In this document: positions 1-64,000 of the stretch, one piece after another
How positions within the stretch are numbered: the first letter of the stretch is position 1
How the letters are laid out: every line of letters begins with the position of its first letter
Made by a program: the position numbers and the translations under genes
The notes under the pieces: model-generated
Database searches by the model: none
Told to the model about the DNA's origin: nothing
What the model saw: only the letters and a program-made list of their open reading frames with translations
Assembly (NCBI RefSeq): GCF_040954835.1
Contig: NC_090709.1
Coordinates: 46,260,490 to 46,324,489 of the forward strand
Direction: 5' to 3'
DNA length: 64,000 bases
From: Lepisosteus oculatus
Taxonomy: Eukaryota; Chordata; Actinopteri; Semionotiformes; Lepisosteidae

Positions 1-183
1 CACGGATGTGTAGTATGCCTTTTCTCTTGTCATGTTCATGATGATTCACTGAATAAGCTCCTGACTGGGTGTTCTGTACTGCGCTGTTACTTTGTTCGAT
101 TACCTATGTGGTGTACAGCTAAAACCCGACTGCGTGGTGTAATTTCCAGGTTCAGCACCAGCAGCACCTGCAAACTCATCAGC

Positions 184-255
184 TGACCTTGACGTGATTT
201 GAACATGCAACCTTCTGTTCTGTAGTCAGACACGCTACCGTTGCGCCACGAGGTC
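184..255 (-). tRNA. tRNA-Trp-like gene with ACA anticodon
   Basis: Read on the minus strand, this 72-base segment follows the animal tRNA-Trp body closely (GACCTCGTGGCGCAACGG start, GTTCAAATC T-arm, discriminator A). The anticodon triplet, encoded at 221-223, is ACA instead of CCA, so it would read a UGU cysteine codon. There is also an A-A mismatch at the base of the anticodon loop (31-39) and a C-A mismatch in the acceptor stem. This is either a decaying tRNA-Trp copy or a recoded tRNA. I favour decay because two stems are also damaged. Confidence 0.6.
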
Positions 256-621
256 GCTCGCCACAAGTGCTTTTAATTCCCCCAAAGAGAACAATCAGCG
301 TCCCTGAAAAAGATTTTTTTTCATTCTCTCCTGTGTGGAGCGCCGCTCTTCCAACGAGGGTCTCTTCTTCCCCGACCACAGATTATTCTTTCCGCCCGGC
401 TCTCTCACAGAGAGCAGACACACCGTCTCCACTGATGTGTTTACTACATCTATAGATCTGACCCCCTACAGCCCCGATATTCCTGGACAGGATATTTACC
501 ACCAGCCTCGTGAACTTCTCATCTTGACCTCTCCCAGGAGGAGCACAATTAACACAGAATCCTCTCTCCATTTAGCAAATAACACAAAACACTGTTTACC
601 TGTCAAGACAGAAAACCGGGC
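256..621. other. Spacer without recognised gene
   Basis: Between the tRNA-Trp-like copy and the tRNA-Ile fragment I see only short open frames on both strands, with no domain, repeat or RNA fold I can name. Confidence 0.5.
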
Positions 622-652
622 TGCTCCAGGTGAGGCTTGAACTCACAACCGC
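622..652 (-). pseudogene. 3' fragment of a tRNA-Ile(UAU)-like gene
   Basis: On the minus strand the segment reads as the T-arm and 3' acceptor strand of a tRNA (GGTTGTGAGTTCAAGCCTC, then ACCTGGAGCA). This matches the 3' end of the intron-bearing vertebrate tRNA-Ile(UAU) as I remember it. The D-arm, anticodon arm and intron are absent from the flanking bases, so it cannot be functional. Confidence 0.5.
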
Positions 653-655
653 AGC

Positions 656-2130
656 ATGACTCCACTAATCATGTCATTTTACAAAGCCTGAACCTGGAAA
701 GAGATTGGAAGCCGAAAAGTTATGGTGTTTTTTTAATACTTGCCTACTCTTTCCATTGTTCCGTCAAGTCTTTTATTTGGGAGTACTTTCAATTGATGTT
801 AATCCTTGTCCCGATACACGTTCTGGGCCATGGTGCATCTTGAATAATGTTCTTATAGGCTTCAGTTTGGAAAAGTGCGCTCTTCAGAAGCTACCAAAAC
901 CGCTAATGGTTACATAACACTTAATGCAAAAGCAACGTTCGGGTTTGAAAAAAAATATTACTTGCTATGAATACAAACACTGTTACAGGAGGCGTGTTAG
1001 GGATATTTTAGCTTAGATCATCAATTCATCTTACATTTCTTCTCCATCTATATCAACAGCGTCATCGCTACTGAGCGCTAAAGGCAGGTCCTGGCAATAC
1101 AATCTTCTTTAGAAAACATTTTTAAAACTATTTCCACTACCATACGTAAAGTAAAAGATAGCGATTGCACGCAACGAATAAAATCTCTTTTCCAGGAATG
1201 TTGTAGTTAGATGCAAATTACAATAGAAAATGTATCAGCTTTAACATTTTCTTTTGGATTCACAGGACAGTCAGCATGAGTCATCAAAGAGCCTGTAGTG
1301 GCAAGAAGTTTAAAAGCGCACAAGTGATCTGTCTTTGGTCAAAGGAATTGCTGGAGCAGTAGGACGCAGAGCAATATCTAGCAGCTGTAGACGATGTTTG
1401 GGGAAGAGATAATTCTGTTTTCAGCACAGGGAGTGAGAATGAGCTCAGTCCGGCTCCCAGCAGAATCCATTCTGGTTTGGTTACTGTCAGACTGTGCGTC
1501 TGAGGCTCTTTGGATCGCAACGTGAAAAAAAAAGAACAAAAAACATTTGCTCACATCTTGTGATTTCCACGAGAGAAAGAGAAGATATCACTTTAAAAAA
1601 AATCAAAACTGAAGATTTGGATCCGGGACCTCATACTTGTTAAATGATTAAAATAATAATTATGAAAATATCATGTTGTGTTTCTGCAACATATCGTGCA
1701 CAGTATGCCATTTTTTTCTAAAAATACAGTAGATTGTACTTAATAAAAATGTACAATTCACCGCTGATATAAACAGATTTGTGCTGTGTTTGCCTTTGTT
1801 AGCATTTGTTTAAAAAATAAGTTCACAATACGATAAAAAACACAGAAAGCACAAACGTAATAATATAATGATACAAAATCAATACCAAATCATAAAGCCA
1901 ATTAAGTACCTATCCTTTGAAAACAGTGACATTTGTATCTACTTTTGAATTACAAATCAGACAGCGTAGTCCCTTAATTCAAAGATCAGATCTTGGCCAA
2001 AACAAGACAACCAGATGTTAGCTGAATTCGGAACAAGAGCCACTGCTTCATCGTTTATTGAGCTTTTGATCAACGTCTGAGTGAAAAAGATTCGCTATTT
2101 TAACTATTTGATTAAAGTTCACAAAAGCAC
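656..2130. other. AT-rich spacer, no gene seen
   Basis: About 1.5 kb of AT-rich DNA with homopolymer runs and short random ORFs. A segment near 1610-1640 resembles a tRNA T-arm on the minus strand, but no matching acceptor or anticodon arm could be placed. Confidence 0.5.
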
Positions 2131-2132
2131 CT

Positions 2133-2220
2133 TTCTTCGAGCTGGAGTCGAAACAGCTACTTAAGGATTCCTAACTGTTTCTAATACAGTCAGCCGCGCT
2201 ACCAACTGAGCTATCGAAGG
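2133..2220 (-). tRNA. Intron-containing tRNA-Tyr(GTA)-like gene
   Basis: Minus-strand sequence begins CCTTCGATAGCTCAGTTGGT, as vertebrate tRNA-Tyr genes do. It has a GTA anticodon followed by an insertion of about 16 bases in the canonical intron position (one base 3' of the anticodon). The total is 88 bases. Damage is visible: position 72 no longer pairs with position 1, G53 of the T-stem is replaced by T, and the anticodon stem pairs poorly. The intron and identity are clear, but function is doubtful. Confidence 0.65.
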
Positions 2221-2697
2221 GATTTAAAGTGCTCCTCTCTGGCACATACTGCCCAATGTAGTGAAATATTCCGGGTACTTAAATTCCAGTTCGACATCAA
2301 GTTTCCAACTCGTTTCCTTAGTCTTGTTTACCTTGAATTTAAGCCACAAACCAGGATTCTACTGTATAATCTTCCGGGGATGTTACAAAATGTTTGATGG
2401 GGCATCAATCATTACAGGCGGAAATTCACTCCTTTTTTTTTCTCGAGGCATCATATTAAACATTTCATTTGGATCGAGAAGAGGATCACCATGAGAGACA
2501 GAACAAACTGTTTGATTCCGTCTTTATTGGGAGCTGTATCACAGCTAATGCATGTAAAGCCTTCAGTATGCGATAGTGAGAGCTCAGTTATGCCAGGGAG
2601 TGGGAGTGAAGAGAACTGAACTGAAATTTAGTAAATTCATATTTGAATAGAGTGTAAATCATCAAAGTGTTCTGTCACTTAAAACTTATTACAACAC

Positions 2698-2780
2698 TAC
2701 CAGGAGTGGGGATTGAACCCACGCGGACATTTGTCCATTGGATCTTAAGTCCAACGCCTTAACCACTCGGCCATCCTGGT
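2698..2780 (-). tRNA. tRNA-Leu(TAA)
   Basis: On the minus strand this is a full 83-base class II tRNA. It has a perfect 7 bp acceptor stem (ACCAGGA with TCCTGGT), D-arm GGCCGAGTGGTTAAGGC, anticodon TAA in an ACTTAAGA loop, a paired long variable arm, T-arm GGGTTCAATCCC and discriminator A. No invariant base is altered. It is the best-preserved RNA gene in the window and probably functional. Confidence 0.95.
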
Positions 2781-2867
2781 CTCCAGCTAGGTGCTGTTCA
2801 GTTGTTTAACATTTAAATATGATTCAACAATTAAAAAAAATTAAACCAGCGCCCTGTCACAGAAACG

Positions 2868-2931
2868 TACCCCGGTCACCCGCGCAACAAGCAGGGGTAC
2901 TCAGCACTATACTAACGAGGAGCACTTGTCC
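2868..2931 (-). pseudogene. tRNA-Asp pseudogene, 3' end missing
   Basis: The minus strand starts TCCTCGTTAGTATAGTG like tRNA-Asp and runs through a corrupted anticodon arm to the start of the T-arm, where similarity stops. The anticodon loop has changed so that GTC is no longer present. It is one of three Asp-like copies in the first 7 kb. Confidence 0.6.
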
Positions 2932-4142
2932 GGAGCTGAGCGTGAGCTCTGTTTACGGTCAGCAGTCATTTCCTGTTTTCCAAAGACATTTTCGCCTGCT
3001 CTCAGTAATTAATGTCGGTTTGAAGTCTGTTCCTGTTGTCTCCACTCTTGACAAAGAGCAGCCTTTCGTAGGAGACTCCCTCTCTCAAGAAGTTTGCCAT
3101 CACCCTGCAAGAGAGAAGAGCCAACCGGGATAAACAGCTTGAAGTTCGAAAAAGATGTTGGCACGCCTGTAGCGTTTACACGAAACCTCTTAGAGTTGTG
3201 AGAATACTTCCTTTGTGTATAAAATACATTGTGAATGCTTTCTCAGCCTTTACTTTTTCGTTTTTATGATATTTTTTTACCAAGCATGAATATTCTTTTG
3301 TCCATATCTCCGCAATGGAAGCACAGAATGCCTTCAAACCAAATGCATTTTAAAGACCACGCCTTGTGGATATTTCCACAGCCTTTACATCAAACTATCA
3401 GTGAGCTAATTATCTTTTTTTAAACCTCCGGTTTTTCATCGATGCGTAATCACGCACGAACTGGAACCCGGGGGACCGCTGTGTGCACACGTTCACAATG
3501 CGAGAAATACTGTTCAATACGGCTTCATGCGAAAAACCCGTATATGACCATAGGAAGCAGAACAGCGCAGTCTCCAATTACCCAGACTGTAAGCCCGGGA
3601 ATAAAGCTTTGTTTGATTTCTGAAACCCTTCCTTTACGTACTGTTTTCATTCAGGTAAGGGTCAACTATATTCACAATACTACTGACAGCAGCAAGATTA
3701 AAATATTCTTTACTCAGCGGCTTATTAAAAACAGCTCCCATGATTTTACACAGAACACTGACACAGCTTTGTGTTCTGAATCTCTTTTTCTTATGCTTTT
3801 ATTTAATGTGGCACAATGCACTGGGATAGGGGTATTCTGTTCACAAACCAATAGCATTTAAACCAAAGCACCCACAATGCTGAAAGTAAGTGTTTTGCAC
3901 ACTAAGCAGGTCCTCTGACTTTTCCCAGCTTTGTTTTGGGTTGTGGAACCTTTATTTTTTTATGATTTTCTGAAGATAACAATACAGGTAATACACTGGG
4001 ATAGGTGGGTTGACTTCATGGCTCAATAGCATTTCTAATACAACAGCCATACTGCTGAAATCAAGTGTTTTACACACCAGACAGGCCCCCTAACCTTATA
4101 CAACCTTGCTGTGGCTGGTCAATATAGTTGACCCTTTTTGGA
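2932..4142. other. AT-rich spacer, no gene seen
   Basis: About 1.2 kb with several short ORFs, the longest 139 codons at 3442-3861 on the + strand. It has no recognisable domain or codon pattern. I see no RNA gene here. Confidence 0.45.
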
Positions 4143-4728
4143 AAGCTTTCTCAGCCCGAAACGCAAGCGAGACACCAGAAGGGGTGTGTGCAGGTTTCCG
4201 TAGTGTAGCGTCTATCATGTTTGCCTAACATGTGAAAGGTCCCTGGTTCAGAACCAGGTGGAAACAGCCTCTTTTTGAGTTCACAGAGGTCTTGAGCGAC
4301 CGGTCATTTGTTCCCAGTGTATTTCTGGTGCCTTCATGCACTCTTGTACCAGGACCTGCAAGAACAACAGAAAGATTAGCATCCAGCGGGGGCTTCTTAG
4401 TGAGCCCAAGATCTCATCAAGAATCGGCTCCAGCAACAGGGCTGGGCGCATCGTTCCATTCTCCGACCACTCTCGGTGTAAACAAGTGCCTCCTGGTCTC
4501 TGCTTGATATGCACTTTCCTGCATTTGCTTTGGTGTAACTGGCTTCCCCTGCATGGGCAAATGTGAAGAAGATCCTTAGTAAGTCATTGAAGAAAACCGA
4601 GAAGAGGTCGGAGTGGCCTCTGTCGTTCATCAACGATCCCCTCAGGCAGTACTCCTCTGCAAAGCGCCGTTCGTTCACATCGATCGGCTTTTTTTTGCCT
4701 TCATTCGTGCAAGTAGTAAAAGCAGACG
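4143..4728. repeat. Left arm of 0.6 kb inverted duplication
   Basis: This segment reappears in reverse complement at 10542-11228. Shared landmarks are the tRNA-Val, the CAGAGGTCTTGAGCGACCGG stretch, and the inner end reading toward AAAGCAGACG. The right arm has about 95 extra bases (around 10921-11012) that are missing here. The arms have diverged by scattered substitutions and indels, so the duplication is not recent. Confidence 0.85.
4194..4266 (+). tRNA. tRNA-Val(AAC), partly degraded
   Basis: A 73-base cloverleaf with acceptor GTTTCCG / TGGAAAC, anticodon AAC in CCTAACA and a five-pair T-stem. The D-loop has lost the second invariant G of the GG pair, and the T-loop reads TTCAGAA, so the invariant A58 is G. 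It lies inside the inverted duplication, and the partner at 11107-11179 is better preserved. Confidence 0.6.
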
Positions 4729-4737
4729 TCCCTATTC

Positions 4738-4808
4738 TGCCGTGACCAGGATTCGAACCGGGATGTTGTGGCCACAACACAAAGTACTGACCACTTTACG
4801 ATCACGGC
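4738..4808 (-). tRNA. tRNA-His(GTG), possibly inactive
   Basis: On the minus strand GCCGTGATCGT starts a tRNA with GTG anticodon in TTGTGGC and T-arm GGTTCGAATCC. It is 71 bases long, with one base missing from the variable region compared with the usual animal tRNA-His and one mismatched pair in the T-stem. It lies 9 bases beyond the inner end of the left inverted arm. Confidence 0.6.
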
Positions 4809-5010
4809 GAGTTACCAAGACACACGCGGCAGGGCGGAAAAGGCTGTGCTCTCTTCGTGTGACATAATTCGGAAAAGTCCTGACGTTGCATTTCAACTGA
4901 GCCCCAGTATACATCGACCCTTCGACACTCTGAGTGACAACTCTCTTGCGTGTTTTCTCATATTTATGTAGTTTGCTTGCATGATGCCGGGAACAGCGTG
5001 GTTGTTCGCT

Positions 5011-5070
5011 GCAATATGGTCTAGCGGTTAGGGTTCCTGGTTTTCACCCAGGCGGTTCGACTCGGTTTTG
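5011..5070 (+). pseudogene. tRNA-Glu(TTC) pseudogene
   Basis: The D-arm (ATATGGTCTAGCGGTTAGG) and the anticodon arm with TTC (CCTGGTTTTCACCCAGG) match tRNA-Glu. The T-stem has lost several bases (GCGGTTCGACTCGG) and the acceptor strands no longer pair. Confidence 0.65.
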
Positions 5071-5151
5071 CCTCCTGCTTTCCAAAAAATCAGCACCGTG
5101 TACGAAGGAGCCGCATTAAAACCACTCGAACGTGCGAGAAGAGGGGGCGCT

Positions 5152-5205
5152 TGTTTCCAGCCGAAACTTCTCGCGTGTGAGACGAGCTGATCATCGCTGT
5201 GGGAG
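5152..5205 (-). pseudogene. tRNA-Val(CAC)-like fragment
   Basis: Minus-strand similarity to tRNA-Val over the anticodon arm (CTCACACGCGAGAAG) and the 3' GGAAACA end. The T-arm is partly deleted and the 5' acceptor strand is unrecognisable. Confidence 0.4.
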
Positions 5206-5493
5206 GGTTACTCTGGTAGACAGGGCTGACCTTCGGCAATAGGATTTATAGTCTCCAAGATGATATTTGCACTTTCTGGAGAGGCGATTTTCTCCACTTC
5301 AGTAGCCCGATTTCGTCGATTGCGTGGAGAGGGCTGTAGAATGTGGCGCCGCCTTTCCTGCTCCGTCCATGACAGGCGTGCTGGTCTCTGGAGAGAGAGC
5401 ACGGTCCATCAGCGCACTCCAATAAAGGCACTGGAAGCAGCTAAATCGCATTGGCGAAGTTCAGCGCTGGGCCGCTGGGTACATCTTACCACC

Positions 5494-5566
5494 GTTTCCG
5501 TAGTGTAGTGTTTATCACGTTTGCCTCACACGTGAAAGGTCCCTGGTTCAAAACCGGGTGGAAACA
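5494..5566 (+). tRNA. tRNA-Val(CAC)
   Basis: A 73-base cloverleaf with seven-pair acceptor (GTTTCCG / TGGAAAC, one G-T), anticodon CAC in CCTCACA, T-stem CCTGG / CCGGG with one wobble, and T-loop TTCAAAA with A58 kept. The one unusual point is T for the second G of the D-loop GG. It may be functional. Confidence 0.75.
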
Positions 5567-5712
5567 GACTTCTTTTGTCGTCACGCACAAAAGGGGATTG
5601 GGGATTCGCCTAGCGCTGTGATCGAACAGACCCACTCACCTCTTAGTGTGGCGGGATCTGCACAGTGTATGTCGCAGCGCATCCTGCTTTCACTTCAATG
5701 CGCGTCCTGATG

Positions 5713-5770
5713 TACCCCGGTCTCCCGCGTGACAGGTGGGGACAGGTGACAGGTCCTATACTAACGAGGA
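5713..5770 (-). pseudogene. tRNA-Asp pseudogene with internal insertion
   Basis: The minus strand matches tRNA-Asp at both ends of the segment (TCCTCGTTAG and GACCGGGGTA). The D-arm region is scrambled by a duplicated ACAGGT stretch and the 3' acceptor strand is missing. The flank AGACATCGCTCTCTCCGACC after it is the same as that after the better copy at 6880-6951, so both derive from one duplicated unit. Confidence 0.6.
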
Positions 5771-5874
5771 AGACATCGCTCTCTCCGACCCCCGGCATCG
5801 TGAAAAGGTGCACGACCATAGTGCCTTTAGTGTAAATAATGTTCAATCTGAAATTAAAGAATTATTATTCAAAT

Positions 5875-6085
5875 GATTGTTTAGGAATTGTATGCTAGAG
5901 CTTAAAAAGTATGTTCCAAGGTGCTAAATTTGTGTAGGTAACAGTTTAAATGCATTTTTCCACTGTTTACAAATCATCAGTATGGTAACCACAGCAACAG
6001 GCGCCACGTCACTGTCCACGGCTAGGTGTCTCGCCTTCGTCACAATGAGCGGTGTGACGTCACCGACAGCAACTAATACTAATAT
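5875..6085 (+). repeat. Copy of the segment that precedes the LINE
   Basis: This 0.2 kb is clearly similar to 7780-7975, immediately upstream of the LINE ORF1. Shared stretches include TTTACAAATCAT, AGTATGGTAACCAC and GGCTAGGTGTCTCGCC. It contains a CRE (TGACGTCAC) within a 26-base stretch, 6038-6063, that also occurs in the promoters of the tandem gene array. It is not followed by LINE coding sequence here. Confidence 0.7.
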
Positions 6086-6640
6086 TAGTGTCTTCATGTT
6101 AATATTAGTGTGAGTGCAATCGGTAGTTTTAATATTAATGATAGTTTTCATGTGAGTATTAATGATGATAGTGCTATTGATTGTTTTAATGCTAGTATTC
6201 CTGTTAATATTAGTGATAATTACAGAGAAAAGGTTAGATTATTTACACTAGTAGTCATGTTAGTTTTAGTAATAGCATTACTGTTATTATTAGTATTATT
6301 AGTGTGGCAGTATTTTGTGTCAGTGTTAGGATGATAGTGTAAGTCTTAGTGATAGTGTTACTGTTGCAATATTAGTGGTATTTGTATTAGTGTTATTTAT
6401 AGTGTATTTGTAGTTATGAGTGTATGTGTCTGTTTGTGTGTGGTGTTTGTGAGGAGTGTGTGGTGTCCGTCAGTGTGTGAGTGTGTGTTTGTGGATGTGT
6501 GTCTATAAGTATTCGTAGTGTCTATGTGTGTGTCTGTGAGTGTGTGTAGTGTCTGTGTGTGAATATTTGGATGTGGGTCTTTCAGTGTGTGATAATGTGT
6601 GAGTGTGTGTGCATATATCTGTCAGTGTGTGTGAGTATGT
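6086..6640. repeat. Degenerate TTAGTG- and GT-rich simple repeats
   Basis: First an imperfect TTAGTGTTA / TAATATTAGTG tract to about 6400, then an impure GTGTGTGTCTGTGAGTG tract. Open frames here come from the simple sequence. Confidence 0.7.
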
Positions 6641-6879
6641 GTATAGGTGGGCTTGGGCTCCACTGCTGTGTCTGACAAAGGTGACCCATCAACAGGTGTT
6701 GAGGTCCAGAGTCACTTGTGAGCGCTTCCTGCTTTCACTTCAATGCGTGTCCTTATGTCGAGTCGTGTGCCGTGCAGAGGCTCTGAAAGCGAGAGCAATG
6801 AAAAGGTGCACGACGCTGTGAAAGAAAACAGAGAGAAGTGAAAGGCAGTCCTTTCTCTAAGGAGGTAGAAGAAGAGTGA

Positions 6880-6951
6880 CTCCCCGTCGGGGAATCAAAC
6901 CCCGGTCTCCCGCGTGACAGGTGGGGATACTCACCACTATACTAACGAGGA
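6880..6951 (-). tRNA. tRNA-Asp(GTC)
   Basis: A complete 72-base tRNA-Asp on the minus strand: seven-pair acceptor TCCTCGT / GCGGGGA type ends, D-arm AGTATAGTGGTGAGTA and GTC anticodon in CTGTCAC. Two flaws are visible: an A-C mismatch in the anticodon stem, and the T-loop reads TTTGATT, changing the invariant C56. It is the best of the three Asp copies and borderline functional. Confidence 0.75.
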
Positions 6952-6989
6952 AGACATCGCTCTCTCCGACCCCCGGCATCGTGTCCCGA

Positions 6990-7560
6990 CCCAGCATGCT
7001 GGAAGCCGACGCGTGCTGTGATCCCTTTACGGAGCAGAAATGACAACCGAGGAGCCGAGAGATCATTTCAGCAATTCAGCATTTCGAAAACACAAACGAC
7101 CAACTCGGAATGACTTGCTTTTGACGCTTTTCAAAGCGTTCTTTATGCACGACGACTGCGCCGCCTAGCAGATACAAATGGGTTGTACAACTTTGAAGTA
7201 GCAAATGGAAGAGGGCTAAGTCCCCTCTCTTTTAGCCCAGGTTCGATCTGTCTCCCAGAATCACCAGGGCACACACACACACTGTCTTGTTTCTCGTATA
7301 CGTATAGTGTAAAAATTAAGAACCCAGGACGAAGATGTGACACTCGAACAAACTCTTTATTATTTAACCTGTAACTCCGAACCAGTTAGCTCCTAAATTC
7401 ACTATGGCCTGTGACCCTGAGCAATCGTTATTCCCCGCTCAGCCCTCCATCAATCAACATGCAGTTTCACTGCTGACGCACACAAATATTACACCTTCTC
7501 CAGCTGTTATGAATCCCCTCTCTTCAAAGCCTGGTGTGTTTTTTTTTTGGAGATGTTATA
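6990..7560. other. Spacer without recognised gene
   Basis: About 0.57 kb with no clear gene. A GGTTCGATCTG motif near 7228 looks like a B-box, but no acceptor pairing was found around it. Confidence 0.4.
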
Positions 7561-7574
7561 TATTTTAGAAAGAG

Positions 7575-7736
7575 CACTGTGACGTCAGAGACACCAGCCA
7601 GAGCGCCGGGATCAGAGAGCGAGACCGCGGGAGGCGCGCTGAGTGCACTGCGGAGAGTTATTGATCACTTATCTATCGACAACCTATTATTTCAACTGAA
7701 GAACTGTAGAATTAACGATTAACTTCACCGATTGGT
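7575..7736 (+). promoter_or_regulatory. Candidate promoter and first exon upstream of LINE
   Basis: A CpG-richer patch begins with a CRE palindrome (TGACGTCA, about 7580-7587). It ends in a good splice-donor-like site, CCGATTG|GTGAGT, at about 7736. The layout resembles the promoter plus noncoding exon 1 of the gene array, but no acceptor or coding exon that would follow is recognised, so the function is open. Confidence 0.3.
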
Positions 7737-7779
7737 GAGTACTGATTCTTTTCCCATTCTTGACCCTTTCCTATTATTT

Positions 7780-7990
7780 AGGAATTTAATCCTAGAGCTA
7801 GATAATTATATTCCAAGTTGATAAATGTGTTTGAGTAACAGTTGAAATGCATTTTCCATTTGTTTACAAATCATAAGTATGGTAACCACGGCAACACGCG
7901 CCACGTCACTATGCCCGGCTAGGCGTCTCGCCTTTGTCACAAAGAGCGGCGTGATGTCACGGACAGCTACTAATACAAGGGACATTTAGC
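7780..7990 (+). repeat. Segment preceding LINE ORF1
   Basis: Second copy of the 5875-6085 segment, joined to LINE ORF1. It could be LINE 5' UTR or a separate repeat into which a 5'-truncated LINE inserted. The CRE-like site reads GTGATGTCAC here. Confidence 0.6.
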
Positions 7991-8003
7991 CTCTGACTGT
8001 TCA

Positions 8004-8800
8004 ATGCTGCCAAAGTGCAATTTATGTGGCTCGGAAGGACACGTTTTTAAGAACTGCCCTCACGCCTACGCCAATAAACTCAAAATGAGAAAGGATGAGG
8101 CAGTGCTTGTTTCAGCCAAACCGGCCCGAAAAGCCAAAGCAAACAACAAGTCAAACAAAGAACCCTTGTTGGACAAAGACTCTCAGCCTCCAGCCAGGAT
8201 CTGTCCTGCTGAGGCTCCGGGGCCAGTGGAAGAGAAATCCACTACGCCCCCACAACCGCAGACTGCACCAGACAAGCACGAGGGTTTGAAAACCCAGAGA
8301 ATAGCGAGGACCCCTCCCCCACTCCTGCTCCTCAGAATGAGGGCCAGTGTGGGGCCCCCCGGTGGAGCGGGTCCAGCGAGGATACCCAGGATTCAGCGGA
8401 GCTGCTTTTCTCAGACACTGCAAGTGCTACAGATGCCCTCCTCTCCTCCATCCAGTCCATCACGGAGGATCTGCAGCAGCTGGTGGGTGAGGGGGAAGAG
8501 GAGACTGGTGCATCGGCTGCACCCCTTTCCCCTCAGTGCTCCCAGGAGCTGGACTTGAGGAAAAGGAAAAATGACTCTGTTTTCTCCCCGAGCGAGGAGG
8601 AAGGAGAGCATGGTGATGGGGACAGCTGGAACCCCTCCACCCCTCCCTCTACCCCCTTCCTTGAAATGGACTCTGTGAACGCTTTTACTGCTGCCACCCT
8701 GATGAAGGCTCATTCAGAGGATGGCTGGCAGGAAATTGGTAAGAAGAAAAAGAAAAATAAGAAGGTAACAGGTGAGACAGAAGAGAAATGTGTTTTGTAA
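8004..8800 (+). pseudogene. LINE ORF1 remnant (Tx1/L1-like), frameshifted
   Basis: The frame opens with a CCHC zinc knuckle, CNLCGSEGHVFKNC (C-x2-C-x4-H-x4-C). A Lys/Pro-rich linker follows, and a single frameshift near 8285-8292 after an A run moves the open frame. The second part is acidic and Ser/Pro-rich and ends in GWQEIGKKKKKNKK before a stop at 8798-8800. ORF1 proteins of Tx1-type LINEs bind RNA through such knuckles and often end in a similar basic tail (family knowledge). The N-terminal half expected upstream is missing, so the copy is 5' truncated. Confidence 0.75.
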
Positions 8801-8826
8801 AGACTGGTTCTACTTTCTTATGTAAT

Positions 8827-10541
8827 ATGGCTCTAAACATCATTTCTCTTAACACCAGAGGTATCAATGACAGAGTTAAATGCCAGTCTGTCTTTGATCA
8901 CCTCCAGCAGAGAGAGGGAGATGTGTTGATGTTGCAGGAGTGTGCTTTAGCCTATCAAGAGAGGTATAAAAGCTTTGACGATAGGTGGGATAAAGGGCCT
9001 TCTGATTGGTCAGGGGACAATAACAACAGAACCCCTGGCGTGGCCATTCTTTTCAAAGGATGGGCATTCAAATTGAAAAGTATTCAGAGGGTCATAGATG
9101 GCAGGTTGCTGTGTGTGGATGTCGAATGGGGGACCGTTAACCTGCGTCTAATCAATGTGTATTGTCCTACTGACGTGGGAGGAAGGGTGGAGCTACTCAA
9201 AGCACTCTCTTCCCTATTGTTATGTAGCACTGACGTGATAGTGGGAGGGGATTTTAATTGTATCTTAGAGCACACAGACAGGCAGTCTAGCTCTCCGATA
9301 AAATTGGATTCCAGCTCACTGGCCCTGCAAAACTTAGTTCAAGACTTTAAACTCTCAGACACATATAGATGTATATATCCCACAACAGCAGGATATACAC
9401 GGTCAGGGAGGAATAGCAGCTCCAGAATTGACTATTGCTTTGTCTCAGAGAGAGTGAAAGTTGTTGGGGTCACTCTTCAGCCTGTCTTCTTCTCAGATCA
9501 TCAGGCTTTAGGGTGTAGAGTGGAACTCCAGGGCGGGACTGTCTTTGGCCCAGGCCTCTGGAAACTCAACACAAAGCTGCTAGAGAACGAGGGGGTAGTA
9601 TCCCGCTACAAGGAGAAACTATCACAGTGGCTGTCCTTGCAGTGTCTGTATGGGTCAGTAGGAGAGTGGTGGGAGGAGGTGAAGGTGAGGACAAAGGCCT
9701 TTTTCATGGCTGAGGGAAGGAAGGCTGCTGCTAGACGGAGAGGAGTGCTAGCCAGGAAACAGAGGCAGCTGCAGCGTCTCTACACGATGCTGCACAGTGG
9801 CTTCGATGTGCTCGAGGATATCACCCTTTTAAAAAAGGACATCCGGAGCACAGCCGAAGAAAGCAGTCGAGGAGTGCTGTTAAGAAGCAGAGTGCAGTTC
9901 TTGGAAGAAAATGAGAAGTGTACTCGCTTCTTTTTCAGGAAAGTGGTAGGCTCCAAGTCTGTCATGGAAAGTGTAGTTGATGAGGAGGTAAGAGAGAGTA
10001 CAGAGCTGAGTGCTATCCTCTCCTGCATCGAGGCCTTCTTGTCACGGACGTCCAAGGGGACTAACCGTGGGGAGCAGGAGGACGGAAAAAGACCCATATG
10101 CGTAGCGGCGAGACGGGAAAAAGGCCCGGGCTCATTAGTGCAAAGAGTTCAGGAATGCCGTATAGAAACCTGTGCGCCCTGGTGCTAGGCGGGTCTCAGG
10201 ACATCCGAACGTCAGTGCTGAGCGAGGACAGAGCGCAAGACCCGGAAATATATAGCCCAAGGGAAAGAGAGGGACAGGAAGGACAGCAGACCAGAAACTA
10301 GGGACAGGACAGAGAATACCGCCCACTGGCTGCAGAGGGCATGACACTTCTACTTAAGACTGTACAGCTCTGCAGAGGTAAAGGATGAAGAAATTCATTT
10401 TTTTACCTCAAAGCTAGAAAACCTTTTGAGTGAAGAAGATAGGGAAGTACTTGAGGGGGATTTGACAGTAGAAGAGCTGAGAGGCTATGGAGAGCTTACA
10501 GAAGGGGAAAACTCCGGGTGCTGACGGGCTCCCTAAAGGGG
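8827..10541 (+). pseudogene. LINE ORF2 remnant: APE endonuclease, broken RT
   Basis: I take the start at ATG 8827 because the endonuclease begins there (MALNIISLNTRGI). The N-terminal 240 residues carry all landmark motifs of an APE-type endonuclease: LNTRGI, the catalytic QE, VYCPTD, GGDFN, RIDY and SDH. A linker of about 250 residues follows. A 307 bp element at 10040-10346 interrupts the frame. After it the frame resumes with LLSEEDREVLEGDLTVEEL, the usual lead-in to the reverse transcriptase. A further one-base shift near 10480 moves KGKTPGADGLP, the start of the RT fingers, into another frame. The sequence stops at 10541 where the inverted arm begins, so the RT palm and C-terminus are absent. 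The motif pattern suggests the Tx1 clade. The element is dead. Confidence 0.85.
10040..10346. mobile_element. Solo-LTR-like insertion in LINE ORF2
   Basis: The 307 bp insert begins TGTCACGG and ends CATGACA, flanked by the 5 bp direct repeat CTTCT (10035-10039 and 10347-10351). Removing the insert plus one repeat restores a continuous ORF2 frame. TG...CA ends with a 5 bp duplication are typical of an LTR, and AATATATAG near 10246 could be a promoter. The ends are also weak inverted repeats, so a small DNA element remains possible. No coding capacity. Confidence 0.7.
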
Positions 10542-11228
10542 CGTCTGCTTTTACTACTTGCACGAATGAAGGCAAAAAAAAGCCAATCGATGTGAACGAA
10601 CGGCACTTTACACAGGAGTACTGCCTGACTGGATCATTGATGAACAACAGAGGCCACTCCGACCTCTTCTCGGTTTTCTTCAATGACTTACTAAGGATCT
10701 TCTTCACAATCGCCCATGCAGGGGAAGCCAGTTACACCAAAGCAAACGCAGGAAAGTGCAATTCAAGCAGAGACCAGGAGGGACTTGTTTACACCGAGAG
10801 TGGTCGGAGAATGGAACAATACGCCCAGCCCTGTTGCTTTAGCCGATTTTTGATGAGATCTTGGGCTCACTAAGAAGCCCCCGCTGGATGCTAATCTTTC
10901 TGTTGTTCTTGCAGGTCCTGCGCTGCTTTTGAGCCGACAGAGCTCGTCCTGGTCTGTCGGCACAGCCCAATTGCAAATGATCGGCTCCGCTTACAGAAGG
11001 AACGTGCGTTTGGTACAAGAGTGCACGAAGGCACCGGAATTACATTGGGAACAAATGACCGGTCGCTCAAGACCTCTGTGAAGTACAGGAGCGTGCAAAA
11101 TGAGGCTGTTTCCACCCGGTCTCGAACCGGGGACCTTTCGCGGGTTAGGCGGACGTGATAGCCGCTACACTACGGAAACCCGCAGGGACCGCTGCTGGTG
11201 TCTCGCTTGCGTTTCGGGCTTAGAAAGG
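10542..11228. repeat. Right arm of 0.6 kb inverted duplication
   Basis: Reverse-complement partner of 4143-4728. Its inner end abuts the truncated LINE ORF2 exactly. Near 10788-10880 it contains an old, diverged form of the ACACCGAGAGTGGT...GGAACAA repeat that is amplified in intron 1 of the gene array. Confidence 0.85.
11107..11179 (-). tRNA. tRNA-Val(AAC)
   Basis: A 73-base cloverleaf with acceptor GTTTCCG / TGGAAAC, normal D-loop AGCGGCTA, anticodon AAC, T-stem CCCGG / CCGGG and T-loop TTCGAGA. One mismatch (28-42) is seen in the anticodon stem. It is the inverted partner of the degraded copy at 4194-4266. Confidence 0.8.
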
Positions 11229-11288
11229 GACGCGTCACTTTAGGCAGGTGGCACTGGAGAGAGGAACAAAGGGCGCGATGAAACAAAA

Positions 11289-11361
11289 TGCCGAAACCCG
11301 GGATCGACCCAGGGACCTTCAGAACTTCCGTCTAACACTCTCCCAGCTGAGCTATTTCGGC
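11289..11361 (-). tRNA. tRNA-Phe(GAA) with altered U33
   Basis: The minus strand gives a seven-pair acceptor GCCGAAA / TTTCGGC, D-arm TAGCTCAGCTGGGAGAGTG and anticodon GAA. The base before the anticodon, normally an invariant T33, is G (loop CGGAAGT), and T54 of the T-loop is also G. The cloverleaf is otherwise sound, so expression is possible but decoding would be impaired. Confidence 0.75.
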
Positions 11362-11523
11362 GGTGCAGAGAGCACACAGCCACCTGCTCCAGCCTTCCTG
11401 TCTTGCGGCATGAGCGCACCAAGAGGAGCGGGAGAGTGTTGCAGGAATGTCACTGAGAAGGAAAGGAACAAATGACCGGTCGCTCAAGACCTCTGTGAAG
11501 TACAGGAGCGTACAAAAAGAGGC

Positions 11524-11596
11524 TCTTCCCGTCCGGTTTCGAACCGGGGATTTTTCGCGTGTGAGGCAAACCTGATAACCGCTGCACTACGGAAAC
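11524..11596 (-). pseudogene. tRNA-Val(CAC), degraded
   Basis: The minus strand gives GTTTCCGTAGTGCAGCGG, a CAC anticodon and a GGTTCGAAACC T-loop. The 3' acceptor strand has changed to CGGGAAG, leaving the terminal pair G-G, and the outer T-stem pair is lost. Confidence 0.55.
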
Positions 11597-11599
11597 GGT

Positions 11600-12030
11600 G
11601 AGAAAAGGGACCCACTGGCAGTGAGTATTGAACCTTATTGCATTACTGCTCCCAACCAGTTGATATCAATTTAATTCCTAAGGGTTATGTTCTTGTTTTG
11701 AGTATCTCATGTAGAAGTTGTAAACAAGTTCAATTACGAAACGGTCTAAATGAATGATATACTTATGTCCTCTTGATATGTGTAACTCTTTGTAACTGAA
11801 TTAATTTATATCTTTTGTATTCTGATAACCCTTACGATAAGATCTGTTAGGTTTGCATGCATATTCTATATATTAACAAATGTATCCTCGTGTATTAGTA
11901 CCTGTGTGTGCGTTGTTTGAGTTATGTCGCATGGTTGGATTCTAAGACCATTAAAATAATCAATTTTGTGATTTACTGCCACAAAAATAATTGTCCCAGT
12001 AAATGCCCAAACCCCTACAGAACTGGTGCC
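11600..12030. other. AT-rich spacer, no gene seen
   Basis: AT-rich DNA with no coding pattern, ending where the first minisatellite starts. Confidence 0.5.
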
Positions 12031-13905
12031 TCGTGAGAGAACACTACAACAGTGTGTGATATCCTGTCCCAGCCTGAGGAGCAGACAGCGAGCCTGTCTC
12101 TTAATAATGCTAATAATACAGTGTGTGATTCCCTGCCCCAGCCAGAGGAACAGACAGTGAGCCTGTCTCTCAATAATAATACAGTGTATGATCTCCTGTC
12201 CCAGCCTGGGAAACAGTGAGTCAGCCTCTCAATAATTATAATACAGTGTGATCTACTGTCCCAGCCAGAGGAACACACAGTGAGCCTGTATCTAAATAAT
12301 AATAATACAGTGCGTGATCTCCTGTACTAGCCTGAGGAACAGACAGCGAGCCTGTCTCTCAATAATGATAACCTAGTGTGGAATGTCCTGTCCCAGTCTG
12401 AAGGACAAACAGTGAGCATGTCCCTCAGTAATAATAGAACAGTGTGTGATCTCCAGTCCCAGCAGGAGGAACAGACAGTGAGTCTGTATCTCAATACTAA
12501 TAATACAGTGTGTGATCTCCTGTCCAAGCCTGGGGAACACTGAGGCTGTCTCTCAATACTAATAATACAGTGTGTGATATCCTGCCCCAGCCTGAGGAAC
12601 AGACAGTGAGCCTGTCTCTCAATAATAATAATACAGTGTGTGATTTCCTGTCCCAGCCTGGGGAACAGTGAACCAGATACTCAATAATAATAATACAGTG
12701 TGTGATCTCCTGTCTCAGCCTGGGGAACACTGAGCCTGTCTCTCAATACTAATTATACAGTGTGTCATTTCCTGCCCCAGTCAGAGGAACAGACAGTGAG
12801 CCCGTCTCTCAATAATAATAATACAGTGTGTGATCTCCTGTCTCAGCCTGGGGAACAGACAGGAGTGAGCCAGTCTCTCAATAATAATAATAGAGTGTGT
12901 GATTTCCTGTCCCAGCCTGAGGAACAGATTGTGAGCCTGTCTCTCAATAATAATAGTGTGTGATTTCCTGTCTCAGCCTGAGGAACAGACAGTGAGCCTG
13001 CCTCTCAATAACAAGCCAATGTGTGATCTCCTGCCCCAGTCAGAGGAACAGACAGTGAGCCCGTCTCTCAATAATAATAATACAGTGTGTGATCTCCTTT
13101 CCCAACCTGAGGAACAGACAGGAGTGAGCCAGTCTCTCAATAATAATAATACAGTGTGTGATCTCCTGTCCCAGCCTGAGGAACAGACAGTGAGCCTGCC
13201 TCTCAATAACAAGCCAATGTGTGATCTCCTGTCCCAGCCTGAGGAACAGAGAGTGAGCCTGTCTCTCAATAATAATACAGTGTGTGATCCTCTGTCCCAG
13301 CCTGAGGAACAGACAGTGTTATCTCCTGTCCCAGCCTGGGGAACAGACAGTGAGCCTGTCTCTCAATAATAATAATACAGTGTGTGATCTCCTGTCCCAG
13401 ACTGAGGAACAGACAGTGAGACTGTCTCTCAATAATTATAATAATACTGTGTGAGCTCCTGACCCAGCCTGGAGAACATACAGTGAGCCAGTCTCTCTAT
13501 AATAATAATTCAGTGTGGGATCTCCTGTCCAACTCTGAGGAACAGACAGTGAGCCTGTCTCTAAATAATAATAATACAGTGTGTGATCCTCTGTCCCAGC
13601 CTGAGGAACAGACAGTGAGCTTGTCTCTCAATAATAATAATACAGTGTGTGATCTCCTGTCCCAGCCTGAGGAACAGTGAGCCTGTCAATCAATAATAAT
13701 ACAGTATGTGATGTCCTGTCTCAGCTTGAGGAACAGAGAGTAAGCCTGTCTCTCAATAATAATAATACAGTGTGGGATCTCCTGTCCCAGCCTGGGGAAC
13801 AGTGAGCCAGACTCTCAATAATCTTAATAATAATAATACAGTGTGATCTACTGTCCCAGTCTGAGGTACAGTGAGCCTGTCTCTCAATAATAATATAGTG
13901 TGTGA
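12030..13905. repeat. Minisatellite 1, unit about 65 bp
   Basis: About 28 imperfect units of the type GTGTGTGATCTCCTGTCCCA, then GCCTGAGGAACAGACAGTGA, then GCCTGTCTCTCAATAATAAT. Length varies mainly in the AATAAT run. Open frames on both strands (CDLLSQPEEQTVS-like) are by-products of the repeat. One lone unit occurs in inverted orientation at about 15297-15342. Confidence 0.95.
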
Positions 13906-14111
13906 CCACCTTCTGTGGTCTGTTTCAAATCCGCCCGCGATGAGACACCGAGGAGAAATGAAGAGCCCCAGTCGCGCTAGAAAATCACCCGGGAAAGAGA
14001 CTTTCAATGTAGGAAAAAAAAGTCGTTAGTAACAGACATAATGTTTGTTTTGTTTTTTTAATCGCTGCAATGTGTGACTAAGCTCATACGACTAAGAGTT
14101 GCCCCCTTTGT

Positions 14112-14262
14112 CTAGATCTGGTAACCTGCTTGTCGCTGGTGGGCCAGATCGTGTCGCCTGTCACTACACTGGGGCATTAAGACCCACACAGACCGCAGGG
14201 TGAGTGCCCCCTGCTGGCCCCACTGAGAGGTCGTATCCCACCTCCTCCGCTCTCTGCGAAAA
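14112..14262 (-). mobile_element. Fragment of the 0.42 kb interspersed repeat
   Basis: In reverse orientation this matches the head of the element seen complete at 17357-17780 (AGTGCCCCCTGCTGGCCCCA, CAGACCGCAGGGTGAG). It is truncated after about 150 bases. Confidence 0.65.
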
Positions 14263-15222
14263 GCAGTATCTTCAGGCCCTGACATCCCACCCCTGCCACT
14301 CTCTGCGTAAATAAGTATCGTCAGGCCCTGACATCCCACCCCTGCCACTCCCTGCGTAAAGAAGTGTCGTATGGCCCTGACATCACACCCCCACCACTCT
14401 CTGCGGAAAGCACTGTCGTATAGCCCGGGCACCCAACCCTCCACTCTCTGCATTAAGCACTGTCATATAGCCCTGACACCCACCTCTCCACTCTTTGAAT
14501 AAAGCAGTGTTGTCAGGCCCTGACATCCCACCCCCGCCACTGTCTACGTAAAGTAGTGTCGTCAGGGCCTGACATCCCACTCCTGCCACTCTCTGCATAA
14601 AGCAGTGTCTTATGGCCCTGAAACCCTCCCCTCCACTCTCTACATAAAGCAGTGTTGTCAAGCCCTGACATCCCTCCCCTGCCACTCTCTGTGTAAAGCA
14701 CTGTCGTATGGCCCTGACATCACACCCCCACCACTCTCTGCGTAAAGCACTGCCGTATAACCCTGACACCCACCCCTCCACACTCTGCGTTAAGCTGTGT
14801 TGTCAGGCCCTGATATCCCACCCCCACCATTCTCTGTGTAAAGCACTGCTGTATGGCCCTGACATCACACCCCCACCACTCTCTGCGGAAAGCACTGTCA
14901 TAAAGCCCTGACACCCACCCCTCCATTTTTTGCATAAAGCAGTGTCGTCAAGCCCTGCCACTCTCTGCGTAAAGAAGTGTCGTATGGCCCTGAAATCCCA
15001 CCCCTGCCACTCCCTGCTTAAAGAAGTGTCGTATGGCCCTGACATCCCACCCCTCCACTCTCTGCATAAAGCAGTGTCGTCAAGCCCTGACATCCCACCC
15101 CCACCACTCTCTGTGTAAAGCAGTGTCATATGGCCCTGACATCCTAGCCCCGCCACTCTCTGTGTAAAGCAGTGTCATATGGCCCTGACATCCCACCCCC
15201 ACCACTCTCTGTGTAAAGCAGA
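14262..15222. repeat. Minisatellite 2, unit about 57 bp
   Basis: About 17 units of the type CTCTGCGTAAAGCAGTGTCG plus TATGGCCCTGACATCCCACC plus a C-rich tail. It is unrelated to minisatellite 1. The ORFs here are artefacts of the repeat. Confidence 0.95.
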
Positions 15223-15436
15223 CATGTTACAGACATTTACAACAAAGACATATTATAAAATATTGACATATACTGTAGGCGGCTGGAGCATTATTGGGAG
15301 ACAGACTCACTGTTCCTCAGGCTGTGACAGGAGATCACATACTGGGCTGCCAGATCAACTGAGTTCCCTCATCCCTCTCCCAGTAGGATTGGGACCCGTT
15401 GTGATTCTGGCAGGTGTGGGAACTCTGGGATTAGAT

Positions 15437-15838
15437 TTCTGAATTACGGGAAGAATGTTTCTCTAATCCCAGAGTATCTGTCAAAGTGCAGTAGGAAGTA
15501 CACCTCTGTCTCTATTTCTCCCCGCTGGCAGTGGGAGCACAGCCTGTAATCTCTGGGCAGCCAGGTCTGCCTGTGTCGCCCAGTTTCTATGGCCAGGTTG
15601 TAGTCACTGAGCCTGTACTTCGTCAGGGTCTGTTTCTGTTTGTTATTTTTTATTTTGGTCAAATATTCAGCTAGTGTGTATTGTCTGTTTAAGGTTCTGT
15701 AGCATTCCAGTTTATGTTGTGTTTGTGTGTGTGTGTCCCAGTGTGTGAGATATTGCTGTTTGATCTGTGCTGTGATGTGGTTGAGTCTGGGTTGTGGTGC
15801 TCTAGCAGTGCTGTCCTGAGGCTGGTTAGTGTCGGTGT
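15437..15838 (-). pseudogene. C-terminal fragment of another LINE ORF2
   Basis: The minus-strand frame ends with LAIETGRHRQTWLPRDYRLC, then SHCQRGEIETEVYFLLHF and IRETFFP. This is the terminal domain, with a degenerate CxxC...H...C zinc finger, found at the end of many fish LINE ORF2 proteins. The second C of the usual HC pair is F here. The fragment runs straight into intron 6 of gene copy 0 at about 15838, so it marks the breakpoint that removed the front of that copy. Confidence 0.6.
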
Positions 15839-15962
15839 CACTCACTGCGAGTGTGATCTCAGCAGAGTCTCTGTGCTCTTGGGACACTTGACTCACCTGT
15901 CTCTCTCTTTCTCTCCCTGTGCTGTCCCTCTCCTGCCCCCTCTCTCCCTCCTCGGACTCCAG

Positions 15963-16641
15963 CTGGAGGAGGTCCAATCACCACCTCCTGTGAGACAGAA
16001 GAAAAAGAAGGTGGGTAATGCTCTGATCCTCTCTTTACTCCTGTCCAGTGTCCAGTCAGTGTCCAGTCAGTGTGTCTGTATGAACCCCTCTCTCTCTCAG
16101 TGCAGTGTTCATGTACTGGAGTGTCCAGTCAGTGTGTCTGTATGAACCCCTCTCTCTCTCAGTGCAGTGTTCATGTACTGGAGTGTCCAGTCATGTGTCT
16201 GTATGAACCCCTCTCTCTCTCAGTGCAGTGTTCATGTCCTGGAGTGTCTAGTCAGTGTGTCTGTATGAACCCCTCTCTCTCTCAGTGCAGTGTTCATGTC
16301 CTGGAGTGTCCAGTCAGTGTGTCTGTATGAACCCCTCTCTCTCTCAGTGCAGTGTTCATGTACTGGAGTGTCCAGTCATGTGTCTGTATGAACCCCTCTC
16401 TCTCTCAGTGCAGTGTTCATGTCCTGGAGTGTCCAGTCCGACTCTTAACGTGACTCTCCTGTCTCTGCTTCAGAAGCGCTGGTGCGTCTTTTTAAACTCC
16501 CTGAGCTGCGTGTCGGTGGAGACAGATGATCAGGACGAGCCGATGGAGAAGGCGGAGACCGTGGGTCAGGAGAGGAAGAGCGAGGGAGAGGAGGAGCAGG
16601 CTGCCGGGAAGGACAAGAAGAGGAAGAGGAGGTGCAAGTGA
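15963..16641 (+). pseudogene. Array gene copy 0: exons 7 and 8 only
   Basis: Exon 7 is 15963-16010 (16 codons, LEEVQSPPPVRQKKKK) between CTCCAG and GTGGGT. Exon 8 is 16474-16641 (55 codons plus TGA), starting KRWCVFLNSLSCVSVE and ending GKDKKRKRRCK. Both are in phase 0 and intact, but exons 1-6 are replaced by a LINE fragment upstream of 15838. The 3' UTR runs to the AATAAA at 17293-17298. As it lacks promoter and start codon it is a 5'-truncated copy, unless the missing part lies elsewhere in a rearranged locus. Confidence 0.75.
16055..16440 (+). repeat. Intron 7 minisatellite, copy 0
   Basis: About six units of a 62 bp repeat (TCAGTGTGTCTGTATGAACC, CCTCTCTCTCTCAGTGCAGT, GTTCATGTACTGGAGTGTCC). 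Confidence 0.9.
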
Positions 16642-16795
16642 GCAGACAGGGGGGCACCGCCCGGTCGTGTCTGTGATTCAAGGAGGAGTCTCCTCTTGCT
16701 GTTTGATGTCATGGTGACGTCTGTGTCTGTGTCCCTCACACCTGCAATAACAATATTCTTTCCAGGTTCCTTTCCTGGTTCTGTGCCTGCTAAGA

Positions 16796-17265
16796 TCTGG
16801 ACTGGACTGGACTGGACTGGACTGGAGCTGAGGGACGCCAGACTGGACTGCACTGAAGCTGAGGGGCCCCAGACTGGACTGGACAGGAGCTGAGGGACAC
16901 CAGACTGGACTGGACTGGAGCCTAGGGACATCAGACTGGACTGGACCGGAGCTGAGAGACACCAGACTGGACTGCACCGGAGCTGAGAGACACCAGACTG
17001 GACTGGACTGGAGCTGAGGGGCCCCAGACTGGACTGGACCGGAGCTGAGAGACACCAGACTGGACTGGACTGGAGCTGAGGGACCCCAGACTGTGCTGGA
17101 CCGAAGCTGAGGGCCCCAGTCTGCGCTGCACAGAAGCTGAGGGACCCCAGTCTGTGCTGGACCGAAGCTGAGGGACCCCAGTCTGGACTGCACTGGAGCT
17201 GAGGGGCCCCAAACTGGACTGGACTGAAGCTGAGGGACCCCAGACACCAGTCTGGACTGAAGCTT
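16796..17265 (+). repeat. 3' UTR minisatellite, copy 0
   Basis: A GGACT pentamer run leads into imperfect 31-34 bp units (GCTGAGGGACCCCAGACTGG). It lies after the stop codon and before the AATAAA, so it should be part of the mature transcript. Confidence 0.85.
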
Positions 17266-17292
17266 GTAATTTTTGTTCTTTTGTTAAGCATC

Positions 17293-17298
17293 AATAAA
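17293..17298 (+). terminator. Poly(A) signal, copy 0
   Basis: AATAAA in the shared context TTTTGTTAAGCATCAATAAA, which recurs after copies 0, 1 and 5 (GGATC variant after copy 4). Confidence 0.7.
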
Positions 17299-17356
17299 AA
17301 TTTTAAAAATAAAATCTGTTTAGCTTTTGGTTTTTTCCCTCCCCCCCCCCCCCAAA

Positions 17357-17780
17357 GTTGCTGCTGGGAGAGGTGTGAGTGGGGCCAGCAGGGGGCGCTC
17401 TCACCCTGTGGTCTGTGTGGGTCCTTATGCCCCAGTATAGTGAGGGGGGACACTGGACTGTAAACAGGCGCCGTCCTTCGGATGAGACGTCAAACCGAGG
17501 TCCTGACTCTCTGTGCTCATTAACAATCCCGGGGTGTCTCTGGAGAAGAGTAGGGGTGTTACCCCAGTGTCCTGGCCTGATTCCCCCCCTGGTCTTGACC
17601 CATCATGGCCTCCTAATCACCCCCCCCTCTCTGAACTGGCTCCATCCCTCTGCTCTCCTCCCCACTGAGAGCTGCTGTGTGCTGAGCGGACTGGAGCATC
17701 ATCCAGGTGGGGGCTGCACACTGGGGGGACTGGAGGGGATCCCCCTGACCTGGGAAGAGCTCTGAGTGGAGAGTCCAGAC
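17357..17780 (+). mobile_element. 0.42 kb interspersed repeat (SINE/MITE-like)
   Basis: Starts GTTGCTGCTGGGAGAGGTGT and ends GAGTGGAGAGTCCAGACTTATT before an ATT-rich tail. A complete reverse copy outside the array units (28985-29425) shows it is a dispersed element, not part of the gene. It follows the poly(A) site in each array unit, so it was present before the array expanded. Confidence 0.8.
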
Positions 17781-18159
17781 TTATTAATTATTATTATTAT
17801 TCGTGCTGCACTGGGCTTCAGTCCTGGTAGTGAGAGGGGGACTCTGTGATCAGGACAGATACTTATGACTGTATAATAATACACGATAGAAATGGAAACA
17901 GGGTAGCGCTGTAGTCTCTTCGAAACGTTTTGAACTGCCAGAAGAAGTTTTCACAACCCGGACTCGTGAAGGTACAGGTCTTCTCCCTTCGTCCAGAGCA
18001 AGGTGTATCGTGTCCTGGTGATTTTAATGTCGCGTTTCTGCCTTATTAGAGAGAGGCACTGAACTTTGGGGAACGTGACATCCACCCAGTATTACTAGTA
18101 GGTTGATAAATATAAATGTTTTTTTTTCCCCCCGTATTATACCTTGCGAAATATAATAT

Positions 18160-18345
18160 GTGTGTGTGTCCTGTGATGGACTGGTGTCCTGTCCAGGGTG
18201 TGTGAGTGTGTGTGTCTGTGTGTCCTGTGATGGACAGATGGTACCCAGCCTGGACACCCATGAGACACTGGCTGTGATGGACTGGTATCCTGTGAAGGAC
18301 TGGTGTCCTGTCCAGGGTGTGTGTGTGTCCTGTGATGGACTGGTG
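18160..18345 (+). repeat. Intergenic GT-rich minisatellite
   Basis: Units of about 46 bp: GTCCTGTGATGGACTGGTGT, CCTGTCCAGGGTGTGTGAGT plus a GT run. The same unit recurs in every intergenic spacer. Confidence 0.9.
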
Positions 18346-18359
18346 GATCACAATATTAA

Positions 18360-19312
18360 TTCTCCTCCTTGATTCCCTCCTTCATCGCCAGAGTGAAAGC
18401 GGGACACGGCAGTAAAAGCTCAGCCCTGCGGGTGGTGGTCCTCTCGGCCACACGGGGGCGCTGTGGCCCCACGGGGGGGGGTTATGTTCAAGTCCCGCTG
18501 GGAATCGCACCGACGCGGTGGAGTTCGTGAACGTCCCAGACAACAAGAAAACGAGAGAGAGAAAAAAGGTCGTTTTCGGGGTTCAAGAAGCAACCCCGAG
18601 ATTCAGGGAGTTTCCCCGCTGAGCTTACTCTGCCGAAAACACGCAGGTTTTATTTTTTTTCCCGTGCCCCCCCTCACACAGGCCGTTTCTGTAGCGTGAA
18701 GTTGGTTTTTTTTGCGCGGCTGTCGGTGAGGGGCGAAATTGTATTTATTTTTTCCCACGGTTTGAAACAGAAACGGCCGGGTGGTGTTGTAGAGAGGTCG
18801 ACGTGCCTGGTTTTCCTCGTGTGCGAAGCCCGGTTTTTTTTTCTGGGGGGGGGGTCGTGAGGTCCCACGCAGCGCTCGGAAAAGAAAATGGCGTTTCTTT
18901 TCCCCGCAGGACGGGGGGGGTACCCGTGTTTTTTGGACGTGGCGTGGCCCGAAATTTACGCCCTTGGGCGCTAGAGGGGGGTGGAGGTTGGTCTTTCTTT
19001 GATTTGGGGTTCGGGGGGGTGCTAATTTCACTGAACCCCACCCCACGGAAACCCGTGTTGGACGTGGGGGTGCTGAATGCGCCCTCGACGTGATTTTGTC
19101 TTTAAATTCAAGTGCAGCTTTTGTAACCCTTGGGCCGGAAACACCTGGACCCGTTTCCCCTGCCTGTCCGAGGTGGCGACTACCGGGGTCGTACAGGGAC
19201 ACCCGGCTGGCCGCCGAGAGTTGGAAAAATAAAATGTCCACCCAAAAAAAAACAACCGTGAAAAATGTCAGCCATTTTTGTTTCGCGGCCGAGCCGTGAG
19301 CGCGTTTGGGGC
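18360..19312 (+). other. Conserved GC-rich 5' flank of copy 1
   Basis: About 0.95 kb repeated upstream of copies 2-5 (35550, 41460, 46745, 56045). It has long G runs, a CACGGGGGCGCTG segment, a GCGCTAGAGG motif and no convincing ORF. Probably distal promoter or spacer DNA. Confidence 0.6.
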
Positions 19313-19532
19313 GACGTCACGGTGGCGTCACAATGAGCCGCCTGACGTCACAGAGCGGCGGATTCTAGCGGGGGGCGGCGCCGGAGCCCCGTGAGCTCAG
19401 AGGAGCGAAGAGAGAAGAGGAGGAAAGCGCTATATAGTCTTTTCTAAATACGTGTTTCTTCCAATAAAGTTACTTCGACTTAGATTGTTAGTTTCAGCTT
19501 CAGAATCGCTCTTCAGAATCCCCGTGAAATCG
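19313..19532 (+). promoter_or_regulatory. Promoter and noncoding exon 1, copy 1
   Basis: CRE sites GACGTCAC (19313-19320) and TGACGTCA (19343-19350) precede a GC box region and TATATAG at 19431-19437. About 95 bases later the donor AAATCG|GTAAGT ends a noncoding first exon at 19532. The long form, with the GCGGCCGAGCCGTGAGCGCG block just upstream, is shared with copies 4 and 5. CREB/ATF regulation is an inference from the sites. Confidence 0.65.
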
Positions 19533-19639
19533 GTAAGTCAAAAGCGCCGCTGGCGAGAAATAACAAAATAAGTGGAGAAATAAGTTGTTTTTTTTACCGT
19601 TACTCCACTCTTATGGGTGTGATCGTGCTATAAAAAGAT

Positions 19640-20010
19640 ATTGAGAGGAGGTGCACCTCTACACAGAGAGTGGTGGGGGTGGGGAACAAGCTGCCCAGCC
19701 CTGTGGTTGAAGCCGATACCCTGGCTTCTCTCCAGACACAGCTGAGTGAGCTCCTCCAGTCAGGACAGGAGGCTCTTCTGTACACCGAGGGTGGCGGGGG
19801 TGTGGAACAAAGCTGATACCCTGGCTCCTGTCCAGACAGAGCTGGGTGAGCTCCTCCAGTCAGGACAGGAGGCTCTTTTGTACACAGAGGGTGGCGGGGG
19901 TGTGGAACAAAGCTGATACCCTGGCTTCTCTCAGGACACAGCTGGGTGAGGTCCTCCAGTCAGGACAGGAGGCTCTTCTGTACACAGAGGGGGGCGGGGG
20001 TGGGGAACAA
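19640..20010 (+). repeat. Intron 1 repeat cluster, copy 1
   Basis: Three to four units of about 110 bp (TACACAGAGGGTGGCGGGGG, GGAACAA, GATACCCTGGCTTCTCTC). They are tandem pieces of a dispersed repeat whose fuller single copy is at 30985-31155. Confidence 0.8.
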
Positions 20011-20087
20011 GCCGCCCAGCTGTGTGGCTCCGCCCCCTCCCCCTCCCCTCCCTTCCCCTCTGTGACTCTGCTTGTCTCGGCAGGACG

Positions 20088-23000
20088 ATGGACCGACAGA
20101 GATGCCGCACGGCCGTGCGCGGTCGCAGCAGGACCCAGGCCCGGCGAGGCGTCGTAAGTCCACCCCTCCCGCCCGCCGTCCACAGGGTCGCAGGTCCATT
20201 ATAGACTTCTGAGAGCACAGATTGCCTCTGAACGTCCCAGAGTCTCACTGGACACACTGTAGAGACTACCCAAGGCCCCTAGTCTCGACACGACTGGGCT
20301 GGGCTATTTGGTCAGAGCTGTCTCGGAGATGGGCTGTTTGGCGTCTTCACAGGTCACACCGGTCAGGCCGAACCCGGACTGGCAGCGGGAGAGGTCCCGG
20401 CCCAAGTCCCGGTGCTTTTCCGTAAGTCTGACCCGGTCGCCTTCCGCGAGACTGGACCGGCCGCCCTGTGGTGGGCCCGGTGCCCCACATCTACCCTACA
20501 GCTCCCCCCACTGACCCCTAAACTCCCGATACCCTACAGCTCCCCACACTGACCCCTAAACTCCCGATACCCTACAGCTCCCCACACTGACCCCTAAACT
20601 CCCGATACCCTACAGCTCCCCACACTGACCCCTAAACTCCCGATACCCTACAGCTCCCCGCACTGACCCCTAAACTCCCGATACCCTACAGCTCCCCACA
20701 CTGACCCCTAAACTCCCGATACCCTACAGCTCCCTACACTGACCCCTAAACTCCCGATACCCTATAGCTCCCCACTCTGACTCCTAAACTCCCGATACCC
20801 TACAGCTCCCCACACTGACCCCTAAACTCCCGATACCCTACAGCTCCCCTCTCTGACCCCTAAACTCCCGATACCCTACAGCTCCCCACACCGACCCCTA
20901 AACTCCCGATACCCTACAGCTCCCCACACTGACCCCTAAACTCCCGATACCCTACAGCTCCCCGCACTGACCCCTAAACTCCCGATACCCTACAGCTCCC
21001 TACACTGACCCCTAAACTCCCGATACCCTATAGCTCCCCACTCTGACTCCTAAACTCCCGATACCCTACAGCTCCCCACACTGACCCCTAAACTCCCGAA
21101 ACCCTACAGCTCCCCACACTGACCCCTAAACTCCCGATACCCTACAGCTCCCCACACTGACCCCTAAACTCCCGAAACCCTACAGCTCCCCACACTGACC
21201 CCTAAACTCCCGATACCGTACAGCTCCCCACACTGACCCCTAAACTCCCGATACCCTACAGCTCCCCGCACTGACCCCTAAACTCCCGATACCCTACAGC
21301 TCCCCGCACTGACCCCTAAACTCCCGATACCCTATAGCTCCCCACTCTGACTCCTAAACTCCCGATACCCTACAGCTCCCCACACTGACCCCTAAACTCC
21401 CGATACCCTACAGCTCCCCACACTGACCCCTAAACTCCCGAAACCCTACAGCTCCCCACACTGACCCCTAAACTCCCGATACCCTACAGCTCCCCACACT
21501 GACCCCTAAACTCCCGAAACCCTTCAGCTCCGCACACTGACCCCCACAGTCCTGATGGCCGAGAGGTCTCTGCTTGCTGTAGTAATTGAGTGAGCTCTGT
21601 GGACCTGACCTCTGTCTTGTGTCCTCGTTTCCAGCGTCTCCTAGTGGTCCGGCATTTCACACGACCTGAAGGTGAGATCTGGGGAGGAGACAGAGCACCC
21701 CCTAACACCCCTGAGCTGGGTTACAGGGTAAGACAGCTTCTTACTGTTGGACACACCTGTCCACACTCTTACTGGACACACTGGACACACTCGCCTGTCC
21801 AGACTCTTACTGGATACACTGGACACACTCACCTGTCCAGACTCTTACTGGACACACTGGACAAACTCACCTGTCCACACTCACCTGTCCAGACTCTTAC
21901 TGGACACACTCTCACTGGACACACTGTCCACACTCACCTGTCCAGACTCTCACTGGACACACTGTACACACTCACCTGTCCACACTCACTGGACACACTG
22001 TACACACTCACCTGTCCACACTCTCACTGGACACACTGTACACACTCACCTGTCCAGACTCTCACTGGACACACTGGACATACTCACCTGTCCAGACTCT
22101 TACTGGACACACTGTACACACTCACCTGTCCACACTCTTACTGGACGCACTGTACACACTCACCTGTCCACACTCTCACTGGACACACTGTACACGCTCA
22201 CCTGTCCACACTCTTACTGGACACACTCACCTGTCCAGGCGTAGTCTCTGCTCCTCATCCCCCCTGCGTTGTGTCTCCCACCCCGCTGGACAGAATCCTG
22301 TGGTGTCTTCGTGTCTCCCCGAGCTCGTCCAGAAGCTGGAGAGGGCGGCCGAGCTGCAGCTGGAGCTCCCGGGGTCGCCTGGCTCGTCCCGCTCGGGCTC
22401 GCCCGACTCCTTCCGCTCGGTGTCCCCCCCCTCCTCGCCCGAGAGCCCCCTCCGCCCCCCGCCCCCGGCCCCCCCCTCCGGCCCCCTCAGGCCCCTGCCC
22501 GCCCCGCCCCGCCGCCCCCCCTTCATCCCCGCCATGCCCCTCGAGCCCCCCCTGCTGCCCGGGGCGGTGCCCCTGCCCCTGCCCCCACCCGTCCTGCCCC
22601 CGTCTGTCCGTCCATCTGTCCGTCTGTCCATCTATCCTTCAGTCCATCTGTCCCTCTGTCCATCTGTCCTTTTCTCTATCCTGTCCTTCTGTCTTTCTGT
22701 CCTTTTCTGTGTCCATCTGTCTTTCTCTCCTTTTCTGTCTTTCTATCCATCACTCTATCTATCCTTTTCTCTGTCCATCTGTCCTTCTGTCCATCTGTCT
22801 TTCTGTCCTTTTTTCTGTCTTTCTGTCCTTTTCTCTGTCTTTTTGTCCATCTGTACTTCTCTCTTTCTGTCTTTCTGTCCTTCTGTCTGAGTCTCTCTTT
22901 TTCTCTGTGTCTGTCCCTCTCTCCCTGTCTCTTTCCATGTCTCCCTGCTCTCTGTTTGTCCTGCGTTGTCCCAGCTGGGTCTGTCTCCCTGTGTCTCTCC

Positions 23001-24395
23001 GTGTGTCTCCCTGCTCTCTGTCTCTCCTGCGTTGGCCCAGCTGGGTCTCTCTCCCTGTGTCTCTCCGTGTGTCTCCCTACCTGTCTCTCTGTCTGTCCTG
23101 CGTTGTCCCAGCTAGGTCTCCCTCCCTCCTCTCTCTCTCCGTGTGTCTCCCTGCTCTCTGTCTGTCCTGCGTTGTCCCAGCTGGGTCTCCCTCCCTCCTC
23201 TCTCTCTCCGTGTGTCTCCCTGCTCTCTGTCTGTCCTGCGTTGTCCCAGCTGGGCCTCTCTCCCTGTGTCTCTCCGTGTGTCTCCCTGCTCTCTGTCTGT
23301 CCTGCGTTGTCCCAGCCAGGTCTCTCTCCCTGTGTCTCTCCGTGTGTCTCCCTGCTCTCTGTCTGTCCTGCGTTGTCCCAGCTGGGCCTGTCTCCTCTGC
23401 TCTCTGACTTCAGCTCTGTTCGCCGATGTCCTGCCAGCCCGTCTCTCTCTCAGCCTGTCTCTTGACTTGCAGGAAGAAGAGGAGGTGGAGACAGCTCTTC
23501 CGGCAGGAGAGAGGAAGGAGGTCAGTGCTGGTCCCACCCTGCCCCCTGTCCTGTCTGTGGTGGAGTTTCGCCGTCTTGTCTGTCCCTGGGTCTCAGTGTC
23601 TCTCTCTCTTTCAGCCCTGTCTGTCAGTGTCTCTCTCCTCCTCCTCTCTGTCCTCAGTGTGTCTCTCTCCTCCTCTCTGTCCTGTGGTGTCCAGTGGGTC
23701 AGTATTAGTGGGCTACACCCAGGCTCACTCACTGCGAGTGTGGTCTCAGCAGAGTCTCTGTGCTCTTGGGACACTTGACTCACCTGTCTCTCTCTTTCTC
23801 TCCCTGTGCTGTCCCTCTCCTGCCCCCTCTCTCCCTCCTCGGACTCCAGCTGGAGGAGGTCCAATCACCACCTCCTCTGAGACAGCAGAAAAAGAAGGTG
23901 GGTAATGCTCTGATCCTCTCTTTACTCCTGTCTAGTGTCCAGTCAGTGTGTCTGTATGAACCCCTCTCTCTCTTAGTGTAGTGTTCATGTCCTGGAGTGT
24001 CCAGTCAGTGTGTCTGTATGAACCCCTCTCTCTCTCAGTGCAGTGTTCATGTACTGGAGTGTCCAGTCAGTGTGTGTGTATGAACCCCTCTCTCTCTCAG
24101 TGCAGTGTTCATGTCCTGGAGTGTCCAGTCAGTGTGTCTGTATGAACCCCTCTCTCTCTCAGTGCAGTGTTCATGTCCTGGAGTGTCCAGTCCGACTCTT
24201 AACGTGACTCTCCTGTCTCTGCTTCAGAAGCGCCGATGCGTCTTTTTGATGTCCCTGAGCTGCGTGTCGGTGGAGACAGAAGATCAGGACGAGCCGATGG
24301 AGGTGGGGGAGACCGTTGCTCAGGAGAGGAAGAGCGAGGGAGAAGAGGAGCAGGCTGCCGGGAAGGACAAGAAGAGGAAGAGGAGGGGCAGGTGA
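20088..24395 (+). CDS. Array gene copy 1 (exon 5 donor lost)
   Basis: Coding exons: 2, 20088-20153; 3, 20353-20421; 4, 21635-21727; 5, from 22294, preserved to about 22601; 6, 23473-23520; 7, 23850-23897; 8, 24228-24395. All boundaries have AG acceptors and GT donors in phase 0 except exon 5. There a deletion of about 96 bp, relative to copy 4, removes the last codons (through MSDE) and the GC donor. The frame runs open into the intronic TGTC repeat. The other exons are intact (exon 2 begins MDRQRCRTAVRGRSRT; exon 8 begins KRRCVFLMSLSCVSVE). A protein would need a cryptic donor, so this copy is probably impaired. The product is not recognised; the basic clusters suggest a nuclear protein. The 3' UTR ends at AATAAA 25404-25409. 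Confidence 0.65.
20495..21545 (+). repeat. Intron 3 minisatellite, copy 1
   Basis: About 28 units of 37 bp (CCCCTAAACTCCCGATACCC, TACAGCTCCCCACACTGA). Far longer than in the other copies (7-10 units). Confidence 0.95.
21770..22240 (+). repeat. Intron 4 minisatellite, copy 1
   Basis: Units of about 30 bp (ACTCTTACTGGACACACTGG, ACACACTCACCTGTCCAG). The same unit also occupies intron 2 of copies 2 to 5. Confidence 0.95.
22602..23400 (+). repeat. Intron 5 microsatellite and 66 bp minisatellite, copy 1
   Basis: A TGTC/TTTC-rich tract, then about seven units of 66 bp with the motif GTCCTGCGTTGTCCCAGCTG. Pyrimidine-rich on the coding strand; the long ORFs here are artefacts. Confidence 0.9.
23935..24195 (+). 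repeat. Intron 7 minisatellite, copy 1
   Basis: About four units of the 62 bp repeat described for copy 0. Confidence 0.9.
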
Positions 24396-24549
24396 GCAGA
24401 CAGGGGGGTGCCGCCCGGTCATGTCTGTGATTCAAGGAGGAGTCTCCTCTTGCTGTTTGATGTCATGGTGACGTCTGTGTCTATGTCCCTCACACCTGCA
24501 ATAACAATATACTTTCCAGGTTACTTTCCTGGTTCTGTGCCTGCTAAGA

Positions 24550-25385
24550 TCTGGACTGGACTGGACTGGACTGGACTGGACTGGACTGGAGCTGAGGGAC
24601 ACCAGACGACTGGACTGGAGCCTAGGGACACCAGACTGGACTGGACCGGAGCTGAGAGGCACTAGACTGGACTGGAGCTGAGGGACACCAGACTGTGCTG
24701 GACCGAAGCTGAGGGACCCCAGTCTGGACTGAAGCTGAGGGACCCCAGTCTGTGCTGGACTGAAGCTGAGAGACCCCAGACTGTGCTGGTCTGAAGCTGA
24801 GGGACCCCACACTGGACTGCACTGGAGCTGAGGGACACCAGACTGGACTGGAGCTGAGGGGCCCCAGACTGGACTAGACTGGAGCTGAGAGGCCCCAGAC
24901 TGGACTGGACCAAAGCTGAGGGACCTCAGGCTGTGCTGTACCGAAGCTGAGGGACCCCAGACTGTGCTGGACCGAAGCTGAGGGACCCCAGACTGGACCG
25001 AAGCTGAGGGACCCCAGACTGTGCTGGACCGAAGCTGAGGGACCCCAGACTGTGCTGGACCGAAGCTGAGGGACCCCAGACTGGACCGAAGCTGAGGGAC
25101 CCCAGTCTGTGCTGGACCGATGCTGAGGGACCCCAGTCTGGACTGAAGCTGAGGGACCCCAGACTGTGCTGGACCGAAGCTGAGGGACCCCAGTCTGTGC
25201 TGGACCGAAGCTGAGGGACCCCAGACTGTGCTGGTCTGAAGCTGAGGGACCCCAGACTGGACTGGACCAAAGCTGAGGGACCTCAGGCTGTGCTGGACCG
25301 AAGCTGAGGGACCCCAGTCTGGACCGAAGCTGAGGGACCCCAGACTGCACTGGACTGAAGCTGAGGGGCCCCAGACTGGACTGAT
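24550..25385 (+). repeat. 3' UTR minisatellite, copy 1
   Basis: The longest version of the 3' UTR repeat, with a GGACT pentamer run and about 25 units of the type GGACCGAAGCTGAGGGACCC. Confidence 0.85.
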
Positions 25386-25403
25386 GAGCTTTTGTTAAGC
25401 ATC

Positions 25404-25409
25404 AATAAA
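25404..25409 (+). terminator. Poly(A) signal, copy 1
   Basis: AATAAA in the shared TTAAGCATC context. Confidence 0.7.
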
Positions 25410-25462
25410 TTTAAAAAAAAAAAAATCTGTTTAGCTTTTGGTTTCCCCCCCCCCCCCCCAAA

Positions 25463-25885
25463 GTTGCTGCTAGGAGAGGTGTGAGTGGGGCCAGCAGGGG
25501 GCGCTCTCACCCTGTGGTCTGTGTGAGTCCTGATGCCCCAGTATAGTGACGGGGGACACTGGACTGTAAACAGGCGCTGTCCTTCGGATGAGACGTCAAA
25601 CCAAGGTCCTGACTCTCTGTGCTCGTTAACAATCCCGGGGTGTCTCTGGAGAAGAGTAGGGGTGTTACCCCAGTGTCCTGGCCTGATTCCCCCCCTGGTC
25701 TTGACCCATCATGGCCTCCTAATCACCCCCCCCTCTCTGAACTGGCTCCATCCCTCTGCTCTCCTCCCCACTGAGAGCTGCTGTGTGCTGAGCGGACTGG
25801 AGCATCATCCAGGTGGGGGCTGCACACTGGGGGGGCTGGAGGGGATCCCCCTGACCTGGGAAGAGCTCTGAGGGGAGGGTCCAGA
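25463..25885 (+). mobile_element. 0.42 kb interspersed repeat
   Basis: Same element and same position relative to the gene as at 17357. Confidence 0.8.
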
Positions 25886-26110
25886 CTTATTAATTATTAT
25901 TATTATTCGTGCTGCACTGGGCTCCTGTCCTGGCAGTGAGAGGGGGACTCTGTGATCAGGACAGATACTTATGACTGTATAATAATACACGATAGAAATG
26001 GAACACAGGGTAGCGCTGTAGTCTCTTCGAAACGTTTTGAACTGTCAGAAGAAGTTTTCACAACCCGGACTCGTGAAGGTACAGGTCTTCTCCCATCGTC
26101 CGGAGCAAGG

Positions 26111-26398
26111 TGAGAGGCCACCCCCTCGGGGCGCAGTATCCCCGATGCACCACCCAAAACGACACACACTTCTGTGACGATTGGGAGACCCCGGTTCGAC
26201 CAGCCCCTGCGGTGGAGGAAACGACCCGCTGGAGAGAACACGCAGACTCCACACAGAAGGGTCACCTCGTCATTTATTCCAACAGCAAAACAACACCAGA
26301 GAGAAACGGTCTCCGAAAGAGAAGCGTACACCGGGAAAAACACGACAGGGTCATTACAAATGGGAATAGGAGTTCTTTTTTTCTTTTCCGGACGTCAG
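26111..26398. other. 288 bp segment unique to the unit after copy 1
   Basis: Elsewhere in the array GAGCAAG runs directly into GTGTATCGTGTCCTGG. Here about 288 bp intervene. The segment begins GTGAGAGGCC, has no clear terminal repeats and no evident target duplication. It may be an insertion, or an old piece lost from the other units. Confidence 0.55.
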
Positions 26399-26729
26399 CT
26401 GTATCGTGTCCTGGTGATTTCTCCCGTTTCGATTAGAGTTTAATGTCGCGTTTCTACTTTATTAGAGAGAGGCACTGAACTTTGGGGAACGTGACATCCA
26501 CCCAGTATTACTAGTAGATTGATAAATGTAAATGTTCTTTTTCCCCCTGTATTATACCTCGCGAAATATAACGATGGCCAACTCCTTAAGTCGAAATTTA
26601 AGCCCTTTTCACGCTACAAGACTCCGGACGTTTCCTTTTTTGTCCTCTTTGGCCTCCAAAATAAAAAAAAACTGGGATCCATCGTGGCGTTGCCAAATTA
26701 AAACGTCAACCACTTTTCGGGCTTTCGGA

Positions 26730-27330
26730 ATTGTTTGTGTGGAGTCTGCATGTTCTCCCTGTGTTCTCCGGGTCCAAAGACAGGCTTTTGGGCTAATTGG
26801 CTTCTGGGAAAACTGGCCCTGGTGTGTGTGTGTCCTGTGATGGACTGCTGTCCTGTCCAGGGTGTGTGAGTGAGTCTGTGTGTGTCATGTGATGGACTGG
26901 TGTCCTGACCAGGGTGTGTGAGTGTGTGTGTCTGTGTGTCCTGTGAGGGACTGGTGTCCTATCCAGGTTGTGTGTGTGTGTCCTGTGAGGGACTGGTGTC
27001 CTGTCCAGGGTGTGTGAGTGTGAGTGTGAGTGTGAGCGTGAGCGTGAGCGTGAGCGTGAGCGTGAGCGTGAGCGTGAGCGTGAGTGTGTGTGTCCTGTGA
27101 TGGACTGCTGTACTGTCCAGGGTGTGTGAGTGTGTGTGTGTGTCATGTGATGGACTGGTGTCCTGTCCAGGGTGTGTGAGTGTGTGTGTCTGTGTGTCCT
27201 GTGAGGGACTGGTGTCCTATCCAGGTTGTGTGTGTGTGTCCTGTGATGGACTGGTGTCCTGTCCAGGGTGTGTGAGTGTGTATGTCTGTGTGTCCTGTGA
27301 TGGACAGATGGTACCCAGCTTGGACACCCA
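26730..27330 (+). repeat. Interspersed repeat end expanded into GT-rich minisatellite
   Basis: Starts with GTGTGGAGTCTGCATGTTCT and CTAATTGGCTTCTGGGAAAA, typical of a widespread fish repeat. It then continues as about ten 46 bp units with GTGATGGACTGGTGTCCTGT. A GTGAGC/GTGAGT hexamer tract lies at about 27019-27085. Confidence 0.8.
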
Positions 27331-27419
27331 TTAGACACTGTCTTCCTCAGAAGACTCTCACGGAGGGCACACTGTCCCTAACCCGGGTCCAGAAGAAACT
27401 ACAGTGATCTATAATTCCT

Positions 27420-27561
27420 GCGCCTCGGAAGGGGTTATGACGTCTATGTCCGGCGCCCGCGCCCGCGGACTGGCGGTTCGGCGTCGCGCTCCGCAGCTCG
27501 AGCTTCGGTGCGAGGCAGGGCGGGAGGGAGTCGATGTGGCCTCGGCGCCATCTTTGCTGGT
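27420..27561 (+). promoter_or_regulatory. CpG-rich candidate promoter and first exon
   Basis: GC- and CpG-rich patch with a TGACGTC half-site and a GCGCCATCTTTG (YY1-like) element. It ends in the donor-like TTTGCTG|GTGAGT at about 27556. It is unlike the array promoter. No coding exon can be tied to it with confidence. Confidence 0.35.
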
Positions 27562-27599
27562 GAGTCAATTGTGACCGTTGCGGTACAATAAACCATCAA

Positions 27600-28980
27600 T
27601 AAATCTTTTCCCACCCCAACCAGTATTTCTGTCGCGGCCCACGTCCCCTACAATCGACAAACTATAAAAAACAGTAGCCCTTCGCAACATTACACGCCAT
27701 TTTTTTAAATTTTAAACGTCCGTTAGATACGCAGGTGGCTCGATACCTGTCTTAACCTCACCGGCGTCTTCAAACAGGCAAGTGAATTTTATTTGGGGTC
27801 CCTCAGAATTGTGACAGAAATGTCAGTGAACCACAATAAAAAACGAAACTTTTTTTTAAAGGCGATGAATGGATTTTAAGAGTAACCGTGAAGCGACTGA
27901 CGTAAGGAAAAAAAAGTTGTCTTTCCCTACGAAGACGTTTTGGTACAGGACTTTCTTTAAATATCAGTTGTGCATAGCGTTTTACAAAAAGTTGATGATG
28001 ATCTTGGAGATAATTGCAAAGGAAAATTGAGATAACTACCAAAACATTACGTGTGAAACGACAGGACAGAACTTTGAACCCACAAAGAAACAAAGGTATG
28101 AAATATTGCCTCTTCATGGGGGGTTGATAATTGTAATAAGTGTTCCTAATTTTCATAAAGAAATGTATATTATGGGAGTCACACGTGAGATTTAGTGTAT
28201 ATACGTTTCATATTGTGGGGTTAAAAAGCGGAATGAGTATGATTATAAACTTGTGTGTCCTATAATCAGATAATTTTTGAACAAGCTTTGATTAGACAGG
28301 TGAAAAACAACATCAGATCCTTGTTTTTAATATATTCTCACGTCTGAATATCAGCTTCTCCCCTCTGGCCAAGATTTCAGGGTTCCCAGGTGTAGATCCC
28401 AAATTGAAACAAATATTCATTTGTTACCCTTATTAAAACAGTTAATAGAAGTGAGTGACCAGGGTAAATAAAGGTGGGTCAGTGTAAACTGTTTATTCTG
28501 GACCAGACTTTGTCATGTGTGATATGTCATGACTTCTTATATCAAGTTTTATCTTTATATTTAGTCATACATGTGTAATAGATGCGATGTGTGTCCATAA
28601 AAATGTTTCTCCAGGGGAAAATCAAGTTGGTTTTAAAACCGTGTTTCCTTTTTAGGGTACGTTTGCATTCCAAGTGTGGGGTTTTTGCCTTTTTATCATA
28701 TTTCGGATGTGAATCCGTGGTATTTTTGCCGAGACAAGTTGCCTTTCTTATACGCGGAGGGATCTGCTCGTGAGATGTCCGCTCGGTCCATTTCTGAGCT
28801 CAGTATAAGGTGTAGAAAGCATGACTGTCATCATAACCCGCCTCTCAGCCTGGCCCGAGCCTGAAGCACGCCCCCTAGTGCAGGGTTAGAAGTGTGGAAT
28901 AATGTTGTGACTATTGCTTCATCAATAACATGCTGATTGCATGTTTCTAGATGGGTATAACAGAGATCTCAACTACTGAG
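27600..28980. other. AT-rich single-copy DNA, no gene seen
   Basis: The longest ORF is 117 codons on the minus strand at 27803-28156, with no recognisable domain. It could hold intron sequence of a gene starting at 27,420. Confidence 0.4.
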
Positions 28981-28984
28981 GGGC

Positions 28985-29425
28985 TTTATTAATAATTGCT
29001 TACACTTATATAGCGTTTTTCTGGACACTCCACTCAAAGCGCTGCACAGGGAATGGGGAATCCCACTACCGCCACCAATGTACAGCCCCCACCTGGATGA
29101 TGCGACGGCAGCCATAGTGCGCCAGAACGCTCCCCACACAGCAGCTCTCAGTGGGGAGGAGAGCAGAGGGATGAAGCCAGTTCAGAGAGGGGGGTTATTT
29201 GGATGCCATGATTGATAAGGGCCAATGGGAAATTTGGCCAGGACGCCTGGGTTACACCCCTACTCTTTTCGAGAAACACCCCGGGATTGTTAATGACCAC
29301 AGAGAGTCAGGACCTCGGTTTTACGTCTCATCCAAAGGACGGCGCCTGTTTACAGTATAGTGTCCCCCGTCACTATACTGGGGTATCAGACCACAGGGTG
29401 AGCGCCCCCCTGCTGTCCCACTAAC
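28985..29425 (-). mobile_element. Complete copy of the interspersed repeat, reverse
   Basis: Reads on the minus strand from GGTGTTAGTGGGACAGCAGG to GCGCTTTGAGTGGAGTGTCC and TATATAAGTGTAAGCAATTA. This copy lies outside the array units and shows the full 3' end, including the TATATA-GCG segment replaced by a short ATT tail in array copies. Confidence 0.75.
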
Positions 29426-29815
29426 ACCTCTTCCACCTCTTATTAGCCAATGAAAAATGGTAGCTTCCTCAGAGACACCGCAGGAAGACAGGAGTTTGTG
29501 ATGAAAGTTCGAGAGGGATGGCCACACCCTAGTTCGGTCAGACTCGGCTGTTGATATTCTAGCAATCACTCCTGACTCCTCTCCTGAAACACTGTCAATA
29601 CTGCACGTGATCCCCCTCTCTCCCTCGCGTCCCTCTCCCACCCCGTCTCCACCTGTGTAGCTGCCCCCCCTGGTCACTCCTCCTCGCTGTGCAGGGGGGG
29701 TCCCAGCCTCCTCGTCCTCTGGCCAGGAGCCCTCAGCCAAGCGGGTTCAGCCAGATCATCACTCCATGATCCTTTCAGTATGCTAAATTCCTGGTGTTGT
29801 TTTTTTTCTCCCCAG

Positions 29816-29889
29816 AAAACTGACTGTCCGCCCCACCTCTGCGCTAAGTGGACGATGAAGTCAGGTTCCAGTGTGCCTGGTGTTTACAG
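29816..29889 (+). other. Exon-like segment beginning MKSGS, first of two
   Basis: A poly-T tract and CCCAG acceptor at 29815 precede 74 bases with an ATG at 29855 (MKSGSSVPGVY), ending at GTAATA in phase 2. Compare 30738-30808. Without transcript support this is only a candidate first coding exon. Confidence 0.3.
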
Positions 29890-30398
29890 GTAATACTTCA
29901 CACTGGTCGGCCTCACCTCGGGGTGTCTGGGCGTTTGATATTATACAGTTGCAATGCTGAGGCCTGTGACTGTGATGCTGTAAGGCTACAGGAGTCTCTC
30001 TGGAGATCCTGAGTGATTTCCGGCGTTCGTGTGGAAACACAGCCCAACCCTCCCGCAGTGTCCAGTCCGCAGAATTTCCTGGAGACGTGGTCTCGCCGAT
30101 GGGCGACCCCGCCAGCGAGAGACTAGCTGAGGCACGATGTTCTGTACGGTTCAGTTAATTAGACGCGCACAGATGTTGAGCTCATCGTCCTTTTAATTGT
30201 GCCATCTATGCTAACTGTAGCCGAGATCGAACTATCAAGGTGACAGATCAATAATTTTAAATTAAATAGATGCATGATATTGCTAGCGCTGATGCAAGAG
30301 GCAAGTCAGAGGAACTGAACACAGAATGGATAGGAGTCGCAGTGAGTGAGAGAGGAATGAGCTAAATTATTTAAGAGGATTAAAACACTGAAGAACAG

Positions 30399-30600
30399 GA
30401 GACACAGTGAGAGAGAGGAGATCACAGGAAATACCTCAGTAACAAACATACTAACACACAGGACAGGAGACACAGCGAGAGAGAGGAGATCACAGAGAAT
30501 CCCTCAGTAACAAACACACAGGACAGGAGACACAGCGAGAGAGAGGAGATCGCAGGAAATACCTCAGGTTTAAGTGCAGACAACCGGACAGGAGACAGAG
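30399..30600. repeat. Three-unit tandem repeat, about 61 bp
   Basis: Imperfect units with GGACAGGAGACACAGCGAGA and GAGAGGAGATCACAGGAAAT. No coding sense. Confidence 0.7.
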
Positions 30601-30737
30601 TGAGGAAGAGTAAATGAAACACAGTAGGATTGATAGGAGACGGGTTATGAAGAGATGGGACACACAGAGATGGAGAGAAGGGAGGCAACAGTTGAACTCG
30701 CTGGCTGAGTTAATTGACGCTGCTGTTTCTTTGGCAG

Positions 30738-30808
30738 ATGAAGTCGGGGTCCAGAGTTTCGCTGACGTGGCAGAACCGTCCCAGCTCGGTCTCCTCCCAT
30801 TCCTGCAG
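30738..30808 (+). other. Exon-like segment beginning MKSGS, second of two
   Basis: TTTGGCAG acceptor directly before ATG, 71 open bases (MKSGSRVSLTWQNRPSSVSS), then CTGCAG|GTCAGT in phase 2. The first 21 bases differ at only three positions from those around the ATG at 29855. Confidence 0.3.
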
Positions 30809-30984
30809 GTCAGTGCCCCTTCAGTCAGACCCTGTGTTCGGGGAGACACACAGGGAAGTCGCACACTGTGACAAAAGGCTCCAGAGACATCGCCGAACCA
30901 CAGAATAGCTCCGGAGCATTTGTGCACCTTTTGGAATTCTTCACGTATAGTGAAAGGTGAAAATAAAACCAAGAATGGGTGACG

Positions 30985-31155
30985 CGTCTTTACACAGAGG
31001 CGGGTGGGGAACAAGCTGCCCAGCCTTGTTGTTGATGCCGATACCCTGGCTTCTCTCCAGATACAGGTGGATTAAATCATGGGTCCAATTAATCACTAAC
31101 TACCAGACAGGCTTGAAAAACCGAATGGCGTTCTCTCGTTTTTAACCTTTCTTCA
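30985..31155 (+). mobile_element. Single copy of the repeat amplified in intron 1
   Basis: Contains TACACAGAGGCGGGTGGGGA, GATACCCTGGCTTCTCTCCA and, unlike the array copies, a further 3' end ACCAGACAGGCTTGA...CCGAATGGCGTTCTCTCG. It therefore shows what the intron 1 repeats derive from. Confidence 0.65.
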
Positions 31156-31159
31156 GTTC

Positions 31160-32190
31160 TTAGAAAACCTGCACGCAGAAAAAAAATAATTTGCATTTTT
31201 TTACAACTTCCAACGGTCAGGTCTGTGGGTATTTAAATCTGACTAGAATGTATATTGTTCAAAATCTCTTGTTCACTATCAGTGTTGTTGTTTTTAGTGT
31301 CTTTCTCATTACTCCTGTGGGTTTTATACTGTGGTAAAGAGTTAAAAATGTCCTCACTTTGTGCTGCTCTCGGTTTGTTGATGGTGGCGTACTCCACATC
31401 ACTGTTGGGTAGTGTGATGTCTGTAGAGAACAGCATACAGGTCAATACTTATGTTAACTTATACTATACAGGATAAGACTTACATTAACACCATACTAAA
31501 CAACAGGGCTCACTGTTCACACTCGCATTGACACTGTACTGACCAACAGGACTCGTGTCGACACCGTTCACACTCGAATCGACGCTGCTCACACTCGTGT
31601 TGACACTTGACACTCGTTTCCAGTAATGATTGCCCAACCCACCACTTAGCAGAGCTCCCGGTGGTGGGGCTGTGGTCCAGGGGCTCTGCCCCGACTTCAC
31701 CTCGCACTGACCTAGCAAGCCCGCGCACCACAGGCGTCTCGCCGCCCCCCGCCGCTGCTGTTTGAGCCCTGCGAGCCCTTACACGCGAGAAGGCAAAACC
31801 TACTTCCGCCCGCGGGCCTGGGATCCTGGATCACGGAGTAATGGCATTCCTGCGGTGCCGCGGTTCCTGAAAGAGAGATAACGGTCAGGGAAGCGTCGCT
31901 GAAGACGCGCGGCAGGTAGGGATAACGGTCAGGGAGGGGGCCGGGTCGGCCACCCGCAGGCCGCAGAGGCAGCAGGTTCGGGATCGTTCCACGCGGCCGA
32001 GAGAGAGGGGAAAGAGACGCGACATTTCGACTGTGGTCTTTTCCGGCTTCACGCGCCCGAAGGAGGCTCCGCGGCCGAAACGCCGCGTCTCTTTTCCTGT
32101 CCTTCCAGCGCAGGGATAAACCTTGACCTGCTCCGCTGCGGGTGAAGACAAAGTCGGTGTTGCTGGGTTTTTAAAAAAAACCCGCAGAGC
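31160..32190. other. Unassigned DNA, CpG-rich in its second half
   Basis: 31255-31476 holds a hydrophobic 73-codon ORF of doubtful meaning. From about 31640 the base composition turns GC- and CpG-rich, with a doubled GATAACGGTCAGGGA motif (about 31877 and 31920). This may be a CpG island, but no exon is identified. Confidence 0.35.
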
Positions 32191-32548
32191 CACTTCATAC
32201 TTCTGACGACGATGGAAGGGGAATATTTACAATTCCTGTTCTAAAAGGTCTTCGGATCTCACCGTTACCAGCTGGGAGTGGGGTTTGCGCCAGGCAGTAG
32301 TCGGAGTCCGTTTTCTCCAGGCGTTCTGAAACAACCCAAAACACAGGATGAGAGACCGCAGTTGTGAAATGAGTTGAAAGCCGATCGTGGGCCGCCCGTT
32401 TGCTAACTGAACCAGGCTTGCTCAGGCCGGATCCATTAAAACCCACAAACGTCATGAATTGATACTTGAGCTTGCGTTGTCCTGTTCTGGGAGCGACCAG
32501 CTTTGACTTTGCTGGACCTTTTATTGACCATCATATCGGACTGCTCCA

Positions 32549-33151
32549 GTGAGAACTCAGCATTACAGATCTCTCAAGGTCAAACTCACAGAAGAGCCAC
32601 AGACAGACAGAGACAGGATCAGAGACACAGGAGAGAGTCAGGACAGTGAAGGCGTCCTCATCGAGGAGATCAGATACACTGAGAGAAGAGCCACAGACAG
32701 AGACAGGATCAGAGACACAGTGGAGAGTCAGGACAGTGAAGGCGTCCTCATGGAGGAGATCAGATACACTGAGAGAAGAGCCACAGACAGAGACAGGATC
32801 AGAGACACAGCGGAGAGTCAGGACAGTGAAGGAGTCCTCATGGAGGAGATCAGATACACTGAGAGAAGAGCCACAGACAGAGACAGGATCAGAGACACAG
32901 CGGAGAGTCAGGACAGTGAAGGAGTCCTCATGGAGGAGATCAGATACACTGAGAGAAGAGCCACAGACAGAGACAGGATCAGAGACACAGCGGAGAGTCA
33001 GGACAGTGAAGGAGTCCTCATGGAGGAGATCAGATACACTGAGAGAAGAGCCACAGACAGAGACAGGATCAGAGACACAGCGGAGAGTCAGGACAGTGAA
33101 GGCGTCCTCTACTTAAATTATTACATTATACACAATTTGAGTTCATTTTAA
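32549..33151 (+). CDS. Possible ORF of six 30-residue repeats
   Basis: An uninterrupted 200-codon frame is built on a 90 bp tandem unit repeated nearly perfectly six times. Each unit encodes the 30-residue pattern RATDRDRIRDTAESQDSEGV plus LMEEIRYTER, which is highly charged and likely helical. Because 90 is a multiple of three, a second frame (32646-33116) is also open, so openness alone does not prove coding. There is a start codon but no clear promoter or splice signal. It could be a noncoding minisatellite. Confidence 0.35.
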   Translation: MRTQHYRSLKVKLTEEPQTDRDRIRDTGESQDSEGVLIEEIRYTERRATDRDRIRDTVESQDSEGVLMEEIRYTERRATDRDRIRDTAESQDSEGVLMEEIRYTERRATDRDRIRDTAESQDSEGVLMEEIRYTERRATDRDRIRDTAESQDSEGVLMEEIRYTERRATDRDRIRDTAESQDSEGVLYLNYYIIHNLSSF

Positions 33152-33343
33152 AAAGTAAAAGGTAATGAAAGGAATGCATTTTCATAAGAAAGATAATACC
33201 GATATGCATGTGATAATCTTCCTTATATCATGTAGTGTGTCATTTGGACACTTTGTGGGCTTGAAATACAAAGAAAATCATGTTCTATGGTACAAGATAA
33301 ATACAAAACTTAAGCTTTTATTTTAATTAGATTTGTTTATTAA

Positions 33344-33761
33344 GCATAAGCAATCATTTATTACATTAATATATGTGAAAATAACATTTTAGCATCATAC
33401 GTTTAGTATATTTAGTCCCTAATGCTGAAAGAAATAATCATTTGTTTAATATGCACGGGTCTGTCTCAAAGGATGCAGTGCTCCTGAAGGGGCTCTCAAA
33501 CCCTGCATTTCAGATGCCTAGCTGTATCCCTCACATGTGGCACCTCAGAATGACTTCTAACCTTACCTGTGGTGTCTTCAGTCCCTATTGCTCAATGCAT
33601 GGTGTACGTACTACATACATGTGTCTTGAGAATGAGGAATGGGCCCCTGAGACAGTCATTTGCCTGTTTCACAAATGATCGTATTTTACTAGAGATTCTG
33701 TTTGGGATTCAGATGTGCATTCGGACAGCAATCCCTTTCAAGAAATGATACGTTCTGGATG
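33344..33761 (+). repeat. 418 bp direct duplication, copy A
   Basis: Repeated at 33945-34362 with the same length and few substitutions, 601 bp apart. It carries a 75-codon frame from ATG 33451 (MHGSVSKDAVLLKGLSNPAF) to TGA 33678, preserved in both copies. The function is not recognised. Confidence 0.85.
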
Positions 33762-33944
33762 AGGTCAGAGGTGCTGGAACACTGTATTTAGGATGTGTTT
33801 GCAGTGACTGTGTGTCTCCTGCTTCAACGCAGTGATATATAGATGTGCTCCTGTAATTTATTGGTAAATGCCCAGGGCAGTAAGCAGTCTGAGGATTTAT
33901 TTCCAGACGGCATAGAGCAGTGAAGCAGTGAAGTAGTGCATAAA

Positions 33945-34362
33945 GCATAGGCAATCATTTATGACATTAATATATGTGAAAATAATATTTAAGCATCATA
34001 CGTTTAGTATATTTAGTCCCTAATGCTGAAAGAAATGATAATTTCTTTAACATGCACGGGTCTGTCTCAAAGGATGCAGTGCTCCTGAAAGGGCTCTCAA
34101 ACCCTGCATTTAAGATGCCTAGCTGTATCCCTCACATGTGGCACCTCAGAATGACTTCTAACCTTACCTGTGGTGTCTTCAGTCCCTATTGCTCAATGCA
34201 TGGTGTACGTACTGCATACATGTGTCTTGAGAATGAGGAATGGGCCCCTGAGACAGTCATTTGCCTATTTCACAAATGATCGTATTTTACTAGAGATTCT
34301 GTTTGGGATTCAGATGTGCATGCGGACAGCAATCCCTTTCAAGAAATGATACGTTCTGGATG
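33945..34362 (+). repeat. 418 bp direct duplication, copy B
   Basis: Partner of 33344-33761. The 75-codon frame at 34052-34279 differs at two residues (Q to K and T to A) with no frameshift. Confidence 0.85.
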
Positions 34363-34604
34363 CACAGGCTGCCAACGTGAGTACGTGTTGGGTTCTTGGT
34401 TTGAATGCTCGAGTTGTCAGGCTGGCGTTTTTTGTTCCTGTTGGAGCCCATAAATATGAACAAGGCACTTGAGAACGTCTCTGTGCGGGTGTGCGTTTGT
34501 AATGACGTGTGTGTGCTCCTCTGTTTCAGTATAAAAAAATGCATTTAAGACATTCAGCCTTTTCATGTTCCTAATATTCTTTCCTTCTTGACAATAAGAA
34601 CTAA

Positions 34605-35035
34605 GGTTGCTGCTGGGAGAGGTGTTAGTGGGGCCGGCAGGGGGTTCTCTCACCCTGCGGTCTGTGTGGGTCCTGATGCCCCAGTATAGTGACAGAGGAC
34701 ACTGGACTGTAAACAGGCGCCGTCCTTCGGATGAGACGTCAAACCGAGGTCCTGACTCTCTGTGCTCATTAACAATCCCGGGGTGTCTCTGGAGAAGAGT
34801 AGGGGTGTTACCCCAGTGTCCTGGCCTGATTCCCCCCCTGGTCTTGACCCATCATGGCCTCCTAATCACCCCCCTCTCTGAACTGGCTCCATCCCTCTGC
34901 TCTCCTCCCCACTGAGAGCTGCTGTGTGCTGAGCGGACTGGAGCATCATCCAGGTGGGGGCTGCACACTGGGGGGGCTGGAGGGGATCCCCCTGACCTGG
35001 GAAGAGCTCTGAGTGGAGAGTCCAGACTTATTAAT
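34605..35035 (+). mobile_element. 0.42 kb interspersed repeat
   Basis: Same element as at 17357. Its left edge marks where the array resumes after the single-copy region. Confidence 0.8.
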
Positions 35036-35329
35036 TATTATGATTATTCGTGCTGCACTGGGCTCCTGTCCTGGCAGTGAGAGGGGGACTCTGTGATCAG
35101 GACAGATACTTATGACTGTATAATAATACATGATAGAAATGGAACACAGGGTAGCGCTGTAGTCTCTTCGAAACGTTTTGAACTGCCAGAAGAAGTTTTC
35201 ACAACCCGGACTCGTGAAGGTACAGGTCTTCTCCCATCGTCCGGAGCAAGGTGTATCGTGTCCTGGTGATTTCTCCCGTTTCGAACGGAGTTTAATGTCG
35301 CATTTCTACTTTATTAGAGAGAGGCACTG

Positions 35330-35540
35330 AACATCCTGTGATGGACTGGTGTACTGTCCAGGGTGTGAGTGTGTGTGTGTCCTGTGATGGACTGCTGTCC
35401 TGTCCAGGGTGTGTGAGTGTGTGTGTGTCCTGTGATGGACTGCTGTCCTGTCCAGGGTGTGTGAGTGTGTGTGTGTCCTGTGATGGACTGCTGTCCTGTC
35501 CAGGGTGTGTGTGTGTACTGTGATGGACTGGTGGATCACA
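35330..35540 (+). repeat. Intergenic GT-rich minisatellite
   Basis: About four 46 bp units as at 18160. Confidence 0.9.
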
Positions 35541-36390
35541 ATATTAATTCTCCTCCTTGATTCCCTCCTTCATCGCCAGAGTGAAAGCGGGACACGGCAG
35601 TAAAAGCTCAGCCCTGCAGGTGGTGGTCCTCTTGGCCACACGGGGGCACTGTGTCCCCACGGGGGGGGGCTATGTTCAAGTCCCGCTGGGAATCGCAACG
35701 ACGCGGCGGGGTTCGTGAACGTCCCAGACACCAAGAAAACGAGAGAAAAAAGGTCGTTTTCGGGGTTCAAGAAGCAACCCCGAGATTCAGGGAGTTTCCC
35801 CGTTGAGCTTACTCTGCCGAAAACACGCAGGTTTTATTTTTTTCCCATGCCCCCCCTCACACAGGCCGTTTCTGTAGCGTGAAGTTGTGTTTTTTTGCGC
35901 GGCGGTCGGTGAGGGGCAAAATTTTATTTATTTTTTTCCCACGGTCTGAAACAAAAACAGCCGGGTGGTGTTGTAGAGAGGTCGATGTATCTGGTTTTCC
36001 TCGTCTGCGAAACCCATTTTTTTGGGGGGGTCGTGAGGTCCCACGCAGCGCTCGGAAAAGAAAATGGCGTCTCTTTTCCCCGCAGGACGTTGGGGGGGAC
36101 TCGTGTTTTTTGGACGTGGCGTGGCCCGAAATTTCCGCCCTTGGCTGCTAGAGGGGGGTGGAGGTCGGTCTTTCTTTGACTTGGGGGTAGGGGGGGTGTC
36201 TATTTTACTGATCCCCACCCCACGGAAACCCGTGTTGGACGTGGGGGTGCTGAATGCGCCCTCGACGTGATTTTGTCTTTAAATTCAAGTGCAGCTTTTG
36301 TAACCCTTGGGCCGGAAACAGCTGGACCCGTTTCCCCTGCCTGTCCGAGGTGGCGACTACCGGGGTCGTACAGGGACACCTGGCTGGGTG

Positions 36391-36611
36391 TGACGTCACG
36401 GGGGCTTCACAATGAGCCGCCTGACGTCACAGAGCGGCGGATTCTAGCGGGGGGCGGCGCCGGAGCCCCATGAGCTCAGAGGAGTGAAGAGAGAGGAGGA
36501 GGAAAGGACTATAGAGTCCTTTCTAAACATGTGTTTCTTCCAATAAAGTTACTTCGACTTCGATCGTTAGTTTCAGCTTCAGAATCGCTCTTCAGTATCC
36601 CCGTGAAATCG
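36391..36611 (+). promoter_or_regulatory. Promoter and noncoding exon 1, copy 2 (short form)
   Basis: TGACGTCA at 36391 and at 36422, a weak TATA-like CTATAGAG near 36509, and donor AAATCG|GTAAGT after 36611. The block with GCGGCCGAGCCGTGAGCGCG found upstream of copies 1, 4 and 5 is deleted, as in copy 3. Confidence 0.55.
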
Positions 36612-36719
36612 GTAAGTCGCTCAAAAGCGCCGCTGGTGAGAAATAACAAAATAAGTTGAGAAAAAGTTTTTTTTTTACCGTTACTCCACTCTTATTGGTG
36701 TGATCGTGCTGTAAAAAGA

Positions 36720-36895
36720 TATTGAGAGGAGGTGCACCTCTACACAGAGGGTGGCAGGGGTGTGGAACAAGCCGCCTAGCCCTGTGGGTGAAGCCGATAC
36801 CCTGGCTTCTCTCAGGACACAGCTGGTTGAGCTCCTCCAGTCAGGACAGGAGGCTCTACTGTACACAGAGGGGGGTGGGGGTGGGGAACAAGCCG
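36720..36895 (+). repeat. Intron 1 repeat cluster, copy 2
   Basis: One to two units of the GGAACAA-type repeat. Confidence 0.75.
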
Positions 36896-37112
36896 CCCAG
36901 CTGTGTGGCTCCGCCCCCTCCCCTCCCCTCTGTGACTCTGCTTGTCTCGGCAGGACGATGCACCAACAGAGATGCCGCACGGCCGTGCGCGGTCGCAGCA
37001 GGACCCGGGCCCGGCGAGGCGTCGTAAGTCCACCCCTCCCGCCCGCCGTCCAGCGTCCAGCGTCCAGCCCTCCTCCGACTGACCTCTCCACCCCCAGCAG
37101 CGCTCGCTGTAT

Positions 37113-37148
<36 letters not shown>

Positions 37149-37339
37149 CTTGACTGATAGAGCACCTTTCATACACATAGCAGCGCAAAGCGCTTGACAG
37201 ACCAGGTCTCACGGTAACACCTCCAGACGAGGAGAGACACTTCCAGTGGTGATCTTGACTGAGGACGCGCCTCGGCTCAAGAGACAGGGTCGCGGGTCCA
37301 TTATGGCCCTTCTGAGAGTACAGATTGCCTCTGGACGTC

Positions 37340-37620
37340 CCAGACCCTTCCTGGACACACTGTACAGACTCACCTGTCCAGACTCTTATTGGACACATTG
37401 TACACACTCACCTGTCCAGACTCTTACTGGACACATTGTACACACTCACCTGTCCGGACTCTTACTGGACACACTGGTCAGACTCACCTGTCCAGACTCT
37501 CACTGGACACACTGTCCACACTCTCACTGGACACACTGTACACACTCACCTGTCCACACTCTCACTGGACACACTGTACACACTCACCTGTCCACACTCT
37601 CACTGGACACACTGTAGAGA
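37340..37620 (+). repeat. Intron 2 minisatellite, copy 2
   Basis: About nine units of the 30 bp repeat (CTGGACACACTGTACACACT). Confidence 0.95.
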
Positions 37621-37849
37621 CTGCCCAAGGCCTCTAGTCTCGACACGACTGGGCTGGGCTATTTGGTCAGAGCTGTCTCGGAGATGGGCTGTTTGGCGTC
37701 TTCACAGGTCACACCGGTCAGGCAGAACCCGGACTGGCAGTGGGAGAGATCCCGGCCCAAGTCCCGGTGCTTTTCCGTAAGTCTGACCCGATCGCCTTCC
37801 GCGAGACTGGACCGGCCGCCCTGTGGTGGGCCCGGTGCCCCACATCTAC

Positions 37850-38217
37850 CCTACAGCTCCCCCCACTGACCCCTAAACTCCCGATACCCTACAGCTCCCC
37901 ACTCTGACCCCTAAACTCCCGATACCCTACAGCTCCCCACACTGACCCCTAAACTCCTGATACCCTACAGCTCCACACTCTGACCCCTAAACTCCCGATA
38001 CCCTACAGCTCCCCCACTGACCCCTAAACTCCCGATACCCTACAGCTCCCCACTCTGACCCCTAAACTCCCGATACCCTACAGCTCCCCCCACTGACCCC
38101 TAAACTCCCGATACCCTACAGCTCCACACTCTGACCCCTAAACTCCCGATACCCTACAGCTCCCCACACTGACCCCTAAACTCCCGATACCCTACAGCTC
38201 CCCACTCTGACCCCCAG
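37850..38217 (+). repeat. Intron 3 minisatellite, copy 2
   Basis: About ten 37 bp units. Confidence 0.95.
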
Positions 38218-38424
38218 AGTCCTGATGGCCGAGAGGTCTCTGCTTGCTGTAGTGATTGAGTGAGCTCTGTGGACCTGACCTCTGTCTTGTGTCCTCGTTT
38301 CCAGCGTCTCCTTGTGGTCTGTCACTTCACCAGACCTGAAGGTGAGATCTGAGGAGGAGACAGAGCACCCCCTAACACCCCTGAGCTGGGTTACAGGGTA
38401 AGACAGCTTCTTACTGTTGGACAC

Positions 38425-38890
38425 ACCTGTCCACACTCTTACTGGACACACTGGACACACTCGCCTGTCCGGACTCTTACTGGACACACTGTAGAGACTC
38501 GCCTGTCCACACTCTTACTGGACACACTGTACACACTCACCTGTCCACACTCTTACTGGACGCACTGTACACACTCACCTGTCCACACTCTCACTGGACA
38601 CACTGTACACACTCACCTGTCCACACTCTCACTGGACACACTGTACACACTCACCTGTCCAGACTCTTACTGGACACACTGTAGAGACTCGCCTGTCCAC
38701 ACTCTTACTGGACACACTGTACACACTCGCCTGTCCACACTCTTACTGGACGCACTGTACACACTCGCCTGTCCACACTCTTACTGGACGCACTGTACAC
38801 ACTCACCTGTCCACACTCTCACTGGACACACTGTACACACTCACCTGTCCACACTCTCACTGGACAAACTGGACACACTCACCTGTCCAG
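38425..38890 (+). repeat. Intron 4 minisatellite, copy 2
   Basis: About fifteen 30 bp units of the same family as intron 2. Confidence 0.95.
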
Positions 38891-39264
38891 GCGTAATCTC
38901 TGCTCCTCATCCCCCCTGCGTTGTGTCTCCCCCTCTCCCCGCTGGACAGAATCCCGTGGTGTCTTCGTGCTTCCCCGAGCTCATCCAGAAGCTGGAGAGG
39001 GCGGCCGAGCTGCAGCTGGAGCTCCCGGGGTCGCCCGGCTTGTCCCGCTCGGTGTCCCCCCCCTCCTCGCCCGAGAGCCCAATCCGCTCCCCGCCCCCGC
39101 CCCCCCCCCCCCCCCTCCGGCCCCCCCTGCTGCCTGGGGCGGTGCCCCTGCCCCTGCCCCCGCCCGTCCTGCCCCCCATCGCCCGCCCGGCCCCGCCAGG
39201 CCCCGCCTGGGGCTCCCCAGTGCGGAGGGCAAGGAGAGAGGCTGAGATGTCTGACGAGGCAAGT

Positions 39265-39740
39265 GGGGCAGAGTCTGTCTGTCTGTCTGTCTGTCAGTCT
39301 GTCCGTCTGTCCTTTTCTCTGTCCTTCTGACTTTCTGTTCTTTTCTCTGTCCATTTGTCCTTCTCTCCATCTGTCTTTCTGTCCTTTTCTCTGTCTTTCT
39401 GTACATCAGTCCATCTGTAATTTTCTCTGTTTTTTTGTCCGTCTGTACTTCTCTATTTCTGTCTTTCTGTCCTTCTGTCTGAGTCTCTCTTTTTCTCTGT
39501 GTCTGTCCCTCTCTCCCTGTCTCTCTCCCTGTGTCTTTCCATGTGTCTCCCTGCTCTCTGTCTGTTCTGCATTGTCCCAGCTGGGTCTCTCTCCCTGTGT
39601 CTCTCCGTGTGTCTCCCTGCTCTCTGTCTGTCCTGTGTTGTCACAGCTGGGTCTCTCTCCCTGTGTCTCTCCGTGTGTCTCCCTGTCTGCTTCTCTGTCT
39701 GTCCTGCGTTGTTCCAGCTGGGCCTGTCTCCCCGGCTCTC
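39265..39740 (+). repeat. Intron 5 microsatellite/minisatellite, copy 2
   Basis: TGTC tract and about three 66 bp units. Confidence 0.9.
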
Positions 39741-40289
39741 TGCCTTCAGCTCTGTTCGCCGATGTCCCGCCAGCCCGTCTCTCTCTCAGCCTGTCTCTTG
39801 ACTTGCAGGAGGAAGAGGAGGTGGAGACAGCTCCTCCGGCAGGAGAGAGGAAGAAGGTCAGTGCTGGTCCCACCCTGCCTCCTGTCCTGTCTGTGGTGGA
39901 GTTTTGCCGTCTTGTCTGTCCCTGGGTCTCAGTGTCTCTCTCTCTTTCAGCCCTGTCTGTCAGTGTCTCTCTCAGCCTGCTGTCTGCCTGTCCCTGCCTC
40001 TCTATCTCTCTCTCTTTCAGCCCTGTCTGTCAGTGTCTCTCTCCTCCTCCTCTCTGTCCTCAGTGTGTCTCTCTCCTCCTCCTCTCTGTCCTCAGTGTGT
40101 CTCTCTCCTCCTCCTCTCTGTCCTGTGGTGTCCAGGCAGTGTGTCTCTCTCCTCCTCCTCCTCTCTGTCCTGTGGTGTCCAGTGGGTCAGTATTAGTGGG
40201 CTACACCCAGGCTCACTCCCTGCGAGTGTGATCCCAGCAGAGTCTCTGTGCTCTAGGGACACTTGACTCACCTGTCTCTCTCTTTCTCT

Positions 40290-40560
40290 TTTGTGGTTGA
40301 CGGATTGAGGCCACCAGTTGGCGGGGATATAGCGGGGGGGGCATCGTGTCCAATACTCCTTGAAACGAGACAGATTTCAAACCTCCTCCATCTGAAGAGA
40401 AGGAAGTCGACCACGAAGTCCAGGGTGTCCTAGGAAGCTCTTAAGCCATCGTTTGCCCAGCAGCCATCTCACCCTGCAGCTCCCAGCTGGCAGCCCCCTC
40501 CCCACTGGAGCCCAGCAGGTGGGAGCCTGGTCAGTACCTGGAGGGGAGACTCCTGGGAAA
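40290..40560 (+). repeat. Spacer segment shared by copies 2 and 3
   Basis: TTGTGGTTGACGGATTGAGG through GGGAGACTCCTGGGAAAAAC recurs at about 45497-45800 after the 3' end of copy 3. Its position here, fused to intron 6, shows that a deletion removed the end of gene copy 2. Confidence 0.85.
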
Positions 40561-40566
40561 AACTGA

Positions 40567-40995
40567 GGTTGCTGCTGGGAGAGGTGTTAGTGGGGCCGGC
40601 AGGGGGCGCTCACCCTGCGGTCTGTGTGGGTCCTGATGCCCCAGTATAGTGACGGGGACACTGGACTGTAAACAGGCGCCGTCCTTCGGATGAGACGTCA
40701 AACCGACGTCCTGACTCTCTGTGCTCATTTACAATCCCGGGGTGTTTCTGGAGAAGAGTAGGGGTGTTACCCCAGTGTCCTGGCCTGATTCCCCCCCCTG
40801 GTCTTGACCCATCATGGCCTCCTTATCACCCCCCTTCTCTGAACTGGCTCCATCCCTCTGCTCTCCTCCCCACTGAGAGCTGCTGTGTGCTGAGCGGACT
40901 GGAGCATCATCCAGGTGGGGGCTGCACACTGGGGGGGCTGGAGGGGATCCCCCTGACCTGGGAAGAGCTCTGAGTGGAGAGTCCAGACTTATTAA
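40567..40995 (+). mobile_element. 0.42 kb interspersed repeat
   Basis: Same element as at 17357. Confidence 0.8.
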
Positions 40996-41261
40996 TTATT
41001 ATTATTATTCGTGCTGCACTGGGCTCCTGTCCTGGCAGTGAGAGGGGGGCTCTGTGATCAGGACAGATACTTATGACTGTATAATAATACACGATAGAAA
41101 TGGAACACAGGGTAGCGCTGTAGTCCCTTCGAAACGTTTTGAACTGCCAGAAGAAGTTTTCACAACCCGGACTCGTGAAGGTACAGGTCTTCTCCCATCG
41201 TCCGGAGCAATGTCGCGTTTAATGTCGCGTTTCTACTTTATTAGAGAGAGGCACTGAACAT

Positions 41262-41445
41262 CCCGTGATGGACTGGTGTCTTGTCCAGGTTGTGAGTGTG
41301 TGTGTGTCCTGTGATGGACTGCTGTCCTGTCCAGGGTGTGTGAGTGTGTGTGTGTCCTGTGATGGACTGCTGTCCTGTCCAGGGTGTGTGAGTGTGTGTG
41401 TGTCCTGTGATGGACTGCTGTCCTGTCCTGTGATGGACTGGTGGA
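41262..41445 (+). repeat. Intergenic GT-rich minisatellite
   Basis: About four 46 bp units. Confidence 0.9.
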
Positions 41446-42073
41446 TCACAATATTAATTCTCCTCCTTGATTCCCTCCTTCATCGCCAGAGTGAAAGCGG
41501 GACACGGCAGTAAAAGCTCAGCCTTGTGGCTGGTGGTCCTCTTGGCCACACGGGGGCGCTGTGGCTCCACGGGGGGGGTTATGTTCAAGTCCCGCTGGGA
41601 ATCGCACCGACGCGGTGGAGTTCGTGAACGTCCCAGACACCAAGAAAACGAGAGAGAGAAAAAAGGTCGTTTTCGGGGGTTTTTTTTGGGGGGGGGGGGG
41701 GTCGTGAGGTCCCACGCAGCGCTCGGAAAAGAAAATGGCGTTTCTTTTCCCCGCAGGACGGGGGGGGGGGAACCCGTGTTTTTTGGACGTGGCGTGGCCC
41801 CAAATTTCCGCCCTTGGGCGCTAGAGGGGGGTGGAGGTTGGTATTTCTTTGATTTGGGGGTCGGGGGGGGGGGGGGGGGTGCTAATTTCACTGAACCAAA
41901 CCCCACGGAAACCCGTGTTGGACGTGGGGGTGCTGAATGCGCCCTCGACGTGAATTTGTCTTTAAATTCAAGTGCAGCTTTTGTAACCCTTGGGCCGGAA
42001 ACACCTGGACCCGTTTCCCCTGACTGTCCGAGGTGGCGACTACCGGGGTCGTACAGGGACACCCGGCTGGGTG

Positions 42074-42282
42074 CGACGTCACGGGGGCGTCACAATGAGC
42101 CGCCTGACGTCACAGAGCGGCGGAATCTAGCGGGGGGCAGCTCAGAGGTGTGAAGAGAGAGGAGGAGGAAAGGACTATATAGCGCTTTCTAAACACGTGT
42201 TTCTTCCAAAAAAGATTCGCGGGTTACTTCGACTTCAATCAAATAATAGTTTCAGCTTCAGATTCACTCTGAAGTGAAATCG
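42074..42282 (+). promoter_or_regulatory. Promoter and noncoding exon 1, copy 3 (short form)
   Basis: CRE CGACGTCAC at 42074 and TGACGTCA near 42105. The GGCGCCGGAGCCCC block before the TATA region is missing. ACTATATAGC lies at about 42175-42184 and the donor AAATCG|GTAAGT after 42282. Confidence 0.55.
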
Positions 42283-42394
42283 GTAAGTCAGTTAAAAATG
42301 CCGTTGTCGAGAAAAAACAAAATAAGTTGAGAAATAAGTTGTTTTTTTTCCCGTTACTCCACTCTTATGGGTGTGATCATGCTGTAAAACGATA

Positions 42395-42760
42395 TTGAGA
42401 GGAGGTGCACCTCTACACAAAGAGTGGTGGGGGTGGGGAACAAGCTGCCCAGCCCTGTGGTTGAAGCCGATACCCTGGCTTCTCTCCAGACACAGCTGGG
42501 TGAGCTCCTCCAGTCAGGACAGGAGGGTCTACTGTACACAGAGAGTGGCGGGGTTGTGGAACAAAGCTGATACCCTGGCTTCTCTCCAGACACAGCTGGG
42601 TGAGCTCCTCCAGTCAGGACAGGAGGCTCTTCTGTACGCCGAGGGTGGTGGGGGTGTGGAACAAAGCTGATACCCTGGCTCCTCTCCAGACACAGCTGGG
42701 TGAGCTCCTCCAGTCAGGACAGTAGGCTCTTCTATACACAGAGGGGGGCAGGGGGGGGGA
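42395..42760 (+). repeat. Intron 1 repeat cluster, copy 3
   Basis: About four 110 bp units of the GGAACAA-type repeat. Confidence 0.8.
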
Positions 42761-42830
42761 ACAAGCCGCCCAGCTGTGTGGCTCCGCCCCCTCCCCTCCC
42801 CTCTGTGACTCTGCTTGTCTCGGCAGAACG

Positions 42831-45095
42831 ATGGACCGACAGAGATGCCGCACGGCCGTGCGCGGTCGCAGCAGGACCCGGGCCCGGCGAGGCGTCGTAA
42901 GTCCACGAGACACTTCCAGTGGTGATCTTGACTGAGGACGCGCCTCGGCTCAAGAGACAGGGTCGCGGGTCCGATGAAAACCAAGCTGCAGGTCCATTAT
43001 GGCCTTCTGAGAGCACAGATTGCCTCTGGACGTCCCACACTCTTCCTGGACACACTGTAGAGACTCACCTGTCCGGACTCTCACTGGACACACTGTAGAG
43101 ACTCACCTGTCCAGACTCTTACTGGACACACTGTACACACTCACCTGTCCACACTCTCACTGGACACACTGTCCACACTCACCTGTCCAGGCGTAGTCTC
43201 TGCTCCTCATCCCCCCTGCGTTGTGTCTCCCCCTCTCCCCGCTGGACAGAATCATGTGGTGTCTTCTTGTTTCCCCGAGCTCGTCCAGAAGCTGGAGAGG
43301 GCGGCCGAGCTGCAGCTGGAGCTCCCGGGGTCACCCAGCTCGTCCCGCTCGGGCTCGCCCGGCTCGTTCCGCTCAGTGTCCCCCCCCCTCCTCGCCCTCG
43401 AGCCCCCTCCGCTACCCGCCCCTGGCCCCCTCTCCGGCCCCCTCAGGCCCCTGCCCGCCCCGCCCCGCCGCCCCCTCTTCATCCCCGCCATGCCCCTCGA
43501 GCCCCCCCTGCTGCCTGGGGCGGTGCCCCTGCCCCTGCCCCCGCCCGTCCTGCCCCCCATCGCCCGCCCGGCCCCGCCAGGCCCCGCCTGGGGCTCCCCG
43601 GTGCGGAGGGCAAGGAGAGAGGCGGAGATGTCTGACGAGGCAAGTGGGGCAGAGTCTGTCCGTCTGTCTGTCCTTTTCTCTGTCCATCTTTCCTTCTGTC
43701 CATCTGTCCCTTTCACTGTCCTTCTGTCTTTCTGTTCTTTTCTCTGTCCATGTGTCCTTCTGTCCTTCTGACTTTCTGTTCTTTTCTCTGTCCTTCTGTC
43801 CATCTGTCTTTCTGTCCTTTTCTCTCTTTCTGTCCATCAGTCCATCTGTCCTTTTCTCTGTCTTTTTGTCCGTCTGTACTTCTCTCTTTCTGTCTTTCTG
43901 TCCTTCTGTCTGAGTCTCTCTTTTTCTCTGTGTCTGTCCCTCTCTCCCTGTGTCTTTCCATGTCTCCCTGTCTGTCCTCCGTTGTCCCAGCTGGGTCTCT
44001 CTCCCTGTGTCTCCCTGTCTGTATCTCTGTCTGTCCTGCGTTGTCCCAGCTGGGTCTGTCTCCTCTGCTCTCTGCCTTCAGCTCTGTTCGCCGATGTACC
44101 GCCAGCCCGTCTCTCTCTCAGCCTGTCTCTTGACTTGCAGGAGGAAGAGGAGGTGGAGACAGCTCCTCCGGCAGGAGAGAGGAAGGAGGTCAGTGCTGGT
44201 CCCACCCTGGGTCTGTCCCTGGGTCTCAGTGTCTCTCTCTCTTTCAGCCCTGTCTGTCAGTGTCTCTCTCGGCCTGCTGTCTGTCTGTCCCTGCCTCTCT
44301 GTCTCTCTCTTTCAGCCCCGTCTGTCAGTCTGTCTGTCCCTCGATCTCAGTGTCTCTCTCTCGGCCTGCTGTCTGCCTGTCCCTGCCTCTCTGTCTCTCT
44401 CTCTTTCAGCCCTGTCTGTCAGTGTCTCTCTCCTCCTCCTCTCTGTCCTGTGGTGTCCAGGCAGTGTGTCTCTCTCCTCCTCCTCTCTGTCCTGTGGTGT
44501 CCAGTGGGTCAGTATTAGTGGGCTACACCCAGGCTCACTCACTGCGAGTGTGATCTCAGCAGAGTCTCGGTGCTCTTGGGACACTTGACTCACCTGTCTT
44601 TCTCTTTCTCTCCCTGTGCTGTCCCTCTCCTGCCCCCTCTCTCCCTCCTCGGACTCCAGCTGGAGGAGATCCAATCACCATCTCTTGTGAGACAGAAGAA
44701 AAAGAAGGTGGGTAATGCTCTGATCCTCTCTTTACTCCTGTCCAGTGTCCAGTCAGTGTCCAGTCAGGGTGTCGGTATGAACCCCTCTCTCTCTCTCAAT
44801 GCAGTGTTCATGTACTGGAGTGTCCAGTCATGTGTCTGTATGAACCCCTCTCTCTCTCTCAGTGCAGTGTTCATGTCCTGGAGTATCCAGTCCGACTCTA
44901 AACGTGACTCTCCTGTCTCTGCTTCAGAAGCGCTGGTGGGTCTTTTTAAACTCCCTGAGCTGCGTGTCGGTGGAGACAGATGATAAGGACGAGCCGATGG
45001 AGGCGGCGGAGACCGTAGCTCAGGAGAGGAAGACCGAGGGAGAGGAGGAGCAGGCTGCCGGTAAGGACAAGAAGAGGAAGAGGAGGTGCAGGTGA
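42831..45095 (+). CDS. Array gene copy 3, lacking exons 3 and 4
   Basis: Exons present: 2, 42831-42896; 5, 43250-43639 (130 codons, GC donor); 6, 44141-44188; 7, 44660-44707; 8, 44928-45095. Between exons 2 and 5 only about 350 bp remain, holding a few 30 bp minisatellite units. Since that unit occurs in both intron 2 and intron 4, unequal exchange there neatly explains the loss of exons 3 and 4. All exons are phase 0, so exon 2 to exon 5 splicing keeps the frame and would give a 239-residue protein lacking the part around RPNPDWQRERS and RPEGEIWGGD. Exon 5 has a compensated pair of small indels in the Pro-rich part. No stop is seen. The poly(A) signal is ATTAAA at 45399-45404. Confidence 0.7.
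43045..43190 (+). repeat. Hybrid intron 2/4 minisatellite, copy 3
   Basis: About five 30 bp units flanked by intron 2 sequence on the left and intron 4 sequence on the right. Confidence 0.9.
43660..44065 (+). repeat. Intron 5 microsatellite/minisatellite, copy 3
   Basis: TGTC tract with only one to two 66 bp units. Confidence 0.85.
44755..44895 (+). repeat. Intron 7 minisatellite, copy 3
   Basis: About two 62 bp units, the shortest in the array. Confidence 0.85.
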
Positions 45096-45254
45096 GCAGA
45101 CAGGGGGGCGCCGCCCGGTCGTGTCTGTGATTCAACGAGGAGTCTCCTCTTGCTGTTTGATGTCATGGTGACGTCTGTGTCTATGTCCCTCACACCTGCA
45201 ATAACAATATTCTTTCCAGGTTCCTTTCCTGGTTCTGTGCCTGCTAAGATCTGG

Positions 45255-45370
45255 ACTGGACTGTGCTGGACCGGAGCTGAGGAGCCCCAGACTGTGCTGG
45301 ACCGAAGCTGAGGGGCCCTAGACTGGACTGGACCTAAGCTGAGGGTCCCCAGACTGGACTTAATCTGTAT
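45255..45370 (+). repeat. 3' UTR minisatellite, copy 3
   Basis: Three to four units only. Confidence 0.8.
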
Positions 45371-45398
45371 TGTAATTTTTGTTCTTTTGTTAAGCATC

Positions 45399-45404
45399 AT
45401 TAAA
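45399..45404 (+). terminator. Poly(A) signal, copy 3
   Basis: ATTAAA in place of AATAAA, same TTAAGCATC context. Confidence 0.6.
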
Positions 45405-45496
45405 ATGGTTTTAAAAAAAATCTGTTTAGCTTTTGTTTTTTTCCCTCCCCCACCCTGAAACGAACGAACAGAGTCTGTCCTTCTCTTTCATCCCGG

Positions 45497-45800
45497 AGAG
45501 TTTGTGGTTGACGGATTGAGGCCGAGAGCCCTCATCGTCGGCGTACCACCAGTTAGCGGGGATATAGCAAGGGGGGGCATCGTGTCCAATACTCCTTGAA
45601 ACGAGACAGATTTCAAGCCACCTCCTTCTGAAGAGCAGGAAGTCGACCACGAAGTCCAGGGTGTCCTAGGAAGCTCTTTAGCCCTCGTTTGCCCAGCAGC
45701 CATCTCACACTGCAGCTCCCAGCTGGCAGCCCCCTCCCCACTGGAGCCCAGCAGGTGGGAGCCTGGTCAGTACCTGGAGGGGAGACTCCTGGGAAAAACT
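45497..45800 (+). repeat. Spacer segment shared by copies 2 and 3
   Basis: Fuller version of 40290-40560, here after the poly(A) signal of copy 3. Confidence 0.85.
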
Positions 45801-45802
45801 GA

Positions 45803-46225
45803 GGTTGCTGCTGGGAGAGGTGTTAGTAGGGCCAGCAGGGGGCGCTCACCCTGCGGTCTGTGTGGATCCTGATGCCCCAGTATAGTGACGGGGACACTGG
45901 ACTGTAAACAGGCGCCGTCCTTCGGATGAGACGTCAAACCGAGGTCCTGACTCTCTGTGCTCGTTAACAATCCCGGGGTGTTTCTGGAGAAGAGTAGGGG
46001 TGTTACCCCAGTGTCCTGGCCTGATTCCCCCCCTGGTCTTGACCCATCATGGCCTCCTAATCACCCCTGTCTCTGAACTGGCTCCATCCCTCTGCTCTCC
46101 TCCCCACTGAGAGCTGCTGTGTGCTGAGCGGACTGGAGCATCATCCAGGTGGGGGCTGCACACTGGGGGGACTGGAGGAGATCCCCCTGACCTGGGAAGA
46201 GCTCTGAGGGGAGGGTCCAGACTTA
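45803..46225 (+). mobile_element. 0.42 kb interspersed repeat
   Basis: Same element as at 17357. Confidence 0.8.
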
Positions 46226-46524
46226 TTAATTATTATTATTATTCGTGCTGCACTGGGCTTCAGTCCTGGCAGTGAGAGGGGGACTCTGTGATCAGTACAG
46301 ATACTTATGACTGTATAATAATACACGATAGACATTGAACACAGGGTAGCGCTGTAGTCTCTTCGAAACGTTTTGAACTGCCAGAAGAAGTTTTCACAAC
46401 CCGGACTCATGAAGGTACAGGTCTTCTCCCTTCGGCCGGAGCAAGGTGTATGGTGTCCTGGTGATTGCTCCCATTTTGAACGGAGTTTAATGTTGCGTTT
46501 CTACTTTATTAGAGAGAGGCACTG

Positions 46525-46730
46525 AACATCCTGTGATGGACTGGTGTCCTGTCCAGGGTGTATGAGTCTGTGTGTGTCCTGTGATGGGCTGGTGTCCTGT
46601 CCAGGATGTGTGAGTGTGTGTGTGTCCTGTGATGGACTGCTGTCCTGTCCAGGGTGTGTGAGTGTGTGTGTGTCCTGTGATGGACTGGTGTCCTGTCCAG
46701 GGTGTGTGTGTGTCCTGTGATGGACTGGTG
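46525..46730 (+). repeat. Intergenic GT-rich minisatellite
   Basis: About four 46 bp units. Confidence 0.9.
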
Positions 46731-47629
46731 GATCACAATATTAATTCTCCTCCTTGATTCCCTCCTTCATCGCCAGAGTGAAAGCGGGACACGGCAGTAA
46801 AAGCTCAGCCCTGCGGCTGGTGGTCCTCTTGGCCACACGGGGGCGCTGTGGCTCCACGGGGGGGTTATGTTCAAGTCCCGCTGGGAATCGCACTGACGCG
46901 GCGGAGTTCGTGAACGTCCCAGACACCAAGAAAACGAGAGAGAGAAAAAAGGTCGTTTTCGGGGTTCAAGAAGCAACCCCGAGACTCAGGGAGTTTCCCC
47001 GCTGAGCTTACTCTGCCGAAAACACGCAGGTTTTATTTTTTTCCCGTGACCCCCCTCACACAGGCCGTTTCTGTAGCGTGAAGTTGTGTTTTTTTGCGCA
47101 GCGGTCGGTGAGGGGCGAAATTGTATTTATTTTTTCCCACGGTCTGAAACAGAAACAGCCGGGTGGTGTTGTAGAGAGGTAGACGTTCCTGGTTTACCTC
47201 GTTTGCGAAGCCCGTTTTTTTTTTGGGGGGGGGTCGTGAGGTCCCACGCAGCGCTCGGAAAAGAAAATGGCGTTTCTTTTCCCCGCAGGACGGGGGGGGA
47301 CCTGTGTTTTTTGGACGTGGCCCGAAATTAACGCCCTTGAGCGCTAGAGGGGGGTGGAGGTTGGTCTTTCTTCGACTTGGGGGTAGGGGGGGGTTGCTAA
47401 TTTCACTGAACCCCACCCCACGGAAACCCGTGTTGGACGTGGGGGTGCTGAATGCGCCCTCGACGTGATTTTGTCTTTAAATTCAAGTGCAGCTTTTGTA
47501 ACCCTTGGGCCGGAAACACCTGGACCCGTTTCCCCTGCCTGTCCGAGGTGGCGACTACCGGGGTCGTACAGGGACACCCGGCTGGCCGCCGAGAGTTGGA
47601 AAAATAAAATGTCCACCCAAAAAAAACAA

Positions 47630-47855
47630 CCGCGAAAAATGGCGGCCATTTTTGTTTCGCGGCCGAGCCGTGAGCGCGTCGGGGGCTGACGTCACGGGGG
47701 CGTCACAATGAGCCGCCTGACGTCACAGAGCGGCGGATTCTAGCGGGGGGCGGCGCCGGAGCCCCGTGAGCTCAGAGGAGTGAAGAGAGAGGAGGAGGAA
47801 AGAACTATATAGCGCTTAATAAACAGAATCGCTCTTCAGTATCCCCGTGAAATCG
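47630..47855 (+). promoter_or_regulatory. Promoter and noncoding exon 1, copy 4
   Basis: Long form. A palindromic AAAATGGCGGCCATTTT (YY1-like, about 47636-47652) lies before CRE TGACGTCA at 47687 and a second at 47718. TATA-like ACTATATAGC is at about 47804. Exon 1 has lost about 50 bases (CACGTGTTTCTTCCAATAAA and following) seen in the other copies, so the start site may differ. The donor follows 47855. Confidence 0.6.
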
Positions 47856-47969
47856 GTAAGTCAGTCAAAAGCGCCGCTGGCAAGAAATAACAAAATAAGT
47901 GGAGAAATAAGTTGTTTTTTTTTTACCGTTACTCCACTCTTATGGGTGTGATCGTGCTGTAAAAAGATA

Positions 47970-48135
47970 TTGAGAGGAGCTGCACCTCTACACAGAGGGT
48001 GGTGGGGGTGGGGAACAGGCCGCCCAGTCCGTGTGGTTGAAGCCGATACCCTGGCTTCTCTCCAGACACAGCTGGGTGAGCTCCTCCAGTCAGGACAGGG
48101 GGCTCTTCTGTACACAGAGGGGGGCGGGGGTGGGG
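47970..48135 (+). repeat. Intron 1 repeat cluster, copy 4
   Basis: One to two units of the GGAACAA-type repeat. Confidence 0.75.
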
Positions 48136-48206
48136 AACAAGCCGCCCAGCGGTGTGGCTCCGCCCCCTCCCCTCCCCTCTGTGACTCTGCTTGTCTCGGC
48201 AGGACG

Positions 48207-51200
48207 ATGGACCGACAGAGATGCCGCACGGCCGTGCGCGGTCGCAGCAGGACCCGGGCCCGGCGAGGCGTCGTAAGTCCACCCCTCCCGCCCGCCGTCC
48301 AGCGTCCAGCGTCCAGCCCTCCTCCGACTGGCCTCTCCGCCCCCAGCAGCGTTCGCTGTATTATAATAATAATAATAATAATAAACTTCACTGATAGAGC
48401 ACCTTTCACACACATAGCAGCGCAAAGCGCTTGACAGACCAGGTCTCACGGTAGCACCTCCAGACGAGGAGAGACACTTCCAGTGGTGATCTTGACTGAG
48501 GACACGCCTCGGCTCAAGAGACAGGGTCGCGGGTCCGAGGAACACCAAGCTGCAGGTCCATTATGGCCTTCTGAGAGCACAGATTGCCTCTGGACGTCCC
48601 AGACTCTTCCTGGACACACTGGACACACTCACCTGTCCAGACTCTTCCTGGACACACTGTAGAGACTCACCTGTCCAGACTTTCACTGGACACACTGTAC
48701 ACACTCACCTGTCATGACTCTCACTGGACACACTGTACACACTCACCTGTCCAGACTCTCACTGGACACACTGGACACACTCGCCTGTCCAGACTCTTAC
48801 TGGACACACTGTACACACTCACCTGTCCAGACTCTCACTGGACACACTGGACACACTCACCTGTCCAGACTCTCACTGGACACACTGGACACACTCGCCT
48901 GTCCAGACTCTTACTGGACACACTGTACACACTCACCTGTCCAGACTCTCACTGGACACACTCACCTGTCCAGACTCTCACTGGACACACTGGACACACT
49001 CACCTGTCCAGACTTTCACTGGACACACTGTAGAGACTCACCTGTCCAGACTCTCACTGGACACACTGTACACACTCACCTGTCCAGACTCTTACTGGAC
49101 ACACTGTAGAGACACACTCATCTGTTCAGACTCTCACTGGACACACTGTACACACTCACCTGTCCACACTCTCACTGGACACACTGTACACACTCACCTG
49201 TCCACACTCTCACTGGACACACTGTAGAGACTGCCCAAGGCCCCTAGTCTCGACACGACTGGGCTGGGCTGTGTGGTTAGAGCTGTCTCAGAGATGGGCT
49301 GTCTGGCGTCTTCACAGGTCACACCGGTCAGGCCGAACCCGGACTGGCAGCGGGAGAGGTCCCGGCCCAAGTCCCGGTGCTTTTCCGTAAGTCTGACCCG
49401 GTCGCCTTCCGCGAGACTGGACCGGCCGCCCTGTGGTGGGCCCGGTGCCCCACATCTACCCTACAGCTCCCCACACTGACCCCTAAACTCCCGATACCCC
49501 ACAGCTCCCCACACTGACCCCTAAACTCCCGATACCCTACAGCTCCCCACACTGACCCCTAAACTCCCGATACCCTACAGCTCCCCACACTGACCCCTAA
49601 ACTCCCGATACCCTACAGCTCCCCACTCTGACCCCTAAATTCCCGATACCCTACAGCTCCCCACACTGACCCCTAAACTCCCGATACCCTACAGCTCCCC
49701 ACTCTGACCCCTAAACTCCCGATACCCTACAGCTCCCCACACTGACCCCTAAACTCCCGATACCCTACAGCTCCACACTGACCCCTAAACTCCCGATACC
49801 CTACAGCTCCCCACACTGACCCCCACAGTCCTGATGGCCGAGAGGTCTCTGCTTGCTGTAGTGATTGAGTGAGCTCTGTGGACCTGACCTCTGTCTTGTG
49901 TCCTTGTTTCCAGCGTCTCCTAGTGGTCCGGCATTTCAGCAGGCCTGAAGGTGAGATCTGGGGAGGAGACAGAGCACCCCCTAACACCCCTGAGCTGGGT
50001 TACAGGGTAAGACAGCTTCTTACTGTTGGACACACCTGTCCACACTCTTACTGGACACACTGGACACACTCGCCTGTCCAGACTCTTAATGGACACACTG
50101 GACACACTCGCCTGTCCAGACTCTTACTGGACACACTGTACACACTCACCTGTCCAGACTCTTACTGGACACACTGTACACACTCACCTGTCCAGACTCT
50201 CACTGGACACACTGTCCACACTCACCTGTCCACACTCTCACTGGACACACTGTCCACACTCACCTGTCCACACTCTCACTGTCCACACTCACCTGTCCAG
50301 GCGTAGTCTCATCCCCCCTGCGTTGTGTCTCCCCCTCTCCCCGCTGGACAGAATCCCGAGGTGTCTTCGTGTCTCCCCGAGCTCGTCCAGAAGCTGGAGA
50401 GGGCGGCCGAGCTGCATCTGGAGCTCCCAGAGTCGCCCGGCTCGTCCCGCTCGGGCTCGCCCGGCTCGTTCCGCTCGGTGTCCCCCCCGTCCTCGCCCGA
50501 GAGCCCCCTCCGCTCCCCGCCCCCGGCCCCCCCCTCCGGCCCCCTCCGGCCCCTGACCGCACCGCCCCGCCGCCCCCCCTTCCTCGCCGCCATGCCCCTC
50601 GAGCCCCCCCTGCTGCCCGGGGCGGTGCCCCTGCCCCTGCCCCCACCCGTCCTGCCCCCCATCGCCCGCCCGGCCCCGCCAGGCCCCGCCTGGGGCTCCC
50701 CGGTGCGGAGGGCAAGGAGAGAGGCGGAGATGTCTGACGAGGCAAGTGGGGCAGAGTCTGTCCGTCTGTCTGTCTGTCCGTCTGTCCTTCTGTCCGTCTG
50801 TCTGTCCGTCCATCTGTCTGTCCGTCCGTCTGTCCGTCTGTCCGTCTGTCCGTCTGTCCGTCTGTCTGTCTGTCTGTCCATCCGTCTGTCTGTCTGTCCT
50901 TCTGTCCATCTGTCCTGCTGTCCTTTTCTCTGTCCATCTTTCCTTCTGTCCATCTGTCCCTTTCACTGTCCTTCTGTCTTTCTGTTCTTTTCTCTGTCCA
51001 TCTGTCCTTCTGACTTTCTGTTCTTTTCTCTGTCCATCTGTCCGTCTGTCTTTCTGTCTGTCTGTCCTTCTATCCTTCTATCTTTCTATCCATCTGTCCT
51101 TCTGTCCTTTTCTCTGTCCATCTTTCCTTCTGTCCATCTGTCCCTTTCACTGTCCTTCTGTCTTTCTGTTCTTTTCTCTTTCCATCTGTCCTTCTGACTT

Positions 51201-54175
51201 TCTGTTCTTTTCTCTGTCCATCTGTCCTTCTGTCTTTCTGTCCGTCTGTCCGTCTATCCTTCTATCTTTCTATCCATCTGTCCTTCTGTCCTTTTCTCTG
51301 TCCATCTTTCCTTCTGTCCATCTGTCCCTTTCACTGTCCTTCTGTCTTTCTGTTCTTTTCTCTTTCCATCTGTCCTTCTGACTTTCTGTTCTTTTCTCTG
51401 TCCATCTGTCTGTCCGTCCATCTGTCTGTCTGTCCATCTGTCCCTCTGTCCTTCTGTCCTTTTCTCTGTCCATCTTTCCTTCTGTCCATCTGTCCCTTTC
51501 ACTGTCCTTCTGTCTTTCTGTTCTTTTCTCTGTCCATCTGTCCTTCTGACTTTCTGTTCTTTTCTCTGTCCATCTGTCCTTCAGTCCATCTGTCTTTCTG
51601 TCCTTTTCTCTCTTTCTGTCCATCAGTCCATCTGTCCTTTTCTCTGTCTTTTTGTCCGTCTGTACTTCTCTCTTTCTGTCTTTCTGTCCTTCTGTCTGAG
51701 TCTCTGTGTTTGTCCCTCTCTCCCTGTCTCTCTCCCTGTGTCTCTCCGTGTGTCTCCCTGCTCTCTGTCTGTCCTGCGTTGTCCCAGCTGGGTCTCCCTC
51801 CCTGTGTCTCCCTGCTCTCTGTCTGTCCTGCGTTGTCCCAGCTGGGCCTGTCTCCACGGCTCTCTGCCTTCAGCTCTGTTCGCCGATGTCCCGCCAGCCC
51901 GTCTCTCTCTCAGCCTGTCTCTTGACTTGCAGGAGGAAGAGGAGGTGGAGACAGCTCCTCCGGCAGGAGAGAGGAAGGAGGTCAGTGCTGGTCCCACCCT
52001 GCCCCCTGTCCTGTCTGTGGTGGAGTTTCGCCGTCTTGTCTGTCCCTGGGTCTCAGTGTCTCTCTCTCTTTCAGCCCTGTCTGTCAGTGTCTCTCTCTCG
52101 GCCTGCTGTCTGTCTGTCCCTGCCTCTCTGTCTCTCTCTCTTTCAGCCCTGTCTGTCAGTGTCTCTCTCTCGGCCTGCTGTCTCCCTGTCCCTGGGTCTC
52201 AGTGTCTCTCTCTCTTTCAGCCCTGTCTGTCAGTGTCTCTCTCCTCCTCCTCTCTGTCCTCAGTGTGTCTCTCTCCTCCTCCTCTCTGTCCTGTGGTGTC
52301 CAGGCAGTGTGTCTCTCTCCTCCTCCTCCTCTCTGTCCTGTGGTGTCCAGGCAGTGTGTCTCTCTCCTCCTCCTCCTCTCTGTCCTGTGGTGTCCAGTGG
52401 GTCGGTATTAGTGGGCTACACCCAGGCTCACTCCCTGCGAGTGTGATCTCAGCAGAGTCTCTGTACTCTTGGTACACTTGACTCACCTGTCTCTGTCTTT
52501 CTCTCCCTGTGCTGTCCCTCTCCTGCCCCCTCTCTCCCTCCTCGGACTCCAGCTGGAGGAGGTCCAATCACCACCTCCTGTGAGACAGAAGAAAAAGAAG
52601 GTGGGTGATGCTCTGATCCTCTCTTTACTCCTGTCCAGTGTCCAGTGTCTGTATGAACCCTTCTCTCTCTCTCAGTGCAGTGTTCATGTCCTGGAGTGTC
52701 CAGTCGGTGTGTCTGTATGAACCCCCCTCTCTCTCAGTGCAGTGTTCATGTCCTGGAGTGTCCAGTCAGTGTGTCTGTATGAACCCCTCTCTCTCTCAGT
52801 GCAGTGTTCATGTCCTGGAGTGTCCAGTCAGTGTGTCTGTATGAACCCCTCTCTCTCTCAGTGCAGTGTTCATGTCCTGGAGTGTCCAGTCAGTGTGTCT
52901 GTATGAACCCCTCTCTCTCTCTCTCAGTGCAGTGTTCATGTACTGGAGTGTCCAGTCAGTGTGTCTGTATGAACCCCTCTCTCTCTCTCAGTGCAGTGTT
53001 CATGTCCTGGAGTGTCCAGTCAGTGTGTGTGTATGAACCCCTCTTTCTCTCAGTGCAGTGTTCATGTACTGGAGTGTCCAGTCAGTGTGTCTGTGTGAAC
53101 CCCTCTCTCTCTCTCTCAGTGCAGTGTTCATGTACTGGAGTGTCCAGTCAGTGTGTCTGTGTGAACCCCTCTCTCTCTCAGTGCAGTGTTCATGTCCTGG
53201 AGTGTCCAGTCAGTGTGTCTGTGTGAACCCCTCTCTCTCTCTCTCTCTTAGTGCAGTGTTCATGTACTGGAGTGTCCAGTCAGTGTGTGTGTATGAACCC
53301 CTCTCTCTCTCAGTGCAGTGTTCATGTACTGGAGTGTCCAGTCAGTGTGTCTGTATGAACCCCTCTCTCTCTCAGTGCAGTGTTCATGTACTGGAGTGTC
53401 CAGTCAGTCAGTGTTTCTGTGTGAACCCCTCTCTCTCAGTGCAGTGTTCATGTACTGGAGTGTCCAGTCAGTGTGTCTGTATGAACCCCTCTCTCTCTCA
53501 GTGCAGTGTTCATGTACTGGAGTGTCCAGTCAGTGTGTCTGTATGAACCCCTCTCTCTCTCTCTCAGTGCAGTGTTCATGTCCTGGAGTGTCCAGTCAGT
53601 GTGTCTGTATGAACCCCTCTCTCTCTCTCAGTGCAGTGTTCATGTACTGGAGTGTCCAGTCAGTGTGTCTGTATGAACCCCTCTCTCTCTCTCAGTGCAG
53701 TGTTCATGTACTGGAGTGTCCAGTCAGTGTGTCTGTATGAACCCCTCTCTCTCTCAGTGCAGTGTTCATGTACTGGAGTGTCCAGTCAGTGTGTCTGTGT
53801 GAACCCCTCTCTCTCTCTCTGTGCAGTGTTAATGTACTGGAGTGTCCAGTCAGTGTGTCTGTATGAACCCCTCTCTCTCTCAGTGCAGTGTTCATGTCCT
53901 GGAGTGTCCAGTCAGTGTGTCTGTATGAACCCCTCTCTCTCTCAGTGCAGTGTTCATGTACTGGAGTGTCCAGTCCGACTCTTAACGTGACTCTCCTGTC
54001 TCTGCTTCAGAAGCGCTGGTGCGCCCTTCTTAACTCCCTGAGCTGCGTGTCGGTGGAGACAGAAGACCAGGACGAGCCGATGGAGGTGGCGACCGTAGCT
54101 CAGGAGAGGAAGAGCGAGGGAGAGGAGGAGCTGGCTGCCGGGAAGGACAAGAGGAGGAAGAGGAGGTGCAGGTGA
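48207..54175 (+). CDS. Array gene copy 4, apparently intact
   Basis: Exons: 2, 48207-48272; 3, 49318-49386; 4, 49914-50006; 5, 50352-50741; 6, 51933-51980; 7, 52553-52600; 8, 54011-54175. Total 292 codons, every junction in phase 0, no stop. The start is the ATG 4 bases after the CTCGGCAG acceptor, in GACGATGG. Order of parts: basic N-terminus (MDRQRCRTAVRGRSRTRARR), RPNPDWQRERSRPKSRCF, RHFSRPEGEIWGG, a short helix-like LPELVQKLERAAEL, a Ser/Pro tract, polyproline-rich stretch, acidic EEEEVET, KKKK and a C-terminal RRKRRCR. I recognise no family; nuclear location is inferred from basic clusters. Exon 8 differs: VF becomes AL and one codon (E of the usual VAETVAQ) is missing. Exon 5 ends at a GC donor, GAG|GCAAGT. 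Confidence 0.75.
48605..49225 (+). repeat. Intron 2 minisatellite, copy 4
   Basis: About twenty 30 bp units. Confidence 0.95.
49447..49825 (+). repeat. Intron 3 minisatellite, copy 4
   Basis: About ten 37 bp units. Confidence 0.95.
50035..50300 (+). repeat. Intron 4 minisatellite, copy 4
   Basis: About eight 30 bp units. Confidence 0.95.
50755..51855 (+). repeat. Intron 5 microsatellite and higher-order repeat, copy 4
   Basis: A TGTC tract, then a block of about 170-185 bp (TTTTCTCTGTCCATCTTTCC ... CCTTCTGACTTTCTGTTCTT) repeated three to four times, then two 66 bp units. Confidence 0.9.
52640..53978 (+). repeat. Intron 7 minisatellite, copy 4 (expanded)
   Basis: About 21 units of 62 bp, against two to six in the other copies. 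It contains many CAG acceptor-like sites after pyrimidine runs (CTCTCTCTCTCAG). Confidence 0.95.
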
Positions 54176-54329
54176 GCAGACAGGGGGGCGCCGCCTGGTC
54201 GTGTCTGTGATTCAAGGAGGAGTCTCCTCTTGCTGTTTGATGTCATGGTGACGTCTGTGTCTGTGTCCCTCACACCTGCAATAACAATATTCTTTCCAGG
54301 TTCCTTTCCTGGTTCTGTGCCGGCTAAGA

Positions 54330-54930
54330 TCTGGACTGGACTGGACTGGACTGGACTGGACTGGACTGGACTGGACTGGACTGGAGCTGAGGGACACCAG
54401 ACGGGACTGGACAGGAGCCTAGGGACACCAGACTGGACTGGACCGGAGCTGAGAGACACCAGACTGGACTGGACTGGAGCTGAGGGACCCCAGACTGTGC
54501 TGGACCGAAGCTGAGGGACCCCAGTCTGGACTGAAGCTGAGGGACACCAGACTGTGCTGGACCGAAGCTGAGGGACCCCAGTCTGTGCTGGACCGAAGCT
54601 GAGGGACCCCAGACTGTGCTGGACCGAAGCTGAGGGACCCCAGTCTGGACCGAAGCTGAGGGACACCAGACTGTGCTGGACCGAAGCTGAGGGACCCCAG
54701 ACTGGACTGGACTGGAGCTGAGGGGCCCCAGACTGGACTGGACTGGAGCTGAGGGGCCCCAGACTGGACTGGACTGGAGCTGAGGTTCCCCAGACTGTGC
54801 TGGACCGAAGCTGAGGGACCCCAGTCTGGACCGAAGCTGAGGGACCCCAGTCTGGACTGCACTGGAGCTGAGGGACACCAGACTGGACTGGAGCTGAGAG
54901 ACACCAGACTGGACTGGACTGAAGCTTGTA
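54330..54930 (+). repeat. 3' UTR minisatellite, copy 4
   Basis: A run of about nine GGACT pentamers, then about 18 units of 31-34 bp. Confidence 0.85.
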
Positions 54931-54954
54931 ATTTTTATTCTTTTGTTAAGGATC

Positions 54955-54960
54955 AATAAA
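54955..54960 (+). terminator. Poly(A) signal, copy 4
   Basis: AATAAA after TTTTGTTAAGGATC, followed by an A-rich run. Confidence 0.7.
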
Positions 54961-55016
54961 AAAAAAATTAAAAAAAATCTGTTTAGCTTTTGGTTTTTTC
55001 CCTCCCCCCCCCCAAG

Positions 55017-55445
55017 GCTGCTGCTGGGAGAGGTGTGAGTGGGGCCAGCAGGGGGCGCTCTCACCCTGCGGTCTGTGTGGGTCCTGATGCCCCAGTATAG
55101 TGACGGGGGACACTGGACTGTAAACAGGCGCTGTCCTTCGGATGAGACGTCAAACCGAGGTCCTGACTCTCTGTGGTCATTAACAATCCCGGGGTGTTTC
55201 TGGAGAAGAGTAGGGGTGTTACCCCAGTGTCCTGGCCTGATTCCCCCCCTGGTCTTGACCCATCATGGCCTCCTAATCACCCCCCCCTCTCTGAACTGGC
55301 TCCATCCCTCTGCTCTCCTCCCCACTGAGAGCTGCTGTGTGCTGAGCGGACTGGAGCATCATCCAGGTGGGGGCTGCACACTGGGGGGACTGGAGGGGAT
55401 CCCCCTGACCTGGGAAGAGCTCTGAGTGGAGGGTCCAGACTTATT
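55017..55445 (+). mobile_element. 0.42 kb interspersed repeat
   Basis: Same element as at 17357. Confidence 0.8.
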
Positions 55446-55744
55446 AATTATTATTATTATTCGTGCTGCACTGGGCTCCTGTCCTGGCAGTGAGAGGGGG
55501 ACTCTGTGATTAGTACAGATACGTATGACTATATAATAATACACGATAGAAATGGAACACAGGGTAGCGCTGTAGTCTCTTCGAAACGTTTTGAACTGCC
55601 AGAAGAAGTTTTCACAACCCGGACTCGTGAAGGTACAGGTCTTCTCCCATCGTCCGGAGCAAGGTGTATCGTGTCCTGGTGACTTCTCCCGTTTCGAATG
55701 GAGTTTAATGTTGCGTTTCTACTTTATTAGAGAGAGGCACTGAA

Positions 55745-56035
55745 CATCCTGTGATGGACTGGTGTCCTGTCCAGGGTGTATGAGTCTGTGTGTGTCCTGT
55801 GATGGACTGCTGTCCTGTCCAGGGTGTATGAGTCTGTGTATGTCCTGTGATGGGCTGGTGTCCTGTCCAGGGTGTGTGTGTGTCCTGTGATGGACTGGTG
55901 TCCTGTCCAGGATGTGTGAGTGTGTGTGTGTCCTGTGATGGACTGGTGTCCTGTCCAGGGTGTGTGAGGGTGTGTGTGTCCAGTGATGGACTGCTGTCCT
56001 GTCCAGGGTGTGTGTGTGTCCTGTGATGGACTGGT
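55745..56035 (+). repeat. Intergenic GT-rich minisatellite
   Basis: About six 46 bp units. Confidence 0.9.
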
Positions 56036-56984
56036 GGATCACAATATTAATTCTCCTCCTTGATTCCCTCCTTCATCGCCAGAGTGAAAGCGGAACACGG
56101 CAGTAAAAGCTCAGCCTGCGGGTGGTGGTCCTCTCGGCCACACGGGGGCGCTGTGTCCCCACGGGGGGGTTATGTTCAAGTCCCGCTGGGAATCGCACCG
56201 ACGCGGTGGAGTTCGTGAACGTCCCAGACACCAAGAAAACGAGAGAGAGAGAAAAAAGGTCGTTTTCGGGGTTCAAGAAGCAACCCCGAGATTCAGGGAG
56301 TTTCCCCGCTGAGTTTACTCTGCAGAAAACACGCAGGTTTTATTTTTTCCCGTGCCCCCCCTCACACAGGCCGTTTCTGTAGCGTGAAGTTGTGTTTTTT
56401 TGCGCGGCGGTCGGTGAGGGGCGAAATTGTATTAATTTTTTTCCCACGGTTTGAAACAGAAACAGCCGGGTGGTGTTGTAGAGAGGTCGACGTGCCTGGT
56501 TTTCCTCGTCTGCGAAGCCCGTTTTTTTTGGGGGGGGGGGTCGTGAGGTCCCACGCAGCGCTCGGAAAAGAAAATGCCGTCTCTTTTCCCCGCAGGACGG
56601 GGGGGAACCCGTGTTTTTTGGACGTGGCGTGGCCCAAAATTTCCGCCCTTGGGCGCTAGAGGTGGGTGGAGGTTGGTCTTTCTTTGATTTGGGGGGGGGG
56701 GGGTCTAATTTCACTGAACCAAACCCCACGGAAACCCGTGTTGGACGTGGGGGTGCTGAATGCGCCCTCGACGTGATTTTGTCTTTAAATTCAAGTGCAG
56801 CTTTTGTCACCCTTGGGCCGGAAACAGCTGGACCCGTTTCCCCTGCCTGTCCGAGGTGGCGACTACCGGGGTCGTACAGGGACACCCGGCTGGCCGCCGA
56901 GAGTTGGAAAAATAAAATGTCCACCCAAAAAAAAACAGCAACCGTGAAAAATGTCGGCCATTTTTGTTTCGCGGCCGAGCCGTG

Positions 56985-57218
56985 AGCGCGTCGGGGGCGA
57001 CGTCACGGTGGCGTCACAATGAGCCGCCTGACGTCACAGAGCGGCGGATTCTAGCGGGGGGCGGCGCCGGAGCCCCATGAGCTCAGAGGAGTGAAGAGAG
57101 AAGAGGAGGAAAGCGCTATATAGTCTTTTCTAAACACGTGTTTCTTCCAATAAAGTTACTTCGACTTAGATCGTTAGTTTCATCTTCAGAATCGCTTTTC
57201 AGAATCCCCGTGAAATCG
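56985..57218 (+). promoter_or_regulatory. Promoter and noncoding exon 1, copy 5
   Basis: Long form, closest to copy 1: CGACGTCAC at 57000, TGACGTCA at about 57029, TATATAG at 57117-57123 and donor AAATCG|GTAAGT after 57218. Confidence 0.65.
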
Positions 57219-57329
57219 GTAAGTCAGTCAAAAGTGCCGCTGGTGAGAAATAACAAAATAAGTGGAGAAATAATAATACGTTTTTTTTACCGTTACTCAA
57301 CTCTTATGGGTGTGATCGTGCTGTAAAAA

Positions 57330-57575
57330 GATATTGAGAGGAGGTGCACCTCTACACACAGAGTGGTGGGGGTGGGGAACAAAGCCAATACCCTGGCTTC
57401 TCTCCAGACACAGCTGGGTGAGCTCCTCCAGTCAGGACAGGAGGCTCTACTGTACACAGAGAGTGGCGGGGGTGCGGAACAAAGCTGATACCCTGGCTTC
57501 TCTCAGGACACAGCTGGGTGAGGTCCTCCAGTCAGGACAGGAGGCTCTTCTGTACACAGAGGAGGGCGGGGGTGG
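57330..57575 (+). repeat. Intron 1 repeat cluster, copy 5
   Basis: Two to three 110 bp units of the GGAACAA-type repeat. Confidence 0.8.
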
Positions 57576-57648
57576 GGAACAAGCCGCCCAGCTGTGTGGC
57601 TCCGCCCCCTCCCCTCCCCTCTGTGACTCTGCTTGTCTCGGCAGGACG

Positions 57649-60600
57649 ATGGACCGACAGAGATGCCTCACGGCCGTGCGCGGTCGCAGCAGGACCCGGG
57701 CCCGGCGAGGCGTCGTAAGTCCACCCCTCCCGCCCACCATCCAGCGTCCAGCGTCCAGCCCTCCTCCGACTGGCCTCTCCGCCCCCAGCAGCGCTCGCTG
57801 TATTATAATAATAATAATAATAAACTTCACTGATAGAGCACCTTTCATACACATAGCAGCGCAAAGTGCTTGACAGACCAGGTCTCACGGTAACACCTCC
57901 AGACGAGGAGAGACACTTCCAGTGGTGATCTTGACTGAGGACACGCCTCGGCTCAAGAGACAGGGTCTCAGGTCCATTATAGCCTTCTGAGAGCACAGAT
58001 TGCCTCTGAACGTCCCAGACTCTTACTGGACACACTGTAGAGACTCACCTGTCCAGACTCTCACTGGACACACTGTACACACTCACCTGTCCACACTCTC
58101 ACTGGACACACTGTACACACTCACCTGTCCACACTCTCACCGGACACACTGTAGAGACTGCCCAAGGCCCCTAGTCTCGACACGACTGGGCTGGGCTATG
58201 TGGTCAGAGCTGTCTCGGAGATGGGCTGTTTGGCGTCTTCACAGGTCACACCGGTCAGGCCGAACCCGGACTGGCAGCGGGAGAGGTCCCGGCCCAAGTC
58301 CCGGTGCTTTTCCGTAAGTCTGACCCGATCGCCATCCGCGAGACTGGACCGGCCGCCCTGTGGTGGGCCCGGTGCCCCACATCTACCCTACAGCTCCCCC
58401 CACTGACCCCTAAACTCCCGATACCCTACAGCTCCCCACACTGACCCCTAAACTCCCGATACCCTACAGCTCCCCACACTGACCCCTAAACTCCCGATAC
58501 CCTACAGCTCTCCACTCTGACCCCTAAACTCCTGATACCCTACAGCCCCCCACACTGACCCCTAAACTCCCGATACCCTACAGCTCCCCACACTGACCCC
58601 TAAACTCCCGATACCCTACAGCTCCCCACTCTGACCCCCACAGTCCTGATGGCCGAGAGGTCTCTGCTTGCTGTAGTGATTGAGTGAGCTCTGTGGACCT
58701 GACCTCTGTCTTGTGTCCTCGTTTCCAGCGTCTCCTAGTGGTCCGGCATTTCACACGACCTGAAGGTGAGATCTGGGGAGGAGACAGAGCACCCCCTAAC
58801 ACCCCTGAGCTGGGTTACAGGGTAAGACAGCTTCTTACTGTTGGACACACCTGTCCACACTCTTACTGGACACACTGGACACACTCGCCTGTCCGGACTC
58901 TTACTGGACACACTGGACACACTCACCTGTCCGGACTCTTACTGGACACACTGGACACACTCGCCTGTCCAGACTCTTACTGGACACACTGGACACACTC
59001 GCCTGTCCAGACTCTTACTGGACACACTGTACACACTCACCTGTCCACACTCTCACTGGACACACTGTACACACTCACCTGTCCAGGCGTAATCTCTGCT
59101 CCTCATCCCCCCTGCGTTGTGTCTCCCCCTCTCCCCGCTGGACAGAATCCTGTGGTGTCTTCGTGTCTCCCCGAGCTCGTCCAGAAGCTGGAGAGGGCGG
59201 CCGAGCTGCAGCTGGAGCTCCCGGGGTCACCCGGCTCGTCCCGCTCGAGCTCGCCCGACTCGTTCCGCTCGGTGTCCCCCCCCTCCTCGCCCGAGAGCCC
59301 CCTCCGCTCCCCGCCCCCGGCCCCCCCCTCCGGCACCCTCCGGCCCCTGACCGCCCCGCCCCGCCGCCCCCCCTTCCTCGCCGCCATGCCCCTCGAGCCC
59401 CCCCTGCTGCCCGGGGCGGTGCCCCTGCCCCTGCCCCCACCCGTCCTGCCCCCCATCGCCCGCCCGGCCCCGCCAGGCCCCGCCTGGGGCTCCCCGGTGG
59501 GGAGGGCAAGGAGAGAGGCGGAGATGTCTGACGAGGCAAGTGGGGCAGAGTCTGTCCGCCCATCTGTCCTTCTGTCCGTCTATCCTTCAGTCCATCTGTC
59601 CCTCTGTCCATCTGTCCTTTTCTCTGTCCTGTCCTTCTGTCCTTTTCTCTGTCCTTCTGTCCTTCTGTCTTTCTGTTCTTTTCTCTGTCCTTCTGTCCAT
59701 CTGTCTTTCTGTCTTTTTCTGTCTTTCTATCCATCACTCTATCTATCCTTTTCTCTGTCCATCTGTCCTTCTGTCCATCTGTCTTTCTGTCCTTTTCTGT
59801 CTTTCTGTCCTTTTCTCTGTCTTTTTGTCCATCTGTACTTCTCTCTTTCTGTCTTTCTGTCCTTCTGTCTGAGTCTCTCTTTTTCTCTGTGTCTGTCCCT
59901 CTCTCCCTGTCTCTCTCCCTGTGTCTTTCCATGTCTCCCTGCTCTCTGTCTGTCCTGCGTTGTCCCAGCTGGGTCTGTCTCCCTGTGTCTCTCCGTGTGT
60001 CCCCCTGCTCTCTGTCTGTCCTGCGTCGTCCCAGCCGGGTCTCTCTCCCTGTGTCTCTCCGTGTGTCTCCCTGCCTGTCTCTCTGTCTGTCCTGCGTTGT
60101 CCCAGCTAGGTCTCCCTCCCTCCTCTCTCTCTCCGTGTGTCTCCCTGCTCTCTGTCTGTCCTGCGTTGTCCCAGCTGGGTCTCTCTCCCTGTGTCTCTCC
60201 GTGTGTCTCCCTGCTCTCTGTCTGTCCTGCGTTGTCCCAGCTAGGTCTCCCTCCCTCCTCTCTCTCTCCGTGTGTCTCCCTGCTCTCTGTATGTCCTGCG
60301 TTGTCCCAGCTGGGTCTCTCTCCCTGTGTCTCTCCGTGTGTCTCCCTGTCTGTCTCTCTGTCTGTCCTGCGTTGTCCCAGCTGGGCCTGTCTCCTCTGCT
60401 CTCTGACTTCAGCTCTGTTCGCCGATGTCCCGCCAGCCCGTCTCTCTCTCAGCCTGTCTCTTGACTTGCAGGATGAAGAGGAGGTGGAGACAGCTTTTCC
60501 GGCAGGAGAGAGGAAGGAGGTCAGTGCTGGTCCCACCCTGCCCCCTGTCCTGTCTGTGGTGGAGTTTTGCCGTCTTGTCTGTCCCTGGGTCTCAGTGTCT

Positions 60601-61464
60601 CTCTCTCTTTCAGCCCTGTCTGTCAGTGTCTCTCTCGTCCTGCTGTCTGCCTGTCCCTGCCTCTCTGTCTCTCTCTCTTTCAGCCCTGTCTGTCAGTGTC
60701 TCTCTCCTCCTCCTCTCTGTCCTCAGTGTGTCTCTCTCCTCCTCTCTGTCCTGTGGTTTCCAGTGGGTCAGTATTAGTGGGCTACACCCAGGCTCACTCA
60801 CTGCGAGTGTGATCTCAGCAGAGTCTCTGTGCTCTTGGGACACTTGACTCACCTGTCTCTCTCTTTCTCTCCCTGTGCTGTCCCTCTCCTGCCCCCTCTC
60901 TCCCTCTTTGGACTCCAGCTGGAGGAGGTCCAATCACCACCTCCTGTGAGACAGAAGAAAAAGAAGGTGGGTAATGCTCTGATCCTCTCTTTACTCCTGT
61001 CCAGTGTCCAGTCAGTGTGTGTGTATGAACCCCTCTCTCTCTCAGTGTAGTGTTCATGTACTGGAGTGTCCAGTCAGTGTGTCTGTATGAACCCCTCTCT
61101 CTCTCAGTGCAGTGTTCATGTACTGGATTTTCCAGTCAGTGTGTCTGTATGAACCCCTCTCTCTCTCAGTGCAGTGTTCATGTACTGGAGTGTCCAGTCA
61201 GTGTGTCTGTATGAACCCCTCTCTCTCTCAGTGCAGTGTTCATGTACTGGAGTGTCCAGTCCGACTCTTAACGTGACTCTCCTGTCTCTGCTTCAGAAGC
61301 GCCGATGCGTCTTTTTGATGTCCCTGAGCTGCGTGTCGGTGGAGACAGAAGATCAGGACGAGCCGATGGAGGTGGCGGAGACCGTAGCTCAGGAGAGGAA
61401 GAGCGAGGGAGAGGAGGAGCTGGCTGCCGGGAAGGACAAGAGGAGGAAGAGGAGGTGCAGGTGA
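57649..61464 (+). CDS. Array gene copy 5, intact reference copy
   Basis: Exons: 2, 57649-57714; 3, 58245-58313; 4, 58729-58821; 5, 59146-59535; 6, 60472-60519; 7, 60919-60966; 8, 61297-61464. Lengths are 66, 69, 93, 390, 48, 48 and 168 bases, all phase 0, giving 293 residues plus stop. Exon 5 ends at GAG|GCAAGT. The protein starts MDRQRCLTAVRGRSRT and ends GKDKRRKRRCR. It has two basic candidate nuclear signals (RQKKKK and the C-terminus), an acidic patch (DEEEVET) and a central region of about 100 residues dominated by Pro and Ser. Exon 8 begins KRRCVFLMSLSC as in copy 1, against KRW...LNSLSC in copies 0, 3 and 4. No known family is recognised. It is the best copy for searches. Poly(A) signal AATAAA 62329-62334. 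Confidence 0.78.
58020..58150 (+). repeat. Intron 2 minisatellite, copy 5
   Basis: About four 30 bp units. Confidence 0.9.
58378..58640 (+). repeat. Intron 3 minisatellite, copy 5
   Basis: About seven 37 bp units. Confidence 0.95.
58850..59085 (+). repeat. Intron 4 minisatellite, copy 5
   Basis: About seven 30 bp units. Confidence 0.95.
59545..60390 (+). repeat. Intron 5 microsatellite/minisatellite, copy 5
   Basis: TGTC tract and about seven 66 bp units, alternating between two subtypes (GCTGGGTCTCTCTCCCTGTG and GCTAGGTCTCCCTCCCTCCT). Confidence 0.9.
61012..61265 (+). repeat. Intron 7 minisatellite, copy 5
   Basis: About four 62 bp units. Confidence 0.9.
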
Positions 61465-61619
61465 GCAGACAGGGGGGCGCCGCCCGGTCATGTCTGTGAT
61501 TCAAGGAGGAGTCTCCTCTTGCTGTTTGATGTCATGGTGACGTCTGTGTCTATGTCCCTCACACCTGCAATAACAATATTCTTTCCAGGTTCCTTTCCTG
61601 GTTCTGTGCCTGCTAACAT

Positions 61620-62310
61620 CTGGACTGGACTGGAGCTGAGGGACACCAGACGACTGGACTGGAGCCTAGGGACACCAGACTGGACTGGACCGGAGCTGAG
61701 AGGCACTAGACTGGACTGGAGCTGAGGGACACCAGACTGTGCTGGACCGAAGCTGAGGGACCCCAGTCTGGACTGAAGCTGAGGGACCCCAGACTGTGCT
61801 GGACCGAAGCTGAGGGACCCCAGTCTGTGCTGGACCGAAGCTGAGGGACCCCAGTCTGTGCTGGACTGAAGCTGAGAGACCCCAGACTGTGCTGGTCTGA
61901 AGCTGAGGGACCCCAGACTGGACTGCACTGGAGCTGAGGGACACCAGACTGGACTGGACTGGAGCTGAGGGGCCCCAGACTGGACTAGACTGGAGCTGAG
62001 GGGCCCCAGACTGGACTAGACTGGAGCTGAGAGGCCCCACACTGGATTGGACTGAAGCTGAGGGACCTCAGGCTGTGCTGTACCGAAGCTTAGGGACCCC
62101 AGTCTGGACCGAAGCTGAGGGACCCCAGTCTGGACCGAAGCTGAGGGACCCCAGACTGTGCTGGACCGAAGCTTAGGGACCCCAGTCTGGACCGAAGCTG
62201 AGGGACCCCAGTCTGTGCTGGACCGAAGCTGAGGGACCCCAGACTGTGCTGGACCGATGCTGAGGGACCCCAGTCTGGACTGAAGCTGAGGGACCCCAGT
62301 CTGGACTGAT
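61620..62310 (+). repeat. 3' UTR minisatellite, copy 5
   Basis: About 21 units of 31-34 bp with a very short pentamer run. Confidence 0.85.
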
Positions 62311-62328
62311 GACCTTTTGTTAAGCATC

Positions 62329-62334
62329 AATAAA
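62329..62334 (+). terminator. Poly(A) signal, copy 5
   Basis: AATAAA in the shared TTAAGCATC context. Confidence 0.7.
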
Positions 62335-62393
62335 TTTTTAAAAAAAAAAATCTGTTTAGCTTTTGGTTTTTTCCCTCCCCCCCCCCCCTAAGG

Positions 62394-62825
62394 TTGCTGC
62401 TGGGAGAGGTGTGAGTGGGGCCTGCAGGGGGCGCTCTCACCCTGCGGTCTGTGTGGGTCCTGATGCCCCAGTATAGTGACGGGGGACACTGGACTGTAAA
62501 CAGGCGCCGTCCTTCGGATGAGACGTCAAACCGAGGTCCTGACTCTCTGTGCTCATTAACAATCCCGGGGTGTTTCTGGAGAAGAGTAGGGGTGTTACCC
62601 CAGTGTCCTGGCCTGATTCCCCCCCCTGGTCTTGACCCATCATGGCCTCCTTATCACCCCCCCTCTCTGAACTGGCTCCATCCCTCTGCTCTCCTCCCCA
62701 CTGAGAGCTGCTGTGTGCTGAGCGGACTGGAGCATCATCCAGGTGGGGGCTGCACACTGGGGGGGCTGGAGGGGATCCCCCTGACCTGGGAAGAGCTCTG
62801 AGTGGAGGGTCCAGACTTATTAATT
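62394..62825 (+). mobile_element. 0.42 kb interspersed repeat
   Basis: Same element as at 17357. Confidence 0.8.
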
Positions 62826-63119
62826 ATTATTATTATTCGTGCTGCACTGGGCTCCTGTCCTGGCAGTGAGAGGGGGACTCTGTGATCAGTACAGATACTT
62901 ATGACTGTATAATAATACATGATAGAAATTGAAAACAGGGTAGCGCTGTAGTCTCTTCGAAACGTTTTGAACTGCCAGAAGAAGTTTTCACAACCCGGAC
63001 TCGTGAAGGTACAGGTCTTCTCCCATCGTCCGGAGCAAGGTGTATGGTGTCCTGGTGATTTCTCCCGTTTCGAACGGAGTTTAATGTCACGTTTCTACTT
63101 TATTAGAGAGAGGCACTGA

Positions 63120-64000
63120 ACATCCTGTGATAGACTACTGTCCTGTGAGGGACTGGTGTCCTGTCCAGGGAGTGTGAGTGAGTGTCTGTGTGTCCTGTGA
63201 TGGTCTGGTGTCCTGTCCAGGGTGTGTGAGTGTGTGTGTCTGTGTGTCCTGTGAGGGACTGGTGTCCTATCCAGGTTGTGTGTGTGTGTCCTGTGAGGGA
63301 CTGGTGTCCTGTCCAGGGTGTGTGAGTGAGTGTGTGTGTGTGTCCTGTGAGGGACTGGTGTCCTATCCAGGGTGTGTGTGTGTCCTGTGATGGACTGGTG
63401 TCCTGTCCAGGGTGTTTGAGTGAGTGTGTGTGTGTCCTGTGATGGACTGGTGTCCTGTCCAGGGTGTGTGAGTGTGTGTGTCTGTGTGTCCTGTGATGGA
63501 CTGGTGTCCTATCCAGGGTGTGTGTGTGTCCTGTGATGGACTGGTGTCCTGTCCAGGGTGTGTGAGTGTGTGTGTCTGTGTGTCCTGTGATGGACTGGTG
63601 TCCTATCCAGGGTGTGTGTGTGTCCTGTGAGGGACTGGTGTCCTGTCCAGGGTGTGTGAGTGTGTGTGTGTGTGTGTGTCTTGTGATGGACTGGTGTCCT
63701 ATCCAGGGTGTGTGTGTGTCCTGTGATGGACTGGTGTCCTGTCCAGGGAGTGTGTGTGTCCTGTGATGGACTGGTGTCCTGTCCAGGGAGTGTGAGTGAG
63801 TGTCTGTGTGTCCTGTGATGGTCTGGTGTCCTGTCCAGGGTGTGTGAGTGTGTGTGTCTGTGTGTCCTGTGAGGGACTGGTGTCCTATCCAGGTTGTGTG
63901 TGTGTGTCCTGTGAGGGACTGGTGTCCTGTCCAGGGTGTGTGAGTGAGTGTGTGTGTGTGTCCTGTGAGGGACTGGTGTCCTATCCAGGGTGTGTGTGTG
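63120..64000 (+). repeat. Intergenic GT-rich minisatellite, expanded, runs off window
   Basis: At least 18 units of the 46 bp repeat. Two larger blocks (about 63120-63360 and 63760-64000) repeat each other, so higher-order duplication is in progress. A further gene copy probably follows. Confidence 0.9.

Follow-up and report, generated by a model that had tools for sequence, protein, structure and literature searches.

A tandem array of ~7.4-kb units

The window analysed here, a 64,000-nt stretch of Lepisosteus oculatus DNA (GCF_040954835.1, NC_090709.1, 46,260,490-46,324,489, forward strand), contains a unit of ~7.4 kb that recurs in direct head-to-tail copies from 15838 onward. Within the window the array comprises a 3′ fragment (copy 0) and five fuller copies, with a further one beginning at 62.39 kb, and direct blocks between copies match at 79-98% identity; the copies are direct head-to-tail units of more than 100 bp, as gene-bearing macrosatellites and tandem multicopy genes are. 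An earlier sequence-only reading had placed the left edge of the array at 15838, and homology to the copy 5 unit begins at that position. The array is laid out as follows, with exons numbered as in copy 5.

15838..18021, + strand: copy 0, a 3′ fragment at the left array edge, with exon 6 (15963-16010), exon 7 (16474-16641), intron 7, exon 8 and minisatellite
17370-17999, + strand: SINE-like block within the copy 0 fragment
18159..26112, + strand: copy 1, with the CpG block, a TATA-like box at 19430 and exons 1-3 open
26113..34602, no strand: intervening sequence between copies 1 and 2, ~8.5 kb, mostly unrelated, matching in no more than two short stretches, 26833-27305 and 29118-29389
34603..40289, + strand: copy 2, exons 1-5 only
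40566..45360, + strand: copy 3, exons 1 and 4-7 plus exon 8; exons 2-3 absent
45802..54960, + strand: copy 4, open in every exon (product of 300 aa including exon 8), AATAAA at 54955
48203-48272, 49318-49386, 49914-50006 and 50352-50741, + strand: copy 4 exons 1-4
51933-51980, 52553-52600, 54011-54171 and 54300-54328, + strand: copy 4 exons 5-8
55014..62388, + strand: copy 5, the reference unit, the only copy whose promoter-like block and exons are all free of evident damage
62390..64000, + strand: start of a further unit, with a SINE-like block and a GT-rich tandem repeat, continuing past the window edge

The term SINE-like is our own label. An Rfam search of the window at the gathering threshold returned three tRNAs.

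Anatomy of the unit and state of its copies

Copy 5 serves as the reference for the anatomy of the unit, which consists of the following elements.

56040..57218, + strand: CpG-rich promoter-like block, CpG o/e 1.03
57029, + strand: CRE-like TGACGTCA, with partial sites at 56999 and 57011
57116-57123, + strand: TATA-like CTATATAG, inside the promoter-like block
57147..57218, + strand: proposed non-coding first exon, its start being a guess based on the TATA-like box; donor TCG/GTAAGT, rank 5 of 566
57645..57714, + strand: exon 1, ATG at 57649, 66 nt from the ATG
58245..58313, + strand: exon 2, 69 nt
58729..58821, + strand: exon 3, 93 nt, encoding GEIWGG; a stronger donor lies inside, after 58765
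59146..59535, + strand: exon 4, 390 nt, Pro/Ser-rich, GC donor
60472..60519, + strand: exon 5, 48 nt
60919..60966, + strand: exon 6, 48 nt
61297..61460, + strand: exon 7, revised end at donor CAG/GTGAGC
61589..61616, + strand: coding part of exon 8, ending FLSWFCAC and then TAA
61617..62350, + strand: proposed 3′ untranslated region, with a 31-bp minisatellite and, at 62329, AATAAA with an A-run after it

The sequence-only reading had proposed a tandem split gene of seven phase-0 coding segments. Their lengths in copy 5 were reproduced, exon 7 being 168 nt in that version with the stop included, as were products of 293 aa (copy 5) and 292 aa (copy 4). The model nevertheless looks incomplete at both ends. 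Its stop, TGA at 61462-61464, was replaced in our model: it overlaps the best donor of the unit, first among the 566 candidates between 57100 and 61600, and is followed by an intron and a short exon whose acceptor scores best of the 80 between 61461 and 62350. The terminal donor, intron 7 and exon 8 are largely conserved in copies 0, 1, 3, 4 and 5, with one donor base altered in copy 0, and exon 8 adds 8 residues to the copy 4 product. These donor and acceptor ranks, like the chain search described below, use splice weights entered by hand. The segments had been reported as bounded by consensus splice sites; one donor, that after 59535, is GC and not GT. In copy 5, tandem repeats cover 61% of the introns (2141 of 3488 bases) versus none of the 981 exon bases tested, so that the description of everything between the exons as repeat DNA fits this share but not the remainder. 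An exon 3 shortened to 58765, where the donor has rank 2 of 566, was left out of the model because, with the full exon 4, it meets a TGA at 59529; joined to a shorter exon 4 (to 59496) it is open, and this form, favoured by the chain search, may be the true one.

CpG o/e is 0.87-1.03 in the five promoter-like blocks, and outside the block in copy 5 it is lower, at 0.44 in 57219-61588 and 0.31 in 55014-56040. The window also has other CpG-rich stretches without a known gene.

The seven segments are present in copy 5 but do not all recur across the copies, as had been said; all seven are found only in copies 1, 4 and 5, the fourth being truncated in copy 1, whilst copies 0, 2 and 3 carry the subsets listed above. 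In copy 1, exon 4 (from 22294) has lost its 3′ end to the intron-4 repeat, and 4 nt are deleted upstream of this exon, near the acceptor. Copy 2 has an in-frame TGA in exon 3 (GEI*GG), an exon 4 that is 81 nt shorter (aligned as 24 + 57), a 101-nt deletion in its CpG block and a TATA-like box altered at one base. The CpG block of copy 3 has lost 121, 125, 101 and 17 nt; its TATA-like box is kept (42175). Copy 4 also keeps this box (47805), but 52 nt spanning its presumed start site are deleted. Copies 4 and 5 had been reported as open, and both are; so is the product obtained by joining the exons that copy 3 retains, the +1 and −1 indels of its exon 4 cancelling and its frame running to the same TAA as copy 5. 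Copies 3, 4 and 5 are thus open throughout the exons present, and only copy 5 combines these with an undamaged promoter-like block and start region.

Coding signal, selection and decay

Exon indels relative to copy 5 keep the frame, being −3, −24, −57 and the cancelling +1/−1 (the truncated exon 4 of copy 1 set aside); in the CpG block, by contrast, 5 of 39 indels are multiples of three, though the indels are not independent. Over all copies 31 of 96 variants are synonymous against 26.4 expected (P=0.17; exon 4 of copy 1 dropped from position 305 on). In the same count the pair of copies 5 and 4 has 11 synonymous differences against 6.5 expected (P=0.035), and copies 0 and 3 show a synonymous deficit. 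A separate pairwise comparison covers 13 of 15 pairs, copies 2 and 0 sharing no exon and the copy 1 rows including a misaligned exon 4 end. With copy 1 excluded from exon 4, variable sites are spread nearly evenly over codon positions (31/27/31, each of 294), and at non-CpG sites the exons vary more often (51/665) than the flanks do (12/372, P=0.004). Three single steps among all variants make a stop; that in exon 7 of copies 0, 3 and 4 is, by eye, one of two base changes that together give Trp. Taken together, these counts show little purifying selection between copies.

This pattern bears on the possibility that the real coding gene lies elsewhere and that every copy here is a pseudogene, a few being open by chance and youth. 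The truncated exon of copy 1, the stop and missing exons 6-8 of copy 2, the two exons lost from copy 3, the absent presumed start site of copy 4, the even spread over codon positions and the non-significant synonymous excess all fit such a dead array. It is nonetheless unlikely in our judgement, given that the frame survives the exon indels, those of copies 2 and 3 included, and that copy 5 is without evident damage in its promoter-like block, exons and 3′ signals.

The base composition of the exons depends on codon position (chi2 = 46.7; GC1-3 = 0.68, 0.58 and 0.82), and this bias exceeds that of 800 of 800 control sets, the maxima being 23.5 in 400 sets drawn from the unique DNA to the right of 15838 and 39.3 in 400 sets from the whole window. 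It comes mostly from exon 4, without which chi2 is 19.4, the same as the array control maximum; low-scoring period-24 repeats occur in exon 4 of copies 1, 3 and 4 and could supply a period-three signal. The concatenated exons have no stop in frame, and the other five frames have 6, 6, 3, 3 and 5. Openness is weak evidence in the stop-poor DNA found here, because a 697-aa ORF spans exons 3-5 and their introns uninterrupted and shuffled sequences score equally well. In a search on splice signals and open frame, which was not above chance, 7 of 30 and 12 of 30 shuffles reached the observed score under two penalties, the reverse complement scored as well as the forward strand at the higher one (21.4 v 21.1), and the best chains lacked GEIWGG, their exon 3 being short, and also cut exon 4 down.

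The unit could then be a non-coding macrosatellite of repeat DNA and a CpG-rich block, its exons a chance chain. The shuffles agree with this, as do the 97 ORFs of at least 120 aa (both strands counted) and the finding that the strongest bias is not in the joint frame of the model, whose chi2 places it 39th of 729, or 51st of 243 once exon 4 is left out. Against it stand the codon-position bias and the frame-keeping exon indels, which make it rather improbable. Coding ancestry rests on these two observations; of the earlier proposal of a tandem split gene, they and the gene-like flanks speak for the gene, whereas splice signals and open frame do not rise above chance. That the promoter-like block is an LTR or other mobile-element promoter, driving or spreading the unit, is very improbable: an AATAAA does follow the TATA-like box by ~26 nt, and many LTRs have a TATA box with AATAAA close by, but TG...CA ends were not recognised at the block by eye and within the window its body is matched only inside units.

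Predicted product, interpretation and known systems

The predicted product of ~301 aa is basic (pI 9.57), rich in Pro, Arg, Glu and Ser and probably disordered; some of its clusters, KKKKKRR and KRRKRR among them, resemble nuclear import signals. As had been stated, it is unrecognised: Pfam gave no family at E up to 10, and NCBIfam gave none, which says little because that collection covers prokaryotes. Searches of the PDB (sequence and two-row profile; phmmer/hmmsearch) gave weak matches to eS30 and still weaker ones to electron transfer flavoprotein and phospholipase. The eS30 likeness covers residues 17-68, with a best E of 0.0073 for the 293-aa query and 0.00076 for the N-terminal 76 aa alone, a query chosen after the first search and for which 20 of 20 rows, mutually related, were eS30. 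In contrast to eS30, the product matches no Pfam profile at that threshold; many of the rows appear from their codes and names to be fungal or protist, presumably unlike the vertebrate form expected in a fish. In our judgement the match arose by chance, the sequence being basic; as a reversed decoy query found nothing, kinship may nevertheless exist, though it is less probable. No relatives were present among 38 pattern matches in viral contigs, and limited literature searching, which does not show absence from print, found no paper for GEIWGG and no title on the array.

On balance we lean towards an array of whole transcription units in birth-and-death, coding for the basic, fast-changing protein. 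Each unit would comprise a CpG-rich promoter block with TATA- and CRE-like elements, a first exon that is non-coding and then eight that are coding (the seven proposed before, the last shortened, and the short eighth), the minisatellite and AATAAA lying at its 3′ end, and would be transcribed and spliced as modelled. Copies may multiply and be lost through unequal exchange between minisatellites and other repeats, and the CpG-rich block would stay unmethylated in the germ line. Tentatively, the product may be a nuclear protein of the germ line that acts on chromatin or RNA, the least certain part of the interpretation. It is more doubtful whether the units represent a hitherto unrecognised, lineage-restricted family of fast-changing nuclear proteins in a germline-active array, with minisatellites expanding in introns and largely sparing exons, and copies arising and disappearing under selection from conflict or dosage.

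If expressed, the array would provide a protein family missing from Pfam and, outside mammals, a gene array observed in the midst of birth and death, its intact members standing next to damaged ones. It also illustrates how openness and splice consensus mislead in repeat-packed DNA.

DUX4, USP17, NBPF10 and REXO1L1 belong to known families; their arrays differ from this one, for which no family was found, whose introns are mostly minisatellite and which is known from one window. Ampliconic germline genes, such as TSPY and cancer-testis arrays, are likewise tandem and fast-changing, whereas germline expression here is a prediction from the CpG-rich block. In PMC4063668, primate macrosatellites are described as large tandem units able to hold whole genes, and the same four genes are named as highly multicopy in humans or other primates. 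The likeness to such gene-bearing macrosatellites lies in the large tandem units. These may also hold a whole gene or its exons, a reading favoured by the segments, the codon-position bias and the frame-keeping indels and weakened by the shuffles and the joint-frame rank, and not every unit is complete.

Layout of the array and state of its copies

A unit of ~7.4 kb recurs as direct copies (numbered 0 to 5) from 15838 to the right edge of the window, as found by BLAST of the window with itself and with copy 5 (55014..62388), and identity between copies is 79–98% by block; the tandem array proposed by the sequence-only reading is thus borne out. The CpG-rich, promoter-like blocks upstream of the first coding exon (e1) are spaced 17188, 5910, 5287 and 9306 nt apart, the first spacing containing ~8.5 kb of largely unrelated DNA. 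The seven coding segments (e1–e7) of copy 5 lie at their predicted boundaries, are each a multiple of three counted from the ATG and give a 293-aa product. The same set had been expected across the copies; it is complete in copies 1, 4 and 5, but only five segments were found in each of copies 2 and 3, and two in copy 0.

State of the single copies
Copy 5: no evident damage in CpG block, TATA-like box or exons
Copy 4: open, 300 aa; TATA-like box retained; presumed start covered by a 52-nt deletion
Copy 3: lacks e2–e3; remaining exons open; CpG block partly deleted
Copy 2: TGA in e3; e6–e8 not found (e8, a short last exon, is described below); TATA-like box altered
Copy 1: CpG block and TATA-like box retained; e4 truncated, reading into repeat
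Copy 0: 3' fragment

A 101-nt CpG-block deletion common to copies 2 and 3 (36387 and 42070) hints at common descent or exchange. The reading we lean towards is that of a real but unrecognised predicted protein gene in an array shaped by birth and death; that the array is entirely dead, a reading on which both the damaged and the undamaged copies bear, is a good deal less probable.

Revised gene model

The 293-aa frame does end at the proposed TGA stop, but this TGA overlaps the donor CAG|GTGAGC after 61460, the best of 566 candidates in 57100-61600. Next come 128 nt and an acceptor scoring 6.9, which ranks 29th among the gene's 331 candidates and tops the 80 lying between 61461 and 62350; the short exon behind it reads FLSWFCAC plus TAA. 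Intron, acceptor and last exon are largely kept in copies 0, 1, 3, 4 and 5; one donor base differs in copy 0, and one residue in each of copies 1 and 4. AATAAA lies downstream in copies 0, 1, 4 and 5; the nearest in copy 3 falls inside the next unit. The upstream block (copy 5: 56040..57218) has a CpG o/e of 1.03, CRE-like sites and a TATA-like box, then the donor TCG|GTAAGT after 57218, and an acceptor 5' of the ATG would fit a preceding non-coding exon. The revised predicted product has 301 aa and a pI of 9.57.

Coding evidence

An open frame alone is cheap evidence in this window, where 97 ORFs reach 120 aa or more. Two ORFs in stop-poor minisatellite DNA, of 697 aa (58684-60777, +) and 605 aa (21590-23407, +), respectively span e3–e5 plus intervening introns and pass through e3 and further on, including introns. 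When the exons are dinucleotide-shuffled one by one, their probabilities of being open multiply to 0.003 for the whole set. Exon chains were also searched for, with donors and acceptors scored by simple weights. At penalties 12 and 14 the sense strand scored 38.0 and 21.1, a level equalled or exceeded by 7/30 and 12/30 block shuffles respectively; the reverse complement scored 29.4 and 21.4, and our gene model a net 29.0 and 15.0. Splice signals and openness are therefore no proof of the gene model. The best chains share 59146, 60519, 60919-60966, 61297-61460 and 61589 with it, and differ in having short forms of exon 3 and e4. The unit's second-strongest donor, AAG|GTGAGA at 58766, lies inside exon 3; a short exon 3 from this donor, without the GEIWGG motif, is possible.

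Codon-position bias sets the gene model apart from chance better: chi2 is 46.7 over 292 codons (GC3 > GC1 > GC2), against maxima of 23.5 and 39.3 in 400 length-matched sets each from unique DNA right of 15838 and from the whole window. Its weight is limited by frame ranking and by repeats in e4. Most of the chi2 comes from e4 (33.8), which in copies 1 to 4, not copy 5, carries tandem repeats of low score, including some with period 24. The other six exons give 19.4, equal to the maximum of the first control, and above the 95% point (16.7) but below the maximum (35.0) of the second. Among relative-frame settings the model ranks 39th of 729 (best 62.9), and 51st of 243 without e4.

Exon indels relative to copy 5, in a tally omitting copy 1's truncated e4, are -3 (e7, copy 4), -24 and -57 (e4, copy 2; total 81, with the 57 divided differently in an alternative alignment) and a cancelling +1/-1 (e4, copy 3), whereas 5/39 listed CpG-block indels are divisible by three (2/9, 1/8, 2/12, 0/10; counts not independent), a pattern that agrees with coding. 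Substitutions are less clear. Nei-Gojobori dN/dS is 0.62 between copies 5 and 4 and ranges from 0.48 to 1.48 among 13 copy pairs. With variants re-placed on sites of identical base and CpG state, and P taken test by test, synonymous changes number 11 against 6.5 expected in copy 4 (P=0.035), 14 against 9.3 in copy 2 (P=0.049), 6 against 5.6 in copy 1 (P=0.50), 8 against 11.5 in copy 3 (P=0.92) and 3 against 3.5 in copy 0 (P=0.73); the pooled 96 distinct variants include 31 against 26.4 (P=0.17). Exons show no conservation relative to neighbouring flanks at non-CpG sites (variable: 51/665 vs 12/372, P=0.004). A non-coding macrosatellite, on which bias and indels bear, is unlikely, and a unit driven by an LTR very improbable.

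Surrounding features and identity of the product

Other features of the window
184-11596: ten tRNA calls by ARAGORN left of the array, three of them supported by Rfam; CpG-rich patches nearby
8004-10188 (+): probable remnant of a retrotransposon, with an endonuclease domain matched at E 3.8e-14 and a zinc-knuckle match below threshold
12049-13895: two neighbouring arrays, of 19.6 and 8.9 copies, of a 66-bp minisatellite containing ORFs
26001-26400, 27401-27800, 48201-48600: CpG-rich stretches, each without an assigned gene
32549-33151 (+): 200-aa ORF in the insert separating copies 1 and 2, made up of 30-aa repeats (tandem repeat of 90 bp at 98% match), CpG-rich DNA just upstream (31601-32400); its best Pfam match, at 26.7 bits, falls just short of the 26.8-bit cut-off; possibly another gene

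The array's protein had been called unrecognised, and this held: the 293-, 76-, 301- and 300-aa forms matched no Pfam family with E as high as 10, NCBIfam returned none, and viral contigs no relatives. PDB gave weak matches only, to eS30, a flavoprotein and a phospholipase, and none to the reversed decoy. While the protein of this predicted gene went unrecognised in the searches made here, the kind of array is known, since large tandem repeats that may hold entire genes in each unit are already described (PMC4063668).
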